Assembly: GCA_951813625.1 (NCBI GenBank) | Contig: CATOTS010000050.1 | Coordinates: 1-64,000 of the forward strand | Source: an uncultured Caldilineaceae bacterium | GTDB taxonomy: Bacteria; Chloroflexota; Anaerolineae; Caldilineales; Caldilineaceae | Length of the DNA: 64,000 nucleotides | Direction: 5' to 3' | Shown: positions 1 to 64,000 of the stretch, piece by piece | Numbering within the stretch: position 1 is the stretch's first letter | Layout of the letters: each line of letters opens with the position of its first letter | Made by a program: the position numbers and the translations under genes | The notes under the pieces: generated by a model | What the model was told of the DNA's origin: nothing | The model's input: only the letters and a program-made list of their open reading frames with translations | The model's database searches: none

Positions 1-1108
1 TATTGCTGGTGGCCTTGTCGCGGCGGATGTGCTGCTCGCGAGTTTGGAGGGCGAGGCGGAGCGCGGGGCTGCCCTGGGCGTCCTGCGAGACCCCGACGAG
101 CCTGCCGGGCATCTGGCGTTTGAGGGCGTCGCGGGTGGCCATGAAGGCGGCGTGGGGGCCGCCGTAGCCCATGGGCACGCCGAAACGCTGGGCGCTGCCG
201 ACGGCGATGTCGGCGCCCCAGTCGCCGGGTGGCGTGAGGAGGGTGAGGGCGAGGAGGTCGGTGGCGACGACGACGAGGGCGCCGGCGGCGTGGGCCTGCT
301 CGACGAGCTGGCGGAAGTCGCTGATTGTGCCTTCGGTGTCGGGGTATTGGAGGAGCAGGCCGAAGGTCCGGTCGTCGCAGCTGAAGCGGCGGTGGTCGCC
401 GACGACGATACGATAACCAAGCGGTTCGGCGCGGGTACGGACGGTGTCGATGGTCTGCGGGTGACAGGTCTCGGAGACAAAGAAGTCGTTGGCGGAGGCG
501 CTGCGTTTCTGGGCGCGTTTGCACATCATCATGGCTTCGGCGGCGGCGGTGGCTTCGTCGAGCAGGGAAGCGTTGGCGATGTCGAGAGCGGTGAGGTCGC
601 TGACCATGGTCTGGAAGTTAAGGAGGGCTTCGAGCCGGCCCTGTGCGATCTCGGCCTGGTAGGGAGTGTATTGGGTGTACCAGCCGGGATTTTCGAGGAT
701 ATTGCGGAGGATGACGGGTGGGGTGATGGTGTCGTAGTAGCCGATGCCGATGAAGGAGCGGAAGAGCTGGTTGTGCGAGGCGATTTCGGCCATTTCGGCG
801 AGCACGTCGGATTCCGGACGCGGCCCCGGGAGTGCGAGCGAACGCCGGCTGCGAATTTGCGGGGGGATCGTTTGGTCTATCAACTTGTCGAGCGAATTCA
901 AGCCGATTGAATCCAGCAGCGCATGCACTTCGCCGGGGTCGGGTCCGAGGTGGCGTTGGACGAAGGAGTCGGTGCGCTGCAGCAGGGCGGCGTGATCGCC
1001 GGGGGATGGGGCGAGTCCGTCGGATTGGTTGGGACGGCCATGGCTGACGGCGGCACTGCGGCCGTTGGAGCCGGTTGTTGAGGGCTTAGCGTGCACAGGG
1101 GCGCTCAT
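1..1108 (-). CDS. gcvP: Glycine dehydrogenase (glycine cleavage P protein), N-terminal part
   Basis: This is the PLP-dependent decarboxylating subunit of the glycine cleavage system. It releases CO2 from glycine and passes the aminomethyl group to the lipoylated H protein in the cytosol. About 369 residues are visible before the frame runs off the left edge. After a Ser/Gly/Pro-rich leader of about 45 residues comes the typical P-protein start with FVQRHLGP, followed by [29 protein letters not shown] and [13 protein letters not shown], all hallmarks of the family. The leader and the HLGP start fit the long single-chain form (usually about 950 residues) better than split gcvPA. The start is the ATG at 1108 behind AGGAGA. 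The gene is controlled by the upstream tandem glycine riboswitch. The PLP lysine lies outside the window. Confidence 0.95.
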
Positions 1109-1180
1109 AAATCTCTCCTCTGGTCTGCGGTTCCGGTCGGGCTTGATTAGCCTTGGCGAAGGGCCGGAACCGGTGTTTCA

Positions 1181-1216
1181 AGAAAGAAAAAACGGGCATT
1201 CAGAATGAACGCCCGT
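1181..1216 (-). terminator. Intrinsic terminator of the glycine riboswitch
   Basis: On the minus strand an 11-bp stem (ACGGGCGTTCA pairing with TGAATGCCCGT, one G-U) closes on a 3-nt loop and runs straight into a T-rich tract. It directly follows the second glycine aptamer and ends about 72 nt before the gcvP ATG. It is the expression platform: read-through should depend on aptamer folding. Confidence 0.88.
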
Positions 1217-1422
1217 CGCCTCTGTCTTTGACCTGAGAGATTGCCACACGCGTGAGCGAGCGAGTGGTTGCCCCGTCGGTGGCCGCCAGATGCTGCCAAG
1301 CGGCACTTTCCAAAGGTGCCGTATCGCGACGATCCTTTTGCCTGAGAGTGTCACCGGCCAGGTTGGGTCTTCCTGGCGGCTTGCCCCTTCGGCGCTTCGG
1401 CTGCGAAGTCTCTCTCGTCGCG
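1217..1422 (-). promoter_or_regulatory. Tandem glycine riboswitch
   Basis: Two glycine aptamers lie in series, read on the minus strand. Aptamer 1 (about 1422-1330) has the opening GACGAGAGAGAC, the core GCGCCGAAGGGGCAAGCC and the closing CTCTCAGGCAAAAGGATCGTC. Aptamer 2 (about 1329-1217) has the core CCACCGACGGGGCAA and the closing ATCTCTCAGGTCAAAGACAGAGG. The CCGA(A)GGGGCAA and CTCAGG(C/T)(A)AAA(G)GA elements are the conserved glycine-binding parts. It sits between a consensus promoter and an intrinsic terminator in front of gcvP, as in known ON-type glycine switches, so glycine should allow gcvP expression. Confidence 0.93.
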
Positions 1423-1470
1423 CGTCAGCCAACTTTCATGTTATCTGCGCTATGCTTGGATAGCGGGGGT

Positions 1471-1499
1471 ATTGTAGCGCAGGACGGCGGCGCGTGCAA
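1471..1499 (-). promoter_or_regulatory. Promoter of the glycine riboswitch / gcvP transcript
   Basis: On the minus strand the -35 TTGCAC (1499-1494) and the -10 TACAAT (1476-1471) are separated by exactly 17 nt. The predicted start near 1464 gives about 40 nt before the first aptamer. The spacing and the position upstream of an unmistakable riboswitch make this convincing. Confidence 0.75.
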
Positions 1500-1530
1500 T
1501 TGCCGCGATTGGAGGCGGCGCATCTATAAT
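1500..1530 (+). promoter_or_regulatory. Possible rsmD promoter
   Basis: A perfect TATAAT (1525-1530) lies about 75 nt before the rsmD ATG and is divergent from the gcvP promoter. The -35 is weak: TTGCCG at 1500-1505 with a long 19-nt spacer. The two promoters would overlap back to back. Confidence 0.4.
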
Positions 1531-1605
1531 TCGGTGGCGTGCGTTTGGGTCGTGCAGAGGGCAGGGAAGCGCATGCCCGTTCGGACTGAATTGGGACTTT
1601 TCGAG

Positions 1606-2157
1606 ATGCGAGTTATTGCCGGAAGCGCCAGAGGTCACAGGCTGCAGTCGGTCCCCGGGAAGGGGACGCGGCCGATTACGGATAAGGCGAAGGAGGCCCT
1701 CTTTTCGATATTGGGCCGTTGGATCGCGGAAAGGCGGGCGCTCGATCTGTTTGGGGGAACGGGCGCGGTGGGGATTGAGGCGCTGAGCCGGGGGGCGGCG
1801 CATGTCCACTTCATCGATCGGAGCCGGGCGGCGGTGCGCACGATGGAGCGCAATTTGGCGCATTGCCGGCTGGAGGAGCGGGCAACGGTGGAGCGACGCG
1901 ACAGCTTTGGATTTGTGGAGCAGTTCCGGGGCGAACCGTTTGAACTAATTTATATTGCGCCGCCGCAGTACGAGGGCCTGTGGCGGAGCGCGCTCTTGGC
2001 GGTCGACGCCAGGCCGGAGCTGTTGGACGATGAGGGCGTGGTGATCGTTCAGATTCACCCGCGAGAAGAGGAGCCGGTTGCGCTCGAACGGCTTAGCGAG
2101 TTCGATCGGCGCCGATACGGATCGGTGCAGCTTATCTTCTATGAGCCAGCGGCGTAA
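1606..2157 (+). CDS. rsmD: 16S rRNA (guanine966-N2)-methyltransferase RsmD
   Basis: This SAM-dependent methyltransferase modifies G966 of 16S rRNA during small-subunit assembly. The product is 183 residues, the usual size. The first residues MRVIAGSARGHRL match the family start, so the ATG at 1606 is preferred to the in-frame ATG at 1573 or earlier starts. The SAM-binding loop DLFGGTGAVGIEAL is at 47-60. The catalytic-loop motif, normally DPPY in RsmD, reads APPQY at 118-122, so the acidic residue is replaced by alanine. The fold is otherwise intact to the C-terminal QLIFYE. The gene is divergent from gcvP. Confidence 0.88.
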   Translation: MRVIAGSARGHRLQSVPGKGTRPITDKAKEALFSILGRWIAERRALDLFGGTGAVGIEALSRGAAHVHFIDRSRAAVRTMERNLAHCRLEERATVERRDSFGFVEQFRGEPFELIYIAPPQYEGLWRSALLAVDARPELLDDEGVVIVQIHPREEEPVALERLSEFDRRRYGSVQLIFYEPAA

Positions 2158-2187
2158 GAGGGGAAGGGGAGCGGCGCGACCTTCGCG

Positions 2188-3165
2188 TTACTCCGAAACG
2201 GATGTCATGACGGCGAAATAGATGACCTGCCCGGATTCGGCGCTTGAATCGACGGTGACGGTCACGTTATTCTGGCTGGCGAGGGAGTAGCCGTGCACAT
2301 CCTCGACGGAGACGGTGTATTCGCCGTCCTGTAGCGACTCGAGCAGAGTGCCGGCGGAGGCAACGGGCGCGATGGTCATGATCATGGCGCCATCGGGTGC
2401 GACGAGGGTAACGGTAGCGCCGGCGATAAAGTTTTCGTCGCTGTCGTAGAGGCCGTCGGCGTCGGCGTCGACGAAGAGGTATACGAGCAGGGCATCGGGC
2501 GAGATGTCTTGGCGGGCGACGATTTCGGGCGGGAGAGTAACGGTGGGCGGCTGCGCGGCCGGCGGCGGCTGCGCAGAGGAATCTGCTGAGGAGGCGGCCG
2601 CGCGATCGGGCTCAGCGATTTGCTGCGCGTCGGAACGGTCGGTGGAGTTGGCGTTGCGGGCAGGCCGACTCCTTTGCGCGCTTGCGGCGGCGTCATCCAT
2701 CTGGGTTAACGCCTGCGAAAGGGCGGAAATAAAGAGTTCGAAGTTGCGGCGCGTGGCTTCAAGGTCGGCCACAGCTGCATCGAGTTCGGCGACATGGATC
2801 CCCTGGTCGCTGAGGCTCTGGTCGAGACCTGCGAGGCTGGTGTCGAGCGCGGCGAAACTTTTCTCGAGTTCGGCGACGGCGCCGGCTTCCTGTTCGAGCA
2901 CGACGAGGCGCTCGCCGAGGTTGGCAAGATTTGCGTTCACGGCCTCGACGTTCTGGGCGACGTCGGTCAGTCCGGCTTCGATGGCGTTGACCTTGGAGGT
3001 GTTAGTGAAGTTGAGCGTGCCCCCGTTCCAGATGGCCAAGACGAGCAGTGTCAACAGGAGGCCGATCACGGCGCCGCCGATGGCTGAGAGATAGGCGGTG
3101 AGGGACTCTTCGACCTCTGGCATGCTAAATTCAAGTTCCGGAGGCTGTTTTGTCTGCAGTTCCAT
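2188..3165 (-). CDS. Single-pass membrane protein with coiled coil and SdrD-B/Cna-B-like C-terminal domain
   Basis: This is a hypothetical 325-residue protein. A short N-terminal tail precedes one hydrophobic helix at about 27-46. Residues about 58-165 are dominated by heptad-like Leu/Val/Ala repeats with many Asp and Glu, consistent with a long coiled coil. Next come a Ser/Pro/Gln/Ala-rich linker (about 165-230) and a C-terminal beta domain beginning VYLFVDADADGLYDSDENF, which resembles SdrD B-like/Cna-B repeats that bind Ca2+ through their Asp-rich loop. The likely topology is a short cytosolic tail, a stalk and an extracellular beta domain. The ATG at 3165 is chosen because GGGATTAGG precedes it; an upstream in-frame ATG at 3255 would add 30 residues of unremarkable sequence. 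Function unknown. Confidence 0.75.
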   Translation of the reverse strand: MELQTKQPPELEFSMPEVEESLTAYLSAIGGAVIGLLLTLLVLAIWNGGTLNFTNTSKVNAIEAGLTDVAQNVEAVNANLANLGERLVVLEQEAGAVAELEKSFAALDTSLAGLDQSLSDQGIHVAELDAAVADLEATRRNFELFISALSQALTQMDDAAASAQRSRPARNANSTDRSDAQQIAEPDRAAASSADSSAQPPPAAQPPTVTLPPEIVARQDISPDALLVYLFVDADADGLYDSDENFIAGATVTLVAPDGAMIMTIAPVASAGTLLESLQDGEYTVSVEDVHGYSLASQNNVTVTVDSSAESGQVIYFAVMTSVSE

Positions 3166-3447
3166 CCTAATCCCTTTCACAACCCGGCAGGCAACGACGC
3201 GCGGACGTCTGTGGGCCATCCACAAGACAGATTGGGCGTGGTTTTGCTTCGACAATACAGAAATACGCGCAATCTGTCAACTGCGGCGCCGGAACCGTCG
3301 ATGTGGAGCGGGGCCGGTTGGGAAAGACGGAAGAGTTTGTCAGGGGGATTGGGCGGGTCTATAATGCCGGTCTATGGCAGCCCGGCGAGACGAGGGCGCG
3401 GAGGTCGCAAAAGCGCTGGGGACAGATGAGAGAGGTCGAGAGAGGCG

Positions 3448-3972
3448 ATGTCGAATAAGGTAGCTATACCGGAGAGTGAATCGGCGTTGACGGCGTTGGC
3501 GAAGGAGACCGGCCTTGCGCTGAAGCGGGCGGGGTTGGCGGCGGCGGTGGCTGAGAGCTGTACCGGTGGGCTGGTGGGCCATTTGATCACAGAGATACCG
3601 GGCAGCTCGGACTGGTTTCTGGGCAGCGCGGGAGTCTACAGCTATGCGGCCAAGGAGAGGCTTCTTGGCGTGGACGGTGGGCTGCTGCTGCGAGAGGGCG
3701 CGGTCAACGGGGCGGTGGCGGCGCAGATGGCGAAGGGAGCTCTGGAGGCGTACAAAGCCGACGTGGCGGTGTCGATCACGGGCATCGCGGGCCCCGGCGG
3801 TACTGCGGAGAAACCGATGGGGCTGGTCTATTTGCACCTCGCGGCGCGGGACGGAGTCGAGTGGGCGGAGGATGCGGTCTGGCCGGCGGACCGACGGGGC
3901 AACAAGCTGCTGAGCGCGCGGTGCGCGCTGGAGATGCTGCGTTCGTATGCGGAGGGCAGGGCGGACGCATGA
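3448..3972 (+). CDS. pncC: CinA-type nicotinamide-nucleotide amidohydrolase
   Basis: This is a stand-alone CinA C-terminal domain (174 residues), the size of PncC/YgaD. The enzyme deamidates nicotinamide mononucleotide to nicotinate mononucleotide in pyridine-nucleotide recycling. Diagnostic stretches are [14 protein letters not shown] at 35-48, containing the catalytic-site Ser and the TGG turn; [16 protein letters not shown]; and [21 protein letters not shown]. No N-terminal molybdopterin-binding domain is present. The stop overlaps the next start (ATGA at 3969-3972), so the two are probably translated together. Confidence 0.9.
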
Positions 3973-4235
3973 ACGGCATGGTCGCAGTTGACGAGCCGGT
4001 GCGTGTGGCTGTAAAGACGCTGGGGTCGGGGAAGATCGTACCGAAATCGTTTGTCTGGCAGGGCCAGACGCACTATGTATCAGAGCACGGGCGGCGGTGG
4101 AGTGAACGCATCGATGGAAGGCAGATTCGTTGCTTTCTGGTGCGAACGCCGTCGTTGAGCGCGTTTGAGTTGCGCTGGGATGCGGCCGAGGACTCTTGGA
4201 AGCTGCATCGCGCCTGGCTTTTGAACGCGGTGTAA
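3969..4235 (+). CDS. Small conserved protein coupled to pncC (DUF6504-like)
   Basis: This is an 88-residue hypothetical protein whose ATG overlaps the pncC stop by 4 nt, which argues for a real, coupled gene. Its core ([20 protein letters not shown], then [16 protein letters not shown] and SWKLHRAWL) resembles small DUF6504-type proteins, which share an F-W-G-Y-V pattern and a late aromatic W. I recognise that only by eye. There is no signal peptide or TM helix. Function unknown. Confidence 0.65.
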
Positions 4236-4282
4236 TCGAATCCCGGACCGTTGTCGACGCCCGCGTTTCAGGATGCGGGGCG

Positions 4283-5464
4283 TTATCCTCCAGGTCCGTC
4301 TCCCCAATCAGGAATCGACAGGACTTCGCCTTCGCGCAGGGCCGACTTGTGCGCCATGACACCTGCGACCATATAGCGGACGGCTGACCAGACGTGAATG
4401 GCTGGCTGCCGTTCCTGCGCGACTGCCTCGACAAACTCATGCACGAGGTAGGGATGCGATCCGCCGTGTCCGCCGTATACCTCAGATGTCCTGCTGACGG
4501 CGCGAAAGGCGTCCTCCACTTCCTGCGGCAAGGGGACTCGCATCTGCTCGGGTGTCAGGGGCGTGCTTCCCTTTCTGTCGCACCACTGGTTGTTCTCAAA
4601 ACTGCCCTGGGTACCGTAGATGCGGAAGGTCTCGCGTCCGCGCATGCCGATCTCGCGCAGTTCACAGATGCGCATCGTCGAGCCGTTGCTCATATAGAAG
4701 AGCGCAGACTCGTTGCTGAAGGCATCGCTCTCGTCGACGAAATAGGGATCTTCGGTACGATTGGCGTAGCCCCAGGCGCAGACCTTGAGGGGGCGTGCGT
4801 TCATGACGCTCATCGGCCCGCTGGTTGAGTGGGTGGGATAGTGCATGGGGCCGCCGCGGATGCCGCGTTGCCTATAGTCCGCGCGCGCCTGAAGCCACTC
4901 CCCGCCTGCTGCGCCGGCATGCCTGTGGGCCAGCACCTCGCGCAGGTTGCTGCCGATCGAGTCGACATCGTGGATGTACTCGCCCTCGGAGTAGACAAAA
5001 CTGCCAAAGGCGCCCTCGGCGGCGCGGCGACGACAGTAGATTGCCTCGGCGCGATAGAATGTGGTCTCGCCCAACATGTAGAGTTGCCCGGTGCGTTCGG
5101 CGGTCTCCACCAGCCGGTTGCACCAGTCCAGAATCTCGTCGCCGTCGGGGACAGTGATGATGGGCACGGCGGTGTAGACGTGCTTGCCGGCCTCCATGGC
5201 CTGGACTGCCTGGGGCGCGTGAAGCCAGTGCTGGGTGAAAATGGCGATGGCGTCGAGATCGCTCTTGCAGATTTCGTCCAGGGAGGCGTAAGTGTCGCGC
5301 GGGCGAAACTTGGCCTGCCAGTGTTCCTGCTCGGCGAGCCCGGCGATTCGTTCCGGCTCGCGGTCGCAGAGGGCGATTCGGTCAACCAACGGATGGCTCA
5401 TAAACATGTCGGCAAAGGAACACCCAAACTCCCCTAACCCGACCAGCCCAAGGCTAATGCCCAT
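4283..5464 (-). CDS. Gfo/Idh/MocA family oxidoreductase
   Basis: This is a 393-residue NAD(P)-dependent sugar or cyclitol dehydrogenase-type protein. The Rossmann start LGLVGLGEFG (5-14) gives GxGxxG. DAIAIFTQHWLHAPQAVQAMEAGKHVYTAVP is the usual second half of the nucleotide domain, in which the canonical EKP becomes TAVP. The substrate half includes EYIHDVDS and HYPTHSTSGPM. The ATG at 5464 is preceded by AGGAG at good spacing. The gene is divergent from the alcohol dehydrogenase at 5783 and is probably part of the same catabolic island. Substrate unknown. Confidence 0.85.
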   Translation of the reverse strand: MGISLGLVGLGEFGCSFADMFMSHPLVDRIALCDREPERIAGLAEQEHWQAKFRPRDTYASLDEICKSDLDAIAIFTQHWLHAPQAVQAMEAGKHVYTAVPIITVPDGDEILDWCNRLVETAERTGQLYMLGETTFYRAEAIYCRRRAAEGAFGSFVYSEGEYIHDVDSIGSNLREVLAHRHAGAAGGEWLQARADYRQRGIRGGPMHYPTHSTSGPMSVMNARPLKVCAWGYANRTEDPYFVDESDAFSNESALFYMSNGSTMRICELREIGMRGRETFRIYGTQGSFENNQWCDRKGSTPLTPEQMRVPLPQEVEDAFRAVSRTSEVYGGHGGSHPYLVHEFVEAVAQERQPAIHVWSAVRYMVAGVMAHKSALREGEVLSIPDWGDGPGG

Positions 5465-5782
5465 AGTGTCTCCTCACAGCGGTTGCGGAAGTGCGCCGCG
5501 TTCAAGGCGACGACGGCTTCGATCGCCATAGCGCGCGCCAGAAGCGCCTTCAGCAGCGAGTGTGCGTGGAACGGGACTGGAGCAATTCTATCACGACCGG
5601 CGAGGGGCCGAAACCGTTGGAACTGGTCGCGTTCAGGCCCTTCGCCAGGGCGCCGGCGTTCTTGCCTGGCGGGCGGCGGGGGCGTATTTTTGCTTAGTGA
5701 AAATCCAGATAATCATTTATGATGTGCGCTGTGCAGACAGTGTATCGAAGAGCGAGCCAGCCTTCAGATAAGGAGTGACGCG
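5465..5782. other. Intergenic region between divergent dehydrogenase genes
   Basis: These 318 nt separate two divergently transcribed genes and should hold both promoters. The right end is AT-richer (about 5690-5735) and contains TTGCTT and TATGAT, but not at a canonical spacing. A good ribosome-binding site, AAGGAG at 5770-5775, serves the plus-strand gene. I see no palindromic operator or RNA element. Confidence 0.5.
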
Positions 5783-6850
5783 ATGAAAGCCGCCATTCTC
5801 TACGCGCCGCATACGCCGGTTGCTGTCAAGGAAGCTGAGATTGACGAGCCGCAGGAGGGTGAGGTCCTGCTGGATATTGTGGGCGCAGGCGTGTGCCACA
5901 GTGATTACCACTACGTAACCGGGCACAGGACGATGCGGAAGGCGCCGACCGTGCTTGGCCATGAAGGGGCGGGCACGGTGCGCGCGGTCGGCCCGGAGGT
6001 ACGGGATTTCGCGCCCGGCGACAAGATCATACTCTCGTTGGATGCGATGTGCGGCAGTTGCCGCAATTGTTCGAATGGCCGTCCGGCGCTGTGTGAGTCG
6101 TACCGCCCGGAGGCGGTGAGCCGCATCAGGGTTGACGGGGAGCCGGTCTATCATGGGCGGCCAACATTTGTCGACCAGACGCTCGTGCAGGCGGATGCGT
6201 GCGTCAAAGTGCCGGACGACACTTCGCTGGAGTCGGCCTGTCTCGTGAGCTGCGGGGTCATCACCGGAATCGGCGCGGTGGTCAACCGGGCGAAGGTGGA
6301 GACGGGCTCCTCGATGGCCGTTTTTGGCTGCGGGGGCGTAGGTTTGAATGTGATACAGGGGGGCGTGCTGGCCTCTGCGGGCAAGATTATCGCGGTCGAT
6401 ACGGTGCCTTACAAGCTGGAACTGGCCGAGCAGATGGGGGCGACGCATTTCGTAAACAGCGCGCAGGAGGACCCGGTCCAGCGGATCATGGAGATAACTG
6501 GCGGCGGGGCAGACTACGCATTCGAGGTGGTCGGATTTCCTTCGATTGTACGGCAGGCAATCGACTGTGTGCGCATGACGGGCACGGCGGTGGTGGTAGG
6601 CGTGCAGCCGCAGGGGCAGGATGTTACGGTCGAGGGATTTCATCTGTTGGAGGACCGGGCGCTGATAGGCGCGTTTCACGGCGCGGCGCGGCCGCGTGTC
6701 GACTTTCTGTGGATTCTTGACCTTTACAAACAGGGAAAGATCATGATCGACGAGCTGATTTCGGCCTACCGTCCGCTTGACGAGATCAACGAGGCGTTCG
6801 CCGACATGGCCAATGGCAAAGTGGCGCGAACCGTGCTCGTGTTTGACTGA
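5783..6850 (+). CDS. Zinc-binding alcohol dehydrogenase (class III-like)
   Basis: This is a 355-residue medium-chain NAD-dependent alcohol dehydrogenase. The catalytic zinc site is formed by C38 in GAGVCHSDYH and by H60-E61 in LGHEGAGTV. The structural zinc site is C90, C93, C96 and C104. The coenzyme-binding loop is VFGCGGVGLNVIQGG. The C-terminal stretch LDLYKQGKIMIDELISAYRPLDEINEAFADM is typical of class III-like enzymes. The natural alcohol cannot be read from sequence. It is followed by a DapA-like gene on the same strand and is divergent from an oxidoreductase, suggesting an aldehyde or alcohol step in a sugar-derivative pathway. Confidence 0.9.
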   Translation: MKAAILYAPHTPVAVKEAEIDEPQEGEVLLDIVGAGVCHSDYHYVTGHRTMRKAPTVLGHEGAGTVRAVGPEVRDFAPGDKIILSLDAMCGSCRNCSNGRPALCESYRPEAVSRIRVDGEPVYHGRPTFVDQTLVQADACVKVPDDTSLESACLVSCGVITGIGAVVNRAKVETGSSMAVFGCGGVGLNVIQGGVLASAGKIIAVDTVPYKLELAEQMGATHFVNSAQEDPVQRIMEITGGGADYAFEVVGFPSIVRQAIDCVRMTGTAVVVGVQPQGQDVTVEGFHLLEDRALIGAFHGAARPRVDFLWILDLYKQGKIMIDELISAYRPLDEINEAFADMANGKVARTVLVFD

Positions 6851-6953
6851 ACGGGACGGAAACAGTGGCCCGAACCAGTGGCACGAACGGATGACCCGAA
6901 TTACGGGAGTGGCGTAACGCGTACCGGCCTGCCCAGATCGGCTCTGCATACCG

Positions 6954-7865
6954 ATGCCATCAACATTTGAACTGCGCGGCCTGCTATCCGGCCCGGTAAT
7001 GTCGCTGCATACACCTTTTTGCGCGGACGGCGCGATCGACTTTGCCGGACTGCGCGGGCTGGTGGAGCGGGGCATAGCGGCCGGCAGCACAACGATGCTG
7101 CTGACCTACGGTGACAGCCTGTATTCTCTGCTCACCGATGATGAAGTGGGTGAGGTGACGCGGGTGGTGGCGGAGCAGACGGCGGGGCGGGCCGCAGTTG
7201 TGGCGGCTGACCGCATTTGGTGGACAGGCAAGGCGGTCGAGTTCGCTCGCTATGCCCGCGATGCCGGCGCCGATCTCTTGATGGTGCTGCCGCCGGATTG
7301 GGCGCAGTCATGCACTGCTGAGACATTGGTGGCCCACTATGCGGCGGTGGCTGCAGAGATCCCGGTCATGGTGGTGACGAATGTCTTCAGCCGCTCGCCT
7401 GCGATGGGGTTGGAGGTGCTGGGCAGGCTGCGGGACGACGCGGCGGGCGTCGTAGCGGTCAAGAACGACTTGGTGGGCGCATTTGCGCGTAAGATGACGC
7501 TGCTTCTCCAGGGAGAGTGGTCGGTCATCTCCGGCGGTCAGAAGCAGAACCATTTTGACCTGGTCCATTACGGCTGCGACGGCTATCTGTCTACTTTCAT
7601 CGCGTTTGCTCCTCAGATCACACAGGCCTACTGGCAGGCTGTCGAGGGCGAGGATTGGGAGGCCGCCGGCGGCGTTATACGCGACTTCGACATCCCCTAC
7701 TTTGACTTTATCCTCGATATGCCGGGCGGCTTTGACGCGGCCCTGCACGGCACCTATGAGTTGCTTGGGGTGTCCCAACGCTGGCGCCGGCCACCGTATC
7801 ATTCGCTCACCGATGAGGAGATGGCACAGCTGGCCCAGCTTCTCAGCGACCTCAAACTTGCGTAG
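6954..7865 (+). CDS. Dihydrodipicolinate synthase/N-acetylneuraminate lyase family protein
   Basis: This is a 303-residue DapA-superfamily TIM barrel. The Schiff-base lysine is visible in GVVAVKNDL (K170). The entry loop LLTYGDSLYSLLTDDE aligns with the family TTG-E-ALT-EE region. The position that normally holds the YN-P tyrosine is TNVF (T142), so the tyrosine that relays protons in DHDPS and NanA is missing. This makes lysine biosynthesis unlikely and points to a divergent keto-acid aldolase or dehydratase. It lies 103 nt downstream of the alcohol dehydrogenase on the same strand. Confidence 0.8.
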   Translation: MPSTFELRGLLSGPVMSLHTPFCADGAIDFAGLRGLVERGIAAGSTTMLLTYGDSLYSLLTDDEVGEVTRVVAEQTAGRAAVVAADRIWWTGKAVEFARYARDAGADLLMVLPPDWAQSCTAETLVAHYAAVAAEIPVMVVTNVFSRSPAMGLEVLGRLRDDAAGVVAVKNDLVGAFARKMTLLLQGEWSVISGGQKQNHFDLVHYGCDGYLSTFIAFAPQITQAYWQAVEGEDWEAAGGVIRDFDIPYFDFILDMPGGFDAALHGTYELLGVSQRWRRPPYHSLTDEEMAQLAQLLSDLKLA

Positions 7866-7925
7866 CCAGGACTGACTGCCGGCGACGCGTGCCAGGCGGC
7901 GGCGGTCGCATTTCCCACTCACAGC

Positions 7926-9539
7926 TCAGTGCGGTCTCGTTTGCGGCGGCCCTGTGTCGACGGAAAAAGCGAGGGCGTCGAAGTTTCGGCGCACCAGGTC
8001 GAAGCGCAGGCCGGCGTTTTCGGGATCGTCCCACAGGTTTTTGAACTCGCCCGGATCCTCCTGCAGGTCGTAGAGTTCCCCTTGTTCGTGACCGTGATAG
8101 ACGACGACTTTGTAGCGTTCGGTGCGGTACATCGTGGCGAAGCTGCCTTCGTAGTCGTCGCGGCCGGGCGCGTCGGGATTCAGGGCGCGGTAGTATTCGC
8201 AGCGGACGAAGTCACGATGTTGATGCAGGTCAGCCTGCCCTTGCAGTATGGGTAGCAGCGACCGTCCCTGCATACCGTGCGGGAGGGGCAGCTCAGCCAG
8301 CTCGAGGATGGTGGGCGCAATGTCGATCAACTCCACCAGTGCGTTGCTGACGAGGCCGACAGCTGGTTCGGATTCTTCTGCCTCGGGGGCTGGAGGCAGG
8401 GTGGGTTCGGGGTCATTCTCTGCGGCAGCGGGGGACTCGTTGTCGCCTGCGGGATCTTCCCCGTCGATCGCGGATGACACATCCTCTCCCGTGGGATCTT
8501 TCTCGCCGGCTGCGGGGGACACGTTGTCACCCGCGGGCTCATCGGGCGCCGTCTCAGCGGGGGCGGGGAAGCGGCCCGGCCAGCTGATGATGAGGGGCAC
8601 GCGCACCAAGCCTTCATAGAAGCGGCAGCCTTTCAAGAGGAGGCCATGGTCGCCGAGCATCTCGCCGTGATCGCTGGTGAAGATGAAGACCGTATTCTCT
8701 CGCTGCCCGGTTTCTTCCAGTGCATCGAGCAGGCGGCCGACATTCTCGTCGATCAGCTCGATCATGGCGTAGTAGGCGGCGATGACCTCGCTGGCACTGA
8801 ACTCTTCGGGCGGGCGGGCGGTATTCTGAAAATCTCCGGGAATCGCCCTCTGCGCGGTCAGGTCGGATTCGCGGAAGAGCGGCGGCGGCATTTGGGCGGG
8901 ATTGTAGCGGTCGAGATATTCCTGCGGGGGATCGAAGGGCGCGTGCGGGTCGAAGACGTTTACGCTCATCAGCCAGGGGCCTTTGCGCCGCTTTTCCGAA
9001 ATGAAGTCGATGGCGCGGTCTGTGCACCAGGTAGTCTGGTGCAGGTCGGGCGGGATAGTGGCCGGGTCTTCGCGCAGGTCTCGCAGTGCGTAGCCCTGGG
9101 CAGCGAGCCAATCGGCGTAGGCGTGGCCGGAGGGGTAGCGGTCTTGCGGATCGTGGCTCCAGTGGAATACGCGGTAGCCATCTTCGTGCGGGCGGGGTTC
9201 TTCACGCCCGTGGGCGCCGGCGAGGTGAAACTTTCCACTCAGGCCGCAGTCATAGCCTTTGTCGGCCAGGAGTTTGGTTACCAGCGGCGCGCCTTCGCCC
9301 CATTCCTCGTTGCCGTTCATGCAGCCGCGCACGTTGCCGGGGTAGCGGCCGGTCAGGAAGCTGGCGCGGCTTGGTGTGCAGATTGGGCTCTGGCAGAAGG
9401 CGTGGGTAAAGGCGACCCCTTCGGCGGCCAGACGATCCAGGTTGGGTGTACGGATATGGGGATTGCCGAGGGCCTGCACGGTGTCGAAGCGCTGTTGATC
9501 GGTACAGAACCATAGAAAGTTGGGGCCGTTTTGGGCCAT
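7926..9539 (-). CDS. Type I sulfatase with acidic repeat insertion
   Basis: This is a 537-residue arylsulfatase-superfamily enzyme. The N-terminal metal-binding start is NFLWFCTDQQRFDT (D14), followed by HIRTPNLDRLAAEGV and the maturation motif C54-T-P-S-R58, in which the Cys is converted to formylglycine. VFIFTSDHGEMLGDHGLLLKG carries the second metal site. No signal peptide is seen, so the enzyme is probably cytosolic. Residues about 335-395 are an unusual Asp/Glu/Pro/Ala/Ser-rich insertion of about 14-residue imperfect repeats just after the ISWPGRFP stretch. The C-terminal domain continues normally (LPHGMQGRSLLPIL, YRTERYKVVVY). The gene is convergent with the DapA-like gene. The natural sulfate ester is unknown. 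Confidence 0.9.
   Translation of the reverse strand: MAQNGPNFLWFCTDQQRFDTVQALGNPHIRTPNLDRLAAEGVAFTHAFCQSPICTPSRASFLTGRYPGNVRGCMNGNEEWGEGAPLVTKLLADKGYDCGLSGKFHLAGAHGREEPRPHEDGYRVFHWSHDPQDRYPSGHAYADWLAAQGYALRDLREDPATIPPDLHQTTWCTDRAIDFISEKRRKGPWLMSVNVFDPHAPFDPPQEYLDRYNPAQMPPPLFRESDLTAQRAIPGDFQNTARPPEEFSASEVIAAYYAMIELIDENVGRLLDALEETGQRENTVFIFTSDHGEMLGDHGLLLKGCRFYEGLVRVPLIISWPGRFPAPAETAPDEPAGDNVSPAAGEKDPTGEDVSSAIDGEDPAGDNESPAAAENDPEPTLPPAPEAEESEPAVGLVSNALVELIDIAPTILELAELPLPHGMQGRSLLPILQGQADLHQHRDFVRCEYYRALNPDAPGRDDYEGSFATMYRTERYKVVVYHGHEQGELYDLQEDPGEFKNLWDDPENAGLRFDLVRRNFDALAFSVDTGPPQTRPH
8398..8560. repeat. Imperfect in-frame repeat inside the sulfatase gene
   Basis: This segment encodes about three degenerate copies of a 14-15-residue unit built on D-P-(A/T)-G-(D/E)-x-x-S-(P/S)-A. 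Related DNA words (GGGGGAC.CGTTGTC, GGGATCTT) recur every 40-50 nt. It lengthens one surface loop of the sulfatase. Confidence 0.6.
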
Positions 9540-9645
9540 AACGGGCTCTCCGTCACAGTTGCGATTTGCGTTCCTTCTGCGTTAATTGTCGCGTTAGCGC
9601 ATTTCAGCTGCGCTGCCGTTCGTCCCGGAATCCTTACAACAGCCT

Positions 9646-10209
9646 TCATTCACTTTGCGAGGGTATGCCGAAGACTCTGATATCGCGCCAAGCTACCCAG
9701 CTGGGACTGTCACGCGTCAGGACCAGCGCCTGTTCGATCTCGCGCGGCGGAAGAATTGGCAGTTCGAGGGTCTGTCCGTCTTCGGTGAAGATGTCGGCGA
9801 AGCGGGTGTGAAACGTCCAGACGCCCGATCCGTTTTCGAGCCAAATTTCGTGGGTCGTTGGGCCGGCAGGGGCCTGGGTGACAACCAGCTCCATTCTATC
9901 GACCGTGTAGGTGTCGTCCAGGAGCACTTGGATCCAATGTGACGGGGCGCCGCCGGCGCTCCACATTGTTTCCTCGTCGCCGTCGAATGCCAAGTGGGCA
10001 AGTTCGTTGTGGTTGGAAGCGCGTGCGGCGCCTGATGGGGCGACATTCGGACTCGATTCCGGCGCTGGCGCTGCCACCGCCTGCATTTCGGCGAGGCGCT
10101 GTGTGAGAATGGAATCAGCAGTTAGTGAAAAGGGGCGGGGGGTGAGTGTACAGGCCGCGACAGCGAACAGGCCTACCAGGCTGATTGTCAATAATCTGAT
10201 AATTCTCAT
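9646..10209 (-). CDS. Lipoprotein with discoidin (F5/8 type C)-like domain
   Basis: This 187-residue protein has a clear lipoprotein signal: MRIIRLLTISLVGLFAVAAC with lipobox VAAC and lipidated C20. After a Ser/Ala/Pro-rich linker, residues about 65-185 read as an F5/8 C beta-sandwich: ASNHNELAHLAFDGDEETMWSAG, SHWIQVLLDDTYTVDRMELV and the final WVAWRDIRVFG. Such domains bind carbohydrate or surface ligands, so a cell-surface glycan-binding role is likely. It is on the same strand as the envelope glycosyltransferase run and may be its last gene, after a 213-nt gap in which I see nothing specific. Confidence 0.82.
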   Translation of the reverse strand: MRIIRLLTISLVGLFAVAACTLTPRPFSLTADSILTQRLAEMQAVAAPAPESSPNVAPSGAARASNHNELAHLAFDGDEETMWSAGGAPSHWIQVLLDDTYTVDRMELVVTQAPAGPTTHEIWLENGSGVWTFHTRFADIFTEDGQTLELPILPPREIEQALVLTRDSPSWVAWRDIRVFGIPSQSE

Positions 10210-10422
10210 CTGCCGTCATCCTTTCCGGTAGTCTCCAGACCCGAATGCGGGAGGTCTTGATGTGCGCCCGGTGGAGGTTTGTTTCCGGCGAAACTGTCAT
10301 TAGAGAGGCGATGACGGCGTCGAAGGAAGGTCTCCACAAGGTTTCTTTCGCTACGGGCGTTTTCGTGATTGGGTGAGGGGGCACAGGGAGGTCTCCGAGT
10401 GGCCGGTGGCCTGGCTGGCGCG

Positions 10423-12306
10423 TCACGACTGCAGGTGGTACACGATGAAACGCGGCCGCGGGGCGTCGTCTATGATTGTCTCGCCGCCGGGATAGAGGTC
10501 CTTAAGGCGGTTGATCTCTTCAGCATAAGCCCCGACGAGCAGGTAGGTGACCGGCCCTTCGTGGACCTTTTCGAGGTCAAATGTACCGAATTCGCGCGAG
10601 CGATCCATCCCCTGACTACGGGGGTGAAGAAAGCGGACGCTTTCATAGTTAAAGCTCCATCTGCCCGAGTAGAAATAGATCGTGCCCGGGTTTTGAAACG
10701 AGTGTGCAGCTGCCAGGGCGTCGACGTGATCGGGGACGAAGGCAAATCTGACGGTCGGACTTTGCGCCAGCTCACCAAAATAGTATCTCACGTTCCAAAC
10801 GCTGCTGACGATCAGTGTTAAGGCGACGCCTGCCAATGCGACATTGCGGCCTTCTATCCCAAATTTGCGTTTGACAAGACCGACGATAGCGGTGGCGCCA
10901 ATCGCGGCCAGTCCGATAATAAATGGGAGAGCCGCGATGCTGCGCCTCAAGGTCCCGGACTCGGGAAGGGCAAAGACCTGCGCCAGCATAGCCAGGATCA
11001 CAACCAGTGCGGCGAGCAGGTAGGGCGGGCTTCTCCACTTCCTGATCGACAAGGCAAGCCCGAGGTAGGCCAGCGCCGCGATTCCCAGGTCAAGCGGGCT
11101 TGCGCCGCCGGAGCCGTCGACGCCATCCGACTTCAGCTTCCTGGCGAGGATGGTCAATGACTCCCATACGCGCGTGGCGAAGAAGTAGGCCTTGTCCGCG
11201 GCATCTCCGGCCTGCGGGTACTGGTTCGAGCGGAAGACTGACGCCATGCTCGTGCGGTGCATGTAGACATCCCAGTTGTCCGACAGGAAGAGGAGGAAGG
11301 GAGTCGAGACAATCAGCGTCCCTAACGCGTAGAAAGCCAAATAGACAAGAGTGTCTGCGATCCTATCTCGCCTGAGAAAGAGGAAGACCGCGAGAGTCCC
11401 GGCAACAGCGGCGAAGAAGGCGGGGAAAGCGAGGTAAGTGTAGGGTACGAGACCCAAAACGGCACCTGCAGCCAGCCAGCGCGAGTGACTCTGCGTGCGC
11501 ATCGCCCACAAGAGGGCTGCACCGGCGGCTGCGGCAACAAGAGAAAGCGCCACCAGTTGATAGCCCATGCGGCTGAAGTGCAGGTGCCAGTAGCTAACCG
11601 TCAGGACGGAGGCCCCTATCAGGGCGACCCAGCGCCCGAAGCCCAGTCGGAGGAGCAGATGGGTTGCGGGGACAGCGGCGATCCCGAAGAGCGCCATTGA
11701 CAAACGAACGGAGAAGATGGAGGCGTCGAGGAGCCAGACAGTGAGAGCAGTCAGGTAGATGGGCCCGGTCATGTTTCCCAGCGCACCGGGCGTGTAAACG
11801 CCAATCCAGCCATCATTGAGGATGCGCAGGGCGTCCATCCCGTTCCAGGCTTCATCCCCATTGAATCCGTCTGGTATGTCGACTAAGCGGTAGATTCGCA
11901 AAAAGGCTGCAAGCACGGTCAGGAGAAGGACTGCGAGCAGCTCCCAGCGGTTGCGCCGCGTCCACGTGCGCAGGAAGGCCCTGTTCCACTGCCATTGCGG
12001 CGCGGGGGTGTCCCAGAAAACGCCGATTGCCCGGGGTTTCCGGCGCGCTCCTGATTTCGCATGGGATCCAGGAACAGCGGTCGCGGGGCGGGTTGCTCTG
12101 GCGGGGCGGCTGACACTCGGTTGCGGAGATTCCGGCGGCGCGGGCTCCCCGAGGGGACCGCCGCAGTCGTCGCAGAATTGAAAGGCGCCATGATTTTTGG
12201 CGTTGCACGCGGGGCAGGTGCGTGACAGCGGAAGGCCACAAGAACCACAGAAGTCGGCCGTATCACGATTGCGGTATTCGCAGTTGAAACAGAGGGTAAA
12301 CTGCAT
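10423..12306 (-). CDS. Zinc-ribbon GT39 (PMT/ArnT-type) membrane glycosyltransferase, copy 1
   Basis: This is a 627-residue polytopic protein. The N-terminus carries two treble-clef/zinc-ribbon pairs (C6-C9/C20-C23 and C31-C34/C45-C48), followed by a basic Pro/Arg-rich linker. TM1 (about 122-138) is followed by RIYRLVDIPDGFNGDEAW, where D151-E152 matches the first-loop acidic motif of GT-C enzymes such as protein mannosyltransferase and ArnT. About 11-12 hydrophobic helices follow. An extracytoplasmic C-terminal domain (about 500-627) contains NPGTIYFYSGRWSFNYESVR. GT39 enzymes transfer sugar from a polyprenyl-phosphate donor on the outer face of the membrane. The protein is clearly paralogous to the next gene upstream (12371-14296). 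Acceptor unknown. Confidence 0.82.
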   Translation of the reverse strand: MQFTLCFNCEYRNRDTADFCGSCGLPLSRTCPACNAKNHGAFQFCDDCGGPLGEPAPPESPQPSVSRPARATRPATAVPGSHAKSGARRKPRAIGVFWDTPAPQWQWNRAFLRTWTRRNRWELLAVLLLTVLAAFLRIYRLVDIPDGFNGDEAWNGMDALRILNDGWIGVYTPGALGNMTGPIYLTALTVWLLDASIFSVRLSMALFGIAAVPATHLLLRLGFGRWVALIGASVLTVSYWHLHFSRMGYQLVALSLVAAAAGAALLWAMRTQSHSRWLAAGAVLGLVPYTYLAFPAFFAAVAGTLAVFLFLRRDRIADTLVYLAFYALGTLIVSTPFLLFLSDNWDVYMHRTSMASVFRSNQYPQAGDAADKAYFFATRVWESLTILARKLKSDGVDGSGGASPLDLGIAALAYLGLALSIRKWRSPPYLLAALVVILAMLAQVFALPESGTLRRSIAALPFIIGLAAIGATAIVGLVKRKFGIEGRNVALAGVALTLIVSSVWNVRYYFGELAQSPTVRFAFVPDHVDALAAAHSFQNPGTIYFYSGRWSFNYESVRFLHPRSQGMDRSREFGTFDLEKVHEGPVTYLLVGAYAEEINRLKDLYPGGETIIDDAPRPRFIVYHLQS

Positions 12307-12370
12307 CGCGGCTTTCTGAATTGCAGGTTGGTCTCAGCGTGAAAGCCAACCCAGGTGGTGGCGAACTCGG

Positions 12371-14296
12371 TCAGGAGTTGAGGTGATAGACGATGAAGCG
12401 GGGGCGAGGATCGCTATCGACGATGACGTCGCCGCCGGGATATAGTTGCTGGAGCCGGTCAATTTCCTGGGCATAGTGCCCTATCAGCACATAGGTAACA
12501 GGGCCGTCATCCACTTTTGTGAGGTCAAAGGTGCCAAACTCCTCCGAACGGTCGGTTCCGGGACTATCAGGGTAAAGGAAACGAATCGATTCATAGTCGA
12601 AGGCCCAACGACTTGAATAGAAATAGATGGTGCCCGGGTCGTCGAAGGCGTGGGCCGATTCCAGGGCTTTGACGTGGTCCGGGGCGAAGGCCCAATCCAA
12701 CTGGCGGCTTTGCGCCAGTTCATCGAAGTAGTATTGCAGGTTCCAGAAGGAGCCGGCAATCAGAACAAGAGTGAGGGTACCGACGGCGGCAAACCGTCCG
12801 CTTTGTCCGAAGGCGGCGCGAATGACGTTGACGATGCTGACGACCCCGACCCCAGCCAGCCCGAACACCCAGGGGATGGCGGTGATGCTGCGCCTCAACG
12901 TGCCAGTGGAGGGGTCGGTTACGATCAGTACGGACAGGGCGCCGAGGACCGCGAGCAGGGCCAGAAGATAGGGAGGGCTGCGCCACTTCCAGACTGAGAC
13001 GGCAAGCCCGACGTATGCGAGGATTGCGATTCCCATATCTACTGCGCCTTTGCCGCCGGAACCGTCGGTTCCGTCGACCCTCGGGTTGCGCATGAATAGC
13101 GTCAGGGAGTCCCATGTGCGCTGCGCGAGAAAACTGGCTTGCTCGGAAAGCGCCTCGTCTTGTGGAAACTCGTGCGAGCGGAAAACCCACACTTGACCCA
13201 TGCGTCCCGTTTGTACGGTCGGCGAGGAAACAGTTGTGGAAATGACCGGGATCAGCACGACAAACAGACCGATTGAAAAGAGGGCAAGCGATAGCAGAGT
13301 GGGTTTCAATTGGTCCCTCTGTAGAAAGAGGTAGACTGCCAGGACAGCGAGTGTGGCGATAAAGAAGCTGGGATAGGCGAAGTAGGTGTATGGGGCAAGG
13401 CCCAGCAGGCCTCCCGCAACCGGCCATGCGAGGCGACTGCGTGAACGCATCGCAATGATAAGAGCGGCCGCGGCCACTGTGCAGGCAAAGGGCAGAGCGA
13501 CCACGGGAAAAGTAACTCTGCTCATATGCAGGTGCCAGTGACTTACTGCCAGCGCGGCTGTGGCGAATGACGCGGCCAAGCGACCGAAGCCAATCCTGAA
13601 CAACAGGTAAGTCACGGGAATGGTAGCGATACCGAAGATTGCCATAGAAAGGCGGACCGTAAAGATGGAAGCGTCAAGGAACAGAAGGAGCAGTGCTGTG
13701 ACGTAAAAGGTGCCGGCCGCCTGTCCCAGTGCGCTGCCGCTGTGGATGCCGATCCACCCTTCCTGCAGGATGCGTTGCGCCTCCAGCCCGCTCCAGGCTT
13801 CGTCGCCGTGGAAACCGGAAGGATAGTCGGCCAATCGGTAGATGCGCAGGAAGGCGGCGATTGCGGTGAGCACGATGACCGCCAATAGTTCCCAGCGGTA
13901 GCGGAAGGCCCACTCTTTCAGAAAGGGCACCGACCAGCGCCATTCGATCGCGGGCGAGTCCCAGGTTACGCCGAGCGGCCGCAGGTGGGCGGAAACCCAT
14001 GAGAAGTCAGCTTTGGGCAGGCTGAAGGAGCCACGGAGATTGGGCTTAGTCGAGGTTATGGAGGGTTGGGCGCGGTTGGAAACGGAGGAGGAGGAGGTTG
14101 CAGGAAGGGCGGTCCCGCAGGCATCACAGAACGTGAGGCTGCGGGGGTTTTCTGCGCTGCACTTGGGGCATACGGCAGCCATGCGCAGACCGCAGTGCCC
14201 ACAGAATGTGGCTTCTGCGCGATTCGGCTGTTCGCAGGCGGCACAGCGCTGTAACTCTTGAACTGCGCCGTCTGCAACAAGTTCACCTGGAGGCAT
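12371..14296 (-). CDS. Zinc-ribbon GT39 membrane glycosyltransferase, copy 2
   Basis: This 641-residue paralogue has the same architecture as the gene at 10423. Two zinc ribbons (C18-C21/C32-C35, C43-C46/C57-C60) and a Ser/Pro linker precede TM1 (about 136-152). The acidic GT-C motif is D165-E166 in GFHGDEAWSGLEA, followed by many TM helices and the same C-terminal module (DPGTIYFYSSRWAFDYESIR, GPVTYVLIGHYAQEI, RPRFIVYHL). The two copies are 64 nt apart and look like an old tandem duplication. The N-terminus should be cytosolic, placing the zinc ribbons opposite the catalytic loop. Confidence 0.82.
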   Translation of the reverse strand: MPPGELVADGAVQELQRCAACEQPNRAEATFCGHCGLRMAAVCPKCSAENPRSLTFCDACGTALPATSSSSVSNRAQPSITSTKPNLRGSFSLPKADFSWVSAHLRPLGVTWDSPAIEWRWSVPFLKEWAFRYRWELLAVIVLTAIAAFLRIYRLADYPSGFHGDEAWSGLEAQRILQEGWIGIHSGSALGQAAGTFYVTALLLLFLDASIFTVRLSMAIFGIATIPVTYLLFRIGFGRLAASFATAALAVSHWHLHMSRVTFPVVALPFACTVAAAALIIAMRSRSRLAWPVAGGLLGLAPYTYFAYPSFFIATLAVLAVYLFLQRDQLKPTLLSLALFSIGLFVVLIPVISTTVSSPTVQTGRMGQVWVFRSHEFPQDEALSEQASFLAQRTWDSLTLFMRNPRVDGTDGSGGKGAVDMGIAILAYVGLAVSVWKWRSPPYLLALLAVLGALSVLIVTDPSTGTLRRSITAIPWVFGLAGVGVVSIVNVIRAAFGQSGRFAAVGTLTLVLIAGSFWNLQYYFDELAQSRQLDWAFAPDHVKALESAHAFDDPGTIYFYSSRWAFDYESIRFLYPDSPGTDRSEEFGTFDLTKVDDGPVTYVLIGHYAQEIDRLQQLYPGGDVIVDSDPRPRFIVYHLNS

Positions 14297-14311
14297 TGCC
14301 GGAAATGTTCC

Positions 14312-17300
14312 TTATCCGCTTCCGAAGATGAGAATGCGATTGTTGTCGGCGTCGACGACAAGGATTTCGCCGGTCAAGGGGTCGATGGCGATGCCGGTCG
14401 GCTTGGCGAAACGATTGAGTTCGCTGCCGTACCTGCCGAAGCTGGCGCGCACGATGCCGTCGGCGGAGATCACGAAGACCTGGGCGAACTGTGGATCGGT
14501 GGCGTAGACCGTGCCGTCGCCTGCTGCGGCCAGATAGGGCTTGTCCCAGACGAGATCGCTATCCCAGGTGGGCATTGGCCACTCGGAGAGCGCTTGCAGG
14601 TCGGAGGACAGGACCTGGATGCGGCGGTTCCAGGCATCGCTGACGAGGACCAGGCCGGTTGTTGGGTGAACGGCGACATCGACGGGTTCGTCGAAGTACC
14701 CGAGCAGGATGCCGCCGCCACCGACCTGCCGTACGAACTCCCCGGTGGGGGTAAACTCAAGAATGCGCTTGTTTCCGGTGTCGGCGACAAGCAGATTGCC
14801 AGACGGGTGGATTGCCAGGCCGCGCGGCCCGAAGAGGACGAAGGGGTCGGCGTTCTCGCCGCTGACCGTGCCGAAAAAGCCCCACTTGCGCAGGAAGTTG
14901 CCCGTGCTGTCGAAGGCCTGAATGCGCCCGTTCCAAGTATCGGAGACGAAAATCGTGCCGTCGGCCGCGACGGCAATGCCCCACGGTTCGCGGAATTGGC
15001 CGTCGCCCGTTTCCAGAGGGCCGGCGCCATCCGGATCGAGGCAGCCGGTGCCGACTTCGTCGGAGAGGAAGCAGGTGCTACCGAAAGCGAGGGCAAGCGA
15101 GCCGTCGGCGTTGAGGACGATCACGCGATTGTTGCCGGTATCCAGGATATAGCGGCGGGAATCGGGTCCCACGGTGATTGCCCGCGGGGCGGTCAACGGC
15201 ACGCCGGCGAATTCGCCGCTGTAAAGGCCGCTGGCGGTGCGTTCGATCTCCGAGTAGGTGAAGGTTGGGTCGATGCCTGCCGTGGGGACGACATCGAGAT
15301 CCCAGACGAGATTTGCGATGTCCTTGCGAACGTACATACGAAACTCTTCGACGTGGGGCCATGCCGTTAGCGAGCGGTCAGGGTGGTTGCGGTAGAAGAA
15401 GATCTGCCAAAGTCGATTGCGGCGCTCCGGATCGGTCAATGCGTTCCAGATTTTCACAAAGTCCAACCCGCGATGTTGCTGCTGGTCGCCGTCCCACTCG
15501 CCCTTGTAGCTCTCTTCGGGCCACCAGATGAGACGGTAGGAACGGCTGACGTAGTCTCGCGCCACGTATGGTTCCACCTTGGCGTAATTCTTGTCGCCGA
15601 CGAGGATAATGGGCGCTTCCATAGAGTCGCCGGAAGGGTTGGCGCCGTAGAAGAGGGCGTTGGGGTAGAAGCGCATGTACCAGGTCATCGGCCATGCTAC
15701 GTCATCGTCGTAGGCGACCTGAATCTCACGTTCTCCGACCGTACGCTCGCTGATTTTTTCAATCTCTTCCAGCGCGACTTTCACATCAGGGGAGGCGTGC
15801 GCGTAGACCAGATACTCGGTCGCCATATCGTAGTTCAGGTAGGTAAGCAGATAGGAGAAACGTATTGTGAGGAGAAACAGGAGCGCAGCCGTCACGACTG
15901 CGGTCAGACGGAGCATCTGCCGCCAGCCATAGCGTACGAAAGCGACTACGACCAACGCAATCACTGCGACGCTGGCGACAAGCACTGGGACGAAGCGGGC
16001 GGTCTGCGCCAGGGCATCGAGTTCGCGTCCGCCTTCGGGGAAGGAGCTGAACAACGTAGCGACGATAAACAGAAGTGCGGGCAGCAGCGCGAATACCCAC
16101 CAGCCGTTCGTTTTTCGCAACTCTTCCCAATTGATTCGCCGTACCATACTGGCGCACCACCACGCGCCAATCAACGCCATCGGCTGGGCCATGTGGGTCA
16201 TCAGCCAGGGCATCTTTTCGCCGGCGTAGGAGTAGGCCAGCCAGGCCGCCACCATCCACCAGGCGAAAAAGGCAATGACGTACGGCCGGACCAGAACACT
16301 CGGCTGGGCGGCTCCGGTCGCGCTTGCAGGTGTGGTAGAGACGGGCTCCTCCAAAGAGGAAGACTGCTCGTCTTCCTCCTCTTCCTCCTCGACCGCTTTC
16401 ACCTTACGCCACTTGCGGGCCGCAATCCGCCAAGCGAGCAGTGAAAGGGCGCCCAGGCTGAGAAAGAGGGGGAGAATTTCGTACAGCAGCGATTGGAGCA
16501 GGTAGTAGTACCAGGGCTGGCTGCCGCGCTGCACTTCCTGCTGTGCCAGCCAGTAGCCGAGGCTGCCGACGACGCCGGTCGCCAGTCCATTTACGGCGTT
16601 GGTAAAGAAGGTTGTGAACAGCACTATCTCGATGGCCCAAAACAGTCCCATCAGGGCGGCCCAGTTTCCGAATGTGAGGCTTCGCTCCTGTCCAATCTCA
16701 GCGGCTGGCGCGTCATTCTTGTTGTTGTTCTTAAGGATGATGAACCAGAACATCGCGATCATCACGCTGACCGCGGACATCAGCAGGACGAAAATCGCCG
16801 ATTTTGCCAAGTCCTCGGTGGTCGAGTAGGCGAGCGCGTCCCACCCAAGGAGCAGGTGCCCGAACGGCGCGGTGAAGGGAAGCACGAGGGTAAGGAATAG
16901 GACTGCCAGATCGGAATAGGGGCTGAGGCGGACCGGCTCGCGGGCGCGAAAACGGCGCCAGAGCGCGGCTGCGATCAGGAAGGCGCCGAAAATCGCGCCG
17001 GACATGAATTGGTTCTCTTTGGTTGCGAATCCGAGCGCCATTGCAGCGACGGTCAAATAGAGCCATTTCATCCTGCGATCTTCGACGAAGCGAAAAATGC
17101 CGTACACCCAAATCATCGCGATCAGAACGATGTAGATGTCGTTGCGAATGTAGCGGCTGTGGAAGAGGAGGCTGGGGCTGATGAGCAGCATCAAGCCGGC
17201 GAACAGCGCGCCGAGTCGTCCGAGCCAGCGCCGGTAGAACCAGGCCATGCCGATCGCGGCAATACCGGCCAAGGCGGGCATGACGCGTGATGTGGCGTCA

Positions 17301-17659
17301 CTAGCGCCGAACAGATAGTAGATGAGAGCGTTGGCGTGGAACAGGAAGGGCCCGTGCATCATCGGGTTGTGTTGATAGCTGCCGCTGCGGTAGAGTTCGT
17401 GCGAGTAGACGGCGTGCAGGCTCTCGTCGTGGCTCATGCCGCGCGCCCCGAGTTCGTAGAAACGAGTTACGACGGCCAGAATCAGGATGGCTGCCCACGC
17501 GACCACCTCCCAGTCGAGGCGCCAGGACTGAATGATGCTGCTGTCGAGCAGCACCGAGGGCGCGCTCTGCTTCGCATCAGCAGATTGGTGTCCTTCCGCA
17601 ACGGAAGGCGCCTCGTCGGCGTTCAGCGCCCGGCCTTCCGCTCTTTCTTCATCAGCCAT
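14312..17659 (-). CDS. Agl23-like (TIGR03663) GT-C membrane protein fused to an NHL beta-propeller
   Basis: This is an 1115-residue protein. Residues about 50-600 are a polytopic GT-C domain of the 'flippase activity-associated protein Agl23' type. Signature stretches are RFYELGARGMSHDESLHAVYS (acidic motif D78-E79) and HNPMMHGPFLFHANALIYYLFG. A Glu/Lys-rich loop with a run of eight acidic residues interrupts the membrane part. A soluble domain (about 620-800) follows, then about six NHL repeats (801-1115) with repeated D-T-G/W-N-N/G-R-I core motifs (ILDTGNNRVIVL, VSDTWNGRIQAF, VADTGNKRILEF, VSDAWNRRIQVL, VVDADNNRILIF). Agl23 takes part in archaeal protein N-glycosylation; the bacterial role is unproven. 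The upstream gene ends 3 nt before this ATG. Confidence 0.85.
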   Translation of the reverse strand: MADEERAEGRALNADEAPSVAEGHQSADAKQSAPSVLLDSSIIQSWRLDWEVVAWAAILILAVVTRFYELGARGMSHDESLHAVYSHELYRSGSYQHNPMMHGPFLFHANALIYYLFGASDATSRVMPALAGIAAIGMAWFYRRWLGRLGALFAGLMLLISPSLLFHSRYIRNDIYIVLIAMIWVYGIFRFVEDRRMKWLYLTVAAMALGFATKENQFMSGAIFGAFLIAAALWRRFRAREPVRLSPYSDLAVLFLTLVLPFTAPFGHLLLGWDALAYSTTEDLAKSAIFVLLMSAVSVMIAMFWFIILKNNNKNDAPAAEIGQERSLTFGNWAALMGLFWAIEIVLFTTFFTNAVNGLATGVVGSLGYWLAQQEVQRGSQPWYYYLLQSLLYEILPLFLSLGALSLLAWRIAARKWRKVKAVEEEEEEDEQSSSLEEPVSTTPASATGAAQPSVLVRPYVIAFFAWWMVAAWLAYSYAGEKMPWLMTHMAQPMALIGAWWCASMVRRINWEELRKTNGWWVFALLPALLFIVATLFSSFPEGGRELDALAQTARFVPVLVASVAVIALVVVAFVRYGWRQMLRLTAVVTAALLFLLTIRFSYLLTYLNYDMATEYLVYAHASPDVKVALEEIEKISERTVGEREIQVAYDDDVAWPMTWYMRFYPNALFYGANPSGDSMEAPIILVGDKNYAKVEPYVARDYVSRSYRLIWWPEESYKGEWDGDQQQHRGLDFVKIWNALTDPERRNRLWQIFFYRNHPDRSLTAWPHVEEFRMYVRKDIANLVWDLDVVPTAGIDPTFTYSEIERTASGLYSGEFAGVPLTAPRAITVGPDSRRYILDTGNNRVIVLNADGSLALAFGSTCFLSDEVGTGCLDPDGAGPLETGDGQFREPWGIAVAADGTIFVSDTWNGRIQAFDSTGNFLRKWGFFGTVSGENADPFVLFGPRGLAIHPSGNLLVADTGNKRILEFTPTGEFVRQVGGGGILLGYFDEPVDVAVHPTTGLVLVSDAWNRRIQVLSSDLQALSEWPMPTWDSDLVWDKPYLAAAGDGTVYATDPQFAQVFVISADGIVRASFGRYGSELNRFAKPTGIAIDPLTGEILVVDADNNRILIFGSG

Positions 17660-17662
17660 CGT

Positions 17663-19612
17663 CTACTCCCGTCTTACCCAAAGTTCGGCTTCTTCCAGGG
17701 TGGATTCGTCCCCAGAAACTTGCCCCCTCTCTCGCAAGAGAATCCATCTCAAGCGGGGGCCGACACCGACCAGGTCTGTCGGCAGCCAGCGTTGAACAAC
17801 TGCATAACTGCTGCCAATATAGCCGCTGGGCAGGTTGAGCCGCTCACCTTCGCTGCCGGCGCCAGGCTGGCTCACTACCAAAGCATCAACTTCCAATTCT
17901 CTCATCTGGGAACCAGGTTGCCAACGCAGAACGCGCATAGAGCGCAAATGCCAGGCGAAGAACGGCAGATGACTGGGTTTCACGTGCAGGTAGACCGGAA
18001 TGGCCGTATTCTTGCCCGCGCGCAGAAAGCTGAGGCGTGTGACATCCTCCGCCAACAGAGCGATACCATCGTTTCCCACTTCGGCAAAGAGGCTGTGTAC
18101 CTGACTCGCTTCCGGGCGCAGATTCATCTTCCAACTACTGCTCGCCTGTACCAGAAAGATAGCCCCAAGAAACAGCAAACCGAATGCCTGCCCCCCCACT
18201 CGGGCGCCTGCCCACATTAAGAGAAACAGGCCCAGTGCCGGGATTAGCAGATAGAAAGCGGTCAAACGCCAGTCAAAGCTGCCATTTCGCAACGATTCGG
18301 TCAAAATGCCTGTCCAGAAGTATGACGTAACAAGCAGGATACCCATGGTCGCGAGGGTCAGCAAACCGGCTTCGTTCTTGTACAGCCCTCGGGTCAGCCC
18401 AAAGCGGAGGATCGTCGTTGCCGTTCCTGCAGCCAGCAGCGTCAAGGGAAGGCCGAGGACGAGCAAACTGACGGGCGATCGGCCGGGCAAAAGTACCAGC
18501 ATCAACGCCCAGCCGACACCAGCAGCCAAGACACGCAACCATTTCGTCCGGGTAGAATTCGGTGAAGGGACATTCGCATTCAGGATATGCTCGCTTTGAT
18601 CCTCATCCCTTCCATTGGATGACCAGTTTATCTGCGCCAGCGAGATGAACAGCCCGATTCCGCCAAAGAGAATCAAGAACGGTTCGTCTACAAGTAGGCT
18701 GAGCAAGGCCCAATTCAACGGGTAGTCTTGCAGCGCGTGAAGAAGTGGAGCAGCTTCGGAACCGCCGAACAGGTGCTCGATGGCGAGGCCGACGCTTTCG
18801 CCGATGAGGGACAGGCCAGAGAAATGGGCGAAGAAACCGGTTGCACCTAAGACGATCGTCCCCAAGAAAATAGCTGCCGTTCGACTCCGCATTCCTTCCT
18901 CAAACAGATAGCGAGTGTTGTCGTATCTCAGCATAAGCGCGAACAATATTGTCGGCAGCAACAACCATGCCAACGGCCCGCTGATCAGGAATAGCCCGGC
19001 GGCGGCAGGCAGCCAGGTTGCTCTGCTTCCCGCATCACTGTCGTCGAACAGCCACCCCAGCAGCGGTACGGCCGTCAAGAGCGAGAGTGTGGCGCTGTCT
19101 GCCATGCGACTGAAGGAGAGCAGCCAGGGGTCGAAGGCGAAGAGGAAGGCGGCCATCAAGGCTCCCCCTCGCCCCATGCTGCTGCGGAGCGTCCATGCGG
19201 CCAATACGAGTCCCGCGCCTGCGGCGGCGGGCACGAGGCGTGCCCAAAAGGCGTTGCCCCCGCCCGTCAGAAAAAAGAGCCCGCGTTGGAGCGAAAAGAG
19301 CAGCGGGCTCACCGGTGCGCCCTGATCGGGGAGCTGGCTCGTTTCAAGCAGACCGTAAGAATGGGCCAGCCAGGCGGGCCAGATCTGCGCCGCTTCCCAG
19401 GGTGAAATCGGTTCCGAAATGCCAAGACCGTAAAGACGAAGGCTCAGCGCAAACAGGAACAGGAGCGCGTACAGTGCTTGCTCTACGGTGGGCCCGCTTC
19501 CGACGGCAGCGGAGAAGACCGCGGGTAGCTTTTCCTTTGCCGGTCGTTCGTCCTCCGATTCTGGTTTTTGAGCGTTAGGTGTTTCAGTCGAATTCTCTTC
19601 TGACACCGGCAA
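17663..19612 (-). CDS. Polytopic GT-C-like membrane protein
   Basis: This is a 649-residue protein with an acidic cytosolic tail (1-45) and about 12 hydrophobic helices. The first TM is followed by LYGLGISEPISPWEAAQIW, which aligns with the R-x-Y-x-L...DE region of the neighbouring GT39/Agl23 proteins but keeps only one acidic residue (E73), so catalysis is uncertain. The C-terminal 120 residues are soluble. The best start is the TTG at 19612 behind AAGGA at 8 nt; no ATG is nearby, and a GTG two codons later has worse spacing. It ends 3 nt before the Agl23-like gene, so the two are surely co-transcribed. Confidence 0.72.
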   Translation of the reverse strand: MPVSEENSTETPNAQKPESEDERPAKEKLPAVFSAAVGSGPTVEQALYALLFLFALSLRLYGLGISEPISPWEAAQIWPAWLAHSYGLLETSQLPDQGAPVSPLLFSLQRGLFFLTGGGNAFWARLVPAAAGAGLVLAAWTLRSSMGRGGALMAAFLFAFDPWLLSFSRMADSATLSLLTAVPLLGWLFDDSDAGSRATWLPAAAGLFLISGPLAWLLLPTILFALMLRYDNTRYLFEEGMRSRTAAIFLGTIVLGATGFFAHFSGLSLIGESVGLAIEHLFGGSEAAPLLHALQDYPLNWALLSLLVDEPFLILFGGIGLFISLAQINWSSNGRDEDQSEHILNANVPSPNSTRTKWLRVLAAGVGWALMLVLLPGRSPVSLLVLGLPLTLLAAGTATTILRFGLTRGLYKNEAGLLTLATMGILLVTSYFWTGILTESLRNGSFDWRLTAFYLLIPALGLFLLMWAGARVGGQAFGLLFLGAIFLVQASSSWKMNLRPEASQVHSLFAEVGNDGIALLAEDVTRLSFLRAGKNTAIPVYLHVKPSHLPFFAWHLRSMRVLRWQPGSQMRELEVDALVVSQPGAGSEGERLNLPSGYIGSSYAVVQRWLPTDLVGVGPRLRWILLRERGQVSGDESTLEEAELWVRRE

Positions 19613-19704
19613 CCTATGATTCCTTGCTTACCGTACCTGTTGTTGGTTTTGCGGTCAGTCGCGTTTGTTCCTGACGCGCGAATGGCTGCGGTTGATAGAG
19701 GCCG

Positions 19705-22422
19705 CTAATATCCTTTTTCTGCTGCGACCTGGGTTCGAAAGATGCGAAAGTTGCCCTGTTCGAAGACTAGCTCCAGGAAGGCGCTCAATTGCAGTTCCAC
19801 CGCCGGCGTCAAGCCGTATTGCGCTCGCTCCTCGGGGCCGACGATCAGATAATCGACCTGCCAGCGGTCGAGCAACGCCGGCAGGGTCGAATGCATGGGC
19901 CGCTGGTAGATCTCCTCAATCGACTCGGCGCGGCCGGCCGCCTGCGCCCCGAAGGCTCGACCGCGCCACTGGGATTGATGGCCGTCCCATCCCAAGAGTG
20001 TTGCCCTTCCCGTAGCGGCGCTAATGCGAGCGGAATTGACCCTATAGCTTGCGCCTTTTGCTTCGAGTATGACTGCTTTTTCAGGCGTGTTGCGCCGTAT
20101 CCAATCGATCGCTGCCTTTTCATCTGCGCCGATATAGGCAAGGCCGTTGAGTGTTGGCTGGCGGGTGCCAAAGCCGCTGATTTTGGCGTACACGCCAGCC
20201 ACAGGATAGATCAGGCACAAGAGGATAAGCAAGAGTGAGAAGGCTGGAAGAAGGAATCCGGGAAAAGAGAGCGACACGCGGCCCGATGCGAACCAGGCGA
20301 TGGAGAAAGCAGAGGCGATGGCCAGCAGCAACCAACTCTGATAGTAGAATTTGAAGATTGTATTCATGCGATTGCCAAAGTGGTCCCGCAGATAGGTGAA
20401 CTCGGGCGCATAGGCGAGGAGGATGCCGATCGCGGCAAGGCAAAGTACAAATGCTGTCGTGCGCGGCGACTTTCCCGGGCCAACAAGCCGTTGCCAGAGC
20501 ATCGCCAGTGTCAGTGAGAGAAGGCAGCCCAATAGGATAAAGGTAAGTGGTTGTGCGAGGCGCCGCCGGGTGATGATTTCCGCGTACCCGGCCGCACCTT
20601 CGGGCAGGGGAGGCGCTGCGGCTGCACCGTTGACAGTCAGCAGCCCGGCTATGAAGAGGTAGACGACAGGCAGGCCGAAGACGTAGATGGCGATGGTAAC
20701 CAGGACGACCGCAGACGGGGGCTGCTCGCGCCATGCGACGAGTAAGAGAGCGGTGACGGCGAGCAGGAAATGGCCGAACATCAGCAGGAATTGGGGCAGG
20801 CGGGTCGGGTGGAAGAGATTGGGGATAATTCCGGCGGCCTGGCTCTGTGCGGTCAAGAGGTAAGGCAAGTAGAGAATTATGGTCCCTGCGATGAGCGCGA
20901 AGCACAAGATGCCGACGCGCGTCAACGCGGCGCGCAAGGGCGCATTGCCCTCGGAGATCTGCCATGCGCCTGTGAACATCGCCGCCATAGCGAACAGCAA
21001 CAGATAGGGAGGAAAGTCCCACGTATTGAGGAAGAAGAGGGCACCGGTTGCCGCGATCAGCAGGCCCAGCCCAGCTGCGCCCAGCGGCAGGTCGCCGGCC
21101 AGGGAACGAAGGTGACGAAATGGTGTCTGTGGTCGGGCTTCTCCGCGGTTGTCGGCGCAGAACCAGTTTAGCGCGATTGCGATAACAAGGATGACGAAGG
21201 GCATGGCCAGTACGTGGGGATGATTGTCTCCAAGGATGTAGCTGAAAACTGGGAACTCGTCGATGATTTCGATGTGGTTGCCGGCCAGATCAACGTCTTC
21301 GAGGACGCGGCTGGCGCGCCACCACCAGCTCCAGTTGCTGTCCATGTACCAGAGGCGCGAGACCTGCGCTCTCTCGGGGAAGTTGTAGACATCGACCAGG
21401 CGGATCAATCCGTCGAGGCGGGCGCCCTGGGCATACAGCCATTCGAGGAGCACATGCAGATTTGAGGTCAAAGCGACGGCGACTGCCGTCAGCAGCCCGG
21501 CAGCCACAGGAAGCGCCCCATGGAGAGAGGGCTTCAGGGCTTCATTTTCTGGTTGGCAGTCATCGGCAGCGGTCTCGTGATCGACGGCCGCATCATTGGC
21601 TTCATTGTCTACTTCATCTTCAGACTCTTCGCCGGCTTCGGCGTCGGTTCCCTCTTCGGCATATTCGCCGGCTTCCTCGCTTTCGCCGTCGTCGGCAACA
21701 TCAACTGAGAGTCTGTCTTCGACTTCGTCTTCGTCGGCTGGGGCGTTGTCCGCTTCTTCTGCTCGCAGGCGCAAGAGGTTGTAGCCGATCCCGAAGCTGC
21801 CGGTGAAGAGAAGCCCAAACCAACAGGCCTGGCCGACGTTGTACGCGATCTCCGGGGGTTGGCCGGCGAGTCGCGCCAAGGCGGCAATCATCCAGTATCC
21901 AAGGTAGTAATAGCTAATGGCATAGCCCGAAAGCCACGGATCGCGCGGCGGGTAGGTGGGGCTGCTCCAGATGCCGCTGATGAACATCAGGTCCATTGGC
22001 TGTTCAGTATGGTTGATGGCGGGGTCGCGGGCCCGCACCCAAGTCCACGCGGCGAAGGCGAAAAGGAAGAGCAGTTCGACAGTCAGCACGTAGGGCCAGC
22101 GGGGGAGTTTAATTTTCGAGCTGCGCGAAGGCGCTTGTGATTCGCTCGGCTGCGCTGTTCCCTTTCTTCGGGCAAGCCAGAGGGACAGGAGGGCGGTGAG
22201 AAAGAGGGCAAGCCAGACGCCGCCTACGTTATTTCGCAGGAGGCCGTAGCTTGTGCCGAGCCATAGAAGGAGGCTGACGAGAAGGATGCCCAGTATTCGT
22301 GCAAATGCGTACCCATTGTCGGGCAAATTGCGGAAATAGCGCAGGGTCAGTGGTAAGGCTGCGGCGCCGACCAGCTGGGTGACCAGGTACCAGGTCAGAA
22401 AGGGTAGAACGACTTCACGCAT
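19705..22422 (-). CDS. Chlor_Arch_YYY (DUF2298) membrane protein
   Basis: This is a 905-residue polytopic protein. The family motif is SGYAISYYYLGYWM, with the tyrosine triplet at 171-173 after the loop SGIWSSPTYPPRDPW. Other conserved elements are IIDEFPVFSYILGDNHPH (HPH 401-403) and NRMNTIFKFYYQSWLLL. A strongly acidic cytosolic-looking linker (about 221-296, mostly Glu, Asp and Ala) splits the early TM block. The start is the ATG at 22422, which overlaps the NUDIX stop (ATGCGTGA). A longer frame to 22485 exists but would sit inside the NUDIX gene. The family is known from Chloroflexota and Archaea and is thought to be GT-C-like; no biochemical role is known to me. Confidence 0.85.
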   Translation of the reverse strand: MREVVLPFLTWYLVTQLVGAAALPLTLRYFRNLPDNGYAFARILGILLVSLLLWLGTSYGLLRNNVGGVWLALFLTALLSLWLARRKGTAQPSESQAPSRSSKIKLPRWPYVLTVELLFLFAFAAWTWVRARDPAINHTEQPMDLMFISGIWSSPTYPPRDPWLSGYAISYYYLGYWMIAALARLAGQPPEIAYNVGQACWFGLLFTGSFGIGYNLLRLRAEEADNAPADEDEVEDRLSVDVADDGESEEAGEYAEEGTDAEAGEESEDEVDNEANDAAVDHETAADDCQPENEALKPSLHGALPVAAGLLTAVAVALTSNLHVLLEWLYAQGARLDGLIRLVDVYNFPERAQVSRLWYMDSNWSWWWRASRVLEDVDLAGNHIEIIDEFPVFSYILGDNHPHVLAMPFVILVIAIALNWFCADNRGEARPQTPFRHLRSLAGDLPLGAAGLGLLIAATGALFFLNTWDFPPYLLLFAMAAMFTGAWQISEGNAPLRAALTRVGILCFALIAGTIILYLPYLLTAQSQAAGIIPNLFHPTRLPQFLLMFGHFLLAVTALLLVAWREQPPSAVVLVTIAIYVFGLPVVYLFIAGLLTVNGAAAAPPLPEGAAGYAEIITRRRLAQPLTFILLGCLLSLTLAMLWQRLVGPGKSPRTTAFVLCLAAIGILLAYAPEFTYLRDHFGNRMNTIFKFYYQSWLLLAIASAFSIAWFASGRVSLSFPGFLLPAFSLLLILLCLIYPVAGVYAKISGFGTRQPTLNGLAYIGADEKAAIDWIRRNTPEKAVILEAKGASYRVNSARISAATGRATLLGWDGHQSQWRGRAFGAQAAGRAESIEEIYQRPMHSTLPALLDRWQVDYLIVGPEERAQYGLTPAVELQLSAFLELVFEQGNFRIFRTQVAAEKGY

Positions 22423-22969
22423 TTCGGGTGTCCCTGTTCCCGCGGGCGGCAGCTTGCGCACAATTGGGGAGGGGGCGCTTCCCAACTTCCGACAGTGATT
22501 CCGGCCTGGCGCTCAGGGCCTGCTCGACTACCTTCTTGTGGAACCGCTCCATAGGGGGTAACTCGTGTTGGGAAAACAGGCGGGCTTCAAGAATCTCAAC
22601 CGGGTCGATCGCCAGTTGACCGCCGTCGATCCGGCCGAGCAGAAAGAACTCCAGGGTGCGGGAGGTGGACCGATGGCAGACAATGTCTTCGATAACGACC
22701 TCAAGCGCCAGCTCTTCGCGAACCTCGCGTCGCCAGCAGGCAAATATGGTTTCGCCGGGGGCCAGCCAACCGCCGGGCATGCCCCAGATTCCAGCCTGGT
22801 GGAAGCGATGGCGCAGCAGCAACACTTGCTGGGAGTCGGTCAAGAGTACGCCGCTAACACCGACAATGACTTTGCCGTTGATTGCCCAGGTAACCGCGGT
22901 GCGAACCGGTGACGGCGAATTGCGCCAAATGCGGGCCAGAAGGGGAACGACGTTTGCCATCAGTCTCAT
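22415..22969 (-). CDS. NUDIX hydrolase
   Basis: This is a NUDIX pyrophosphatase of about 184 residues. The box reads G-W-L-A-P-G-E-x7-REVREELAL, so it matches Gx5Ex7REUxEE but has Ala where the terminal Gly is usual. GIWGMPGGWL and the following VVIEDIVCHRSTSRTLEFFLLG fit ADP-ribose or nucleotide-sugar type NUDIX enzymes. The ATG at 22969 has GAGGG upstream; a GTG at 22987, overlapping the previous stop as GTGA, is an alternative. The gene is overlapped at both ends by membrane glycosyltransferase-type genes, suggesting a linked role such as trimming a sugar-nucleotide or polyprenyl-linked intermediate (inference). Confidence 0.85.
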   Translation of the reverse strand: MRLMANVVPLLARIWRNSPSPVRTAVTWAINGKVIVGVSGVLLTDSQQVLLLRHRFHQAGIWGMPGGWLAPGETIFACWRREVREELALEVVIEDIVCHRSTSRTLEFFLLGRIDGGQLAIDPVEILEARLFSQHELPPMERFHKKVVEQALSARPESLSEVGKRPLPNCAQAAARGNRDTRNA

Positions 22970-22983
22970 AATTACTTCTGCCC

Positions 22984-25900
22984 TCACCGGCCCGATGAAG
23001 CTGCTGGCGGCTGAGAAGGCACGGCGTAAATCGTCACCTTCTGATTCTGGAAGACAGTCTCCAAAAGGCCACTTGCTTTCAGTTGCTCCAGCCTTGCGGG
23101 CGCGGCCGGGTGTTGATGGCGCTCCAATTGCCCGACGTAGATGAGGTCGATGTCCAGCTCTCTGATGATTTCTTCGATGCGACCGATTTCGTTCGTTTTC
23201 CAGAATTCGCTGAGTTTGCCGTGGCGTGCGCCTACGTCTTGTGCGAAGCGCTGCTCACCTGCGTGCATGCCCAGCAGTCCGCTCAGGCCTGTGAGGCTGG
23301 CTACGCGCGTGCCACCGGCCCTGTAGTAGTCGATCTGCGCCGACTCGGCAACAACTGCGTTGCCGGGCACATTCTCCAGAATCCAGCGGATCGCCTCCCA
23401 ATCGTAGCGCAGTTCGATGGCGTTGTCGCCATCGGGCCATCGATAGACCCCGTTTTCCATGAATGCCATTCCGTCCAGGGTTCCGACCGGAGGCCGCCAG
23501 CCAGGGAACCGTTGTGCCGAGCGTGAGGGTGTGCCCCATAGCGGGAAGGCCAGGCTGGCGGCAAGGAGGAGGGCGAAGGCGACGCTCCAGATGCGTCCGG
23601 CCGGCGCCAGAGGAACTTTGATCGGCCACACGGATTCTCTCCGTGCCGGAGGCTCCATGACTGTTGCGGCATGAGACTCTCTCCTTTGCGCTGCTGTGAG
23701 CCGGGCAAGGATCCTGGGCAGTACTATCGCTGCCGCGACGCCCCACAGGACCCAAACCTGGCTGAAGAATTTGAAGAGGGTATTCATGCGATAGGCGTTG
23801 CCGCCCTGAAGGAAATCCTTCAGATAGACCAATTGCGTTCCAGCCAGAACGGCCAGGCCAACCGAAGTCAGCAAGGCAGCAATGACCGTTCCGGTATCGG
23901 ATACGCGGCCCCGCCGCAGGAGCAGGGGAAGCGAGATACCCAAGGCCGGCAGGCAGATGGCAAGTATGACCTGGTCGCTGAATACCAGGAGCAGGGCTGA
24001 GGCAAGGAAAAGGATCGGGCTGAGCACCGTCCCGGTAAAGTAGACCGGCGTACCTTTGCGCACCAGCAGCCTGTGCAAGCTGAGGAAGCGGAGTCTGCTC
24101 GATTCGCTGCGCCCAAACAGCAGCCAGGAGAAGAGGACAAAGGCGAAGAATCCCCAGATTTGGGTCCAGTGCCCCAGTTCGTCCGGCGCCCGCACGAGCC
24201 CGATGCCGCCGGCGGCCACATTCGTGTAGCTGCGAAAGAACGGCAGGAACAGCAAGTAGGCGCCCGCCAGCTGGACTGCGCCCAGCACAATGACACGCCC
24301 CAGGAGTAGCCGGCCTCGTTTGAGGTGCAGTGTCACCGCCAGCACCAGGACCCCGAGGCCAAAGTAGGTGGGCAGCTCCCACAGGTTGACAGCGGTCAGC
24401 ACTCCCAGCGTGAAGGAGAAGCCGCCGAGGAGGAGCGTGAAGTAAGGCCAGTGCCGCCTCCAGTCCAGTTTGAAGCTGTTGAGGAGCGCCAACGCCAGTG
24501 CGACGAAAAGGAGCGAAAAGGGGATGCCGATCATGTGCGGGTGCAGGTCGGCGTAGGTGAAGCTCCAGTAAGGAAACTCGTTAATTGTTTCGGGAATGAC
24601 ACGGCTCGGCGCCCAGAAATCATAGTTCGGCAGCGGGGCGCCGGTCGTCACGGTTCCCCATAGTCCGCTGACGGCGCGAAGCGGAGTTTCTGCGGCAGGA
24701 ATGCCGAAGTCAAACTGACTGTGGCTGGCCCTGCTCAGCGAAAGCAGGAGCTGTTTGAAGCCGGCCAGGTTGCCGAGAACGGCTACGAAGAGCGGCGCCA
24801 GCAGGGCCGTGGCGATACCTTCGTACCAGGGGCTAAGCCGTGCGTTGGCGGAGCCTGAGTTTGGTGGCGGGTCGTCGGACGGCGTCTGCGAACGGTGATC
24901 CGGCTCCTCGGTAGCGCCGGTCTGAGCATACTCGGGGATAGGGGCGGGTCCAGCGTAGAGCGCGGCCTCGCCTTCAAACAGGAGCGGGTCGGGCAGGTCC
25001 CGTGTCTCGTCCCATTTTTCTGTTGACGGCGGCTCCGACTCGCTGTCGAACGTGTCAGCGAGTCCTTCCTGCGACAGCCGTGAAAGGGCAGGAGGATCCG
25101 ACTGTTCAGGAATCACGGCGGGATTGGGATCGGTGTCTGATTCCTGGGGGCGGAGAGGGGGATCTTCTGATCGCGACAGGTTCTCTCCGGGCCGTCGCCG
25201 CGCGGAAACCGAGTAGGCCACGGCGAAGGCGTTGAGCACGGTAAGAGCGAAGAGCGTGGGAATCGCCAGATTGAACGCGACCTCAGCGTAGATACCGGTC
25301 AGCTTGACCAGGTAGCCGACCAGGTAGATGCCGTAGTAGTAGTAGTTGATGTAGCCGCCGGCAAAGTGCGGGTCGACCGGCGGGAATGTGGGGCTGCGCA
25401 GAATGCCGTTGAGGAAGGCGAATTCCATGAATTTTTCGCCGCCGAACCAGGGTTGCCACAGGTCGGGGTTGGCCCTGCGGACGAGGACGAAGAAGACGAA
25501 GGCGGCCGCGAAAAGCGCTTCGCCAACCAACAGAATGCCCCACATTCGGCGGACGAAGGAAAAGACGCGACGCCAGTTCCGAGCCAACACGGCCGCGTTG
25601 ATGAGGGCCACGAGCGCTGCGGCCAGCCATGCATTTCGTACGGTGTTGTGCACGAGGTCAAGGCTGGCGAACAGCCAGAGCAGCCAGCCGCACAGCAGCC
25701 AGCCGAGCGTCTTGGCGAGCAGATAGCCGCGATCGCGCAGGGCGCGGAAGAGGAGGAAAGACAGGGGCCAGGCGGTCCAACCAAGTAGCGAGACTACCAG
25801 CCACCACCAGGCGACGGCAAGCCAGGTGTTTTGGCTGGCAGCCTGGTTCCACCTGTAGTTGTCGACCAGCGGAAGCTGATCCAGGGGCGTTTCCAACAGC

Positions 25901-28035
25901 AAGGAAGGCTGTCCGTCTCCCTCCTGGCGCGCGGGTGGTTGTCGTTCTCCTGAGGGGATTTCCTTACCTTGGAGCAGCGAAAATACAATGTTGACCAGGC
26001 CGCGTTGCTCGTTTTCGGGCGCGCTGCCCAACCCCAATGCGTTTAGCAGGGGTGACAGGGGCGGGTCTTCTCCGCGATGCCAAGGGATTGCCTCTTCCCA
26101 GGAGCCGAACAGGAGCGCATCGTATTCGGCTTCGTTGAGCTCAGATTGCTTGGCGAAGATCGACACACGCGGATGATCATAGAGGCTCCAACTCTCGTCG
26201 GCCTCGTGGTCGGGAAAGGTTAATCCCAGCAGTTGCGGGGGCGAAGTAAAGTCGGCGGCGTGGACGAAGCCCAGACGTTCGCCGAACATCAGCTCGTAGT
26301 AGAGAATCGTCATCGGGTAGCGCTGCGGCAGCTCATCGACGCTCTCATAGATGCGCTTGGAGCTGTAGATGACGTAGTCGGCTTCCTGCAGCTTCTGCCG
26401 CAGAATGGCGTACTTTTCCTCAGTGTCTTCCTCGTAGGGCGACCAGTCGATGTGACGCAACCCATGGCTGCCCATATCCATGCCTGGTTCACCGGGTATG
26501 CTCTTGGGCAAGGGGTCGTCCCATGATTCCCAGAGTATGACTGAACCGGGCGAGGCGTTGGCGTAGACCCAGCGGCTGGCCGTGATCCAGGTGTGCTCGC
26601 GCGCATAGACGCCGTTGATAAGGGAGAGGGACCAGAATAGAGCGCCTCCGACCGCGATCAGCGCGAGGAGCACGGCCGGCAGTTGGACCGGCAAACGCCG
26701 TCGCCGGCTTTCGCCAAGTTTCCAAAGCCAGATGATCATTCCGGCGGCAAACAGGAGGACGAAGGGGAGGATGGGGCTCATGTAGCGGTTGAACTTGGCC
26801 AGAAAGGCTCCGGTCAGCCCGAAGTAGGGAACGACCCAGGCCCATACAACGAGTTCCCCGAGCCTATACCGGAGCAGGATCGATTTTGCCAGCGCCCAAA
26901 AGCTGCCTGCGAGCGCGATGAGCCCGAGCGGCAGGCCCATGCCCCAAACGACCTGTTGTCGAATGAAGTAGAGATACGGTGTTGTGTTGCGATATTGGCG
27001 AGTGAAGGGAAAGTCGGCAATTCCGCGCACCATGCGGCCCTGTTCGACGAGTGTGGCCTGGATGAAACTTTGCCAGTCGAGGATGGCGTAAGGGCTTGTA
27101 ACCAAGAAGGCGATAAAGGCCAGAAGAAGGGCGACCGGTGCGCCGAGGAGCATGCGGCGGGCGCCATTACGATTGGCACTATTACGGTCGGCGTTATCGT
27201 GGTCGGCACTATTGTGGTCGGCACTATTGTGGTTGGCACTATTGTGGTCGGCACTATTGTGGTCGGAAGCAGGCTGCCCGTCAGCCGAGAAGGCTTGTGG
27301 CGTGTCGGCAGACCGCCAGCCTGCGGCCAGGGCGGCCACAATTGGCACGGCAAGGACCGGCAAGGCGCTGAACTTGGCGGAGATGGCCAGCCCTGCGCCG
27401 ATGCCTGCCCAGATTACGCCGCGCCAGGAACGATCCTGGACCATCAGGATGCCGCCGTAGACGGACAGGACGACAAAGGTCGTACTTGAGGGGTCCATCG
27501 CGAAGAAGTGGCTCAGTTGGACAGCCTGGGCAGTGAAAGCGTATAGCGTTGCGGCCAGCAGGGCGGCGGCGTTGCCATAGAGTCTGCGCCCTACGAGGAA
27601 AAGGAGAAGGATGGTGAGCGTATCCAGCAGGGCCATCAAGAGGCGTCCGGCGACGGCAACGCCGTTGCAAGCATGGTTGGCCCGCTGCATGAGGCCGAGG
27701 ATCCGGTCAGATAGCGGGAGGAGCGAGGCCGGCTCTGCCAGGCCGCTCAGCAGCTCACCGGTCAGAATTCCGAGGTAGAGCGGGAAGTGGCCGTAGGTGA
27801 AGGAGCGGCGGCGGTCGTTTTGTCGGTCCCAGAGGGGGTTGAGTGGGCTGCGTCGCGGGTCAAGGAACTCGTCGGACGAGGAGGGCCATTGGATTGAGGG
27901 CGCGTAGAAGCAGGTGGTGCTGCGTTCGTCGGGGTGGGCGTTCAGCCCGCCGTCGAAGTTGACGTTCCAGGTTCGTAAGGTCAACCCGGCCAGCGCCACT
28001 ACGCCGAGAATCAGATATGTTAGGTATGAGCGCAT
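22984..28035 (-). CDS. Giant GT39-like / Chlor_Arch_YYY fusion membrane protein
   Basis: This is a 1683-residue protein made of two GT-C-type halves. The N-terminal half (about 1-700) starts with a TM and NAHPDERSTTCFY (D36-E37, the GT39-like acidic motif) and has about 10 TM helices. It contains a pentapeptide repeat (255-290, S-A-D-H-N type) and an extracytoplasmic domain. The C-terminal half (about 750-1683) is a second YYY unit: GGYINYYYYGIYLVGY (near 895-905), INEFPYWSFTYADLHPH (near 1165) and YRMNTLFKFFSQVW, matching the separate YYY protein at 19705. An Asp/Pro/Ser-rich linker lies near 955-1040. The ATG is at 28035; the next gene upstream on this strand ends 87 nt earlier. The role is likely in envelope glycan assembly, unproven. 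Confidence 0.83.
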   Translation of the reverse strand: MRSYLTYLILGVVALAGLTLRTWNVNFDGGLNAHPDERSTTCFYAPSIQWPSSSDEFLDPRRSPLNPLWDRQNDRRRSFTYGHFPLYLGILTGELLSGLAEPASLLPLSDRILGLMQRANHACNGVAVAGRLLMALLDTLTILLLFLVGRRLYGNAAALLAATLYAFTAQAVQLSHFFAMDPSSTTFVVLSVYGGILMVQDRSWRGVIWAGIGAGLAISAKFSALPVLAVPIVAALAAGWRSADTPQAFSADGQPASDHNSADHNSANHNSADHNSADHDNADRNSANRNGARRMLLGAPVALLLAFIAFLVTSPYAILDWQSFIQATLVEQGRMVRGIADFPFTRQYRNTTPYLYFIRQQVVWGMGLPLGLIALAGSFWALAKSILLRYRLGELVVWAWVVPYFGLTGAFLAKFNRYMSPILPFVLLFAAGMIIWLWKLGESRRRRLPVQLPAVLLALIAVGGALFWSLSLINGVYAREHTWITASRWVYANASPGSVILWESWDDPLPKSIPGEPGMDMGSHGLRHIDWSPYEEDTEEKYAILRQKLQEADYVIYSSKRIYESVDELPQRYPMTILYYELMFGERLGFVHAADFTSPPQLLGLTFPDHEADESWSLYDHPRVSIFAKQSELNEAEYDALLFGSWEEAIPWHRGEDPPLSPLLNALGLGSAPENEQRGLVNIVFSLLQGKEIPSGERQPPARQEGDGQPSLLLETPLDQLPLVDNYRWNQAASQNTWLAVAWWWLVVSLLGWTAWPLSFLLFRALRDRGYLLAKTLGWLLCGWLLWLFASLDLVHNTVRNAWLAAALVALINAAVLARNWRRVFSFVRRMWGILLVGEALFAAAFVFFVLVRRANPDLWQPWFGGEKFMEFAFLNGILRSPTFPPVDPHFAGGYINYYYYGIYLVGYLVKLTGIYAEVAFNLAIPTLFALTVLNAFAVAYSVSARRRPGENLSRSEDPPLRPQESDTDPNPAVIPEQSDPPALSRLSQEGLADTFDSESEPPSTEKWDETRDLPDPLLFEGEAALYAGPAPIPEYAQTGATEEPDHRSQTPSDDPPPNSGSANARLSPWYEGIATALLAPLFVAVLGNLAGFKQLLLSLSRASHSQFDFGIPAAETPLRAVSGLWGTVTTGAPLPNYDFWAPSRVIPETINEFPYWSFTYADLHPHMIGIPFSLLFVALALALLNSFKLDWRRHWPYFTLLLGGFSFTLGVLTAVNLWELPTYFGLGVLVLAVTLHLKRGRLLLGRVIVLGAVQLAGAYLLFLPFFRSYTNVAAGGIGLVRAPDELGHWTQIWGFFAFVLFSWLLFGRSESSRLRFLSLHRLLVRKGTPVYFTGTVLSPILFLASALLLVFSDQVILAICLPALGISLPLLLRRGRVSDTGTVIAALLTSVGLAVLAGTQLVYLKDFLQGGNAYRMNTLFKFFSQVWVLWGVAAAIVLPRILARLTAAQRRESHAATVMEPPARRESVWPIKVPLAPAGRIWSVAFALLLAASLAFPLWGTPSRSAQRFPGWRPPVGTLDGMAFMENGVYRWPDGDNAIELRYDWEAIRWILENVPGNAVVAESAQIDYYRAGGTRVASLTGLSGLLGMHAGEQRFAQDVGARHGKLSEFWKTNEIGRIEEIIRELDIDLIYVGQLERHQHPAAPARLEQLKASGLLETVFQNQKVTIYAVPSQPPAASSGR
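27166..27270. repeat. 15-bp minisatellite encoding S-A-D-H-N repeats
   Basis: Seven tandem 15-nt units on the pattern TATTGTGGTCGGCAC: the central units are nearly identical and the outer ones diverged. On the minus strand they encode SADHN-type pentapeptides in a loop between two TM helices of the 1683-residue protein. The 15-bp period keeps the frame, so copy number can vary without breaking the gene. Confidence 0.85.
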
Positions 28036-28122
28036 CGTGCTCGTTTCTGCTGGGTATCAGGTATTGGGCATTTCACCGACCCAGAACGCAAAACGGAATA
28101 CGCTGTGCGCGATGTAAAACGG

Positions 28123-29766
28123 TCATGGCTCGATCGGCCAGTCTGGCACGACCCAAACGATCTGATGTTCGGGCGGCGGCGGCCACAAAAGGTAGACGTC
28201 AACCCAGCTGCTCCACAGTTCCAGGTTGTGGTCGTCGTAGCCGAGGTCTATGCGCCGGATTTGGATGTTGCCACCGGTATCGAGTGCGTCGCCGATGCCG
28301 TAGCCGGGCACAAATACTTTGGTGCGCAGAGGGATGTACCTGGGATCAACGGCGACAACGCCCTTGCGCATCGGGTCTCCGGTACGGGTGATTCCGTACC
28401 AGGGTACGCTGCGGGGTACACCGGCGGTCGATGCGCTGTAGCTGGTAGCCCGCATGCGGATTGAGCGCCAGTAGACGATTTCCTGTCCATCATCGGTAGT
28501 CAGCGTTTGGGGGACAATCTTCTGGCCGTAGACGATGACCTGGTCACGCGGTTCCTGGGCTACCCAGACGTCTTCGAGCACGCGTTCGACTTCCTCGCCG
28601 TCAACGAAGCGGGTGCGATAGCGCCGCCTGGTGATGCCGTAGGCTCCCGGTTCGACTCTGCGGGTATCGATGAGGAGGTCGCGATCGCCGATCCAGACGG
28701 TCTCAAAAGGAGCGATCTCTTCTTCGAGGTCGATCTCTTCCACGATCCGGACAATGGAGATTTGCATTTCCGGGTAGATGAGCGCGTCGAGCGAAGGCGA
28801 AACTTCGTCCAAACCGGCCAGTCCGATGCCGATTTCAGCGAGCGCATCGCCTACGGTCCGGCTCAGCGTGCGCGTCTTATAGAGGCGACCGTCGGCCAGC
28901 AGACTGATGGGGGTGCTGCGCTGAATGAGCACCCTCATGCCGGTGCTGACAGGCGTTCCAAGGCTCGGCTGGACGTTATCGCCCAGGTAGATGGTAATCT
29001 CGGCGTCGAGCAGGGCTTCGCCGACGGTCTCGGACATCGTATGAATCGTATATGGAATCGAGCCTTCGTCGATCACGAGCAGTGCCGACCGATCGATTTC
29101 GATGCGGAGCGGGTCGTTGCCTATCTGCCCCCAGAGGCTGCCGATGCCGAAGAGGGATGGGTTCAGCTTGGGCGGGGCCCTGGGGATCTCCTGGTCCCAG
29201 CTAGCGAGCTCGCCATTGATGGTTACGCGGTCATAGGAATTGAAAGCGATGCCGGCATCGCGCAGGAGCTCGACAGGCGTTGAGGCCCAACTTGAGATCA
29301 AGGTTTCGCGGCCGTCGGCGTAGATGCGAAAGGGGCGCGGAAGGTCAACCCTTATGCGCATCCCGTTCACGATTTCCGTGTCGAGGCTGTGGGAGATCCG
29401 CACTTCTTCAAGTTGCCCGGTCGAACCCTCGCCGGCGCCATTGCCAGGCCGAAGGAGGCCAAGGGTCGCGACGGTGCCTACCTCCGTCTGCGCGCCTGGC
29501 AGCTCACCCAATTGGTCCAGCGACAGGCCAAGGTCTGTCAGCAGTGCGCCGACAGCCCGACGATGCGTATTGATTGTGAGTGAGTGACCGTCAACCACGA
29601 TCTCAACCGGAGTTGCGGTGAAGTTCCAGAGTGCCCAAAGGCCAACGATAGCGGCCACCACCAGTGACAACCGCACCATCAGCCGAATCTGCCGTCCCTG
29701 CCATCGTCTGACTGGGGGATGGGCGACAGTCACATCAGGTCTTACCCGTCGAGTGACAGTAGCCAT
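28123..29766 (-). CDS. DUF348/G5/3D-domain cell-wall protein
   Basis: This 547-residue protein has one N-terminal TM or uncleaved signal anchor (about 27-47), then several DUF348 (YabE/Rpf-type) repeats (VEIVVDGHSLTINTHRRAVG and further copies near 146, 230 and 290). A G5-like domain (about 375-430; RRYRTRFVDGEEVERVLEDV) follows, then a C-terminal 3D domain (about 437-520) with ALDTGGNIQIRRIDLGYDDH carrying the conserved aspartates. The layout is that of YabE/YocH-like autolysins and resuscitation-type factors that cleave peptidoglycan with an MltA-like fold. It lies upstream of the glycosyltransferase run on the same strand and may head that transcription unit. It also argues for a peptidoglycan wall. 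Confidence 0.87.
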   Translation of the reverse strand: MATVTRRVRPDVTVAHPPVRRWQGRQIRLMVRLSLVVAAIVGLWALWNFTATPVEIVVDGHSLTINTHRRAVGALLTDLGLSLDQLGELPGAQTEVGTVATLGLLRPGNGAGEGSTGQLEEVRISHSLDTEIVNGMRIRVDLPRPFRIYADGRETLISSWASTPVELLRDAGIAFNSYDRVTINGELASWDQEIPRAPPKLNPSLFGIGSLWGQIGNDPLRIEIDRSALLVIDEGSIPYTIHTMSETVGEALLDAEITIYLGDNVQPSLGTPVSTGMRVLIQRSTPISLLADGRLYKTRTLSRTVGDALAEIGIGLAGLDEVSPSLDALIYPEMQISIVRIVEEIDLEEEIAPFETVWIGDRDLLIDTRRVEPGAYGITRRRYRTRFVDGEEVERVLEDVWVAQEPRDQVIVYGQKIVPQTLTTDDGQEIVYWRSIRMRATSYSASTAGVPRSVPWYGITRTGDPMRKGVVAVDPRYIPLRTKVFVPGYGIGDALDTGGNIQIRRIDLGYDDHNLELWSSWVDVYLLWPPPPEHQIVWVVPDWPIEP

Positions 29767-30143
29767 GGCTCTATTTTATCCAATGAGATATAAGAGTGAA
29801 AAAAATCCGAGTCCTGCCTATGCACACCTAAGACTGTGCGAGTGCCGGAAATGTTCCCGAAATTGAGGAATTCGTTTAGAGGAAGTTGGTCAAAGGGCGG
29901 GAGAAGGGAGGGATAAGCCGGCCCGGCGATGCGCGGCCGTTTCGCCAGAGGTCTATGAGTCTGCGGTTGCAGGGACCTCGTTGGAGGAGGCTGGGGAGGG
30001 CCTGCAAAGACCCCGGCTCAGATCGAACGCTTGGCCATGGGCGGCCTGCGCCAGGGCAGGCGCGCGAACGGGAATCGGTGTTCAGGGGGGCAGCGGCCGG
30101 CCGGCTCCAAGCAGAGAAGGATGCCGTAAGAGGAAGGGCAATG
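29767..30143. other. Intergenic region
   Basis: 377 nt between two minus-strand genes. The part next to the 3D-domain gene is AT-rich and has TAAAAT about 10-15 nt before its ATG, which would imply a very short leader; the matching -35 is poor. The rest is GC-rich with no convincing gene, repeat or terminator. Confidence 0.4.
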
Positions 30144-31625
30144 TTACTCGAGCCGGTTCATCTCGTTTCGGAGCGGCCAGCGGTAGCGTTCTTGCGGCCC
30201 GGTGTGATGGGCCCAAGCCTGGAGAATCGGTTCGTCCGCCCTTTTGCACTCCATCTTTCGCCGAACCCATTCCGGGTCCCAGTCGCGCCGGGCTTCGGCG
30301 TGCAGATCTTGCATGATGGACTGGCATCCGGCGTCGTCCGAACGGTCAACCTGTTCGTCCGGGTCCTCCTTCAAATTGAAGAGCTGAGGCGGCTGCCGGT
30401 GATAGTATATGTATTTCCAGTCTTCGCGCCGGACCATACGTTGAAAGGCGCCTTCGGGCGGGGCGAACTTGTCGGTGCAGTATTCGGAAAAGGCGACGTC
30501 CTCCCAGGGCGGGGAGTCAGGAAGCCCGTCGATTTGGGCGAGAAAGCTGCGGCCGGCTGCATTAGGCAGCGGCGGGGCGGCGAGGGCGTCGAGCATTGTT
30601 GCGGCCACGTCGACGGCGCTGACGACACGCTGGCAGCGCTGCCCTTGCGGGATGCGACCGGGCCAACTCATGATGAGGGGAACTCGGACCGACTCTTCGT
30701 AGAAGACGTGCTTCCAGAAGAGGCCGTGCTCGCCCTGCATATCGCCGTGATCGGAGGTGTAGACGATCAACGTATTGCGGTCGAGCTGGTTGGCCTTGAG
30801 CGCGTCCAGAATCTGTCCGATCAGCGCGTCGGTCCGGTAGACGAGGCCGGCATAGGCAGCCCGCGCCCGCAGGGCCTCAGCGTCGTCCAACTCTTCGATG
30901 CCGGTGGCGTTGCGCCACCAGTGCAAGAAGGTATGTTCTTCGCCGGCAGGGGGAGCGGGCTTGCGCGGGGGCGCAATTGCGCCGACGTAGCGCTCGAAGT
31001 CTTCGGCGCGGGCGACGTAGGGGGGATGCGGCAGCATGAGCCCGACGGAAATGCTGAAGGGTTCGTGGAGCAGGCCGGCCCGCTTCTGCACGCCGAGCTG
31101 GTTCAGGCGCGCGATGGTGACTGCGGTAACTTCTTCGTCATGCACCTGGTAGCCACTCTGGCCTGCGCCTGAGCGGATAAGGCTCATTCGTTCGGGGCCG
31201 GCAGTGCCTTCGAGTATGCCGCGGTCGGGCCCGGGGTTGCCAGGGTAGTTGGCGCTGTGGTCGCCGACAAACCGCGCGGCGTAGCCGTGCAGCTGGTCGG
31301 GGCCCAGGGCATGCATTCGTCCAACGAGCTCCGGCTTATAGCCTGCTGCGCCCATGGCGTGTGCGATGGTAGGAATTGTCGAGTCCAACGCGTGCTCATT
31401 GGTCCAGACTTCGTTCTGGAATGGGTGGCGGCCGCTGAGCATCGACATACGCGATGGGACGCAGATGGGCGAGCAGCAGTAGGCGTTATCGAAGACCACG
31501 CCGCGGGCCGCCAAGCGGTCGAGATTGGGCGTATCGACGATGTCGTTGCCGTAGCAGCCGGTTACATGGGGGCTGTGTTGATCGGAATGTATATAGAGAA
31601 GATTGGGCCGGGGCAATTCGCTCAT
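30144..31625 (-). CDS. Type I sulfatase
   Basis: This is a 493-residue sulfatase of the alkaline-phosphatase superfamily. The start NLLYIHSDQHSPHVTGCYGN gives the first metal site (D15, Q16). The maturation motif is C55-V-P-S-R59, followed by MSMLSGRHPFQNEVW. The second metal site is TLIVYTSDHGDMQGEHGLFWKH. ISVGLMLPHPPYV and RVPLIMSWPGRIP are typical of choline-sulfatase/N-sulfoglucosamine sulfohydrolase-like subfamilies. There is no signal peptide. It is only distantly like the sulfatase at 7926. Substrate unknown; together they suggest use of sulfated organics or glycans. The gap to the next gene (31626-32574) contains the first MITE-like repeat and nothing else I can name. Confidence 0.9.
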   Translation of the reverse strand: MSELPRPNLLYIHSDQHSPHVTGCYGNDIVDTPNLDRLAARGVVFDNAYCCSPICVPSRMSMLSGRHPFQNEVWTNEHALDSTIPTIAHAMGAAGYKPELVGRMHALGPDQLHGYAARFVGDHSANYPGNPGPDRGILEGTAGPERMSLIRSGAGQSGYQVHDEEVTAVTIARLNQLGVQKRAGLLHEPFSISVGLMLPHPPYVARAEDFERYVGAIAPPRKPAPPAGEEHTFLHWWRNATGIEELDDAEALRARAAYAGLVYRTDALIGQILDALKANQLDRNTLIVYTSDHGDMQGEHGLFWKHVFYEESVRVPLIMSWPGRIPQGQRCQRVVSAVDVAATMLDALAAPPLPNAAGRSFLAQIDGLPDSPPWEDVAFSEYCTDKFAPPEGAFQRMVRREDWKYIYYHRQPPQLFNLKEDPDEQVDRSDDAGCQSIMQDLHAEARRDWDPEWVRRKMECKRADEPILQAWAHHTGPQERYRWPLRNEMNRLE

Positions 31626-31760
31626 TGCGTACTCCGTACAGGCTTACCTGAATGGTCGTCGCGGCGGGCTGAACTGCGGGTCGGCGCCGCGTTCCAAGTG
31701 CCCGCAGCCTCGATCCATGCTAAACGCGGAGGCCGTGATCGGGCAACCTTCCCGCTAAGG

Positions 31761-32316
31761 GGGTGCATCCCACTCTTTGGGTGGGAATCGTTTGGCGTGG
31801 AATTCATGCTAGCGGTGGCTGATATTGTTTAGCGGCTTTTGGGAGAGGCACAGGGCGGGCCCTGGGCCTGCCCCCACCGTTTCCGCGGCGTTCGCGGATT
31901 TTGGGGGCCGCGCGTTGGGCCGCGGGTAGCAGGGGGCTGCATTGACCCCGCGCTCGGCGAGGGGAGTACATCAGGGGGGCGTTGCGGGGGGAGTCCCCCG
32001 CACAAGGGAGGGCCGAAGGCCCGACCGTCCAGAACGGCAGTGGCCAGTGGTCGGTGGTCAGTTGCCGGCGACGTCAAGGGCAAGGGCTTGATCCACGAAT
32101 TTGCGCGAATCTCCACGAAGGACGGCAACTGCTGGTTGGGTTAGGGGGGCGTTGCGGGGGGAGTCCCCCCGCACAAGGGAGGGCCGCAGGCCCGACCGTC
32201 CAAAAGGAATCAGGAATGCTCATTCCCCCGCTCGGCCAGAAGCTGGCGCGCGAGCGGCCATGACTCCGTGGCTACCCAGGGTACAGGGAATTGTACCCCA
32301 ATGTTGGACTGCACCG
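31761..32316 (+). mobile_element. MITE-like non-autonomous element, short copy
   Basis: A 556-bp element flanked by CGCTAAGG (31753-31760) and CGGTAAGG (32317-32324), an 8-bp target duplication with one mismatch. It begins GGGTGCATCCCA and ends TTGGACTGCACCG. The reverse of that end (CGGTGCAGTCCAA) matches the start with one extra base, giving terminal inverted repeats of about 11 nt. Inside are two copies (31973-32030, 32143-32201) of a core carrying a long GC hairpin. The larger element at 38608-39503 is the same family in the same orientation. It encodes no transposase. Confidence 0.75.
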
Positions 32317-32574
32317 CGGTAAGGGGGGCGCTCAGATTCACAGAGCGGCGGCATTTGCGGCCTGACAGGGAGACAGAATGGTTTGGCCGCATTGTTCGGA
32401 TGCAGGATAATAGACTCCCGAATGACTGGTGTAATTTGGGAAGAGGGCGCGGCGGGCGAGCCAGGCCAGGCTGCCGCGCGATCAAGGTTGGCGAGCAGGC
32501 AAAGACGCGATCCAAAGTGCCCCCCGTCCGGAGATGGACCTGCGTTACGGCGCGGGGATGGTGTCGCGGTCTGA

Positions 32575-33978
32575 ATGCCGAAAACTGAAGCTGAAGATGG
32601 GCGCGTGACTACAATTGGGAATCCCGGCGGTGAATTGCCGGAGAGAGAGTCGGATATTGGTTGTGCCGGCTGCGGTTCCGCTAACCGGGCCGACGCCAAA
32701 TTCTGCGCATATTGCGGGCAGCCGATGGCGGCCGCGCAAAAGTGTGCCAGATGTGAGGCAGAAATCCTGCCAGGCCAGCTTGCCTGCTGGGCATGCGGTG
32801 CGCTTACGGCTGCCGCGCCGGAGGGCAAAGCAGAGGGCCTGGAGGAAGGCGAACCGACTTCTGCCGCGGCCGAGGAAGGAGGGAGCGGCGCGAGTTGGAG
32901 GGAACGGCTGCGGGGCATCACCGCCATCCGGATGCGTACGCTTATCCTTTGGAGCGGCAGCCCCATCCTATTCGCCGCCATCCTGGTGGCCGCGGTTGCG
33001 AGAGAGAGCCTCGGCATTGAGGGGATCATCTCCGGCCGGGAAGGGGAAGCACCCAATGTTGCCGCCGCTGAGGGTCAGGCTAGCGGACAGGCCAGCGCGG
33101 AAGAGGGGTCCAACTTCGATTTGCCGATCACCAGGACGACGCTGACCGGCGGCGACGAGAAGGTGATGGAATTCGAGGTCATAAATGACAGTTTCAGCCG
33201 TCCTCGCGGCGCCGCCTCGGCGAACGGCAGGCTATACATCGTGGACCCGGAGCAGGGCGCGCTGTTTGTGCTGGATTCGGACGGAGTGGAGTTGGGCCGG
33301 GTCAGACGCTCGGACAGCGACTTCGTCGAGCCGGTCGACGTCGCCGCGGACGCGGCCGGAAACGTTTATGTTTTGGACGCGGGCGGAGGCGGACAGATAA
33401 GCGTCCACGATGCGGACGGCGCTTTCGTCTTCGCGGTCCCAATCGCGGAGAACACGCTCGATCGCAGCCGGGGAATCGACGTGGACTACCAAGGGCGCAT
33501 CTGGGTTGCGCTGACTCCGGCGTTGGACGTGGCCGCGTTTGACGCTGGCGGGCAGGAGCTGATCCGAATCGCGACCGACCTGGAGGGCAGAGATCTGCAG
33601 CCGGTTGACGTCGTTTACAGTGCCGACGACGCGGTCTTCGTTTCCACAGTAGGTCTGACGGCTGTGATCCGTTTTACGCTCACAGGAGAGCCGGTAAGCC
33701 TATGGCCGCTAGTTGACGCGAACAGCGTGGACGGTCCGCACTTAGCCGTAGACGAGGACGGGGTTATATACGTCACGCAACCTGAGCGGGGCAGGCTTCT
33801 ACGCATCGCCGGCGACGATCTGGACTCGTTGCAGGCGTGGGCGCTGCCGGCCGGGCCGTCGCTTCGCAAGCTGGTCGGCATTGCGGCGGGCCCAGACGGG
33901 GCGCTGGTGGTAACCGATAGCGAGAACGGCAGCATCTATCGGATTCCGACCGGGCAGCAGGATCCGACTGACGGTTAG
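32575..33978 (+). CDS. Zinc-ribbon / TM / NHL-type beta-propeller protein
   Basis: This 467-residue protein has a cytosolic double zinc ribbon (C30-C33/C44-C47 and C57-C60/C71-C74), an Ala/Glu-rich linker and one TM helix (about 122-142). An extracytoplasmic six-bladed beta-propeller (about 200-460) is marked by repeated YIVDPEQGALFVLDSDG, VYVLDAGGGGQISVHDADG and IYVTQPERGRLLRIAGD motifs. It combines the zinc ribbon of the GT39 pair with the propeller of the Agl23-like protein on a single-pass anchor. The frame opens at the ATG at 32575 with only a weak ribosome-binding site. It is followed by the IlvD/Edd gene on the same strand. Function unknown; possibly an accessory sensor or scaffold of the envelope system. 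Confidence 0.78.
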   Translation: MPKTEAEDGRVTTIGNPGGELPERESDIGCAGCGSANRADAKFCAYCGQPMAAAQKCARCEAEILPGQLACWACGALTAAAPEGKAEGLEEGEPTSAAAEEGGSGASWRERLRGITAIRMRTLILWSGSPILFAAILVAAVARESLGIEGIISGREGEAPNVAAAEGQASGQASAEEGSNFDLPITRTTLTGGDEKVMEFEVINDSFSRPRGAASANGRLYIVDPEQGALFVLDSDGVELGRVRRSDSDFVEPVDVAADAAGNVYVLDAGGGGQISVHDADGAFVFAVPIAENTLDRSRGIDVDYQGRIWVALTPALDVAAFDAGGQELIRIATDLEGRDLQPVDVVYSADDAVFVSTVGLTAVIRFTLTGEPVSLWPLVDANSVDGPHLAVDEDGVIYVTQPERGRLLRIAGDDLDSLQAWALPAGPSLRKLVGIAAGPDGALVVTDSENGSIYRIPTGQQDPTDG

Positions 33979-34004
33979 GGCCAGCGAGGGGAAGATGCGA
34001 AGAG

Positions 34005-35756
34005 ATGAGCCGATGGGGAGGGAATGTGACTGACAACGCAGGCAACGGCGAAGGCCGAGGGCGCGCGTTCTTCAGTGAACCAGACACTGCTGGGCTGATG
34101 CACCGTGCGTTCACGCGCGCGCTGGGCTTTGACAGGGCCGACATGGACCGGCCGATGATCGGCATTCTCAACACCTTCAGCGAGATGAACAATTGCCACG
34201 CCCACTTCCCCGAGCTGGTGGATGCGGTCAAGCGGGGCGTGTGGCAGGCGGGGGGCTTTCCGCTCGAGTTCCCCACGATAAGCCTGGGGGAGATTTACCT
34301 GACGCCGACTTCGATGCTGTGGCGGAATCTGGCGGCGATGGACACCGAGGAGATGATTCGGGGAAACCCGATGGACGGCGTCGTGGCGCTATGCGGCTGC
34401 GACAAGACTACGCCGGCCGCGCTGATGGGGATAGCCAGCGCCGATGTGCCGGCGATTCTCGTGTCAGGGGGGCCGATGCTCAACGGCCACTGGCGCGGCC
34501 AGACGCTGGGCGCGTGCACGGACTGCCGGCGACTAACGACGGAGTACCGCGCCGGCAACCTCGACGACGGGGAATACATGGAAGTCGAGGAGAATCTCGT
34601 GCGCAGCCGGGGCCACTGCATGGTGATGGGCACCGCCTCGACGATGAATTCACTTACGGAGGCGCTGGGCATCTCGCTGCCCGGCAACGGAGCGGTTCCG
34701 GCGGCAGACTCGCGGCGCATCCTGCTGGCTGAGAACGCCGGACGCCGCATTGTCGAACTGGCCGCTGAAGGGGTGCGTCCGTCGCGGATTCTGACCCGGG
34801 AGGCGCTCGAAAACGCGGTTACGCTGCTGTGCGCATTGGGCGGCAGCACGAACGCGGTGGTACATCTGCCTGCGCTGGCCGGAAGGCTGGGGATCGATTT
34901 GCCGCTTGACCTTTTCGACCAGATCAGCCGCCGCACGCCGTTGCTGGCGAATGTACGGCCCAGTGGCGCGTACCAGATGGAGGACCTTTTCTATGCGGGC
35001 GGCATCTCGGCGGTTTTGCGCGAGCTGCTCCCTCTGCTCCACGGCGATGCGGCGACAGTCACGGGCAAAACGCTGGCGGAGAATGTGGCTGCAAGCGGGA
35101 TCGTAGACGCGGATGTCATCCGTGCGCACGACAGCCCCCTCAAAGCGGAGGGCGGATTGGCGATTGTGCGAGGGAACCTGGCGCCGTCGGGCGCGGTGAT
35201 CAAGCATGCGGCGGCATCGCCCGAACTCATGCGGCACAGGGGGCGTGCGCTGGTCTTCAACGGCATCGCCGATCTTCAGGCCAGGATCGACGACCCCGCG
35301 CTCGACGTGGAGCCGGGAGACATTATGGTGCTGCAGAATGCGGGACCGGTGGGCGGGCCGGGCATGCCCGAAGTCGGCAATCTGCCGATTCCCAGGAATC
35401 TGCTGCGTCAGGGCGTGCGGGACATGGTGCGTATTTCCGACGCACGAATGAGTGGCACGGCTTTCGGCACGATCGTACTTCACGTGGCGCCCGAGGCGGC
35501 TGTAGGCGGGCCACTTGCCCTGGTCCGGAGCGGGGACGAGATTGAGCTGGATGTGCCGGGGAGACGGCTGCATCTGAATGTCAGCGAGGAGGAGCTCAGT
35601 CGGCGCCGCGCGGTGTGGCGTCCGCCTGAGCCTGTTTACGGGCGGGGTTACGGCAGGCTGTTCCTGGAGCACGTGCTTCAGGCGCCACAGGGCCTGGACT
35701 TTGATTTCCTGCTGGGTCGCGATCCGGTCGAGACTATGGCCCAACCGAAATATTGA
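34005..35756 (+). CDS. IlvD/Edd family dehydratase (pentonate dehydratase-like)
   Basis: This is a 583-residue Fe-S dehydratase. The cluster ligands are expected at C64 ([12 protein letters not shown]), C132 ([11 protein letters not shown]) and C205 ([12 protein letters not shown]). The catalytic serine is in [18 protein letters not shown] and [14 protein letters not shown], with [10 protein letters not shown], resemble L-arabinonate/D-xylonate dehydratases more than housekeeping dihydroxyacid dehydratase, whose motifs are GHVHL and CSGMFTANSM. I therefore favour a sugar-acid dehydratase acting before a DapA-type step, but IlvD activity cannot be excluded. The ATG at 34005 is used; a GTG at 34026 behind GGAGGG is an alternative. 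Confidence 0.85.
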
Positions 35757-35844
35757 CAAGCCGCGACGCTGCCGGCCCTGGAGTGTTATGGGTTGTGGCA
35801 AGGGAGCGGATTTGGTGTCGGACCGATCAGAGGGAGCAGAAACG

Positions 35845-37083
35845 ATGGCGGAGTTTCCACCGGTAGAGGATCAGATGGCGGTATTGATGCGGGGCGTCGA
35901 GTTCGGTGACGAACAGACACGCGTCAATATGGAGAAGGAGCTGCGAGAAAGAGTAGCAAAGAGCCGAGAAGAGAGGAAGCCCCTGCGCGTCTACTGCGGG
36001 TTCGACCCGACGTCCAGCGATCTCCATCTTGGCCATACTGTCCCGCTGCGCAAACTACGGCAGTTTCAGGAACTGGGCCACACGGTCGTTTTTCTGATCG
36101 GCACTTTCACCGGCACGATAGGCGACCCCAGCGATAAGGAGAGCGCACGCACGCAGCAGAGCCTTGAGGAGGCACTTGAGAAGGCGCGCGGCTTTACGCA
36201 GCAGGCGCAACGCGTGCTGGACGAGGAGAAGACGATTGTCGACTATAATCACAAGTGGCTGGGGAAGCTGGACTTCGGCGACGTGATCCGGTTGGCGAGC
36301 AACTTCACGGTCCAGCAGTTTCTGGCGAGGGACAATTTCAGCAAGCGGCATGCCCAGGGCGAGCCGATCTGGCTGCACGAGTTCTTTTACGCACTGATGC
36401 AGGGGTATGACGCCATCATGCTTGACACTGACGTGCAGATCGGGGGCACGGACCAGCTTTTCAATCTAATGGCGGGGCGAACGCTAATGAATGCTCACGG
36501 AATGCGTCCGCAGGTGGTGCTGACGTTTCCGATCCTGGTCGGTACGGACGGACAGCGCCGCATGAGCAAGTCGACCGGCAATCACATTGGCATCGACGAG
36601 CCGCCGGGGGTGATCTTCACCAAGGTCGTAAATCTGCCCGATCACACGTTTGCCAACTTTGCCGAGTTGGTTACCCGTTGGAGCCAGGCCGAGATTGATC
36701 GGATGGTGACAAAGATTGAGGCCAGCGAGATGGAGCCGCAGGAGGCGAAACGGGCCCTGGCGAAGGAGATTGTCAGCATTTTCCACGGCGAGGAGGCGGG
36801 TGAGCAGGCGGCGGTGGACGCGGCCCGGATGCACCAGGGCGCGGCACCCAGCGATGCGCCGCAGTTTCTACTTTCGCACAAGATGAACTTGCTGGACCTG
36901 ATGAACGCTTCCGGGCTGGTGCGGAGCAAGGGAGAGGCGCGCCGACTGATTCAACAGGGCGGTGTGCGTCTCAACGGCGAGGCTGTCGCGGACGGCGTAA
37001 CGACGTCGCTGGCACCGAATGGAGAGGAAAACGTAGTCCAGATTGGCAGAAAGAGGTTTTTGCGAGTTGTATCGGCTTCGTAA
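35845..37083 (+). CDS. tyrS: Tyrosyl-tRNA synthetase
   Basis: This 412-residue class I synthetase charges tRNA-Tyr. The ATP site is HLGH at 61-64 and the KMSKS loop is RMSKS at 239-243. [15 protein letters not shown] and [18 protein letters not shown] mark the tyrosine pocket and core. A C-terminal S4 RNA-binding domain (about 345-405) contains [20 protein letters not shown]. The long N-terminal segment and overall form are those of the TyrZ-like subgroup. The ATG at 35845 follows AGGGAG at good spacing. There is no T-box leader: the preceding gene ends only 88 nt upstream. Confidence 0.96.
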
Positions 37084-37445
37084 CGCGGCTGGGAACAGGC
37101 GGGACGGCCAGGTGGTATCCGGCGGGAAAAGGAAAGGAACCGGATGCCACGCTTCCCCCGATAGTGGCTTCCAACCACAACGTGACAACTCGGTCCCTAT
37201 GCAACAAAGAATAACATACTTCTTCTGATTTGTAAAGGGGCAATTTCCTGCAGTTTTCCAAAAAAGCGACGTGTGATCACCGAAATTGGCAGTTTGGGGG
37301 CTGTTTCCCCTGTTCCGGGGAGAGTCACCTCTCGAAATGTGACGAAATTGACACCAATTACAGCCAGCGCTGCACGGGCGGAGGAAGCATCGTTGGGCAT
37401 TCGACCAAATCAACCTGAAACATTGAAGAGTGTAAGGAGTTAGTG
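37084..37445. other. Intergenic region upstream of fabI
   Basis: 362 nt. It includes an AT-richer patch near 37195-37240 and a perfect TTGACA at 37348-37353 with no good -10 at 16-18 nt. A strong ribosome-binding site (AAGGAG, 37435-37440) precedes fabI. I see no riboswitch or clear terminator for tyrS. Confidence 0.45.
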
Positions 37446-38234
37446 ATGGGGTCATTTGACGGAAAGCGGGGTCTGATTTTCGGCGTTGCCAACAAGAACT
37501 CGATTGCCTGGGGGATAGCGCAGGCGCTGGCCGAGGAAGGCGCAACCCTCGGTTTCAGCTATGCGGGTGAGATGCTGCAAAAGCGGGTAATCCCGCTGGC
37601 GGAGAGCGTCGGCAGCAGCTTCGTCGAGGAGTGCGATGTTACCGATGACGATGCGATTGACGAGCTGTTCACGAAGGTCGAGGAGCGGATGGGCAAGATC
37701 GATTTTCTGGTCCACTCGATTGCATTCGCCCCGCGGGAGGACCTCGGCGGCCGTTTTGTTGAAACGAGCCGCGACGGATTTCGAATTGCGCTCGACATCA
37801 GCTGTTACAGCCTGGTGGCGCTCGCCAGACGGGCCCTGCCGCTGATGACCGATGGCGGCAGCATCATGGCGATGACCTACTACGGGGCGGAGAAGGTGAC
37901 GCCCAACTATAATGTGATGGGCGTTGCAAAGGCCGCTCTGGAAGCTACGATTCGCTATCTGGCGTGGGACCTGGGCAGAGATCAGATCCGGGTTAACGCG
38001 ATCAGCGCGGGGCCGATCAAGACTCTTGCCTCGGCCGGCGTGAGCGGTTTTCGCAAGAGCCTCGGTTATGTTGGGGCGGTTGCGCCGATGGGAAACGTTA
38101 CGCAGGGGGATGTAGGGAACGCCGCGCGTTTTCTCCTGGGGGACTGGGCGGAAAAGATTACTGGGGAGGTAGTATACGTTGACGGCGGCTACAATATCAT
38201 GGGCGCGCCGGACCTTGACGCCGCGGAGGCCTGA
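37446..38234 (+). CDS. fabI: Enoyl-[acyl-carrier-protein] reductase (NADH)
   Basis: This 262-residue short-chain dehydrogenase of type II fatty-acid synthesis reduces trans-2-enoyl-ACP. [15 protein letters not shown] is the FabI cofactor loop (GxxxxxSxA). The catalytic Tyr-x6-Lys is Y155/K162 in [29 protein letters not shown] is the mobile substrate loop that also contacts diazaborine and triclosan. The ATG at 37446 with AAGGAG is preferred to the GTG one codon earlier. The gene ends 29 nt before a strong terminator, so it is probably monocistronic. Confidence 0.96.
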
Positions 38235-38263
38235 GCCGCCGGAGGCAACTTCAGCAGAAAGAA

Positions 38264-38298
38264 AACGGGTCAGCCCTTGAGCGGGCTGACCCGTTTTT
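38264..38298 (+). terminator. Intrinsic terminator of fabI
   Basis: A perfect 12-bp stem (ACGGGTCAGCCC, 38265-38276, with GGGCTGACCCGT, 38283-38294) has a 6-nt loop and is followed by TTTT. It begins about 30 nt after the fabI stop. The A-tract on the left could make it partly bidirectional. Confidence 0.93.
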
Positions 38299-38460
38299 CA
38301 TGTCTTGATACGGGAGCAACGGGGTTTGAAGACGAGCCCTCCGTTCTAAGAGGAGGGTTTGCGGTCTGCTACCCCACGTCACCGGAACCCTTCTGGTTTG
38401 GCAATTTGACCGCCGACCCACACGGACCAGCTGCTTGGGCGGCGGCCGAACCTTCTGCCG

Positions 38461-38536
38461 TGGCGGGAGCGACGGGATTTGAACCCGCGACCTCCGGCTT
38501 GACAGGCCGACATGCTAACCGCTACACCACGCCCCC
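38461..38536 (-). tRNA. tRNA-Asp (GUC)
   Basis: A complete cloverleaf on the minus strand. The 7-bp acceptor stem GGGGGCG/CGCUCCC has one G-U and is followed by discriminator G73 and an encoded CCA. The D arm is GUGU/GCAU, the anticodon stem UCGGC/GCCGG with loop CUGUCAA (anticodon GUC), and the T arm GCGGG UUCAAAU CCCGU. G73 and GUC are both expected for aspartate. It lies head to head with fabI and just left of the long MITE-like repeat. Confidence 0.96.
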
Positions 38537-38607
38537 AGCAGGAATTCGAGACATGTGAGGGTAAGGATAGCATTGCGGCACGCGATTGTCAAATGAAGGG
38601 TCAACTT

Positions 38608-39503
38608 GGGTGTATCCCACTCTTGGCGTGGGAATCGTAGGTCGGGGACTTCATGCCAGCGGTGGCTGGAATTGTTTAGCGGCTTTGGGGAGAGGCGGAG
38701 GGCAGGCGCAAGGCCTTCCCATACGGTGGCCGCGGCGTTCGCTGAATTGGGGGCGGCGCGTTGGGCCGCTGGTTGCTAAGGGCTACATCAGATCATACAC
38801 TCGGCGGGTGGAGCGGTGTCAGGGGGGCGTTGCGGGGGGAGTCCCCCCGCACAAGGGAGGGCCGTCAGGCCCGACCGTCCAGAACTGCAGGTGCCAGTGG
38901 GCAGTTGCCGGCAACGTCAAGGGCAAGGGCTTTATCCACGAATTTGCACAAATCTCCACGAAGAACGTCAACTACGGGTTGGGTCAGGGGGGCGTTGCGG
39001 GGGGAGTCCCCCCGCACAAGGGAGGGCCGCAGGCCCGACCGTCCAGAACTGCAGTGGCCAGTGGTCAGTTGCCGGCAACGTCAAGGGCAAGGGCTCTATC
39101 CACGAATTTGCACAAATCTCCACGAAGAACGGCAACTGCGGGTTGCGTCAGGGGGGCGTTGCGGGGGAGTTCCCCCGCACAAGGGAGGGCCGCAGGCCCG
39201 ACCGTCCAGAACTGCAGTGGCCAGTGGTCAGTGGCCAGTGGTCAGTGGCCAGTTGCCGGCAACGTCAAGGGCTCAATCCACGAATCTGCGCGAATCTCCA
39301 CGAAGAACGGCAACTGCGGGTTTTGTCAGGGGGGCGTTGCGGGGGGAGTCCCCCCGCACAAGGGAGGGCCGTCAGGCCCGACCGTCCAAAAGGATGCAGG
39401 AAAACGTGTTCCTCCCCTCTGCCAAAGAATGGACCGTGGAGTGACCATGACTCCGCGGCTACCCGAGGTATAGGAATTGGTGCCCCAATTTTGGACTGCA
39501 CCC
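38608..39503 (+). mobile_element. MITE-like non-autonomous element, long copy
   Basis: An 896-bp element flanked by perfect 8-bp direct repeats GTCAACTT (38600-38607 and 39504-39511). The left end is GGGTGTATCCCA; the right end is TTGGACTGCACCC, whose reverse is GGGTGCAGTCCAA. The outer 200 bp on the left and 110 bp on the right are clearly alignable with the element at 31761-32316. The interior holds four core units, starting at 38821, 38986, 39150 and 39328 (periods 165, 164 and 178), against two in the short copy. Several frames are open for long distances, but only because the repeat is GC-rich and lacks stops. No transposase is encoded. Confidence 0.78.
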
Positions 39504-39525
39504 GTCAACTTGGGGTGCAGTCCAA
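39491..39525. repeat. Inverted repeat at the right end of the long element
   Basis: TTGGACTGCACC (39491-39502, the element's right end) is repeated in perfect inverted form as GGTGCAGTCCAA at 39514-39525, just outside the 8-bp target duplication. It may be the outer tip of a second, inverted copy that has otherwise been lost. Confidence 0.7.
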
Positions 39526-39735
39526 GATGTGTGCGATCTGTGGGCTGATGGCGAGAGGAAGGAGGGTGGAGGGAGGAGAGCCACGAAGCATTACGAACCT
39601 ACACGAAGAAACACCAAGAGTCTACAGGTGGGAGGGAGGGGGGACATGCCTTCCGTACGAGGGGCAATTGGCCGTAGCAGGGGAGCAGGATTTTTTTGGA
39701 TCGCGGCTGCGAGGCGGGCTGTCTGCGGCACCGCC

Positions 39736-40875
39736 TCAGTCGCTGCGAGGGGTGCGGCGGGCGATGTGTTTGCCGATCTGCCGTAATAGGCTTGGTGGGG
39801 CGTCGGGCTTACGGGGCGGGGAGGGTTTTTTCTTGTCGGTCAGGCGGGGCCGGCGGGAGTTTTGGGCGATCCGTTGTGCGGCTTGGCGTCCCTGGGTCAG
39901 GGCCTCATGGTAAAAACCCTTCATCAGCTCAGGCGTAATTTTGCGGCCCTCGGTTGCCCATAGTACGACCGCTCTGCCAATGGCCCAGGTGCCGGCGTAG
40001 GAGACGGCCACTTTGGGCACAATCCCCACGACTGGAATCAGTCCGCTCATCTGCCGGGCGATCTGGCGGAAAAGGAAGCCTCCACCAAGGACGCCGGCTA
40101 TTTCGCCCAGCAGCTGCTGGGGCGAGCCCTTCTTGCCTGAGACAAGGGCGATCTTGTAGGCCATAATCAGTTGATTCTTGGTGAGAACAATTGCGTCGCC
40201 GGCGCCCAGGACAAAACCTAACCCTGGAACTGCCTCGCCCAGGCCGGTTGTGAAAGAGTAGCTGGCGTTGGCCTGGGAAGTCTCTTGAATGAGCAGATGG
40301 AAGGCAGGGGGGCGCAGGGGAGGCAGTCGGCGGGCCAGCGGCAGGCGCAACTCGGCGGGAGCGATTTCAACCAAGGCTCCGGCCACCAGCGCGACCGCCT
40401 GCGCGGACCAGTCAGGGACTGCGACGCGCGCCCGTTCGCCGCGGCGGGCAATGCCGGCCCCGGCGTTCTGCCCCTCAGGGCCGATGACCACGATCAGAGA
40501 GGGAATCGACTGGGCGTTGAGGGCCTGCAGCAGACTGGCCAAGTCGGCGCTGAGCTCAAGATTGGTGGTAGCAAGCAGGGCGCAGTCGGGTAATGTGTGC
40601 GGCGCGTTGGCGGGACGTTCTTGCGCTTCTGCGGCGCGGGGCACGATGGCTGTGCTGTTGGAGCGGAGCCCGGAACCGGAGCCGTCGGTGACGGTGAGCC
40701 AAGGATGGATGAAATCGGCGGCGGCGCCGCTGAGGGAACTTGCGGCATGCTCGGCGACTGATCCGTCATCGGCTGCGATCAGCAGATGAAAGGTGGACCC
40801 GATCTCGCGTTGAATTTCCGCCAGGTTGATTTCGCTGACGATCTGCCAGATCGAGCGCAACGGCAATGCGCGCAT
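39736..40875 (-). CDS. DUF697-like membrane-associated protein
   Basis: A 379-residue protein. The N-terminal about 190 residues look like a nucleotide- or ligand-binding alpha/beta domain (FHLLIAADDGS, DCALLATTNLELSADLASLL, IPSLIVVIGPEGQ). Residues about 215-330 carry the hydrophobic DUF697 pattern (GDAIVLTKNQLIMAYKIAL, LGEIAGVLGGGFLFRQIARQ, VVGIVPKVAVSYAGTWAIGR) seen at the C-terminus of YcjF/GTPase-associated proteins. The tail is basic and Pro-rich. No Walker A motif is present, so it is not a GTPase itself. It sits 12 nt downstream of the threonine aldolase on the same strand, so they may be co-transcribed. Function unknown. Confidence 0.75.
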   Translation of the reverse strand: MRALPLRSIWQIVSEINLAEIQREIGSTFHLLIAADDGSVAEHAASSLSGAAADFIHPWLTVTDGSGSGLRSNSTAIVPRAAEAQERPANAPHTLPDCALLATTNLELSADLASLLQALNAQSIPSLIVVIGPEGQNAGAGIARRGERARVAVPDWSAQAVALVAGALVEIAPAELRLPLARRLPPLRPPAFHLLIQETSQANASYSFTTGLGEAVPGLGFVLGAGDAIVLTKNQLIMAYKIALVSGKKGSPQQLLGEIAGVLGGGFLFRQIARQMSGLIPVVGIVPKVAVSYAGTWAIGRAVVLWATEGRKITPELMKGFYHEALTQGRQAAQRIAQNSRRPRLTDKKKPSPPRKPDAPPSLLRQIGKHIARRTPRSD

Positions 40876-40887
40876 CGTCTGTGAAAC

Positions 40888-41970
40888 CTATCCGTAGACT
40901 CGCGCGCCATCGCCGCTGCCGCGGTCCTGCGACTGGAGAACGCGGGCGAAGGCGTCGAGTGTACGCTCGATGTCATCCGAAGTGACGGAAAGATTGGTAA
41001 CGGCCCGGAGGTGGGTGTTGTTGGTGGGATTGACGAGCACGCCCACTTCTTTCAGGCCGGCTGAGAGTTGCGCGGTCGTCATATCTTCGCGGGTCAATTC
41101 GAAGTAGACGATGTCAGTCTCGATCGTTTCGGGATCGACGAGGATGCCGTCGAGCTGCGCGAGTCCCTCGGCCAGCTTACGCGCGTTGGCGTGGTCGTCG
41201 GCGAGGCGTTCGACCATCTCGGAGATGGCGACGATGCCGGCGGCGGCGATTATGCCGGCCTGCCGCGTGCCGCCGCCGAGTATTTTGCGCATACGCCGGG
41301 CGCGGCGAATGAAATTGTCGCTGCCGGCTACGACGGAGCCAACCGGCGCGCCGAGCCCCTTGCTGAGGCAGACGCTGACGCTGTCGGCCTCCTGAACCAC
41401 CCGTGCAGGGGGAACATTCAGTGCCACGGCCGCGTTCCAGAGGCGGGCGCCGTCGACGTGAAGATTCAGTTCGTGCTTGTGCGCCAGATTTCCGGCTGCG
41501 TCCATGTAGGTTACGGGAAGGCAGCGTCCGCCGCTGCGATTGTGGGTATTTTCGATTGCCAGCAGTCGCGTGCGGGGATAGTGTTCGTCGTCGTTGCGGA
41601 TCGACGACTCGACCGATTCCAGGTCCAGCGTGCCGTCGGGCTCGGTGGGGAGAGTGTGGGGATGGACGCCTCCCAGAGCCGCGGAGCCGCCCTGTTCAGC
41701 CAGGAAGATGTGGGCCTGGTCGCCCAGGATCATCTCGTCACCGCGTCCGCAATGGCTGAGCACCGAAACCAGGTTGCCCATGGTACCGCTCGACACGAAG
41801 ACGGCAGCCTCTTTGCCCAGCATTTCGGCTGCCATCGTTTCGAGGCGATTGACCGTGGGGTCTTCACCGTAGACGTCATCGCCGACGGGCGCTGCGGCCA
41901 TTGCATTCCGCATTGCGTCGGTCGGCTGGGTGACGGTATCGGAACGCAGGTCGATAGTTTTGTGCGTCAA
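40888..41970 (-). CDS. ltaE: Low-specificity L-threonine aldolase
   Basis: A PLP-dependent fold-type I enzyme of about 360 residues that cleaves L-threonine or allo-threonine to glycine and acetaldehyde. Diagnostic stretches are IDLRSDTVTQPTDAMRNAM, VGDDVYGEDPTVNRLE, FVSSGTMGNLVSVL and LHVDGARLWNAAVA; the PLP lysine is in SVCLSKGLGAPVGS. The TTG at 41970 is preferred because AAAGGT lies 7 nt upstream and the product begins THKTIDLRSDT, as in other family members. A GTG at 41994 would add eight residues. Its glycine product links it to gcvP. Confidence 0.9.
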   Translation of the reverse strand: MTHKTIDLRSDTVTQPTDAMRNAMAAAPVGDDVYGEDPTVNRLETMAAEMLGKEAAVFVSSGTMGNLVSVLSHCGRGDEMILGDQAHIFLAEQGGSAALGGVHPHTLPTEPDGTLDLESVESSIRNDDEHYPRTRLLAIENTHNRSGGRCLPVTYMDAAGNLAHKHELNLHVDGARLWNAAVALNVPPARVVQEADSVSVCLSKGLGAPVGSVVAGSDNFIRRARRMRKILGGGTRQAGIIAAAGIVAISEMVERLADDHANARKLAEGLAQLDGILVDPETIETDIVYFELTREDMTTAQLSAGLKEVGVLVNPTNNTHLRAVTNLSVTSDDIERTLDAFARVLQSQDRGSGDGARVYG

Positions 41971-42155
41971 GTCGGTGACCTTTCGTAGGGGCACTAGCTG
42001 GCGGCCTGGCTGCGCCGGGCGTCTTGGGCTTCAACGCAAGGGTTGCCGGCTGGGATCATTTTCAACAAGAGGAGGAGAGAGAAAGGGGCGTGCTTCATCC
42101 TTAGAAAGGGGCGCCACCATTCTCTCTCCTCGCTTGCTTACGTCTGTGCTATCGA

Positions 42156-43034
42156 CTATTCGGGCCGGAAGGTCCCGATAATCTGATTGATTTCCTGCTG
42201 TCGATTCCGGACCTGATTTTCCGGAACGGCGACGATCAGGATGTAAGCTGTGTCGTTGGCACGCAAGGCGGTAATCGCGACATGAGCGCTGAACAGACCC
42301 TGGGATGCCAGATCGGCTGTTGCCACCCCGTTGATCGAGGGCAGGTTATTGGTTGTGCCGGCCTCAAGGCTTTGAACTTCCACGGGCACCGGCAGCGGCA
42401 GTCTTTCGAGCTGTTCGGTCAGCCATTCAACCAGCCTCTCGGATGAGATGTCATCGTCAAGGTTGGGGAAGATGCCGACACCGGCCAATGCGGCGATTGG
42501 CGGCCTGGAGAAGATTGCCACCTGTGCAGAAAGATGGCCGGCGTACTCGCCTCCCTCCCCGGACAGTGCGTCATCGACCTGCTGGGCGGCGGCCGGGCTG
42601 ACGAAGCGCATGATCTGGCTGAGCTGGCCGCTCTGCAGATCGAAGCTCAACCACCCTGGCGGGACGGCGTAGGAGAAGCCGAGGCGCTCGTTGACGACCG
42701 GGCTCCAACCACTGGGAATCGATACCTGTGGTTCGGGGGCGGGCGTTGCGGTTGGCGGCGCGGGCGTCGCGGTTGGCGGCTCGGGCGTCGGTGTGTCGGT
42801 CGGCGGGACGGGCGTTGGTGTGTCGGTCGGCGGGACGGGCGTATCGGTCGGCGGCACCGGTGTATCGGTAGGCGGCGGCGGCTCCGGCGTGGCGGTCGGC
42901 TCCGACCGCCGAAATAAATTGCAGCTGGAGAGTGCAAAGGCCATCACCAATGCCATCAGAACGACCCAGTAGGATGAGCGCCGGGGTACAAGGCGGCTCA
43001 ACCAGCTGGTTCGTTCAACTTTCGAGTTCTGCAT
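42156..43034 (-). CDS. Lipoprotein with Pro/Thr-rich repeat stalk
   Basis: A 292-residue protein. A basic N-terminus and hydrophobic stretch end in lipobox LSSC (C38). Residues about 44-102 are a low-complexity stalk of P-P-T-D-T-P and P-P-T-A-T-P repeats. A globular domain (about 105-290) has W-S-P-V-x-N-E-R-L-G-F-S-Y-A-V-P-P-G-W, the start typical of PsbP/DUF1795-like lipoproteins. The DNA under the stalk is an 18-24-nt repeat. The ATG has GGAGG. It lies 21 nt downstream of the kinase gene, which suggests an operon; it may be a surface partner or substrate of that system (inference). Confidence 0.8.
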   Translation of the reverse strand: MQNSKVERTSWLSRLVPRRSSYWVVLMALVMAFALSSCNLFRRSEPTATPEPPPPTDTPVPPTDTPVPPTDTPTPVPPTDTPTPEPPTATPAPPTATPAPEPQVSIPSGWSPVVNERLGFSYAVPPGWLSFDLQSGQLSQIMRFVSPAAAQQVDDALSGEGGEYAGHLSAQVAIFSRPPIAALAGVGIFPNLDDDISSERLVEWLTEQLERLPLPVPVEVQSLEAGTTNNLPSINGVATADLASQGLFSAHVAITALRANDTAYILIVAVPENQVRNRQQEINQIIGTFRPE

Positions 43035-43055
43035 CGTAATCCTCCATTTGGATAG

Positions 43056-45155
43056 TTAGAGCCGCAACTGCGACTTCAAGAAAATGTGTGTTTCTTCTTC
43101 TCCACTATTGTTACTGAGCCAAATAAGCAGGCCTCCATCAAATGACTGAAGTACGCCTTGTCCTTGAGTTGGTTGGCCGGTCGCCCAGCCCAAAGCCTCC
43201 CGAACGTAGGGATTATCGGCCCAGATCTTGCCTATGCCGCGCACGGGTTCGAAAAGCCCATCCGCGGGCCCCTTGAGCAACTCCAAATCATTGGGTAGAC
43301 GCGTTTCCCCGCGCCAGCTGTGTTCGCGCTGCTCCCATTCGCCGCTGTCGAAATGAATATAGACGGCGGGCCTATCTAGACGAGCCAGGGCCAATCCGAA
43401 CTGGAATTGCTGGATTTCAAAGTCAGGGAGCGTAGGGTCGTTCGGATCGAGGGACTTGGATGGGTCGGTTGGCACGCCATTGGGACAGCCCAACGCCTCG
43501 GCGACGTCCTGCTTCTGGCTGAGAAAAGTATCCAACTCAGCAGCGATCTTATATGGACAGGCGTCGAGGAGACTTTCATCCAGCGTGGCGGGGGGTTCGG
43601 CTTCGTCGGGCAGCGGCGCAGCGGAATCGGAATTTGTGTCAACGGCTGCGACGGGTGCGGGGGCAAGGGCAGTCGTATCGGTTTCCGTTTCGGCTGCAGC
43701 TGAGGAGGTCGGAGGCGCGCCCGGGGCAGAAGCTTCGGACGTTCCGGCGGGTGCAGAGCTCTGCGGCAGGAGCCTTGCGGCCAAGAGTCCGAGCAGCGCG
43801 ACAATAGCCACCAGAAGGAGGCTGCCCGCGACGGCGATGGCTAGAGGCGGACGAGAGCTCGTCGACGAGGGCGGCAGGACTTTTCCGCGTGGGGCAGCCC
43901 TAGGGGGGGCCTCGCGATCTGCCGGCGGGAGGGCGGTGTCTTTCTTATCATCGCCGGCGGGAACGATCACTGAGTCGGTGGTAATCTGGCGCGGCGGAGG
44001 CAGGCCGACCGACGTGAGCGAAACAAGCGTCAGGGTGGACGTCTGCTCGGCGAGACTGTTTTCCTGCGACAATATGCGACTTGCGACGGCTGTCAGGGCG
44101 TCGGCCATCTCGCCGGCGCTGGCGTAGCGGTCCTCCGGCTCCTTCGCGAGGCTGCGGCGCAACACATCGACCAATTCGGGCGGGAGCGAGGCGAGCAGGT
44201 CATTGGGCAGGGAGAGCGGCGCGTAGACATGCGCGTGCAATATCTGGGTAGTCGAGCCCGAAAATGGCGGCCGCCCAACCAGGCAGCGAAACAGAACTGC
44301 ACCGAGCGAGTAGATGTCGGCGCGGCCGGACACCGCGCGGGTGCCTGCGCACTGTTCAGGCGCCATGTAGGCCGGCGTGCCAATTGTTCGCCCCTCGCCG
44401 GTCAGTTCAGGTGTATCCAATGCGCGGGCGATGCCGAAATCGGAGAGCAGGGGCGCAACCGGTTGTTCGGGGGCCAACCGACTCGATTCGCTCACCAAAC
44501 CGTCCGAATCGCCGTCGAGCAGCTGTTCGGCCTCGTGGACGGCAGACACAGCCATTTCGTCTCGTTGGAGTGCGCCGAAGGCGTCCGGGCTGACCGGTCG
44601 CAGCAGGATATTGCTGGGTTTGACATCTCGATGGACGATTCCCTGGCTATGGGCGTAGTCCAGCGCACGTGCGATCGGGGCAAGGAGATTGCAACTTTCC
44701 GCCACGCTGAGGCGCTCGCGGCGGTTGAGCAATTCGGCAAGGCTGTCGCCATTGACCAGCTCCATGGCGATGTAGGCGCTGTCCTCGCCAGTTGCATCCC
44801 CAACCTGCAGCGTCTGGACTATGTGGGGATGCCTGAGGCCGGCGACCAAACGGGCTTCCTGGCGAAAACGGTTTCGCAGCGCGTCACCGGCATTGGCCGA
44901 CAGAAGTTTCAGCGCGACGAATCGTTCCTGGATCTGGTCGTGTGCCCGGTAGACGGTGGCGGCGCCGCCGCTGCCGAGTGGTTCACTCAGGAGGTAGCGC
45001 CCGATTCGCTGGTCGGCCGGGGGGGCCTCCCGGTCAGCCGGGGCGTCTGGGGTCGTTTCAGCGGAGTCCCCAGGTCGTCCATCGCTTATGGATTCAGTTT
45101 CCTGGCTTTCGTTTGGTTCGGCCAAGCCGGCAGAATCCTTCGGTTCAGGGACCAT
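43056..45155 (-). CDS. Transmembrane Ser/Thr protein kinase (PknB type)
   Basis: A 699-residue Hanks-type kinase. From the ATG at 45155 the P-loop is LGSGGAATVYRAHD, the catalytic Lys is K83 (FVALKLL), the HRDVKPSN loop has D177, and the DFG has D239, followed by GTPAYMAPEQ. About 50 residues (187-236), rich in Asp, Glu and Ser, are inserted between the catalytic loop and DFG, longer than usual. A juxtamembrane Pro/Ser region, one TM helix (about 438-462), an Ala/Ser/Pro/Thr linker and an extracytoplasmic domain (about 520-699) follow; the last lacks PASTA repeats. A TTG start at 45212 would add 19 residues. The gene is divergent from the FHA-wHTH regulator. Confidence 0.9.
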   Translation of the reverse strand: MVPEPKDSAGLAEPNESQETESISDGRPGDSAETTPDAPADREAPPADQRIGRYLLSEPLGSGGAATVYRAHDQIQERFVALKLLSANAGDALRNRFRQEARLVAGLRHPHIVQTLQVGDATGEDSAYIAMELVNGDSLAELLNRRERLSVAESCNLLAPIARALDYAHSQGIVHRDVKPSNILLRPVSPDAFGALQRDEMAVSAVHEAEQLLDGDSDGLVSESSRLAPEQPVAPLLSDFGIARALDTPELTGEGRTIGTPAYMAPEQCAGTRAVSGRADIYSLGAVLFRCLVGRPPFSGSTTQILHAHVYAPLSLPNDLLASLPPELVDVLRRSLAKEPEDRYASAGEMADALTAVASRILSQENSLAEQTSTLTLVSLTSVGLPPPRQITTDSVIVPAGDDKKDTALPPADREAPPRAAPRGKVLPPSSTSSRPPLAIAVAGSLLLVAIVALLGLLAARLLPQSSAPAGTSEASAPGAPPTSSAAAETETDTTALAPAPVAAVDTNSDSAAPLPDEAEPPATLDESLLDACPYKIAAELDTFLSQKQDVAEALGCPNGVPTDPSKSLDPNDPTLPDFEIQQFQFGLALARLDRPAVYIHFDSGEWEQREHSWRGETRLPNDLELLKGPADGLFEPVRGIGKIWADNPYVREALGWATGQPTQGQGVLQSFDGGLLIWLSNNSGEEETHIFLKSQLRL

Positions 45156-45373
45156 TTCGATTCGGTGTCTACGCCTACAATTGCCTTCCGCCCTCTTCTT
45201 GCTCCGTGCCAATGTCTCCGCGCCACAGATTTACCTGCGTTGCGGCAGGGGAAGGAGACTGGGATTTGAGAACGGATCCGGCTCTGCTGCCCAACATTGG
45301 CGGCGCAACGGGTTTCTCATTGCCGCCGGAACTGGCGCGTCAACGTTGACGCAGACCGAATTGGGGGAGAGAG

Positions 45374-45402
45374 TTGATGATCAGTCTATGGCGTAATATA
45401 AT
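45374..45402 (+). promoter_or_regulatory. Promoter upstream of the FHA-wHTH gene
   Basis: -35 TTGATG (45374-45379) and -10 TATAAT (45397-45402) with a 17-nt spacer, in an unusually AT-rich patch. Transcription would start near 45409 and leave a leader of about 235 nt before the FHA gene. The 490-nt gap (45156-45644) between kinase and FHA gene has no other feature I trust; a 68-codon TTG-started frame at 45433-45639 lacks a ribosome-binding site. Confidence 0.7.
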
Positions 45403-45644
45403 AACAGACTATATGGAATAGGGAAACAGGCGTTGGGACGCATCTTCGCAGATTCGGGGGTGGAACTGGCGCGCCATTTGAAGTTGTCGAAGGGTCTCCG
45501 CCATTGCTTTATGCAAGCAACTCTTGCGACGAAGAATCGACTGGGCAACAGATTGCAACCCTGGTCTTTGGCGCACTGTCGGTCGGTGGGAAAAGGGCTG
45601 CGTCTCCATTGCCCGGCTTGTCAAATTGAGGGGCATTGAAACGC

Positions 45645-46301
45645 GTGAGTCAGATTGCCAGGTTGGTCTGCCTGAGCGGACCGGATGCGGGCACCGAATA
45701 CGAACTCACCAAGGAAACTTTTTCCATCGGGCGCTCTCCGGGGGCTGACATCAACATCAATGACAGTTTCGCCAGCCGCCGACATGCGGAACTGCAGTTC
45801 ATCGAAAACGCGTATCGCCTTCGGGACCTTGAGAGCAAGAACGGCGTGTTCGTCAACGGCGGCCGAATGGCTCCCGGCGCAACGGCATGGCTTGAGGACG
45901 GCGACGCGCTCCAATTCGCCTCGACACGGTTCCGCTTCCACGACCCATCGGCTACGATTACGGCCCCTTTCCTCGAGGCATTGCCGGAATTCGGCCTTAG
46001 GGTAGAACCGGCCACCCGTCAGGTCTTCATCGATGGGAAAGTTCTCGTACCGGCCCTGAGCGTTAAGCAGTTTGATTTACTATGGTATCTCTACCAGAAT
46101 CGCGGTCGCGTGGTCAGAAAGGATGAATTGGCCAATCAGATATGGTCGGAGGTAAGCGGCGACGTTTATGACGCCAGCATCGACCGCATGGTTAGCAGGG
46201 TACGCAACCGCATCGAGTCCGTCCGGGGATCCGAAGAAGGGTCGCAGTCCCGGTTTATCGAAACTGTACGCGGCTACGGTTACCAGCTTAACGAGCAGTA
46301 G
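45645..46301 (+). CDS. FHA domain / OmpR-type winged-helix regulator
   Basis: A 218-residue protein with two modules. Residues about 5-100 are an FHA phosphothreonine-binding domain: FSIGRSPGADI (G29-R30), SFASRRHAELQ (S44, H47) and DLESKNGVFVNG (N66-G67) are the canonical contacts. Residues about 115-215 are an OmpR/PhoB C-terminal winged helix: SVKQFDLLWYLYQNRGRVV, RMVSRVRNRIE and FIETVRGYGYQLN. There is no receiver domain; the FHA occupies its place. GTG at 45645 with GAGGGG upstream is preferred; TTG at 45636 is too close to that site. It is divergent from the membrane Ser/Thr kinase, the obvious source of phosphothreonine. Confidence 0.88.
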   Translation: MSQIARLVCLSGPDAGTEYELTKETFSIGRSPGADININDSFASRRHAELQFIENAYRLRDLESKNGVFVNGGRMAPGATAWLEDGDALQFASTRFRFHDPSATITAPFLEALPEFGLRVEPATRQVFIDGKVLVPALSVKQFDLLWYLYQNRGRVVRKDELANQIWSEVSGDVYDASIDRMVSRVRNRIESVRGSEEGSQSRFIETVRGYGYQLNEQ

Positions 46302-46541
46302 CCGGGCCGCGATCCTCTCTGAAGTCGCGACGTAACCCACTATTTGCAGGCCCTATGCGCGAGAGTGGTGCGCAATTCTCATCTTTTGCGCTCTTCTATC
46401 TTTGGATCGTAGGCGAACGGTCCGGTTTGTGTTTCAGAATGTTCGGAATTCGGGCAGCCCGTTGGCGTATCCTTTAGCCGTTGCTTCTTCTGCCGTCTCT
46501 GTTCGGCGGCCAATCAGCTCGGCTAGCGAAAGGATAACCTC

Positions 46542-47201
46542 ATGGCCCCAATTCAAGATGCAATCGCATTGGACTGCGTAGAGTTCGTCTCCGCGGCAGG
46601 TCAAGGAGAAATCGACGCCGAGGCGACGTCCCTACACACTCTCATTCCTGCGGCCAGAGCCGGCGATGAAAGGGCATTTCAAGGCTTGGTCGAGGCACAC
46701 TGGGGCCAAGCTGCGCGCCTGGCGCGCAGCATTATGAGGTCGGAGGAGGCCGCGGCCGACGCGGTACAAGAGGCGCTGATCAAAGTCCACCAGGCCATGC
46801 CCCGTTTCAAGGACGGCAATTTTCGCGGATGGCTGATGCGGATCGTCACCAACACATGCTACGACCACCTACGAGGTCAGAAGCGGCAGGCTGCAGTAAG
46901 CCTGGACCGGTTGGTGGAGGATTCGGAATTGGAGGCGCCCGACACACGCGCCGAGCAGGATCCAGTGCGGTGCGCCTTACGTCGCGAGAGATTGGAGGCC
47001 CTCAGCGGCATGGTCGACCGGCTACCGGCCTGGTATCGTGATGTCGTGATTCTGGTTGACATCCATGGGTGCGACTACGCTGAGGCCGCGGCCATACTCG
47101 GGCTGCCACGGGGCACGGTAAAGTCGCGTCTGAGCCGGGCGCGCGCCAGCCTGCGCGACCGGCTGCTGGCGACCGACTTGCTTGAACAGCCGCGCAACTG
47201 A
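46542..47201 (+). CDS. ECF-type RNA polymerase sigma factor
   Basis: A 219-residue sigma-70 family extracytoplasmic-function factor. Region 2 spans about 40-108 (ARAGDERAFQGLVEAHWGQA, AADAVQEALIKVHQAMPRF, FRGWLMRIVTNTCYDHLR). Region 4 spans about 150-208 (LPAWYRDVVILVDIHGCDY, EAAAILGLPRGTVKSRLSRAR). The linker is acidic. The ATG has AAAGGA upstream. No anti-sigma gene is adjacent: downstream is a convergent aminotransferase. Its closeness to the kinase/FHA pair suggests a shared regulatory neighbourhood. Confidence 0.93.
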   Translation: MAPIQDAIALDCVEFVSAAGQGEIDAEATSLHTLIPAARAGDERAFQGLVEAHWGQAARLARSIMRSEEAAADAVQEALIKVHQAMPRFKDGNFRGWLMRIVTNTCYDHLRGQKRQAAVSLDRLVEDSELEAPDTRAEQDPVRCALRRERLEALSGMVDRLPAWYRDVVILVDIHGCDYAEAAAILGLPRGTVKSRLSRARASLRDRLLATDLLEQPRN

Positions 47202-47249
47202 CGCCTGTCTTCGATTGAGTACGATAGTGGAGAGCGACTAGCCGACTCC

Positions 47250-48410
47250 CTAGCCCAGTTCCCCGATTGCGGCGCACAGCCGCTGGATGTCCGACTCGTC
47301 GTTGAAAAAATGGGAGGAGACGCGCAGGAGCGTAGGGTCCGGTACGGAACGGATAAGGACGCCTGCCTGTGCCAGGCCTTCAACCGCGGCGCCCGGCGCG
47401 ACGCCGTCGATGGTAAAGCTCGTCAGGCCGGCGTGCGTTGGTGTGTCGACGAGACGAACCGAGGGCAGAGCGGCGAGCGCCTCCCGCATCTGACGCGTGA
47501 TTGTCTGGGTTCGCTTGAAGACCCAGTTCAGGCCCAGGGATTCCAGCCATTGCATACCGCTGGACATCCCCGCAATCGCGGGACGGTATGTCGTGCCTAC
47601 TTCATAGCGTTTGGCGCCGGCGGGCGGAAGGAAGATGCCGGTCTCGTCGAAGGCATCTCCGCTTCGCAGACTGGGATAGCCCACATACGTTTGAAGCAGT
47701 TCGCCAAGCCGAGCGCGATTGACGTAGAGGGCGCCAATGCCCTCCGGCCCGCAAAGCCACTTTTGTCCTGGAATAGCATAGAAGTCGGCGTCCAGCGCCT
47801 GCATATCGAGCAGCATCGCGCCGCCCGACTGCGCCCCGTCGACTGCGATCAGACCGCCGTGCGCGTGAACGAGAGCGGCGAGCCGCTCAATGGGCAGAAT
47901 GACGCCTGTTTTCCACGAGACATGGGTGACTGACACAAGTTTCGTGCGAGGACCAATCGCGCGATCAAATTTGTCTACGATTGCGTTTTCGTCGTCGTCC
48001 AAACCGAGAGGCACGACGCGCACAGTCAGATTGAAACGCCGCGCGGCAGCATAGACCGGCAACAGACCGCCGGGATGCTCCCACGAGTTGGTAACGATTT
48101 CATCGCCGGGCCGGTACTGAACCCCCCAAGTGGCAATATTCATGCCGTCGGTGGTGTGATGGGTCAAGGCCACTTCGTCGTCTGCGCAGCCCAGCACGCG
48201 GGCGAAACTGCTTCGGAGCGAGGAAGCAGTTGACTGATTGGCTTCGCCAACGCTGAAATTCAAGCGGCCATCATTGAGCTGTTGGCTGTTGGCCTCCTCA
48301 ATCGCGCTGGCTGCCGCGCGACTTAGCGGCCCGTAGGAACCGGTGTTCAGATAAGCCGCAGTCTTTACCGCCGGGAGTTCATTTCTGACTTCGTTGAGGT
48401 CAGGTTTCAT
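47250..48410 (-). CDS. Aminotransferase class V / cysteine desulfurase-like protein
   Basis: A 386-residue PLP enzyme, fold type I. KTAAYLNTGSYGPLSRAA is the family start, EVALTHHTTDGMNIATW and ISHVSWKTG-like SVTHVSWKTGVILP follow, and AVDGAQSGGAM gives the PLP-interacting Asp. The Schiff-base Lys is in AIPGQKWLCGPEGIGAL. The flexible Cys-containing loop of true cysteine desulfurases is not obvious, so an isopenicillin-N-epimerase-like role is as likely. The ATG at 48410 has AAGGTGAG upstream. It is convergent with the ECF sigma gene. Confidence 0.87.
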   Translation of the reverse strand: MKPDLNEVRNELPAVKTAAYLNTGSYGPLSRAAASAIEEANSQQLNDGRLNFSVGEANQSTASSLRSSFARVLGCADDEVALTHHTTDGMNIATWGVQYRPGDEIVTNSWEHPGGLLPVYAAARRFNLTVRVVPLGLDDDENAIVDKFDRAIGPRTKLVSVTHVSWKTGVILPIERLAALVHAHGGLIAVDGAQSGGAMLLDMQALDADFYAIPGQKWLCGPEGIGALYVNRARLGELLQTYVGYPSLRSGDAFDETGIFLPPAGAKRYEVGTTYRPAIAGMSSGMQWLESLGLNWVFKRTQTITRQMREALAALPSVRLVDTPTHAGLTSFTIDGVAPGAAVEGLAQAGVLIRSVPDPTLLRVSSHFFNDESDIQRLCAAIGELG

Positions 48411-48483
48411 TTCGATTGTCTCACCTTGTAGTTGTGACTTCGCGCCGACGGAGTCCTGCTGACTACGCCGACGGGGATCTCGC

Positions 48484-49404
48484 TCAGCCGGAAAAGGCCC
48501 ATTGGCCAGGTCCATGGGTTTCCAGATAGAGGTCAACGGCCGACTCGGGGTTGCTGGACAGCTTCGAAGGCTGATTGCGCAACCACTGCGGAAAATCGCT
48601 AATCCATGGCAACCCGTCCTCAAGCGTGCGCAGCATCAGCTTGGTCACGGCCTCGCTTGCAGCCGATTGCCCGCTGGTGTGGAAGGCGCGCACGAGACGG
48701 TCGCGGTCGTATTCCAGTTGTCGCAGAAGGGGCTGCCAACTCCGGTTTCCATTCTCCTCGACAAGGTCCAGAAGGAGATAGTGCGCGCGCGGGTCGCCGT
48801 TATAGGGCACGCCTACACTTCCGGGGTTCAGAATTCGTTGCCGGACGTTAGCTTCAGGTTCATTCGCCGGTGCCTCCACCGGCCTTTCAATCGTGCGATC
48901 CAAGGGCTGATGCGTGTGGCCGCAGAGGATGACCGGTTCGTCGTAGAGGGCGATGGATTCGGCGATTGAACTGTCTTCGGTTGACGGGGTGATGCCGGAG
49001 AACGGGTCGCCAGGCAGGCCGTGAAATAGACGCAACGGCGGCGCATCATCGATCTCAATCAGCAGGTCATGGGGGAGATTGAGAAGGTAGCGAATGTCCT
49101 TTGGGCGCAACTGCTCCCATGTCCAGTGGACGATGGGAAAACGGTTGCGTTCGTTGAAAATTGGCCAGCAGTCCGGCGTGTGCAGCAGGGAGATGACAAG
49201 ATCATGGTTGCCCTGCACTGAAAGCCAGCCGCGCCGGCGCACGATGTCCAGCACGTCCTGCGTCCAGGGGCAGCGGTTTATCAGGTCGCCCAGGAGAAAG
49301 ACTGCGTCCGGCGCATTCCGGTCGATATCGTCAATGACGACTTCGAACGCGGGCAGGTTGCCGTGAATATCGCCGAGAATGGCAAGGCGCAGCGGTCGGC
49401 TCAT
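48484..49404 (-). CDS. Calcineurin-like metallophosphoesterase, copy 1
   Basis: A 306-residue binuclear-metal phosphoesterase. Motifs in order: GDIHGN (D12, H14), GDLIN, GNHD, GHTHQP and the NPGSVGVPYNGD stretch typical of YfcE/MJ0936-like proteins. The ATG overlaps the upstream gene's stop (ATGA, 49401-49404), so translation is coupled. It resembles that upstream gene throughout. Substrate unknown; single-domain members cleave phosphodiesters or nucleotides. Confidence 0.9.
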   Translation of the reverse strand: MSRPLRLAILGDIHGNLPAFEVVIDDIDRNAPDAVFLLGDLINRCPWTQDVLDIVRRRGWLSVQGNHDLVISLLHTPDCWPIFNERNRFPIVHWTWEQLRPKDIRYLLNLPHDLLIEIDDAPPLRLFHGLPGDPFSGITPSTEDSSIAESIALYDEPVILCGHTHQPLDRTIERPVEAPANEPEANVRQRILNPGSVGVPYNGDPRAHYLLLDLVEENGNRSWQPLLRQLEYDRDRLVRAFHTSGQSAASEAVTKLMLRTLEDGLPWISDFPQWLRNQPSKLSSNPESAVDLYLETHGPGQWAFSG

Positions 49405-50417
49405 GTTGAAAGCGCCGCCTTCAGTGGGTCTCTTTCATTCACATAGCTTTTTCGTGCAGTGGCTTCGTCGTAGGCCGCGAAGGACTCTCGGATGTCTTCC
49501 GCGTCCGGATCATGCCCGTTCGACCAGCACCAGCGGAAGAACTGGATAATTTCCGGCTCGGCGGTGACGAGTTCCCAGTAAAACAGTTGGGCGATGACCC
49601 CGCCGGCCTCCAGCAGCCCTTCACTGTGAAAGGCGTCGAGCACAGGCCGGCGGTCGTATGGGACGCGTTGATGTTGCACTTTCCAGCCACCCGGCTCCTC
49701 GCTGTCGGGAACGGACTCGAGCAGGGCAAACTGGGCGTGCGTATCGCCGTTCAGGGGCAACCCGATGCTGCCGGGGTTAACCAAGTGCCAGTGGCTCTCT
49801 GCGCCGTCCGGCTGAACTGCAAACGGATGGAGCCTATCGTCGGCGTTTTCGTGGTGTTGCAGTGCATTGCCCTCGTGCGGATCGGTCATCGGATCGGCCA
49901 TGTCGGTCTTGTAGAGGTGCCGGTCCACCTGCACATGCGTATGCGCGGAGATGACGGTACGTTCATCGATATCTTCGATTTCTGAAATCGCCTTTTCTGC
50001 CGGCATCTCCTGGTAGAAGCCGACCCTGTTACGTCCGGGCACGCCATGGGCGACCCGAATTGGCTGGCAGCCTGGAAAACGGAGCAGAAGTTCGTCGGGC
50101 AGAGCGGCGAGATAGTTGGCCTGGACGGCGCCGATACGTTTCACCAGCCAATGAAGGATGCCCCAGCGTTCGGCATCGTGAGCTCCTTTGGGCGCCTTTT
50201 CCGTACCATAATCGAGCAGGTAGAACTCGTGGTTGCCGCGTACGACCGCCATATCGGCCGCTCGCACCTGATCGACCACGTCGTTATTGAATGGCATCGG
50301 GTTGATCAGGTCGCCGTTGAGAAGGACGAAGTCGGGTTGCAACCGTTCCAACTCGGCCTGCACCACCTGCAGCGCGGGCAGGTTTCCGTGAATGTCGGCA
50401 AGGACAGCCAGTCGCAT
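49401..50417 (-). CDS. Calcineurin-like metallophosphoesterase, copy 2
   Basis: A 338-residue paralogue of the next gene downstream. Motifs: ADIHGN (D8, H10), NGDLIN, GNHEFY, SAHTHVQ and NPGSIGLPLNGDTHAQ. It is longer by an insertion of about 25 residues before NPGSIG and by a C-terminal helical extension. It overlaps copy 1 by 4 nt. The pair probably arose by tandem duplication. Confidence 0.9.
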   Translation of the reverse strand: MRLAVLADIHGNLPALQVVQAELERLQPDFVLLNGDLINPMPFNNDVVDQVRAADMAVVRGNHEFYLLDYGTEKAPKGAHDAERWGILHWLVKRIGAVQANYLAALPDELLLRFPGCQPIRVAHGVPGRNRVGFYQEMPAEKAISEIEDIDERTVISAHTHVQVDRHLYKTDMADPMTDPHEGNALQHHENADDRLHPFAVQPDGAESHWHLVNPGSIGLPLNGDTHAQFALLESVPDSEEPGGWKVQHQRVPYDRRPVLDAFHSEGLLEAGGVIAQLFYWELVTAEPEIIQFFRWCWSNGHDPDAEDIRESFAAYDEATARKSYVNERDPLKAALST

Positions 50418-50570
50418 AAGATTGAAGCCCTAGAGCCACAGTAGGTCTGCGGCTTTCTGCCGCTATGCTAACCGCTGGCCACAAAACCGTCAAGCGACAG
50501 CGGCTTGGGAATGCCATTTGCTACGCTGCTACACGCGGCGGCTGGAACGGCAGATTGCTGACGACTTCAG

Positions 50571-50599
50571 TTGACAAGCTGGCTGCCAGTGGCTAAGAT
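50571..50599 (+). promoter_or_regulatory. Promoter of the HMCES-type gene
   Basis: -35 TTGACA (50571-50576) and -10 TAAGAT (50594-50599) with a 17-nt spacer, giving a start near 50606, about 50 nt before the ATG. No LexA-type palindrome is evident. Confidence 0.75.
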
Positions 50600-50654
50600 C
50601 GGAAGCCGTTGCTGGTGAGTTCTTCACAGTTCGGAGCAATTCCTGGAGGAAGCT

Positions 50655-51326
50655 ATGTGCGGTCGATTTGTCTTGCGCGCCTCTCCGCAACAGCTGCAGA
50701 CACTTTTTGACCTCGACGCGGCGCCTCAGGCGGCACCGCGGTACAATATAGCGCCCACGCAACCGGTCCTGGCGGTGCGGGCGAATCCACACGGGGGCCA
50801 GAGAGAAGCGACCTACTTGAACTGGGGTCTCGTCCCCTTTTGGGCCAAAGACCCCAAGATCGGGAGTCGCATGATAAACGCCCGCTCTGAGACGGCCGCC
50901 GAGAAGCCCTCCTTCCGTGCCGCGTTCAAGTACCGCCGCTGCATCGTCCCCGCCGACGGGTTCTACGAGTGGAAAAGGGAAAACAACGCGAAGCAGCCTT
51001 ATTTGATCGGCATGGAATCGGGCGAGGTTTTCGGCATTGCCGGCCTATGGGAGCACTGGGAGCAGGACGGCTCGGTAATCGAATCATGCACGCTACTGAC
51101 AACCGACGCAAACGAGCAGTTGGCGCCTCTCCATCACCGGATGCCCGTCATCCTCGAGCCGCAGGACTACGACGAATGGCTCGACCCAACGGTGCAGAAG
51201 GCCGATCCGCTGTTGCACCTGATGCGGCCGCTTAGTGGCGGGGAACTGTGCGCCTTCCCGGTCAGCAAGGTCGTCAACAACCCGCGCAACGAAGAGCCCA
51301 TGTGTGTGGAGCCACTCAAGAGTTAG
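50655..51326 (+). CDS. SOS response-associated (HMCES/YedK) abasic-site protein
   Basis: A 223-residue SRAP protein that covalently shields abasic sites in single-stranded DNA. Cys2, exposed after removal of Met1, is the thiazolidine-forming residue (MCGRF). Other conserved residues are N75 in INARSET, E105 in DGFYEWK and the His in LHHRMPVIL (160-161). The ATG at 50655 follows GGAGGAAGCT. It has its own consensus promoter and stands near dinB, though not in one operon. Confidence 0.94.
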   Translation: MCGRFVLRASPQQLQTLFDLDAAPQAAPRYNIAPTQPVLAVRANPHGGQREATYLNWGLVPFWAKDPKIGSRMINARSETAAEKPSFRAAFKYRRCIVPADGFYEWKRENNAKQPYLIGMESGEVFGIAGLWEHWEQDGSVIESCTLLTTDANEQLAPLHHRMPVILEPQDYDEWLDPTVQKADPLLHLMRPLSGGELCAFPVSKVVNNPRNEEPMCVEPLKS

Positions 51327-51443
51327 CGCGGCGCCGACCGTCCGTTAGAGGCAGATCACAGGCAGATTTGCCGACCTGGCGGTTCGTCTGTAGAGATTCT
51401 GCCTGTTCCGGCAATCGAAGACCCATTGAGGCTACCGACACAT

Positions 51444-52619
51444 ATGACAACGACTGCAAACGAAACTGCGGCGGCGGCTGAAATCGCCAGGGAACGCGGT
51501 CAATTCGACGGAACCGAGACGCCGGCGGATAAGCCGCCGCAGCGGTTGTTCGTGCCCGGCCCAACGGATGTGCATCCCGCCGTACTGGCCGCGCAGGCCG
51601 CGCCGATGATCGGCCACCGCAGCGACGAACTGGAGTCGTTGTTCGGCAAGTGCAGCGAGCAGTTAAGGCAGCTCTATCACACTGGCGCGCGCGTTTTCAC
51701 CGTAGCCGCCTCCGGCAGCGGGCTGCAGGAAGCAGCCATCCGCAACGCCGTGGACCGCCGGGTGATCAACTTTGTAAACGGCGCATTCAGTAAGCGCTGG
51801 CATGAGGTTGCGGCCGGCTGCGGAAAAGAGGCGATCGCGGTCGAACTGCCTTGGAGCACGGCCGTGAAACCGGCGCAGGTCGAAGAGTCCCTGGTCGCGG
51901 CGCAAGCCGAAGGACCAGTTGACGCGGTGACCGTCGTTCACAACGAGACGAGCACGGGCGTCGCCAGTCCTGTACAGGCGATAGCCGAGTGCGTACGTAA
52001 GGTGAGTCCGGATACCCTGATTCTCGTGGATGCAGTCTCATCATTCAGCGGGGTCTATCTGCCCTTCGACGCCTGGGGACTGGACCTGCTGCTGACATCC
52101 TCGCAGAAGGCGCTGGCGGTCCCGCCCGGGTTGGCTTTCACGGCAGTAAGCGACCGTCTGATGGCGCGCGCAGCTTCACTGAGAGATCGCGGGTGGTACT
52201 TCGACTTCTTGCAGCTCGACAAGTACCTGGAGCGAAGCACGACTCCGGCAACGCCGGCTATCTCGCTGCTACGGGCGTTGAGCGTGCAGCTGGACCGCAT
52301 ATTCGACGAAGGACTGGAAGCCCGCTATGCGCGCCACGCGTACTGCGCGCGGATGTCCCGTGATTGGGCAATTGCCGCGGGCTTCGGCCTGATGGCCGAG
52401 ACCGGATATGAGTCCGACACGGTGACGACGGTTGAGAACGGTCCGGGGCTGGACATCGGCGCGCTCAACCGCTTCCTGGGCAAACAGGGAATGCAGATCG
52501 CCAACGGTTACGGGCCTTACAAGGGCATTGCTTTCCGCATCGGGCACATGGGCGAGGTGTGGCCGACTGATCTTGAACGTCTCCTCACCGCAATAGGGGA
52601 GTTCATGGGCGCCGGTTAG
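51444..52619 (+). CDS. Class V aminotransferase (alanine-glyoxylate / serine-pyruvate type)
   Basis: A 391-residue PLP enzyme. [18 protein letters not shown] and [13 protein letters not shown] are the typical start of alanine-glyoxylate and phosphonate aminotransferases. [17 protein letters not shown] and [22 protein letters not shown] bind PLP, and the Schiff-base Lys is in [30 protein letters not shown] is the usual C-terminal signature. The ATG at 51444 is used; a TTG at 51426 is less likely. With ltaE and gcvP it fits glycine/serine/glyoxylate metabolism. Confidence 0.9.
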
Positions 52620-52726
52620 GGGAACAGGCAACGATACGAAGCCCGGGCAGGTCCGTCGGCCAAATAGGCCCCGATCTTCTCGCAGAGATTCGCGGCCCGC
52701 CTCTGCCCAATCCGAGACATTCCAAC

Positions 52727-53392
52727 ATGCTCTACCTCGTTGCCACGCCTATCGGCAATCTCGCCGACATCAGTTTGCGGGCGTTGGAGACTTTGCGTTC
52801 GGTCGACCTGATTGCGGCAGAGGACACGCGCAAGACCGGCAGGCTGCTGCGCCACTACGATATAGACACGCCCCAGATTTCCTACCACGAACACAACGAA
52901 CGCCGGGCGGTGGAGCGGATCGTAGCCGCGCTCCGCAGCGGTAGTTCGGCGGCGGTTGTTACGAATGCGGGTACACCTGGAATTTCCGACCCGGGGTTTT
53001 CTGCGGTTCGGCGGGCCTTGGAAGAAGGGATTCAGGTATCGGCGATTCCGGGGCCGACCGGTTTGATTGTTGCGCTGGTGCTATCAGGGTTGCCTCTGCA
53101 CAGTTTCACTTTTCGCGGCTTTCCACCGCGCAAGACCGCGGCGCGGCGGCGCTTCCTGGAGGTAGACGCGGCATCACCCCACACTCTTGTTTTCTATGAG
53201 AGCCCTCATCGCCTGGCGGCCTTCCTTCAGGATGCACTTGATGTCTACGGCGACCGGCCCGCTGCGCTCGCCAATGACCTGACCAAACTCTACGAGCAGG
53301 TGCAGCGAGGCAGCATTTCCACTCTTGTCGAGGCGGTGGAGGAAAGGAAACTCCGAGGGGAGTACATCGTCGTCGTCGGTGGAGACCGCTAG
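52727..53392 (+). CDS. rsmI: 16S rRNA (cytidine1402-2'-O)-methyltransferase, short form
   Basis: A 221-residue tetrapyrrole-methylase-fold enzyme. [43 protein letters not shown]-like [14 protein letters not shown] and [17 protein letters not shown] are RsmI hallmarks. Usual RsmI is about 270-290 residues; this one stops right after [10 protein letters not shown] and lacks the C-terminal helical domain. No ribosome-binding site is evident before the ATG. Confidence 0.93.
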
Positions 53393-53507
53393 GCAGGCCT
53401 CAAATCAGAGACAAGACAGTTCCTGAAACTGTTAGAGACAGTCCGGCAGGTGACCGTTGTCGCGGGTCGTTTGCGGGACTTGCAATCGCAGTCATCTGGC
53501 CGCTACG

Positions 53508-54461
53508 TCAGGTCGTTGCGCCGGTCCGCAGCTTCCGCCGCTGCAAGACGGGCACGGCGGTTACGAGGACGACGCCGACAAGGATACCAGCGCCGCCGAG
53601 AAGCTGCTGACCGCTGGGAAATACGTCGAACAGGAAGAGCGACCATAGAATCGCCGCAACCGGGCTGGCTGCCAGGGCGACGGTGAATACGCTCATGTCG
53701 AGTTGGCGAAGTGCCCAGTAGTAGAGAAAGCGGCTGATTACGATGTCGACGGTGGCAACCAGAATGAGGAAGGGCAGAGCCTGAACGCTAGGAAGGGCAA
53801 AGTTGCCGCGCACGCCGTTAGCCAGCGCCAGGATCGCAGCTGTCAGGAGCAGGCGGTAAAAGAAGAAGCTGAGCAGATCCACCTCGCCTGTGTATCGCTT
53901 GGTCAAGGCGGTGTGTAGGGCGTAGAGGAAGGTGGAGGCGAGCACCATCAAGGTACCCAGTCCGAAATAGTCTCCTGGCTGAAATGAGATAGCGGCAAGC
54001 CCGATCAGGGCAAGTATTGCACCTGCGACCTGCACGAGATTGAAACGCTCTCCCAGCCACAGCATCCCAAGGCCGAGGCTGAAGAGCACTGCCATTCTAC
54101 TGACCATGGCGGCGACGCCCGGTTCGATAAATGCCATTGCGGCATAGTTAAGGTTGGTGCTGGCCGCCACGCAGAGTCCGATAGCAATGAATGCCGGCCA
54201 TAGGCGAAGTAGAGGGGCAAGGCGCAGGCGGCCGAGAACCAGCCCGAGGAAACCGACTTCAAGCGCGGCAAAACTGATCACATAGAAGGCGCCCAAACCC
54301 GGCTCGATATATGGAAACAAGAGGCGTGCAAAGACGAAGTGCATGCTGTCGATCATCAGCAGGCTGATCATCAACGCCATGCCGCGTGCGCTGCCCAACT
54401 CCTCCCCGGCGCCACCTGGTCCCAGCGAGGCGTCTGGGGCACCGTTCGGTCTTTCGGTCAT
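53508..54461 (-). CDS. EamA/DMT-family transporter
   Basis: A 317-residue membrane protein with ten predicted helices in two EamA repeats. The first repeat has AAMAFIEPGVAAMVSRMAVLFSLGLGMLWLGER; the second ends in ASPVAAILWSLFLFDVFPSGQ, both with the usual E/P positions. The ATG at 54461 is preferred for its GGGAG ribosome-binding site and normal family length; an upstream in-frame start at 54560 adds polar sequence. Substrate unknown. It is divergent from dinB and convergent with rsmI. Confidence 0.87.
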   Translation of the reverse strand: MTERPNGAPDASLGPGGAGEELGSARGMALMISLLMIDSMHFVFARLLFPYIEPGLGAFYVISFAALEVGFLGLVLGRLRLAPLLRLWPAFIAIGLCVAASTNLNYAAMAFIEPGVAAMVSRMAVLFSLGLGMLWLGERFNLVQVAGAILALIGLAAISFQPGDYFGLGTLMVLASTFLYALHTALTKRYTGEVDLLSFFFYRLLLTAAILALANGVRGNFALPSVQALPFLILVATVDIVISRFLYYWALRQLDMSVFTVALAASPVAAILWSLFLFDVFPSGQQLLGGAGILVGVVLVTAVPVLQRRKLRTGATT

Positions 54462-54708
54462 CGCTGCTCCCGCTAATCGAGGAAGATAGGCAGGCCGAAA
54501 CGTGTCGTCCTCTCTTGCGCTTCCTGGGTCATCATATCTGCCTTCACCAGTCGAAGCCAAAAGATGCTTGCACCGACTGTGCTAGAATCAGAGTAGAGAA
54601 CACGGCACTCTTGATTTGAAGAGCGTAGGCAGTATATGCCCGCCAGGAGCTGCCGACAGTCGCTCGGTTCGCAGTTTCAGCCTGGTGTTGCTCAGTCGGT
54701 CGGTGGCC

Positions 54709-55890
54709 ATGGTCCGCAAAATCATCCACTTTGATCTGGACGCGTTCTACTGTGCAGTGGAGGAGCAGCGTCACAGCGGGCTTAAGGGCCTGCCTTTCGC
54801 AGTAGGCGGGCGGCCCGAAAGCCGCGGCGTAGTGTCTTCCTGCTCCTACGCGGCACGCCGGTTCGGTGTCCGCTCGGCGATGGGCATGGCGCAAGCGGTG
54901 CGACTGTGCCCGCAACTGCAGATCCTGCCGCCAGACATGCGAGAGTACGCGCTGGTTTCCAAGCGGGTGATGGAGATTTTACATGAGATGACGCCCCTCG
55001 TAGAGCAACTCTCGATTGATGAGGCCTTTCTGGACGTCAGCGGGCGCTCCGAATACGCTACGGTGCTGGCGCGCCGATTGCAGTCACAAGTTGAGGAGGG
55101 TTTGGGGCTGCCCTCCTCTTTGGGCGTAGCGACGAACAAGCTTGTGGCGAAGATCGCCACCGATGTGGGCAAGGCATCCTCCAGTTCCGGCGACTACCCA
55201 AGGGCAATACAGGTGGTGCCTCCGCAGCGCGAGGCGGAATTTTTGGCGCCGCTGCCGGTGGAGGCGCTCTGGGGCGTAGGCCCTCGAACTCGCGAGCGGC
55301 TGGCGGCTGTTGGCATCCTCACCGTCGGGGACTTAGTCGCCGCGTCGCCGGATGAATTGGGGCGCCGGTTTGGCAAACTGGGCCACGACCTTCACCGACA
55401 GGCGCAGGGAATCGACCTGCGGCCGGTGATCACCGAGCGCGAGGCGAAGTCGATCAGCCAGGAGACGACATTTGCGCAGGATGTCGTGGACACGGAGACG
55501 CTGCGGCGGGCGGTTAGGCAGCAGGCGGCCGAGGTGGGCGCGCGGCTTCAACGCAGCGGAATGGCGGCGCGCACGGTCACGCTTAAGGTTCGTTGGGCCG
55601 ATTTCACGACGCGCACGCGCCAGGTCACAGTGGCGCGGCCTGTGCATGACGGCGGGGAGATCTGCACAATCGCTCTTGATCTGCTGACTGCGCTCCGGCA
55701 GAGGGGGGAGGCGGTCCGACTCATCGGTGTGGGCGGCAGCGGACTCGTGCCGGCGGTGCGGCAGATGAGCATCTTCGACTCCCCAGACGAAACAGAATCA
55801 GTTGCGAAGGCTGCGCAGCTGCGAGACGCGGTGAAGAGGCTGCGTACGCGGTTTGGCGAGGATGCGATAAAGCGGGGGAGCGAGTTGTGA
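54709..55890 (+). CDS. dinB: DNA polymerase IV (Y family)
   Basis: A 393-residue translesion polymerase. The metal-binding aspartate is in IIHFDLDAFYCAVEEQ (D9, D11) and the second acidic motif is LSIDEAFLDVSG (D104-E105). The steric-gate region and SSCSYAARRFGVRSAM are normal. A thumb helix-hairpin-helix (LWGVGPRTRERLAAVGI) and the little-finger domain follow. The start is the ATG at 54709. The C-terminus (DAIKRGSEL) lacks a clear beta-clamp peptide at the very end; QMSIFD near 350 is a plausible clamp-binding motif. Confidence 0.95.
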   Translation: MVRKIIHFDLDAFYCAVEEQRHSGLKGLPFAVGGRPESRGVVSSCSYAARRFGVRSAMGMAQAVRLCPQLQILPPDMREYALVSKRVMEILHEMTPLVEQLSIDEAFLDVSGRSEYATVLARRLQSQVEEGLGLPSSLGVATNKLVAKIATDVGKASSSSGDYPRAIQVVPPQREAEFLAPLPVEALWGVGPRTRERLAAVGILTVGDLVAASPDELGRRFGKLGHDLHRQAQGIDLRPVITEREAKSISQETTFAQDVVDTETLRRAVRQQAAEVGARLQRSGMAARTVTLKVRWADFTTRTRQVTVARPVHDGGEICTIALDLLTALRQRGEAVRLIGVGGSGLVPAVRQMSIFDSPDETESVAKAAQLRDAVKRLRTRFGEDAIKRGSEL

Positions 55891-55958
55891 GGAAAGTCAG
55901 AAGCGGGCATTAATTTGTCTTGAGGCCGAGGCAAAATCGTCGTGTTTCAAATTGGCCC

Positions 55959-55986
55959 TTGACAGCCGTTTTTTTTCTGCTATACT
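55959..55986 (+). promoter_or_regulatory. Promoter of the padR operon
   Basis: -35 TTGACA (55959-55964) and -10 TATACT (55981-55986) with a 16-nt, T-rich spacer. The start near 55993 is only about 27 nt before the padR ATG. Confidence 0.85.
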
Positions 55987-55994
55987 AACCATAG

Positions 55995-56010
55995 TTACTA
56001 ATTAGAGTAA
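55995..56010. promoter_or_regulatory. Candidate PadR operator
   Basis: TTACT-N6-AGTAA forms an inverted repeat on the predicted start site, and a second small repeat (TAAC-N4-GTTA) overlaps the -10. The position is ideal for autorepression by the PadR protein encoded 10 nt downstream. Confidence 0.55.
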
Positions 56011-56019
56011 GTAAAGAGA

Positions 56020-56556
56020 ATGAGCCTGAAACACGCGCTATTGGCGCTACTCGACGAGAAGCCCAGTCATGGATACGAGCTGAAGGGCCGCTTCAGCGAC
56101 GCTCTCGGCCCCCTATGGCCATTGCGTGAAGCGCAGATCTACAACAATCTCCGAATTCTGGAGCGCGACGGGCTGGTGGTGCACGATGAGCAGGACGAGC
56201 AGAAAGGCGGGGCAGACCGCAAACCTTTCTGTGTAACCGATGCCGGCCGCGCGGCGCTGACCGATTGGCTGGAATCGCCGGTAAAGGAAAGTCGCAAGCT
56301 GAAGGACGACTTCTATCTCAAGCTGTCGATACTGGTTGAAATCGGAAGCGAGGACCGTCTCTGGAATCTGCTCTGGCAGCAGCGCGAGGTTGTATTGCAG
56401 CGGCTGCGGGAGCTGGAGCCGGCTCTGGCGCAGGCAGAGGCAGGCGGTGAAGCTCTGAATGCGGCCTTGCTGGAAGGCGCGATCCTCCACACTGAGGCGG
56501 ATCTCGCCTGGCTGGACCGTTGCGAAGAACGACTATTGGGCGGAGGTAAAGTGTGA
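56020..56556 (+). CDS. PadR-family transcriptional regulator
   Basis: A 178-residue winged-helix regulator. The N-terminal PadR domain (1-85) has LLALLDEKPSHGYELKGRF, WPLREAQIYNNLRILERDGLV and KPFCVTDAGRAAL. The C-terminal Vir-like helical dimerisation domain (about 95-175) is rich in Leu, Glu and Gln. It is first in an operon with an FtsX-type permease (4-nt GTGA overlap), an ABC ATPase and a membrane protein. This is the usual layout of drug- or peptide-responsive PadR-controlled exporters. Confidence 0.93.
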   Translation: MSLKHALLALLDEKPSHGYELKGRFSDALGPLWPLREAQIYNNLRILERDGLVVHDEQDEQKGGADRKPFCVTDAGRAALTDWLESPVKESRKLKDDFYLKLSILVEIGSEDRLWNLLWQQREVVLQRLRELEPALAQAEAGGEALNAALLEGAILHTEADLAWLDRCEERLLGGGKV

Positions 56557-57929
56557 ATCGGCGGGGTGTGCGGGAAAATTCGGCCGGCTCTTCGTGGTCA
56601 TTTCGTCGTTGGCGGCGGGTGGCTCGCTTCGCACCCGGCTATCTGCGAAGCGTGGTTCGCCGTGAGTGGCAGCTGGTCTTGCTCGCCCTCGGGGGTCTAG
56701 CACCTGGCGTCGCCATTCTGACTGCATGGCTCAACCTGGCCCTACACTTGCATGAAGCGGGCGTATCGAATTCCTCACATGCGGGCTGGCTGCTGCCGGA
56801 GGTCGTCCTGGGCAGGCTTGGACTGGGCGGCGTACTCGTAGGAGCCGGCGTGGTGACGCTGCTCATCGGGGGTCTTGGCCTTGCAAATGCATATCTTGCG
56901 AGCGTAGAGCGGCGCACGCCCCAATTGGCTCTGCTGCAGGCGAGCGGCCTGAACCGGCGAGAGGTGTCGGTGTTGCTGCTCCTGGAGGCAGGCTGCGCCG
57001 GACTGTTGGGGAGTGGGGTGGGCCTTATCGGCGGGCTGATTCTGAGTCCTCTATCCTGGATGGCTGCCGGGCAATATTTCGGATTCGACAGTCCATTCAG
57101 ACTGGATTTATTGGCATTTGCGACGGCGCAGGTGGCTGGCTTGACGACAGCTTTGCTTTTCATGGGGACGACCGCAATTGCCTCGCTGCAGATCGAACCC
57201 GTCCTGGCCTTGCGGGGCCGGAGCGAGCCATTGCTCCTCCGCTCTTGGCGCCGGAGAGAGACCACGGTCTATGGCACAGTGTACGCGGTAGCCCTGGTCG
57301 TGGAGGCCGGTTTGCCGGTGCTGCCTGCCAGCGCACTGTTCTTACTCGCAGGACTGACGGCGCTGCTCGGCTTGTTGCTCACGTCAAGCGGGTGGCTGTT
57401 GACCTGGCTTTACAACCGACTGCCGGCACCCGTTTCTGCGGTGCGCTGGCGTCTGGCTCTGCAAGGTCTGGCGCGATATCCCAGACACACAGCTGGCCTA
57501 ACGCTGGCGATGATCGCCGGCGCGTACGCGGTTGGCCTTGCAGCTCTCGCTGCGGGCAAAGGGATTCCCGTCTTGTCTTTTCCGGCGTGGGTGGCCGGGG
57601 GCATTCTTGTCGCGGGCGGCGTGCTCGTCTTGACGGCCGCATCCCTTGCGGCATTGGAACGACGGCAGGAATTAACCCTCTTGGTGGCCCTGGGCGGACG
57701 CCCGAGCAGAGTCCGGCATCTGATGCTATTGGAATATGGCATTGTGGCCGTCTGCGGGGGGACGTTGGGTGCGTCTTTGGCGCTGATCAATTGGGCTTGG
57801 GCCGGTGGGGGCAACTGGTTGACGGCGCTCCTGATCGCATTATTAGACCTGCTGGCAACCGTGATCGCGGCGTGGGCGGGTGCGCTTCCGGCGCTGTGGC
57901 GGCTGGGTCGCCGCACCCCAAGCGAGTAA
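56553..57929 (+). CDS. FtsX-like ABC transporter permease
   Basis: A 458-residue membrane protein starting at a GTG that overlaps the padR stop. About eight TM helices are arranged as an FtsX-type core: GGLGLANAYLASVERRTPQLALLQASGLNRREVSVLLLLEA is the hallmark coupling region after a TM, and a second equivalent (LAALERRQELTLLVALGGRP) lies near 360. There is no large MacB-like periplasmic domain, as expected for a compact exporter subunit. It probably pairs with the ATPase at 58080; the 150-nt gap between them holds nothing obvious. Confidence 0.85.
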   Translation: MNRRGVRENSAGSSWSFRRWRRVARFAPGYLRSVVRREWQLVLLALGGLAPGVAILTAWLNLALHLHEAGVSNSSHAGWLLPEVVLGRLGLGGVLVGAGVVTLLIGGLGLANAYLASVERRTPQLALLQASGLNRREVSVLLLLEAGCAGLLGSGVGLIGGLILSPLSWMAAGQYFGFDSPFRLDLLAFATAQVAGLTTALLFMGTTAIASLQIEPVLALRGRSEPLLLRSWRRRETTVYGTVYAVALVVEAGLPVLPASALFLLAGLTALLGLLLTSSGWLLTWLYNRLPAPVSAVRWRLALQGLARYPRHTAGLTLAMIAGAYAVGLAALAAGKGIPVLSFPAWVAGGILVAGGVLVLTAASLAALERRQELTLLVALGGRPSRVRHLMLLEYGIVAVCGGTLGASLALINWAWAGGGNWLTALLIALLDLLATVIAAWAGALPALWRLGRRTPSE

Positions 57930-58079
57930 TGGTTATCCGAGATCGGGGCGGGCGCGGACAGAATGCAGAACTGTGCATCTGTGCTCCTGCCGTTCAAGCT
58001 TCAAAGTTGACTGTCATCTGGTGCGTCGAATGGAGACTCGCATTTCTGAATCGCAATCGGGGCAATTGAGGAGAGTGCT

Positions 58080-58808
58080 ATGACTGAATCAGATGGAATC
58101 CTGGTCCAGACCGAAGAATTGACAATGCGCTACGGGTCGGTGACTGCGCTGGAAAACATAGATGTGCTGGTCAGGTCAGGTGAGTTGGTGGCGCTGGTCG
58201 GCCCTACGGGCAGCGGAAAGACTTCGCTGTTGAGCTTGCTGGCGGGCCTGGAAACACCGGACTCCGGTTCGGTTACTTTGCTTGGGCAGCAGCTGGACAG
58301 TTTGAGCGAAGATGCCATGGCGGATCTCAGAGGCCGAGCGGTCGGCATGGTCTATCAGTCCATCAATCTCTTTTCCGGCTTCACTGTACGGGACAATCTG
58401 GGACTGCCATTGCGGTTGATGGTTCGGCCTCCCTTCGACGCGCACCTGCGATCGAGGGAACTGCTGAACCAATTTGATCTGGTCGGCCTGGCGGAGCGTT
58501 TCCCGGCTGAGCTTTCGGGGGGCCAGCGCCAGCTTGTGGCAATCGCCAGAGCGCTGGCTGCGCGGCCGCCGCTAATTTTGGCGGACGAGCCGACCGCCAA
58601 TCTGGACAGCGCTGCATCCAGGCGAATCACGGCACAGCTGCGGGGGCTCGCCGACAGCGGCAATCACGGCGTACTCATGGCGACCCACGACCTTCGCATC
58701 GCCAGCCAGGCGGATCGGGTCATTTCGCTGCGAGACGGCAGGGTTGTGAAGGAGACGGTCTTGAAGCAGGGTCGGACCGCGCGTGAGGTCCTAGCGGAGC
58801 TTGCATAA
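58080..58808 (+). CDS. ABC transporter ATP-binding protein (LolD/MacB type)
   Basis: A 242-residue ATPase. Walker A GPTGSGKT is at 41-48, the Q-loop at [12 protein letters not shown], the signature LSGGQ at 145-149 and Walker B ILADEP at 166-171, with the H-loop in MATHD. The sequence groups with ATPases of FtsX-type exporters. It ends one nt before the next gene. Confidence 0.94.
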
Positions 58809-58809
58809 C

Positions 58810-59757
58810 ATGAGCATTCGAACACAAACTTTACCCTATATGCGGGCGTGGGCCTTCTGTCTGCCCACGGGATTCACACTGTTTGCTATCTCAGCGCTCC
58901 TGGTATTGATCGGGATCGCTGCATTGGCGACAGCTCTTTCGGTCGTAATGCTGCCGCATGAGTCGCAGGCGCTCGGTCTCGAATTGGCGGTCCTGCAAGG
59001 GTTTCATCCGCGCCAGACGCTTGTGCCCTTCATCGTCCACAATCGCGTCTCGTTCGGTGGTCTGCTGGTCGTGAATGGTCTCCTTTACTGGTGGTTGACT
59101 CGGGAGATTTCCAGGGCCGGACGGCGTTGGAGCTGGTGGGCGCTCTGCTTATCCGGGGGGGCGGGTGTTTCCAGCTTTTTCGCCTACTATCCTCATGGGT
59201 ATTGGGACCGCATTCACGGCTTGGGCACAGTTGTCATTGCCGCGGCGTTGGCGATCGGGCTGTTCCAGACCTGGTCGCTGACGGACGGCCCTCTTTTGCG
59301 TTTTCGGCCAAAGAAGGTGTTGCGGCAGCGGTTTCCTTTTTCCAGGCTGTTACTGACGGTGTGGGGAGGCGGTACGCTTTTGGGCGGCCTGACTGTGCTG
59401 GGTGTGGGTATGATACCCGTTTTTGTGCCGACGGACCTGGAGTTTCTTGAGGCGACAATCGGTGAAGTCGCGGCGATTCACGAGGCTGTGCTCCCTTTCG
59501 TCGCGCATGATCGAATCGGGTTTGGGGGCGCGCTGGTTGCGAGCGGAATAGCCATCCTGCCGATCGTCTGGTTCGTGGAAGACGAAGACCGGCTGGCATC
59601 GTTGCGTCCGTTGCTGCTGGTTTGGCCGGTTGGGGCTGTGACGGCGATTGGCGTTCATCCGCTGGTGGGTTACAACAGTCTTCCGCACCTGCTTCCGTTT
59701 CTGGTGAAGGACGGGGCGTTCCTCCTGGCTCTCGTCGCATACAGAAAGGGCTGGTGA
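58810..59757 (+). CDS. Polytopic membrane protein with internal duplication
   Basis: A 315-residue protein with about eight hydrophobic helices, last gene of the padR operon. Two halves repeat the same pattern: LVPFIVHNRVSFGGLLVVNG (72-91) and VLPFVAHDRIGFGGALVASG (227-246), each preceded by a Glu-containing loop and followed by a His-containing segment (YYPHGYWDRIHG, IGVHPLVGYNSLPH). The family is not one I can name. Its place suggests an accessory subunit of the exporter, or a membrane enzyme it protects against or supplies. The ATG at 58810 is used, one nt after the ATPase stop. Confidence 0.75.
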   Translation: MSIRTQTLPYMRAWAFCLPTGFTLFAISALLVLIGIAALATALSVVMLPHESQALGLELAVLQGFHPRQTLVPFIVHNRVSFGGLLVVNGLLYWWLTREISRAGRRWSWWALCLSGGAGVSSFFAYYPHGYWDRIHGLGTVVIAAALAIGLFQTWSLTDGPLLRFRPKKVLRQRFPFSRLLLTVWGGGTLLGGLTVLGVGMIPVFVPTDLEFLEATIGEVAAIHEAVLPFVAHDRIGFGGALVASGIAILPIVWFVEDEDRLASLRPLLLVWPVGAVTAIGVHPLVGYNSLPHLLPFLVKDGAFLLALVAYRKGW

Positions 59758-59792
59758 CAGTTGCGTCTGGGGTTGGGGTGAGGTCGACTTAG

Positions 59793-60362
59793 CTAACGCG
59801 AATGAGGGACTCGACTGGACAGGGTCTCATGTGTTGCCAGCGCATTTCCGTTGCAGGCATTGCCTATAGTGTGAGTATTGGCCGGCCACTTATTTTCTAG
59901 TACTACAACCGTACTTTTCTTAGCCGAAGAGTGAATGCGGCAATAGAAGCGCAGAAGTGGCCGTATTTGGGTCGTTAATGCAACTCCATGGTGGCTAAAG
60001 ATGTGCTTTCTCACTCTCATTTTCGCCCCAAGAACTGCAGATTCATTAATTGCTAGCCTGTGCTTACTAATTTCCAAGGGAAGATCTGTATTGGTCACCA
60101 TAAGTCCACACCAATTACAGTAGCGGGCGGCGGTCCCAGTCAGGCTATTGAATTGTGAATTAGCCCAAACTCCACAAGATTCTGCGAACATTTTTTCAGC
60201 GTGAGGACAAAGGGCCTTCAGTCTCTTTTCCCTACTTTCCTGTCGTCCTTCCAAGTACCTGTTTATGTCAAGAGTAGCGGCAAGTCCTATGCCTATAACG
60301 GTAACTACCAAAGTCAATGCAGCACCCAGCCATTGCCAGAAAGACTTATCCGACCAATCCAT
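59793..60362 (-). CDS. Hypothetical membrane protein with zinc-ribbon-like cysteines
   Basis: A 189-residue protein with one N-terminal TM helix (about 8-30) and a basic stretch. A Cys/His cluster follows: CPHAEKMFAESCGVW then YCNWCGLM. A C-terminal region contains FYCRIHS. The ATG at 60362 is preferred to a TTG at 60386. The DNA is visibly richer in A+T than the flanking operons, suggesting horizontal origin. No family recognised. Confidence 0.55.
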   Translation of the reverse strand: MDWSDKSFWQWLGAALTLVVTVIGIGLAATLDINRYLEGRQESREKRLKALCPHAEKMFAESCGVWANSQFNSLTGTAARYCNWCGLMVTNTDLPLEISKHRLAINESAVLGAKMRVRKHIFSHHGVALTTQIRPLLRFYCRIHSSAKKSTVVVLENKWPANTHTIGNACNGNALATHETLSSRVPHSR

Positions 60363-60677
60363 TCTCAAGGTATCTTCCACTATCAATTTTTACTTTGTAT
60401 AATAAGTTATTTATACCAACCACAGGTCCGAAAATGAGGGTACCTGTTGTAAGTACTTTGCGCCGCCTGCAGAACGCTCTCAGAGGTTCTCAGGGCCAGC
60501 GCGTGGGGCATTTTTCGCCGTTTTACCCCACTTTCGCCCGAAAACAGCCGTTTTCAGCCCGTTTTCACACCGATTGCCGCCGCCGTCCCTTTGTGTTTCA
60601 CGCTTAGAATTGCTCTCAGCGCGTCTCTCACCCCTTTCCTTTCGAAAACCAGCCACAAAGCGGTCAGTTTTGTATAG
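60363..60677. other. Intergenic AT-rich region of the accessory insertion
   Basis: 315 nt without a gene I can support. It contains an AT-rich patch (60375-60420), likely the promoter of the preceding gene, and short direct repeats on the theme CGTTTTCAGCC / CGTTTTCAC near 60545-60572. Confidence 0.4.
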
Positions 60678-60863
60678 TTAGTTGATGATCCCTTGCTGTT
60701 GCAGTTGTCGACCGTTTATCAGCCTCTGCTGTTTTCTCCTTTCGGCGTCTCGCCTGTCCATCTCCAGTTGCAGCTTAGCCATACGCTTGAGATAGTGTTC
60801 AACCTCCAATCTGGTGCTTCCTCTGGCGAACGCTATGCGGGCGGCGTTGTCCCACCAGCACAT
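60678..60863 (-). CDS. Small charged helical protein
   Basis: A possible 61-residue protein starting MCWWDNAARIAFARG, mostly helical with many Arg, Lys and Gln (KRMAKLQLEMDRRDAERRKQ). It overlaps the end of the zinc-finger gene in another frame. It looks like a phage accessory protein; there is no ribosome-binding site evidence. Confidence 0.35.
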   Translation of the reverse strand: MCWWDNAARIAFARGSTRLEVEHYLKRMAKLQLEMDRRDAERRKQQRLINGRQLQQQGIIN

Positions 60864-61122
60864 TAGATCGCGGGCAGTCAATGTGCGGACGTTGTTCGTG
60901 CTTCACTCTCCTTTCGGTCACTCGTCGGCACGACTGAAAATGCGCCATGCAGTAGCCCTGAGCGTGGTGTGGTTTGCCGCATCCCGTGATGCGACACTTG
61001 CGTGGTATCCTGACGCTGACTACGGTTCCGGTTCTGCGCCTTCGCTGGTTATGCTTCTTGCAAAGTTTGTCCTTCCTGACCTTGACATCGTTCTGGCAAC
61101 CATCTACTCGGCATTTGTCCAT
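60799..61122 (-). CDS. Small protein with two C-x4-C / C-x3-H zinc knuckles
   Basis: A 107-residue protein. CRVDGCQNDVKVRKDKLCKKH and CRITGCGKPHHAQGYCMAHF are tandem copies of a knuckle common in phage proteins (C-x4-C-x9-11-C-x3-H). GAGAG lies 8 nt before the ATG at 61122. An in-frame ATG at 61227, with GGGG upstream, would add 35 residues containing VYKWR-type repeats. The last 45 residues are basic and low-complexity and may be readthrough past an old frameshift. The stretch 61123-61445 holds only that possible extension. Confidence 0.5.
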   Translation of the reverse strand: MDKCRVDGCQNDVKVRKDKLCKKHNQRRRRTGTVVSVRIPRKCRITGCGKPHHAQGYCMAHFQSCRRVTERRVKHEQRPHIDCPRSNVLVGQRRPHSVRQRKHQIGG

Positions 61123-61445
61123 CGCGATATCTCTCTTCGTGTGCTTGTAGCGCCATTTGTAGACAACTTCAGCATAGTGTCTGCAACGCCACTTGTAAAC
61201 AGATTTGCGTTTGCGTGGTGTTAGCATGAAATTCCCCGCTTTTGGGAATTTTGGCGGCGATCGTCGCGAAAACAAAGCTCTGAGAGGCCGGTAGAGCGTT
61301 CTGAGACACCTGGGTGGTACTAGGAGACGTTGCAATGTCGAAGGATAGGCGAGGGCAGCACAGTGGCTGAGGCCCTCTTGCCTGCAGACCCTGTCCACGT
61401 GCTTGTCGGACTAACATAACGGGTGGCACAAACAGCGGGGGCAGG

Positions 61446-61643
61446 TCAGTGATCCTTCGGGCTGTCTACCCGGTCGGCCGGCAGGTCCTGCCCTTGGACC
61501 AGCAGGGCGTCCTGCAAATCTTGTTCCATAGACCGCAGTTCGCGGGTCAGTTCCCCGACCCGTCCCTCCGTCCGATCCTCCTCGGGCAGGTCAAGCTCCT
61601 CTCCCAGTGTCTGCCGCAGCTGCAGTTTCTGTGTCCTGTTCAC
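61446..61643 (-). CDS. Phage capsid delta-domain-like fragment
   Basis: A 65-residue protein starting GTG with a perfect AAGGAGG 7 nt upstream. NRTQKLQLRQTLGEELDLPE followed by RVGELTRELRSMEQDLQDAL strongly resembles the helical N-terminal (delta/scaffold) segment of HK97-type major capsid proteins, whose shell domain would follow. Here a stop comes instead. It is either a truncated capsid gene or a stand-alone delta-like protein. Confidence 0.5.
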   Translation of the reverse strand: MNRTQKLQLRQTLGEELDLPEEDRTEGRVGELTRELRSMEQDLQDALLVQGQDLPADRVDSPKDH

Positions 61644-61661
61644 TGTGCGCCCTCCTTGGGC

Positions 61662-61710
61662 AAAAAAAATGCCGCCCCGACAGATTTGTCGATTCGGCAT
61701 CTGTTGGGGC
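61662..61710 (-). terminator. Intrinsic terminator between HNH gene and capsid fragment
   Basis: On the minus strand GCCCC-A-ACAGAT pairs with ATCTGT-C-GGGGC (5 + 6 bp around one mismatch) across a 13-nt loop. The tract of eight T starts 4 nt after the stem. It lies just before the capsid fragment's ribosome-binding site. Confidence 0.6.
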
Positions 61711-61770
61711 GCGTTCACCCCGCCTGGCTGATCAATTCCCCCTAATGCGGAATCCGCATTGTGAGATTGC

Positions 61771-62094
61771 CTACAGTTTACTTCCCGCCAGCGAATCTGT
61801 CAAGAGTTTTGCCCAGGCCCGCCGCTGGGGATACTGACTGTCGGCCTCCTGATCGTTCTGGGCTTTCGTTTTCCGTATGTGGCAGTCCCTGCACAGTGCC
61901 TGGAGGTTGGCCACGTCGTAGGTCAGGCCGCCGCGGCAGATGGGCTGCACGTGATCCACTTCCAGCCGGCCGGACCGTCCGCAGGCCCTGCACCTGTACC
62001 GGTCCCGGTGAATGACTCGCCGCCTGACCGCTGCCCAACGATTGCGGTCCAATCTGTACGCAATGCTAACAATCCTCCAACGGATAATTGACAC
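61771..62094 (-). CDS. HNH endonuclease (phage type)
   Basis: A 107-residue HNH nuclease, the size of those next to phage terminases. The first zinc pair is CRACG, the catalytic block LEVDHVQPICRGGLTYDVANLQALCRDCH contains the DH, N and H residues, and C-x2-CH completes the zinc site. It starts at GTG 62094. Such proteins assist terminase in genome packaging. It lies downstream of the terL pseudogene on the same strand. Confidence 0.85.
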   Translation of the reverse strand: MSIIRWRIVSIAYRLDRNRWAAVRRRVIHRDRYRCRACGRSGRLEVDHVQPICRGGLTYDVANLQALCRDCHIRKTKAQNDQEADSQYPQRRAWAKLLTDSLAGSKL

Positions 62095-62116
62095 ATTATC
62101 GGGTATGCTTTACAAG
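62088..62116 (+). promoter_or_regulatory. Promoter for the 68-codon gene
   Basis: -35 TTGACA (62088-62093) and -10 TACAAG (62111-62116) with a 17-nt spacer. The start near 62123 lies 28 nt before the ATG at 62151. It overlaps the start of the HNH gene on the other strand. Confidence 0.55.
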
Positions 62117-62150
62117 TAGCGGTTCCCACACACAGAAGGGAAAATCAGCC

Positions 62151-62357
62151 ATGAAATCTCACCATTGGACACCAGGCCGGGTACACGGCGTCATTATGCC
62201 ATCCGGCGGCAAGTGGGAAAACCGGTTTGAAAATTGCAGCCACTGCGAGGCCCGGCGGCAACGTCGGATCACCTATAAACTGGACGGGTCGATTCTGGAT
62301 GATCAGGTACAGGCAACCGATCCCGAACCACTGTCCTCCTGCCCAGATCCTGGATGA
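62151..62357 (+). CDS. Small hypothetical protein
   Basis: A 68-residue protein on the strand opposite to the phage genes. It has a promoter and a ribosome-binding site (AAGGG, 10 nt before ATG). It contains one C-x2-C (CSHCEARRQRR) with a basic patch and a short acidic, Cys-ending C-terminus. No family recognised; it could be a morphon or regulator inserted in the phage module. Confidence 0.5.
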   Translation: MKSHHWTPGRVHGVIMPSGGKWENRFENCSHCEARRQRRITYKLDGSILDDQVQATDPEPLSSCPDPG

Positions 62358-62360
62358 TCC

Positions 62361-63612
62361 CTAGACAATCGCATACCGAAACTGCTCAGGGGACGGCTTC
62401 AAGCCGTCCCTTCTGCGTCCCTCGGCAACGGCCAGGATAGCCGCCGCCGCATCATCCCGGCATCGGGTCCTGCGCCCCTCCCCGCCTTTCGCCAACTTGC
62501 TATTCCCCGCTGGATCAGTCGCAACCCGTTCCCCTGACATGGCGGACCGGAACAACAGGGACCGGACCGGCTGCACTCGACCATCCAGACAGGCCCGCCT
62601 GAACTCCCGAACGTCTGCCCCGCCATCCATGTAGCCCATTCCACGAACGACAAGCAGACACCGCGGGTACTCTTCAAATGCCAAAGTCTGTCGCAGTTCG
62701 GCTTCCCTCCACCGGTCACACACAATGGCCGCCGGCGGCCCCTACCGGTCTAACGTCTCGCTCAACAGTGCGGACAAGTCAGACACCATCAGGCCGGCCT
62801 GCAACAGTTCCTGACGGTTCCAGCACTCCACGTACAGCCGCTCCACGCCGTCCCGCTCCCCTCATTCGTACAGATTCGGCTGTTCGGGAATCACCGCAAA
62901 CGCCTCCAGGCTGCCCGACTCCGGCCAGTAGGCGGCCGCCGCCGACATCGCGGCCGACTGTCCCAAATCCAGGCCCAGGACGTACGGGCCGCGCCTGTCC
63001 GGTATTTCGGTTTCAATTCGTTGCCACAGGTCAGCGTCTATCAGCACCGATTCGACCGTATCGGAAACACCTTGGTTCAGTCACAAAGCCCGAAAGCTGG
63101 CCAGGGCCTGCGGGTCCACCTTTGCCCGCTTGGCTTCCTGCCTGATGGTCTGCTCTAAGTCCGGCAACCGATCCAATCCAGGGTTGGCCTTCTGCCAGGT
63201 CCTGGGCTGAAACGGCGGGTCTTTCCGGGCGGCCGCGTGAAACTGGGCAGAACCGACCGCCCGAAAGGCGGCCTCGAAAGGACGGTCGGGACTGGCAGCG
63301 CGGGTTCCCAGCCAAAGCATTTTCGACCCAGGAATTTTGCCGCGGCTTGTCTCAAGCTCGGCCAACATACGGACAACCTGGCCGCTGTGCCACTTCGTCG
63401 GCCAGGATCAGACGAGGGGCCGCACCGTGCAGCCGGCGGGGATCAGAACCCAGCACACGGAGCCTTGCGCGGGTTTCCCGATCGGTGATCATTCCCCGGT
63501 TTGCGCTGTCCTGAACCCGGAACCTTCGCGGGTCCTGTTCCAGCCGATCCCGTAGAAAGTGCTGGATGTGTCGAAAACATATCAGGCCCTGGAAAACAGG
63601 GAGAGGGGGCAT
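62361..63612 (-). pseudogene. terL: Phage terminase large subunit, decayed
   Basis: Reading the minus strand gives a recognisable large terminase. The ATPase part has RVLGSDPRRLHGAAPRLILADEVAQ (Walker B ILADE). A frameshift near 63355-63370 leads to LETSRGKIPGSKMLWLGTRA and WQKANPGLDRLPDLEQTI. The nuclease domain has YVLGLDLGQSAAMSAAAA and VCDRWREAELRQ, and the end is GGEGRRTRCRDDAAAAILAV. Three in-frame stops interrupt it: TGA at 63081-63083, TGA at 62862-62864 and TAG at 62742-62744. The Walker A region is missing or unrecognisable before 63612; the next about 100 nt are scrambled. The enzyme would have packaged phage DNA; this copy cannot. Confidence 0.88.
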
Positions 63613-63711
63613 TGTCGGTCATACCGGCAGGGTTATCTGGCCGACATGACCGACGCGCCGCAAATGCCCCGCGAGCTGTTTTTCTCAAAGCGCGGCCCCT
63701 GTTGGACGGAG

Positions 63712-64000
63712 CTAATTCGCGTCCGGCACGTTGCTCGTGTCGACGTCATCCAGAAGTATGGGGTCACCGCCGAGGGCTTCAGAGATGATCTTCACATTGT
63801 GGACCATCTTATAGATGTAACTGTAGTGAGGGTCACCTTCCTTGCCGATTAAGGTGCCGTCGTCAGAAATGTAGAAGAGCGGGACATCCGCCTCGCGGCT
63901 GATCTGCTCCATGACTGTTGAGGGGGTGAAGGAGGAGCCGAAGATGGCGGGCAGTTCCATATCGCGCAGCAACCCTATGACTTCGGCTACGTCCTGTGCG
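63712..64000 (-). CDS. Metal ABC transporter substrate-binding protein, C-terminal part
   Basis: The last about 96 residues of a ZnuA/TroA-type (PF01297) binding protein; its N-terminal part lies beyond the right edge. VIGLLRDMELPAIFGSSFTPSTVMEQISREADVPLFYIS and GDPHYSYIYKMVHNVKIISEALGG match the family end, including the late Asp/His region near the metal site. The full protein would be a lipoprotein or periplasm-equivalent receptor for Zn2+ or Mn2+. The phage remnant begins right after its stop. Confidence 0.85.
   Translation of the reverse strand, partial: AQDVAEVIGLLRDMELPAIFGSSFTPSTVMEQISREADVPLFYISDDGTLIGKEGDPHYSYIYKMVHNVKIISEALGGDPILLDDVDTSNVPDAN

Follow-up and report, generated by a model that had tools for sequence, protein, structure and literature searches.

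A conserved gene cluster of GT-C-type and YYY (DUF2298) proteins in Chloroflexota and its probable role in glycosylation outside the cell

Multi-component transmembrane glycosylation systems such as CsbB/GtcA/YfhO, GtlA/GtcA/GtlB, and others combine a GT-A enzyme, a flippase, and a GT-C protein (PMC8035078), and the archaeal Agl pathways (AglD/AglR/AglS in Haloferax, Agl22/Agl23 in Haloarcula) provide a further precedent (PMC3871713). We analysed a window of 64,000 nt from an uncultured Caldilineaceae bacterium (contig CATOTS010000050.1), in which a minus-strand block of eight genes (10423-29766) resembles the former systems in having GT-C proteins (often of the PMT_2 type) that carry a DxD-like motif on an outer loop and would likewise work outside the cell with polyprenyl-phosphate sugars, and has the Agl23 family in common with the latter. 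It differs from the multi-component systems in that it contains seven GT-C modules in six proteins, from other GT-C families, and that neither a GT-A charging enzyme nor a GtrA flippase was found beside it in the annotated part of the window. Unlike the archaeal Agl pathway, it is bacterial and its genome has no STT3/AglB; for Agl23, a flippase-like role has been published. The envelopes of Chloroflexota are unusual and multilayered, and very little is on record about their glycan chemistry.

Following the direction of transcription, the block starts with a 3D protein (28123..29766), which has one N-terminal TM and, according to Pfam, four stretches of DUF348 followed by G5 and a 3D domain, and continues after 87 nt with a fusion of 1683 aa (22984..28035) that joins an N-terminal GT-C half of the PMT_2 type, with an HPDE motif, to a DUF2298/YYY part. 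The fusion overlaps by 4 nt with a NUDIX hydrolase of 190 aa (22415..22987), whose own overlap with the next gene, the YYY protein (DUF2298, 926 aa, 19705..22485), is 8 nt if the latter begins at the conserved Met22 (position 22422, the probable start) and 71 nt from the listed TTG. An Agl23 paralogue of 649 aa (17663..19612) follows after 92 nt, and only 3 nt separate it from Agl23 with its C-terminal NHL beta-propeller (14312..17659). The last two genes, after gaps of 15 and 64 nt, encode GT39-like GT-C proteins with an N-terminal double zinc ribbon, paralogue b (12371..14296) and paralogue a (10423..12306). Profile scores and gene coordinates confirm the eight genes on one strand, the coordinates, and the domains named in the first-pass annotation, and its gaps of 3-92 nt or overlaps agree with the measured values (87, -4, -8 or -71, 92, 3, 15, and 64 nt).

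The YYY protein scores 394 bits with DUF2298 and 470 bits with TIGR03662, and the YYY part of the fusion 379 and 480 bits, respectively, with DUF2298 above cut-off in both; these are the two places in this genome where DUF2298 occurs. Agl23 reaches 267.9 bits with TIGR03663 (cut-off 126.25), being the only protein of this genome above that cut-off, and 100.7 bits with NHL. The N-terminal half of the fusion is above the Pfam cut-off for PMT_2 (51.8 bits), and the NUDIX domain scores 56.8 bits. Both GT39-like proteins, which are 51% identical, contain a DZR domain above cut-off (36.3 and 37.7 bits), while their PMT_2 scores (24.0 and 23.3 bits) lie just under the cut-off of 26.1. Both carry DE in the first outer loop, and the Asp is present in 35/37 GT39-like sequences. 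Zinc ribbons are found in just three close ones of 36 GT39-like relatives. One other locus has a GT39-PA14-NHL fusion.

By scanning a GTDB genome collection with the YYY alignment, 80 loci were obtained, which were picked regardless of their neighbours; the closest YYY relatives are from Caldilineaceae MAGs (56-60% identity). For 51 loci, the sequence extends 6 kb or more beyond YYY on its downstream side; an Agl23-type gene follows YYY on its strand within 7 kb in 41 of them, and in 31 of the 51 this includes an Agl23 with NHL propeller. Upstream of YYY (46 loci with at least 6 kb), the GT39-YYY fusion was detected in 36, the 3D gene in 13, and a NUDIX gene in six, all close relatives in which it lies between fusion and YYY. 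The order of fusion, YYY, Asp-less paralogue, and Agl23-NHL was found in many families, and some lineages (loci L046, L047, and L061) have a fusion with two YYY domains and Agl23 located elsewhere. Given these domain scores and a gene order kept in other genomes, chance is excluded for the block. The low frequencies of the NUDIX (6/46) and 3D (13/46) genes and the restriction of the zinc ribbon to three close relatives define the conserved unit as four genes, often with a GT39-type gene; the NUDIX gene, an insertion between fusion and YYY, and the zinc ribbons are lineage-specific. This corrects the earlier description of the whole block as a locus.

An AlphaFold model of Agl23-NHL (pLDDT 84.3, pTM 0.76) matches ArnT (5ezm) with Z 28.1 and rmsd 3.8 over 433 residues spanning 47-788, the outer C-terminal domain of ArnT included, and Agl23 is thus predicted to have an ArnT-like GT-C fold. 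It differs from ArnT in its additional NHL propeller (about residues 804-1112, matching NHL propellers with Z 40.2), and its membrane part has no match among PDB sequences at E<=1. Because the ArnT match reaches the end of the outer C-terminal domain, the propeller modelled after it probably lies outside the cell. Residues H77, D78, and H102-G103-P104 are invariant in 32/32 homologues, and E79 is present in 31/32. When plasmids were searched with Agl23, it was the propeller part alone that gave matches. The protein encoded by 17663..19612 belongs to no Pfam family and scores 46.1 bits with TIGR03663, under cut-off, but by its sequence profile it is an Agl23 paralogue (hhalign E=2.8e-50). Within its family, Glu73 is kept in 43/43 sequences, whereas an Asp precedes it in only 3/43, which makes normal transferase activity unlikely for this protein.

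The YYY protein was modelled from 72 sequences (pLDDT 89.2, pTM 0.91). Foldseek returned five matches at E<=0.001, all of them GT-C proteins (DPY19 in three entries, AglB, and AftA), with modest TM-scores of 0.24-0.36 to the query. VIA-align gave Z 15.3 with Stt3 (8agb), Z 12.7 with ArnT (5f15), and Z 12.6 with AftA (8if8; rmsd 5.0 over 483), and the C-terminal domain (783-919) matches AglB-S2 (3vu0) with Z 10.9 and rmsd 2.7 A over 115 residues. Helical membrane proteins can reach high Z-scores through common arrangements, but all rows above Z 8 belong to GT-C proteins, a GPI-transamidase GT-C-like subunit, or OST domains, and the GT-C set stands clear of the first unrelated row (Z 5.5). YYY is therefore predicted to be a GT-C fold with an oligosaccharyltransferase-like C-terminal domain, for which, as far as the model goes, this domain and the make-up of the rows above Z 8 are stronger points than the Z- and TM-scores themselves. 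Compared with the STT3/AglB/PglB oligosaccharyltransferases, the predicted overall fold is alike, especially in the C-terminal domain, but neither YYY nor this domain matches PDB oligosaccharyltransferases by sequence, and the WWDYG motif is absent from the C-terminal domain in the alignment. Profile comparison revealed no homology between YYY and Agl23, and triosephosphate isomerase and other weak PDB matches of YYY were judged to be chance. In the eponymous motif, Y192 and Y193 are invariant in 72 sequences and Y194 is present in 65; E161, M164, [D/E]165, D182, E410, and D420-x-H422-P-H424 are kept in 72/72. The first-outer-loop acid is M[D/E] in YYY and DE in Agl23 and the fusion. In the latter, the Asp and Glu of HPDE are present in 64/64 ungapped aligned sequences, and its YYY part has M-[D/E] in 63/65 and D-x-H-P-H in 65/65.

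Across 151 Chloroflexota genomes, strong matches to Agl23 and YYY go together (both 96, Agl23 alone 2, YYY alone 3, neither 50; a test not corrected for phylogeny), and all 23 high-quality genomes of the family Caldilineaceae have DUF2298. The co-occurrence of TIGR03662 and TIGR03663, often as neighbours, is already remarked on in the TIGRFAM descriptions, and DUF2298 may already be placed with GT-C families in Pfam. As to distance, 41 of the 84 sampled genomes with both listed have Agl23 and YYY within 15 kb; in six, one contig holds both at a large distance, and in 37, many of them fragmented assemblies, the two are on different contigs. Both families also match the control genomes Haloferax volcanii and Methanosarcina acetivorans. 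These results bear out the expectations of the first-pass annotation that the families co-occur in related genomes and that the predicted structures, here those of Agl23 and YYY, are GT-C folds, although one member (17663..19612) lacks the catalytic Asp. The single pathway proposed there is favoured by the co-occurrence and the core order, but close linkage is limited to 41/84 genomes, and the sharing of both families by Chloroflexota and Archaea stands except that DUF2298 is also present in Bacillota.

Taken together, we consider it probable (about 0.62) that the block encodes an extracytoplasmic, polyprenyl-phosphate-dependent glycosylation system similar to the Gram-positive multi-component systems and the archaeal Agl pathways. 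The charging of polyprenyl phosphate with sugars would take place in the cytoplasm, and proteins encoded elsewhere would flip the product. On the outside, the part of ArnT/PMT-type GT-C transferases using polyprenyl-phosphate sugars may fall to Agl23, both zinc-ribbon GT39-like proteins, and the fusion's N-terminal half, as suggested by the modelled fold of Agl23 and a DE motif in all four. The YYY domain, whether free-standing or fused, would be a further GT-C module whose AglB/STT3-like C-terminal domain probably recognises the acceptor; the NHL propeller, which comes after the outer domain shared with ArnT, probably keeps the acceptor close to the membrane, and the Agl23 paralogue without the Asp probably serves as an accessory partner and not as an enzyme in its own right. 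Support comes from the structural matches of Agl23 (ArnT) and YYY (Stt3, ArnT, AftA, and AglB-S2), the candidate catalytic acids kept in Agl23, the fusion half, and YYY, the near-perfect co-occurrence and conserved gene order, and the two precedents above (GT-A, flippase, and GT-C systems, PMC8035078; archaeal Agl, PMC3871713). Neighbouring genes elsewhere point in the same direction: PF03706 flippase-like membrane proteins lie near the locus at 11/40 loci of other Chloroflexota and UDP-sugar dehydrogenase at 5/40, GT4 and methyltransferase genes occur at others, and a DUF2298 gene on a Pseudobutyrivibrio plasmid (Bacillota) belongs to a polysaccharide cluster that also includes GT2, O-antigen ligase, and nucleotide-sugar genes. 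Several points count against it, namely that no GT2 charging enzyme or flippase is among the genes in the annotated part of the window (two PF03706 copies are present elsewhere in this genome), that Haloarcula hispanica Agl23 has been assigned a flippase role (PMC11182771), and that the TM-scores of YYY are modest and its Z-scores of a kind that can be inflated. Biochemical data were found for no bacterial member, which also weighs against this reading. To the earlier statement that these families have no known bacterial function it must be added that Agl23 has been studied experimentally in the archaeon H. hispanica, as a putative flippase.

A more far-reaching version, according to which DUF2298/YYY is a distinct GT-C class with an OST-like C-terminal domain and forms, together with Agl23, a general protein-glycosylation system of Chloroflexota and some Archaea that replaces STT3 in Chloroflexota, is speculative and, on balance, improbable. 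N-glycosylation through STT3 itself was considered and rejected: PF02516 has no match in this genome, and a near full-length match in the phylum sample was detected only in one genome (G082), which is without YYY, the others being weak and partial. Since the core module is widespread (about two thirds of the sampled genomes), independent of the peptidoglycan gene mraY, and accompanied by essentially no STT3, its distribution, which extends to some archaea, points to a major unexplored route of surface glycosylation.

The acceptor might instead be a membrane lipid, with ArnT and PimE as parallels, so that the product would be a decorated glycolipid. The closest fold of Agl23 is indeed that of ArnT, a lipid A modifier, but neither a C-terminal propeller nor an OST-like C-terminal domain is usual in lipid-acceptor enzymes, and we regard a lipid acceptor as rather unlikely. 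Slightly less likely still is that the system builds or decorates a peptidoglycan-anchored glycopolymer, in the manner of teichoic-acid glycosylation. Gram-positive GT-C systems do decorate wall polymers (PMC8035078), and the 3D gene adjoining in 13/46 loci is wall-hydrolase-like, with the same domain order as DUF348-G5-3D proteins of the YabE/Rpf2 type, from which it differs in its position next to the GT-C fusion. Across the 151 genomes, however, YYY and mraY show no association (both 63, YYY only 36, mraY only 35, neither 17; odds ratio 0.85, p 0.72), and three genomes with YYY have no mraY match at all.

We also give a low probability, close to that of a wall polymer, to Agl23 (and perhaps YYY) being mainly a flippase or scramblase of polyprenyl-linked sugars rather than a transferase. 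H. hispanica Agl23, which is of one family with the Agl23 of the window by NCBIfam family name only, is reported to suppress the deletion of rft1 in yeast and, in liposomes, to translocate M5GN2-PP-dolichol (PMC11182771). Against this, the Agl23 model is ArnT-like over the 433 residues, and the (near-)invariant DE and HGP motifs of the 32 homologues fit a transferase and are not obviously needed by a flippase; the predicted GT-C fold sits awkwardly with the flippase label. Either Agl23 does both, or one of the two assignments is incomplete, and the archaeal flippase label set against the ArnT-like transferase predicted here makes for a sharp question. That the genes are mere neighbours with no common pathway is very improbable, for although Agl23 and YYY are distant from each other in Chloroflexia and in some Anaerolineae, the order is kept in most loci, and the near-perfect co-occurrence extends to genomes in which the genes are unlinked.

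For the preferred reading, glycosylation on the outer face of the membrane, a natural test organism is Litorilinea aerophila, a cultivated member of Caldilineales, because unassigned densities on two of its archaellin threonines have been interpreted as probable O-glycans (PMC12488501) and the locus is present in a Litorilinea MAG (L085). Archaellin is not a general substrate of the system, being found in 4/151 genomes, none of which has a strong YYY match, and not in this genome. On the strand opposite to the block, a gene for a zinc-ribbon and NHL-propeller protein (32575..33978, plus strand) is a possible associated gene, whose homologues lie on the same strand directly upstream of the cluster in two other loci (L033 and L044).

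A protein combining a zinc ribbon with an NHL propeller is encoded at window positions 32575-33978, on the strand opposite to the predicted surface-glycosylation cluster, and it may be part of the same system because its homologues lie directly upstream of the cluster at two loci in other genomes (L033 and L044). NHL propellers were also found elsewhere, namely in a GT39-type protein fused to PA14 and NHL domains (L077:19080-22787) and, at three loci (L085, from a Litorilinea MAG, L086 and L088), in a protein that follows Agl23 and is similar in length to the L077 protein. A restriction-modification-like pair (NotI-type and N4/N6 DNA methylase; L046:7927-9815) sits between the fusion gene and the YYY gene at its locus.

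The glycan of the locus could conceivably be sulfated. Sulfatase-family genes on the same strand as the locus occupy 7926-9539 and 30144-31625 of the window, one bounding it at each end. Directly downstream of the cluster lies another gene (9646-10209), whose small product resembles a lipoprotein and carries an F5/8 type C (galactose-binding-like) domain.

Within the Chloroflexota phylum sample, one genome (G082) gave no match to YYY or mraY, but STT3 was matched three times at nearly full length and archaellin six times; it is a bacterium with an archaeal-type surface set. A DUF2298 gene was also detected in a polysaccharide cluster on plasmid pNP95 of Pseudobutyrivibrio xylanivorans (L152), a rumen member of Bacillota.
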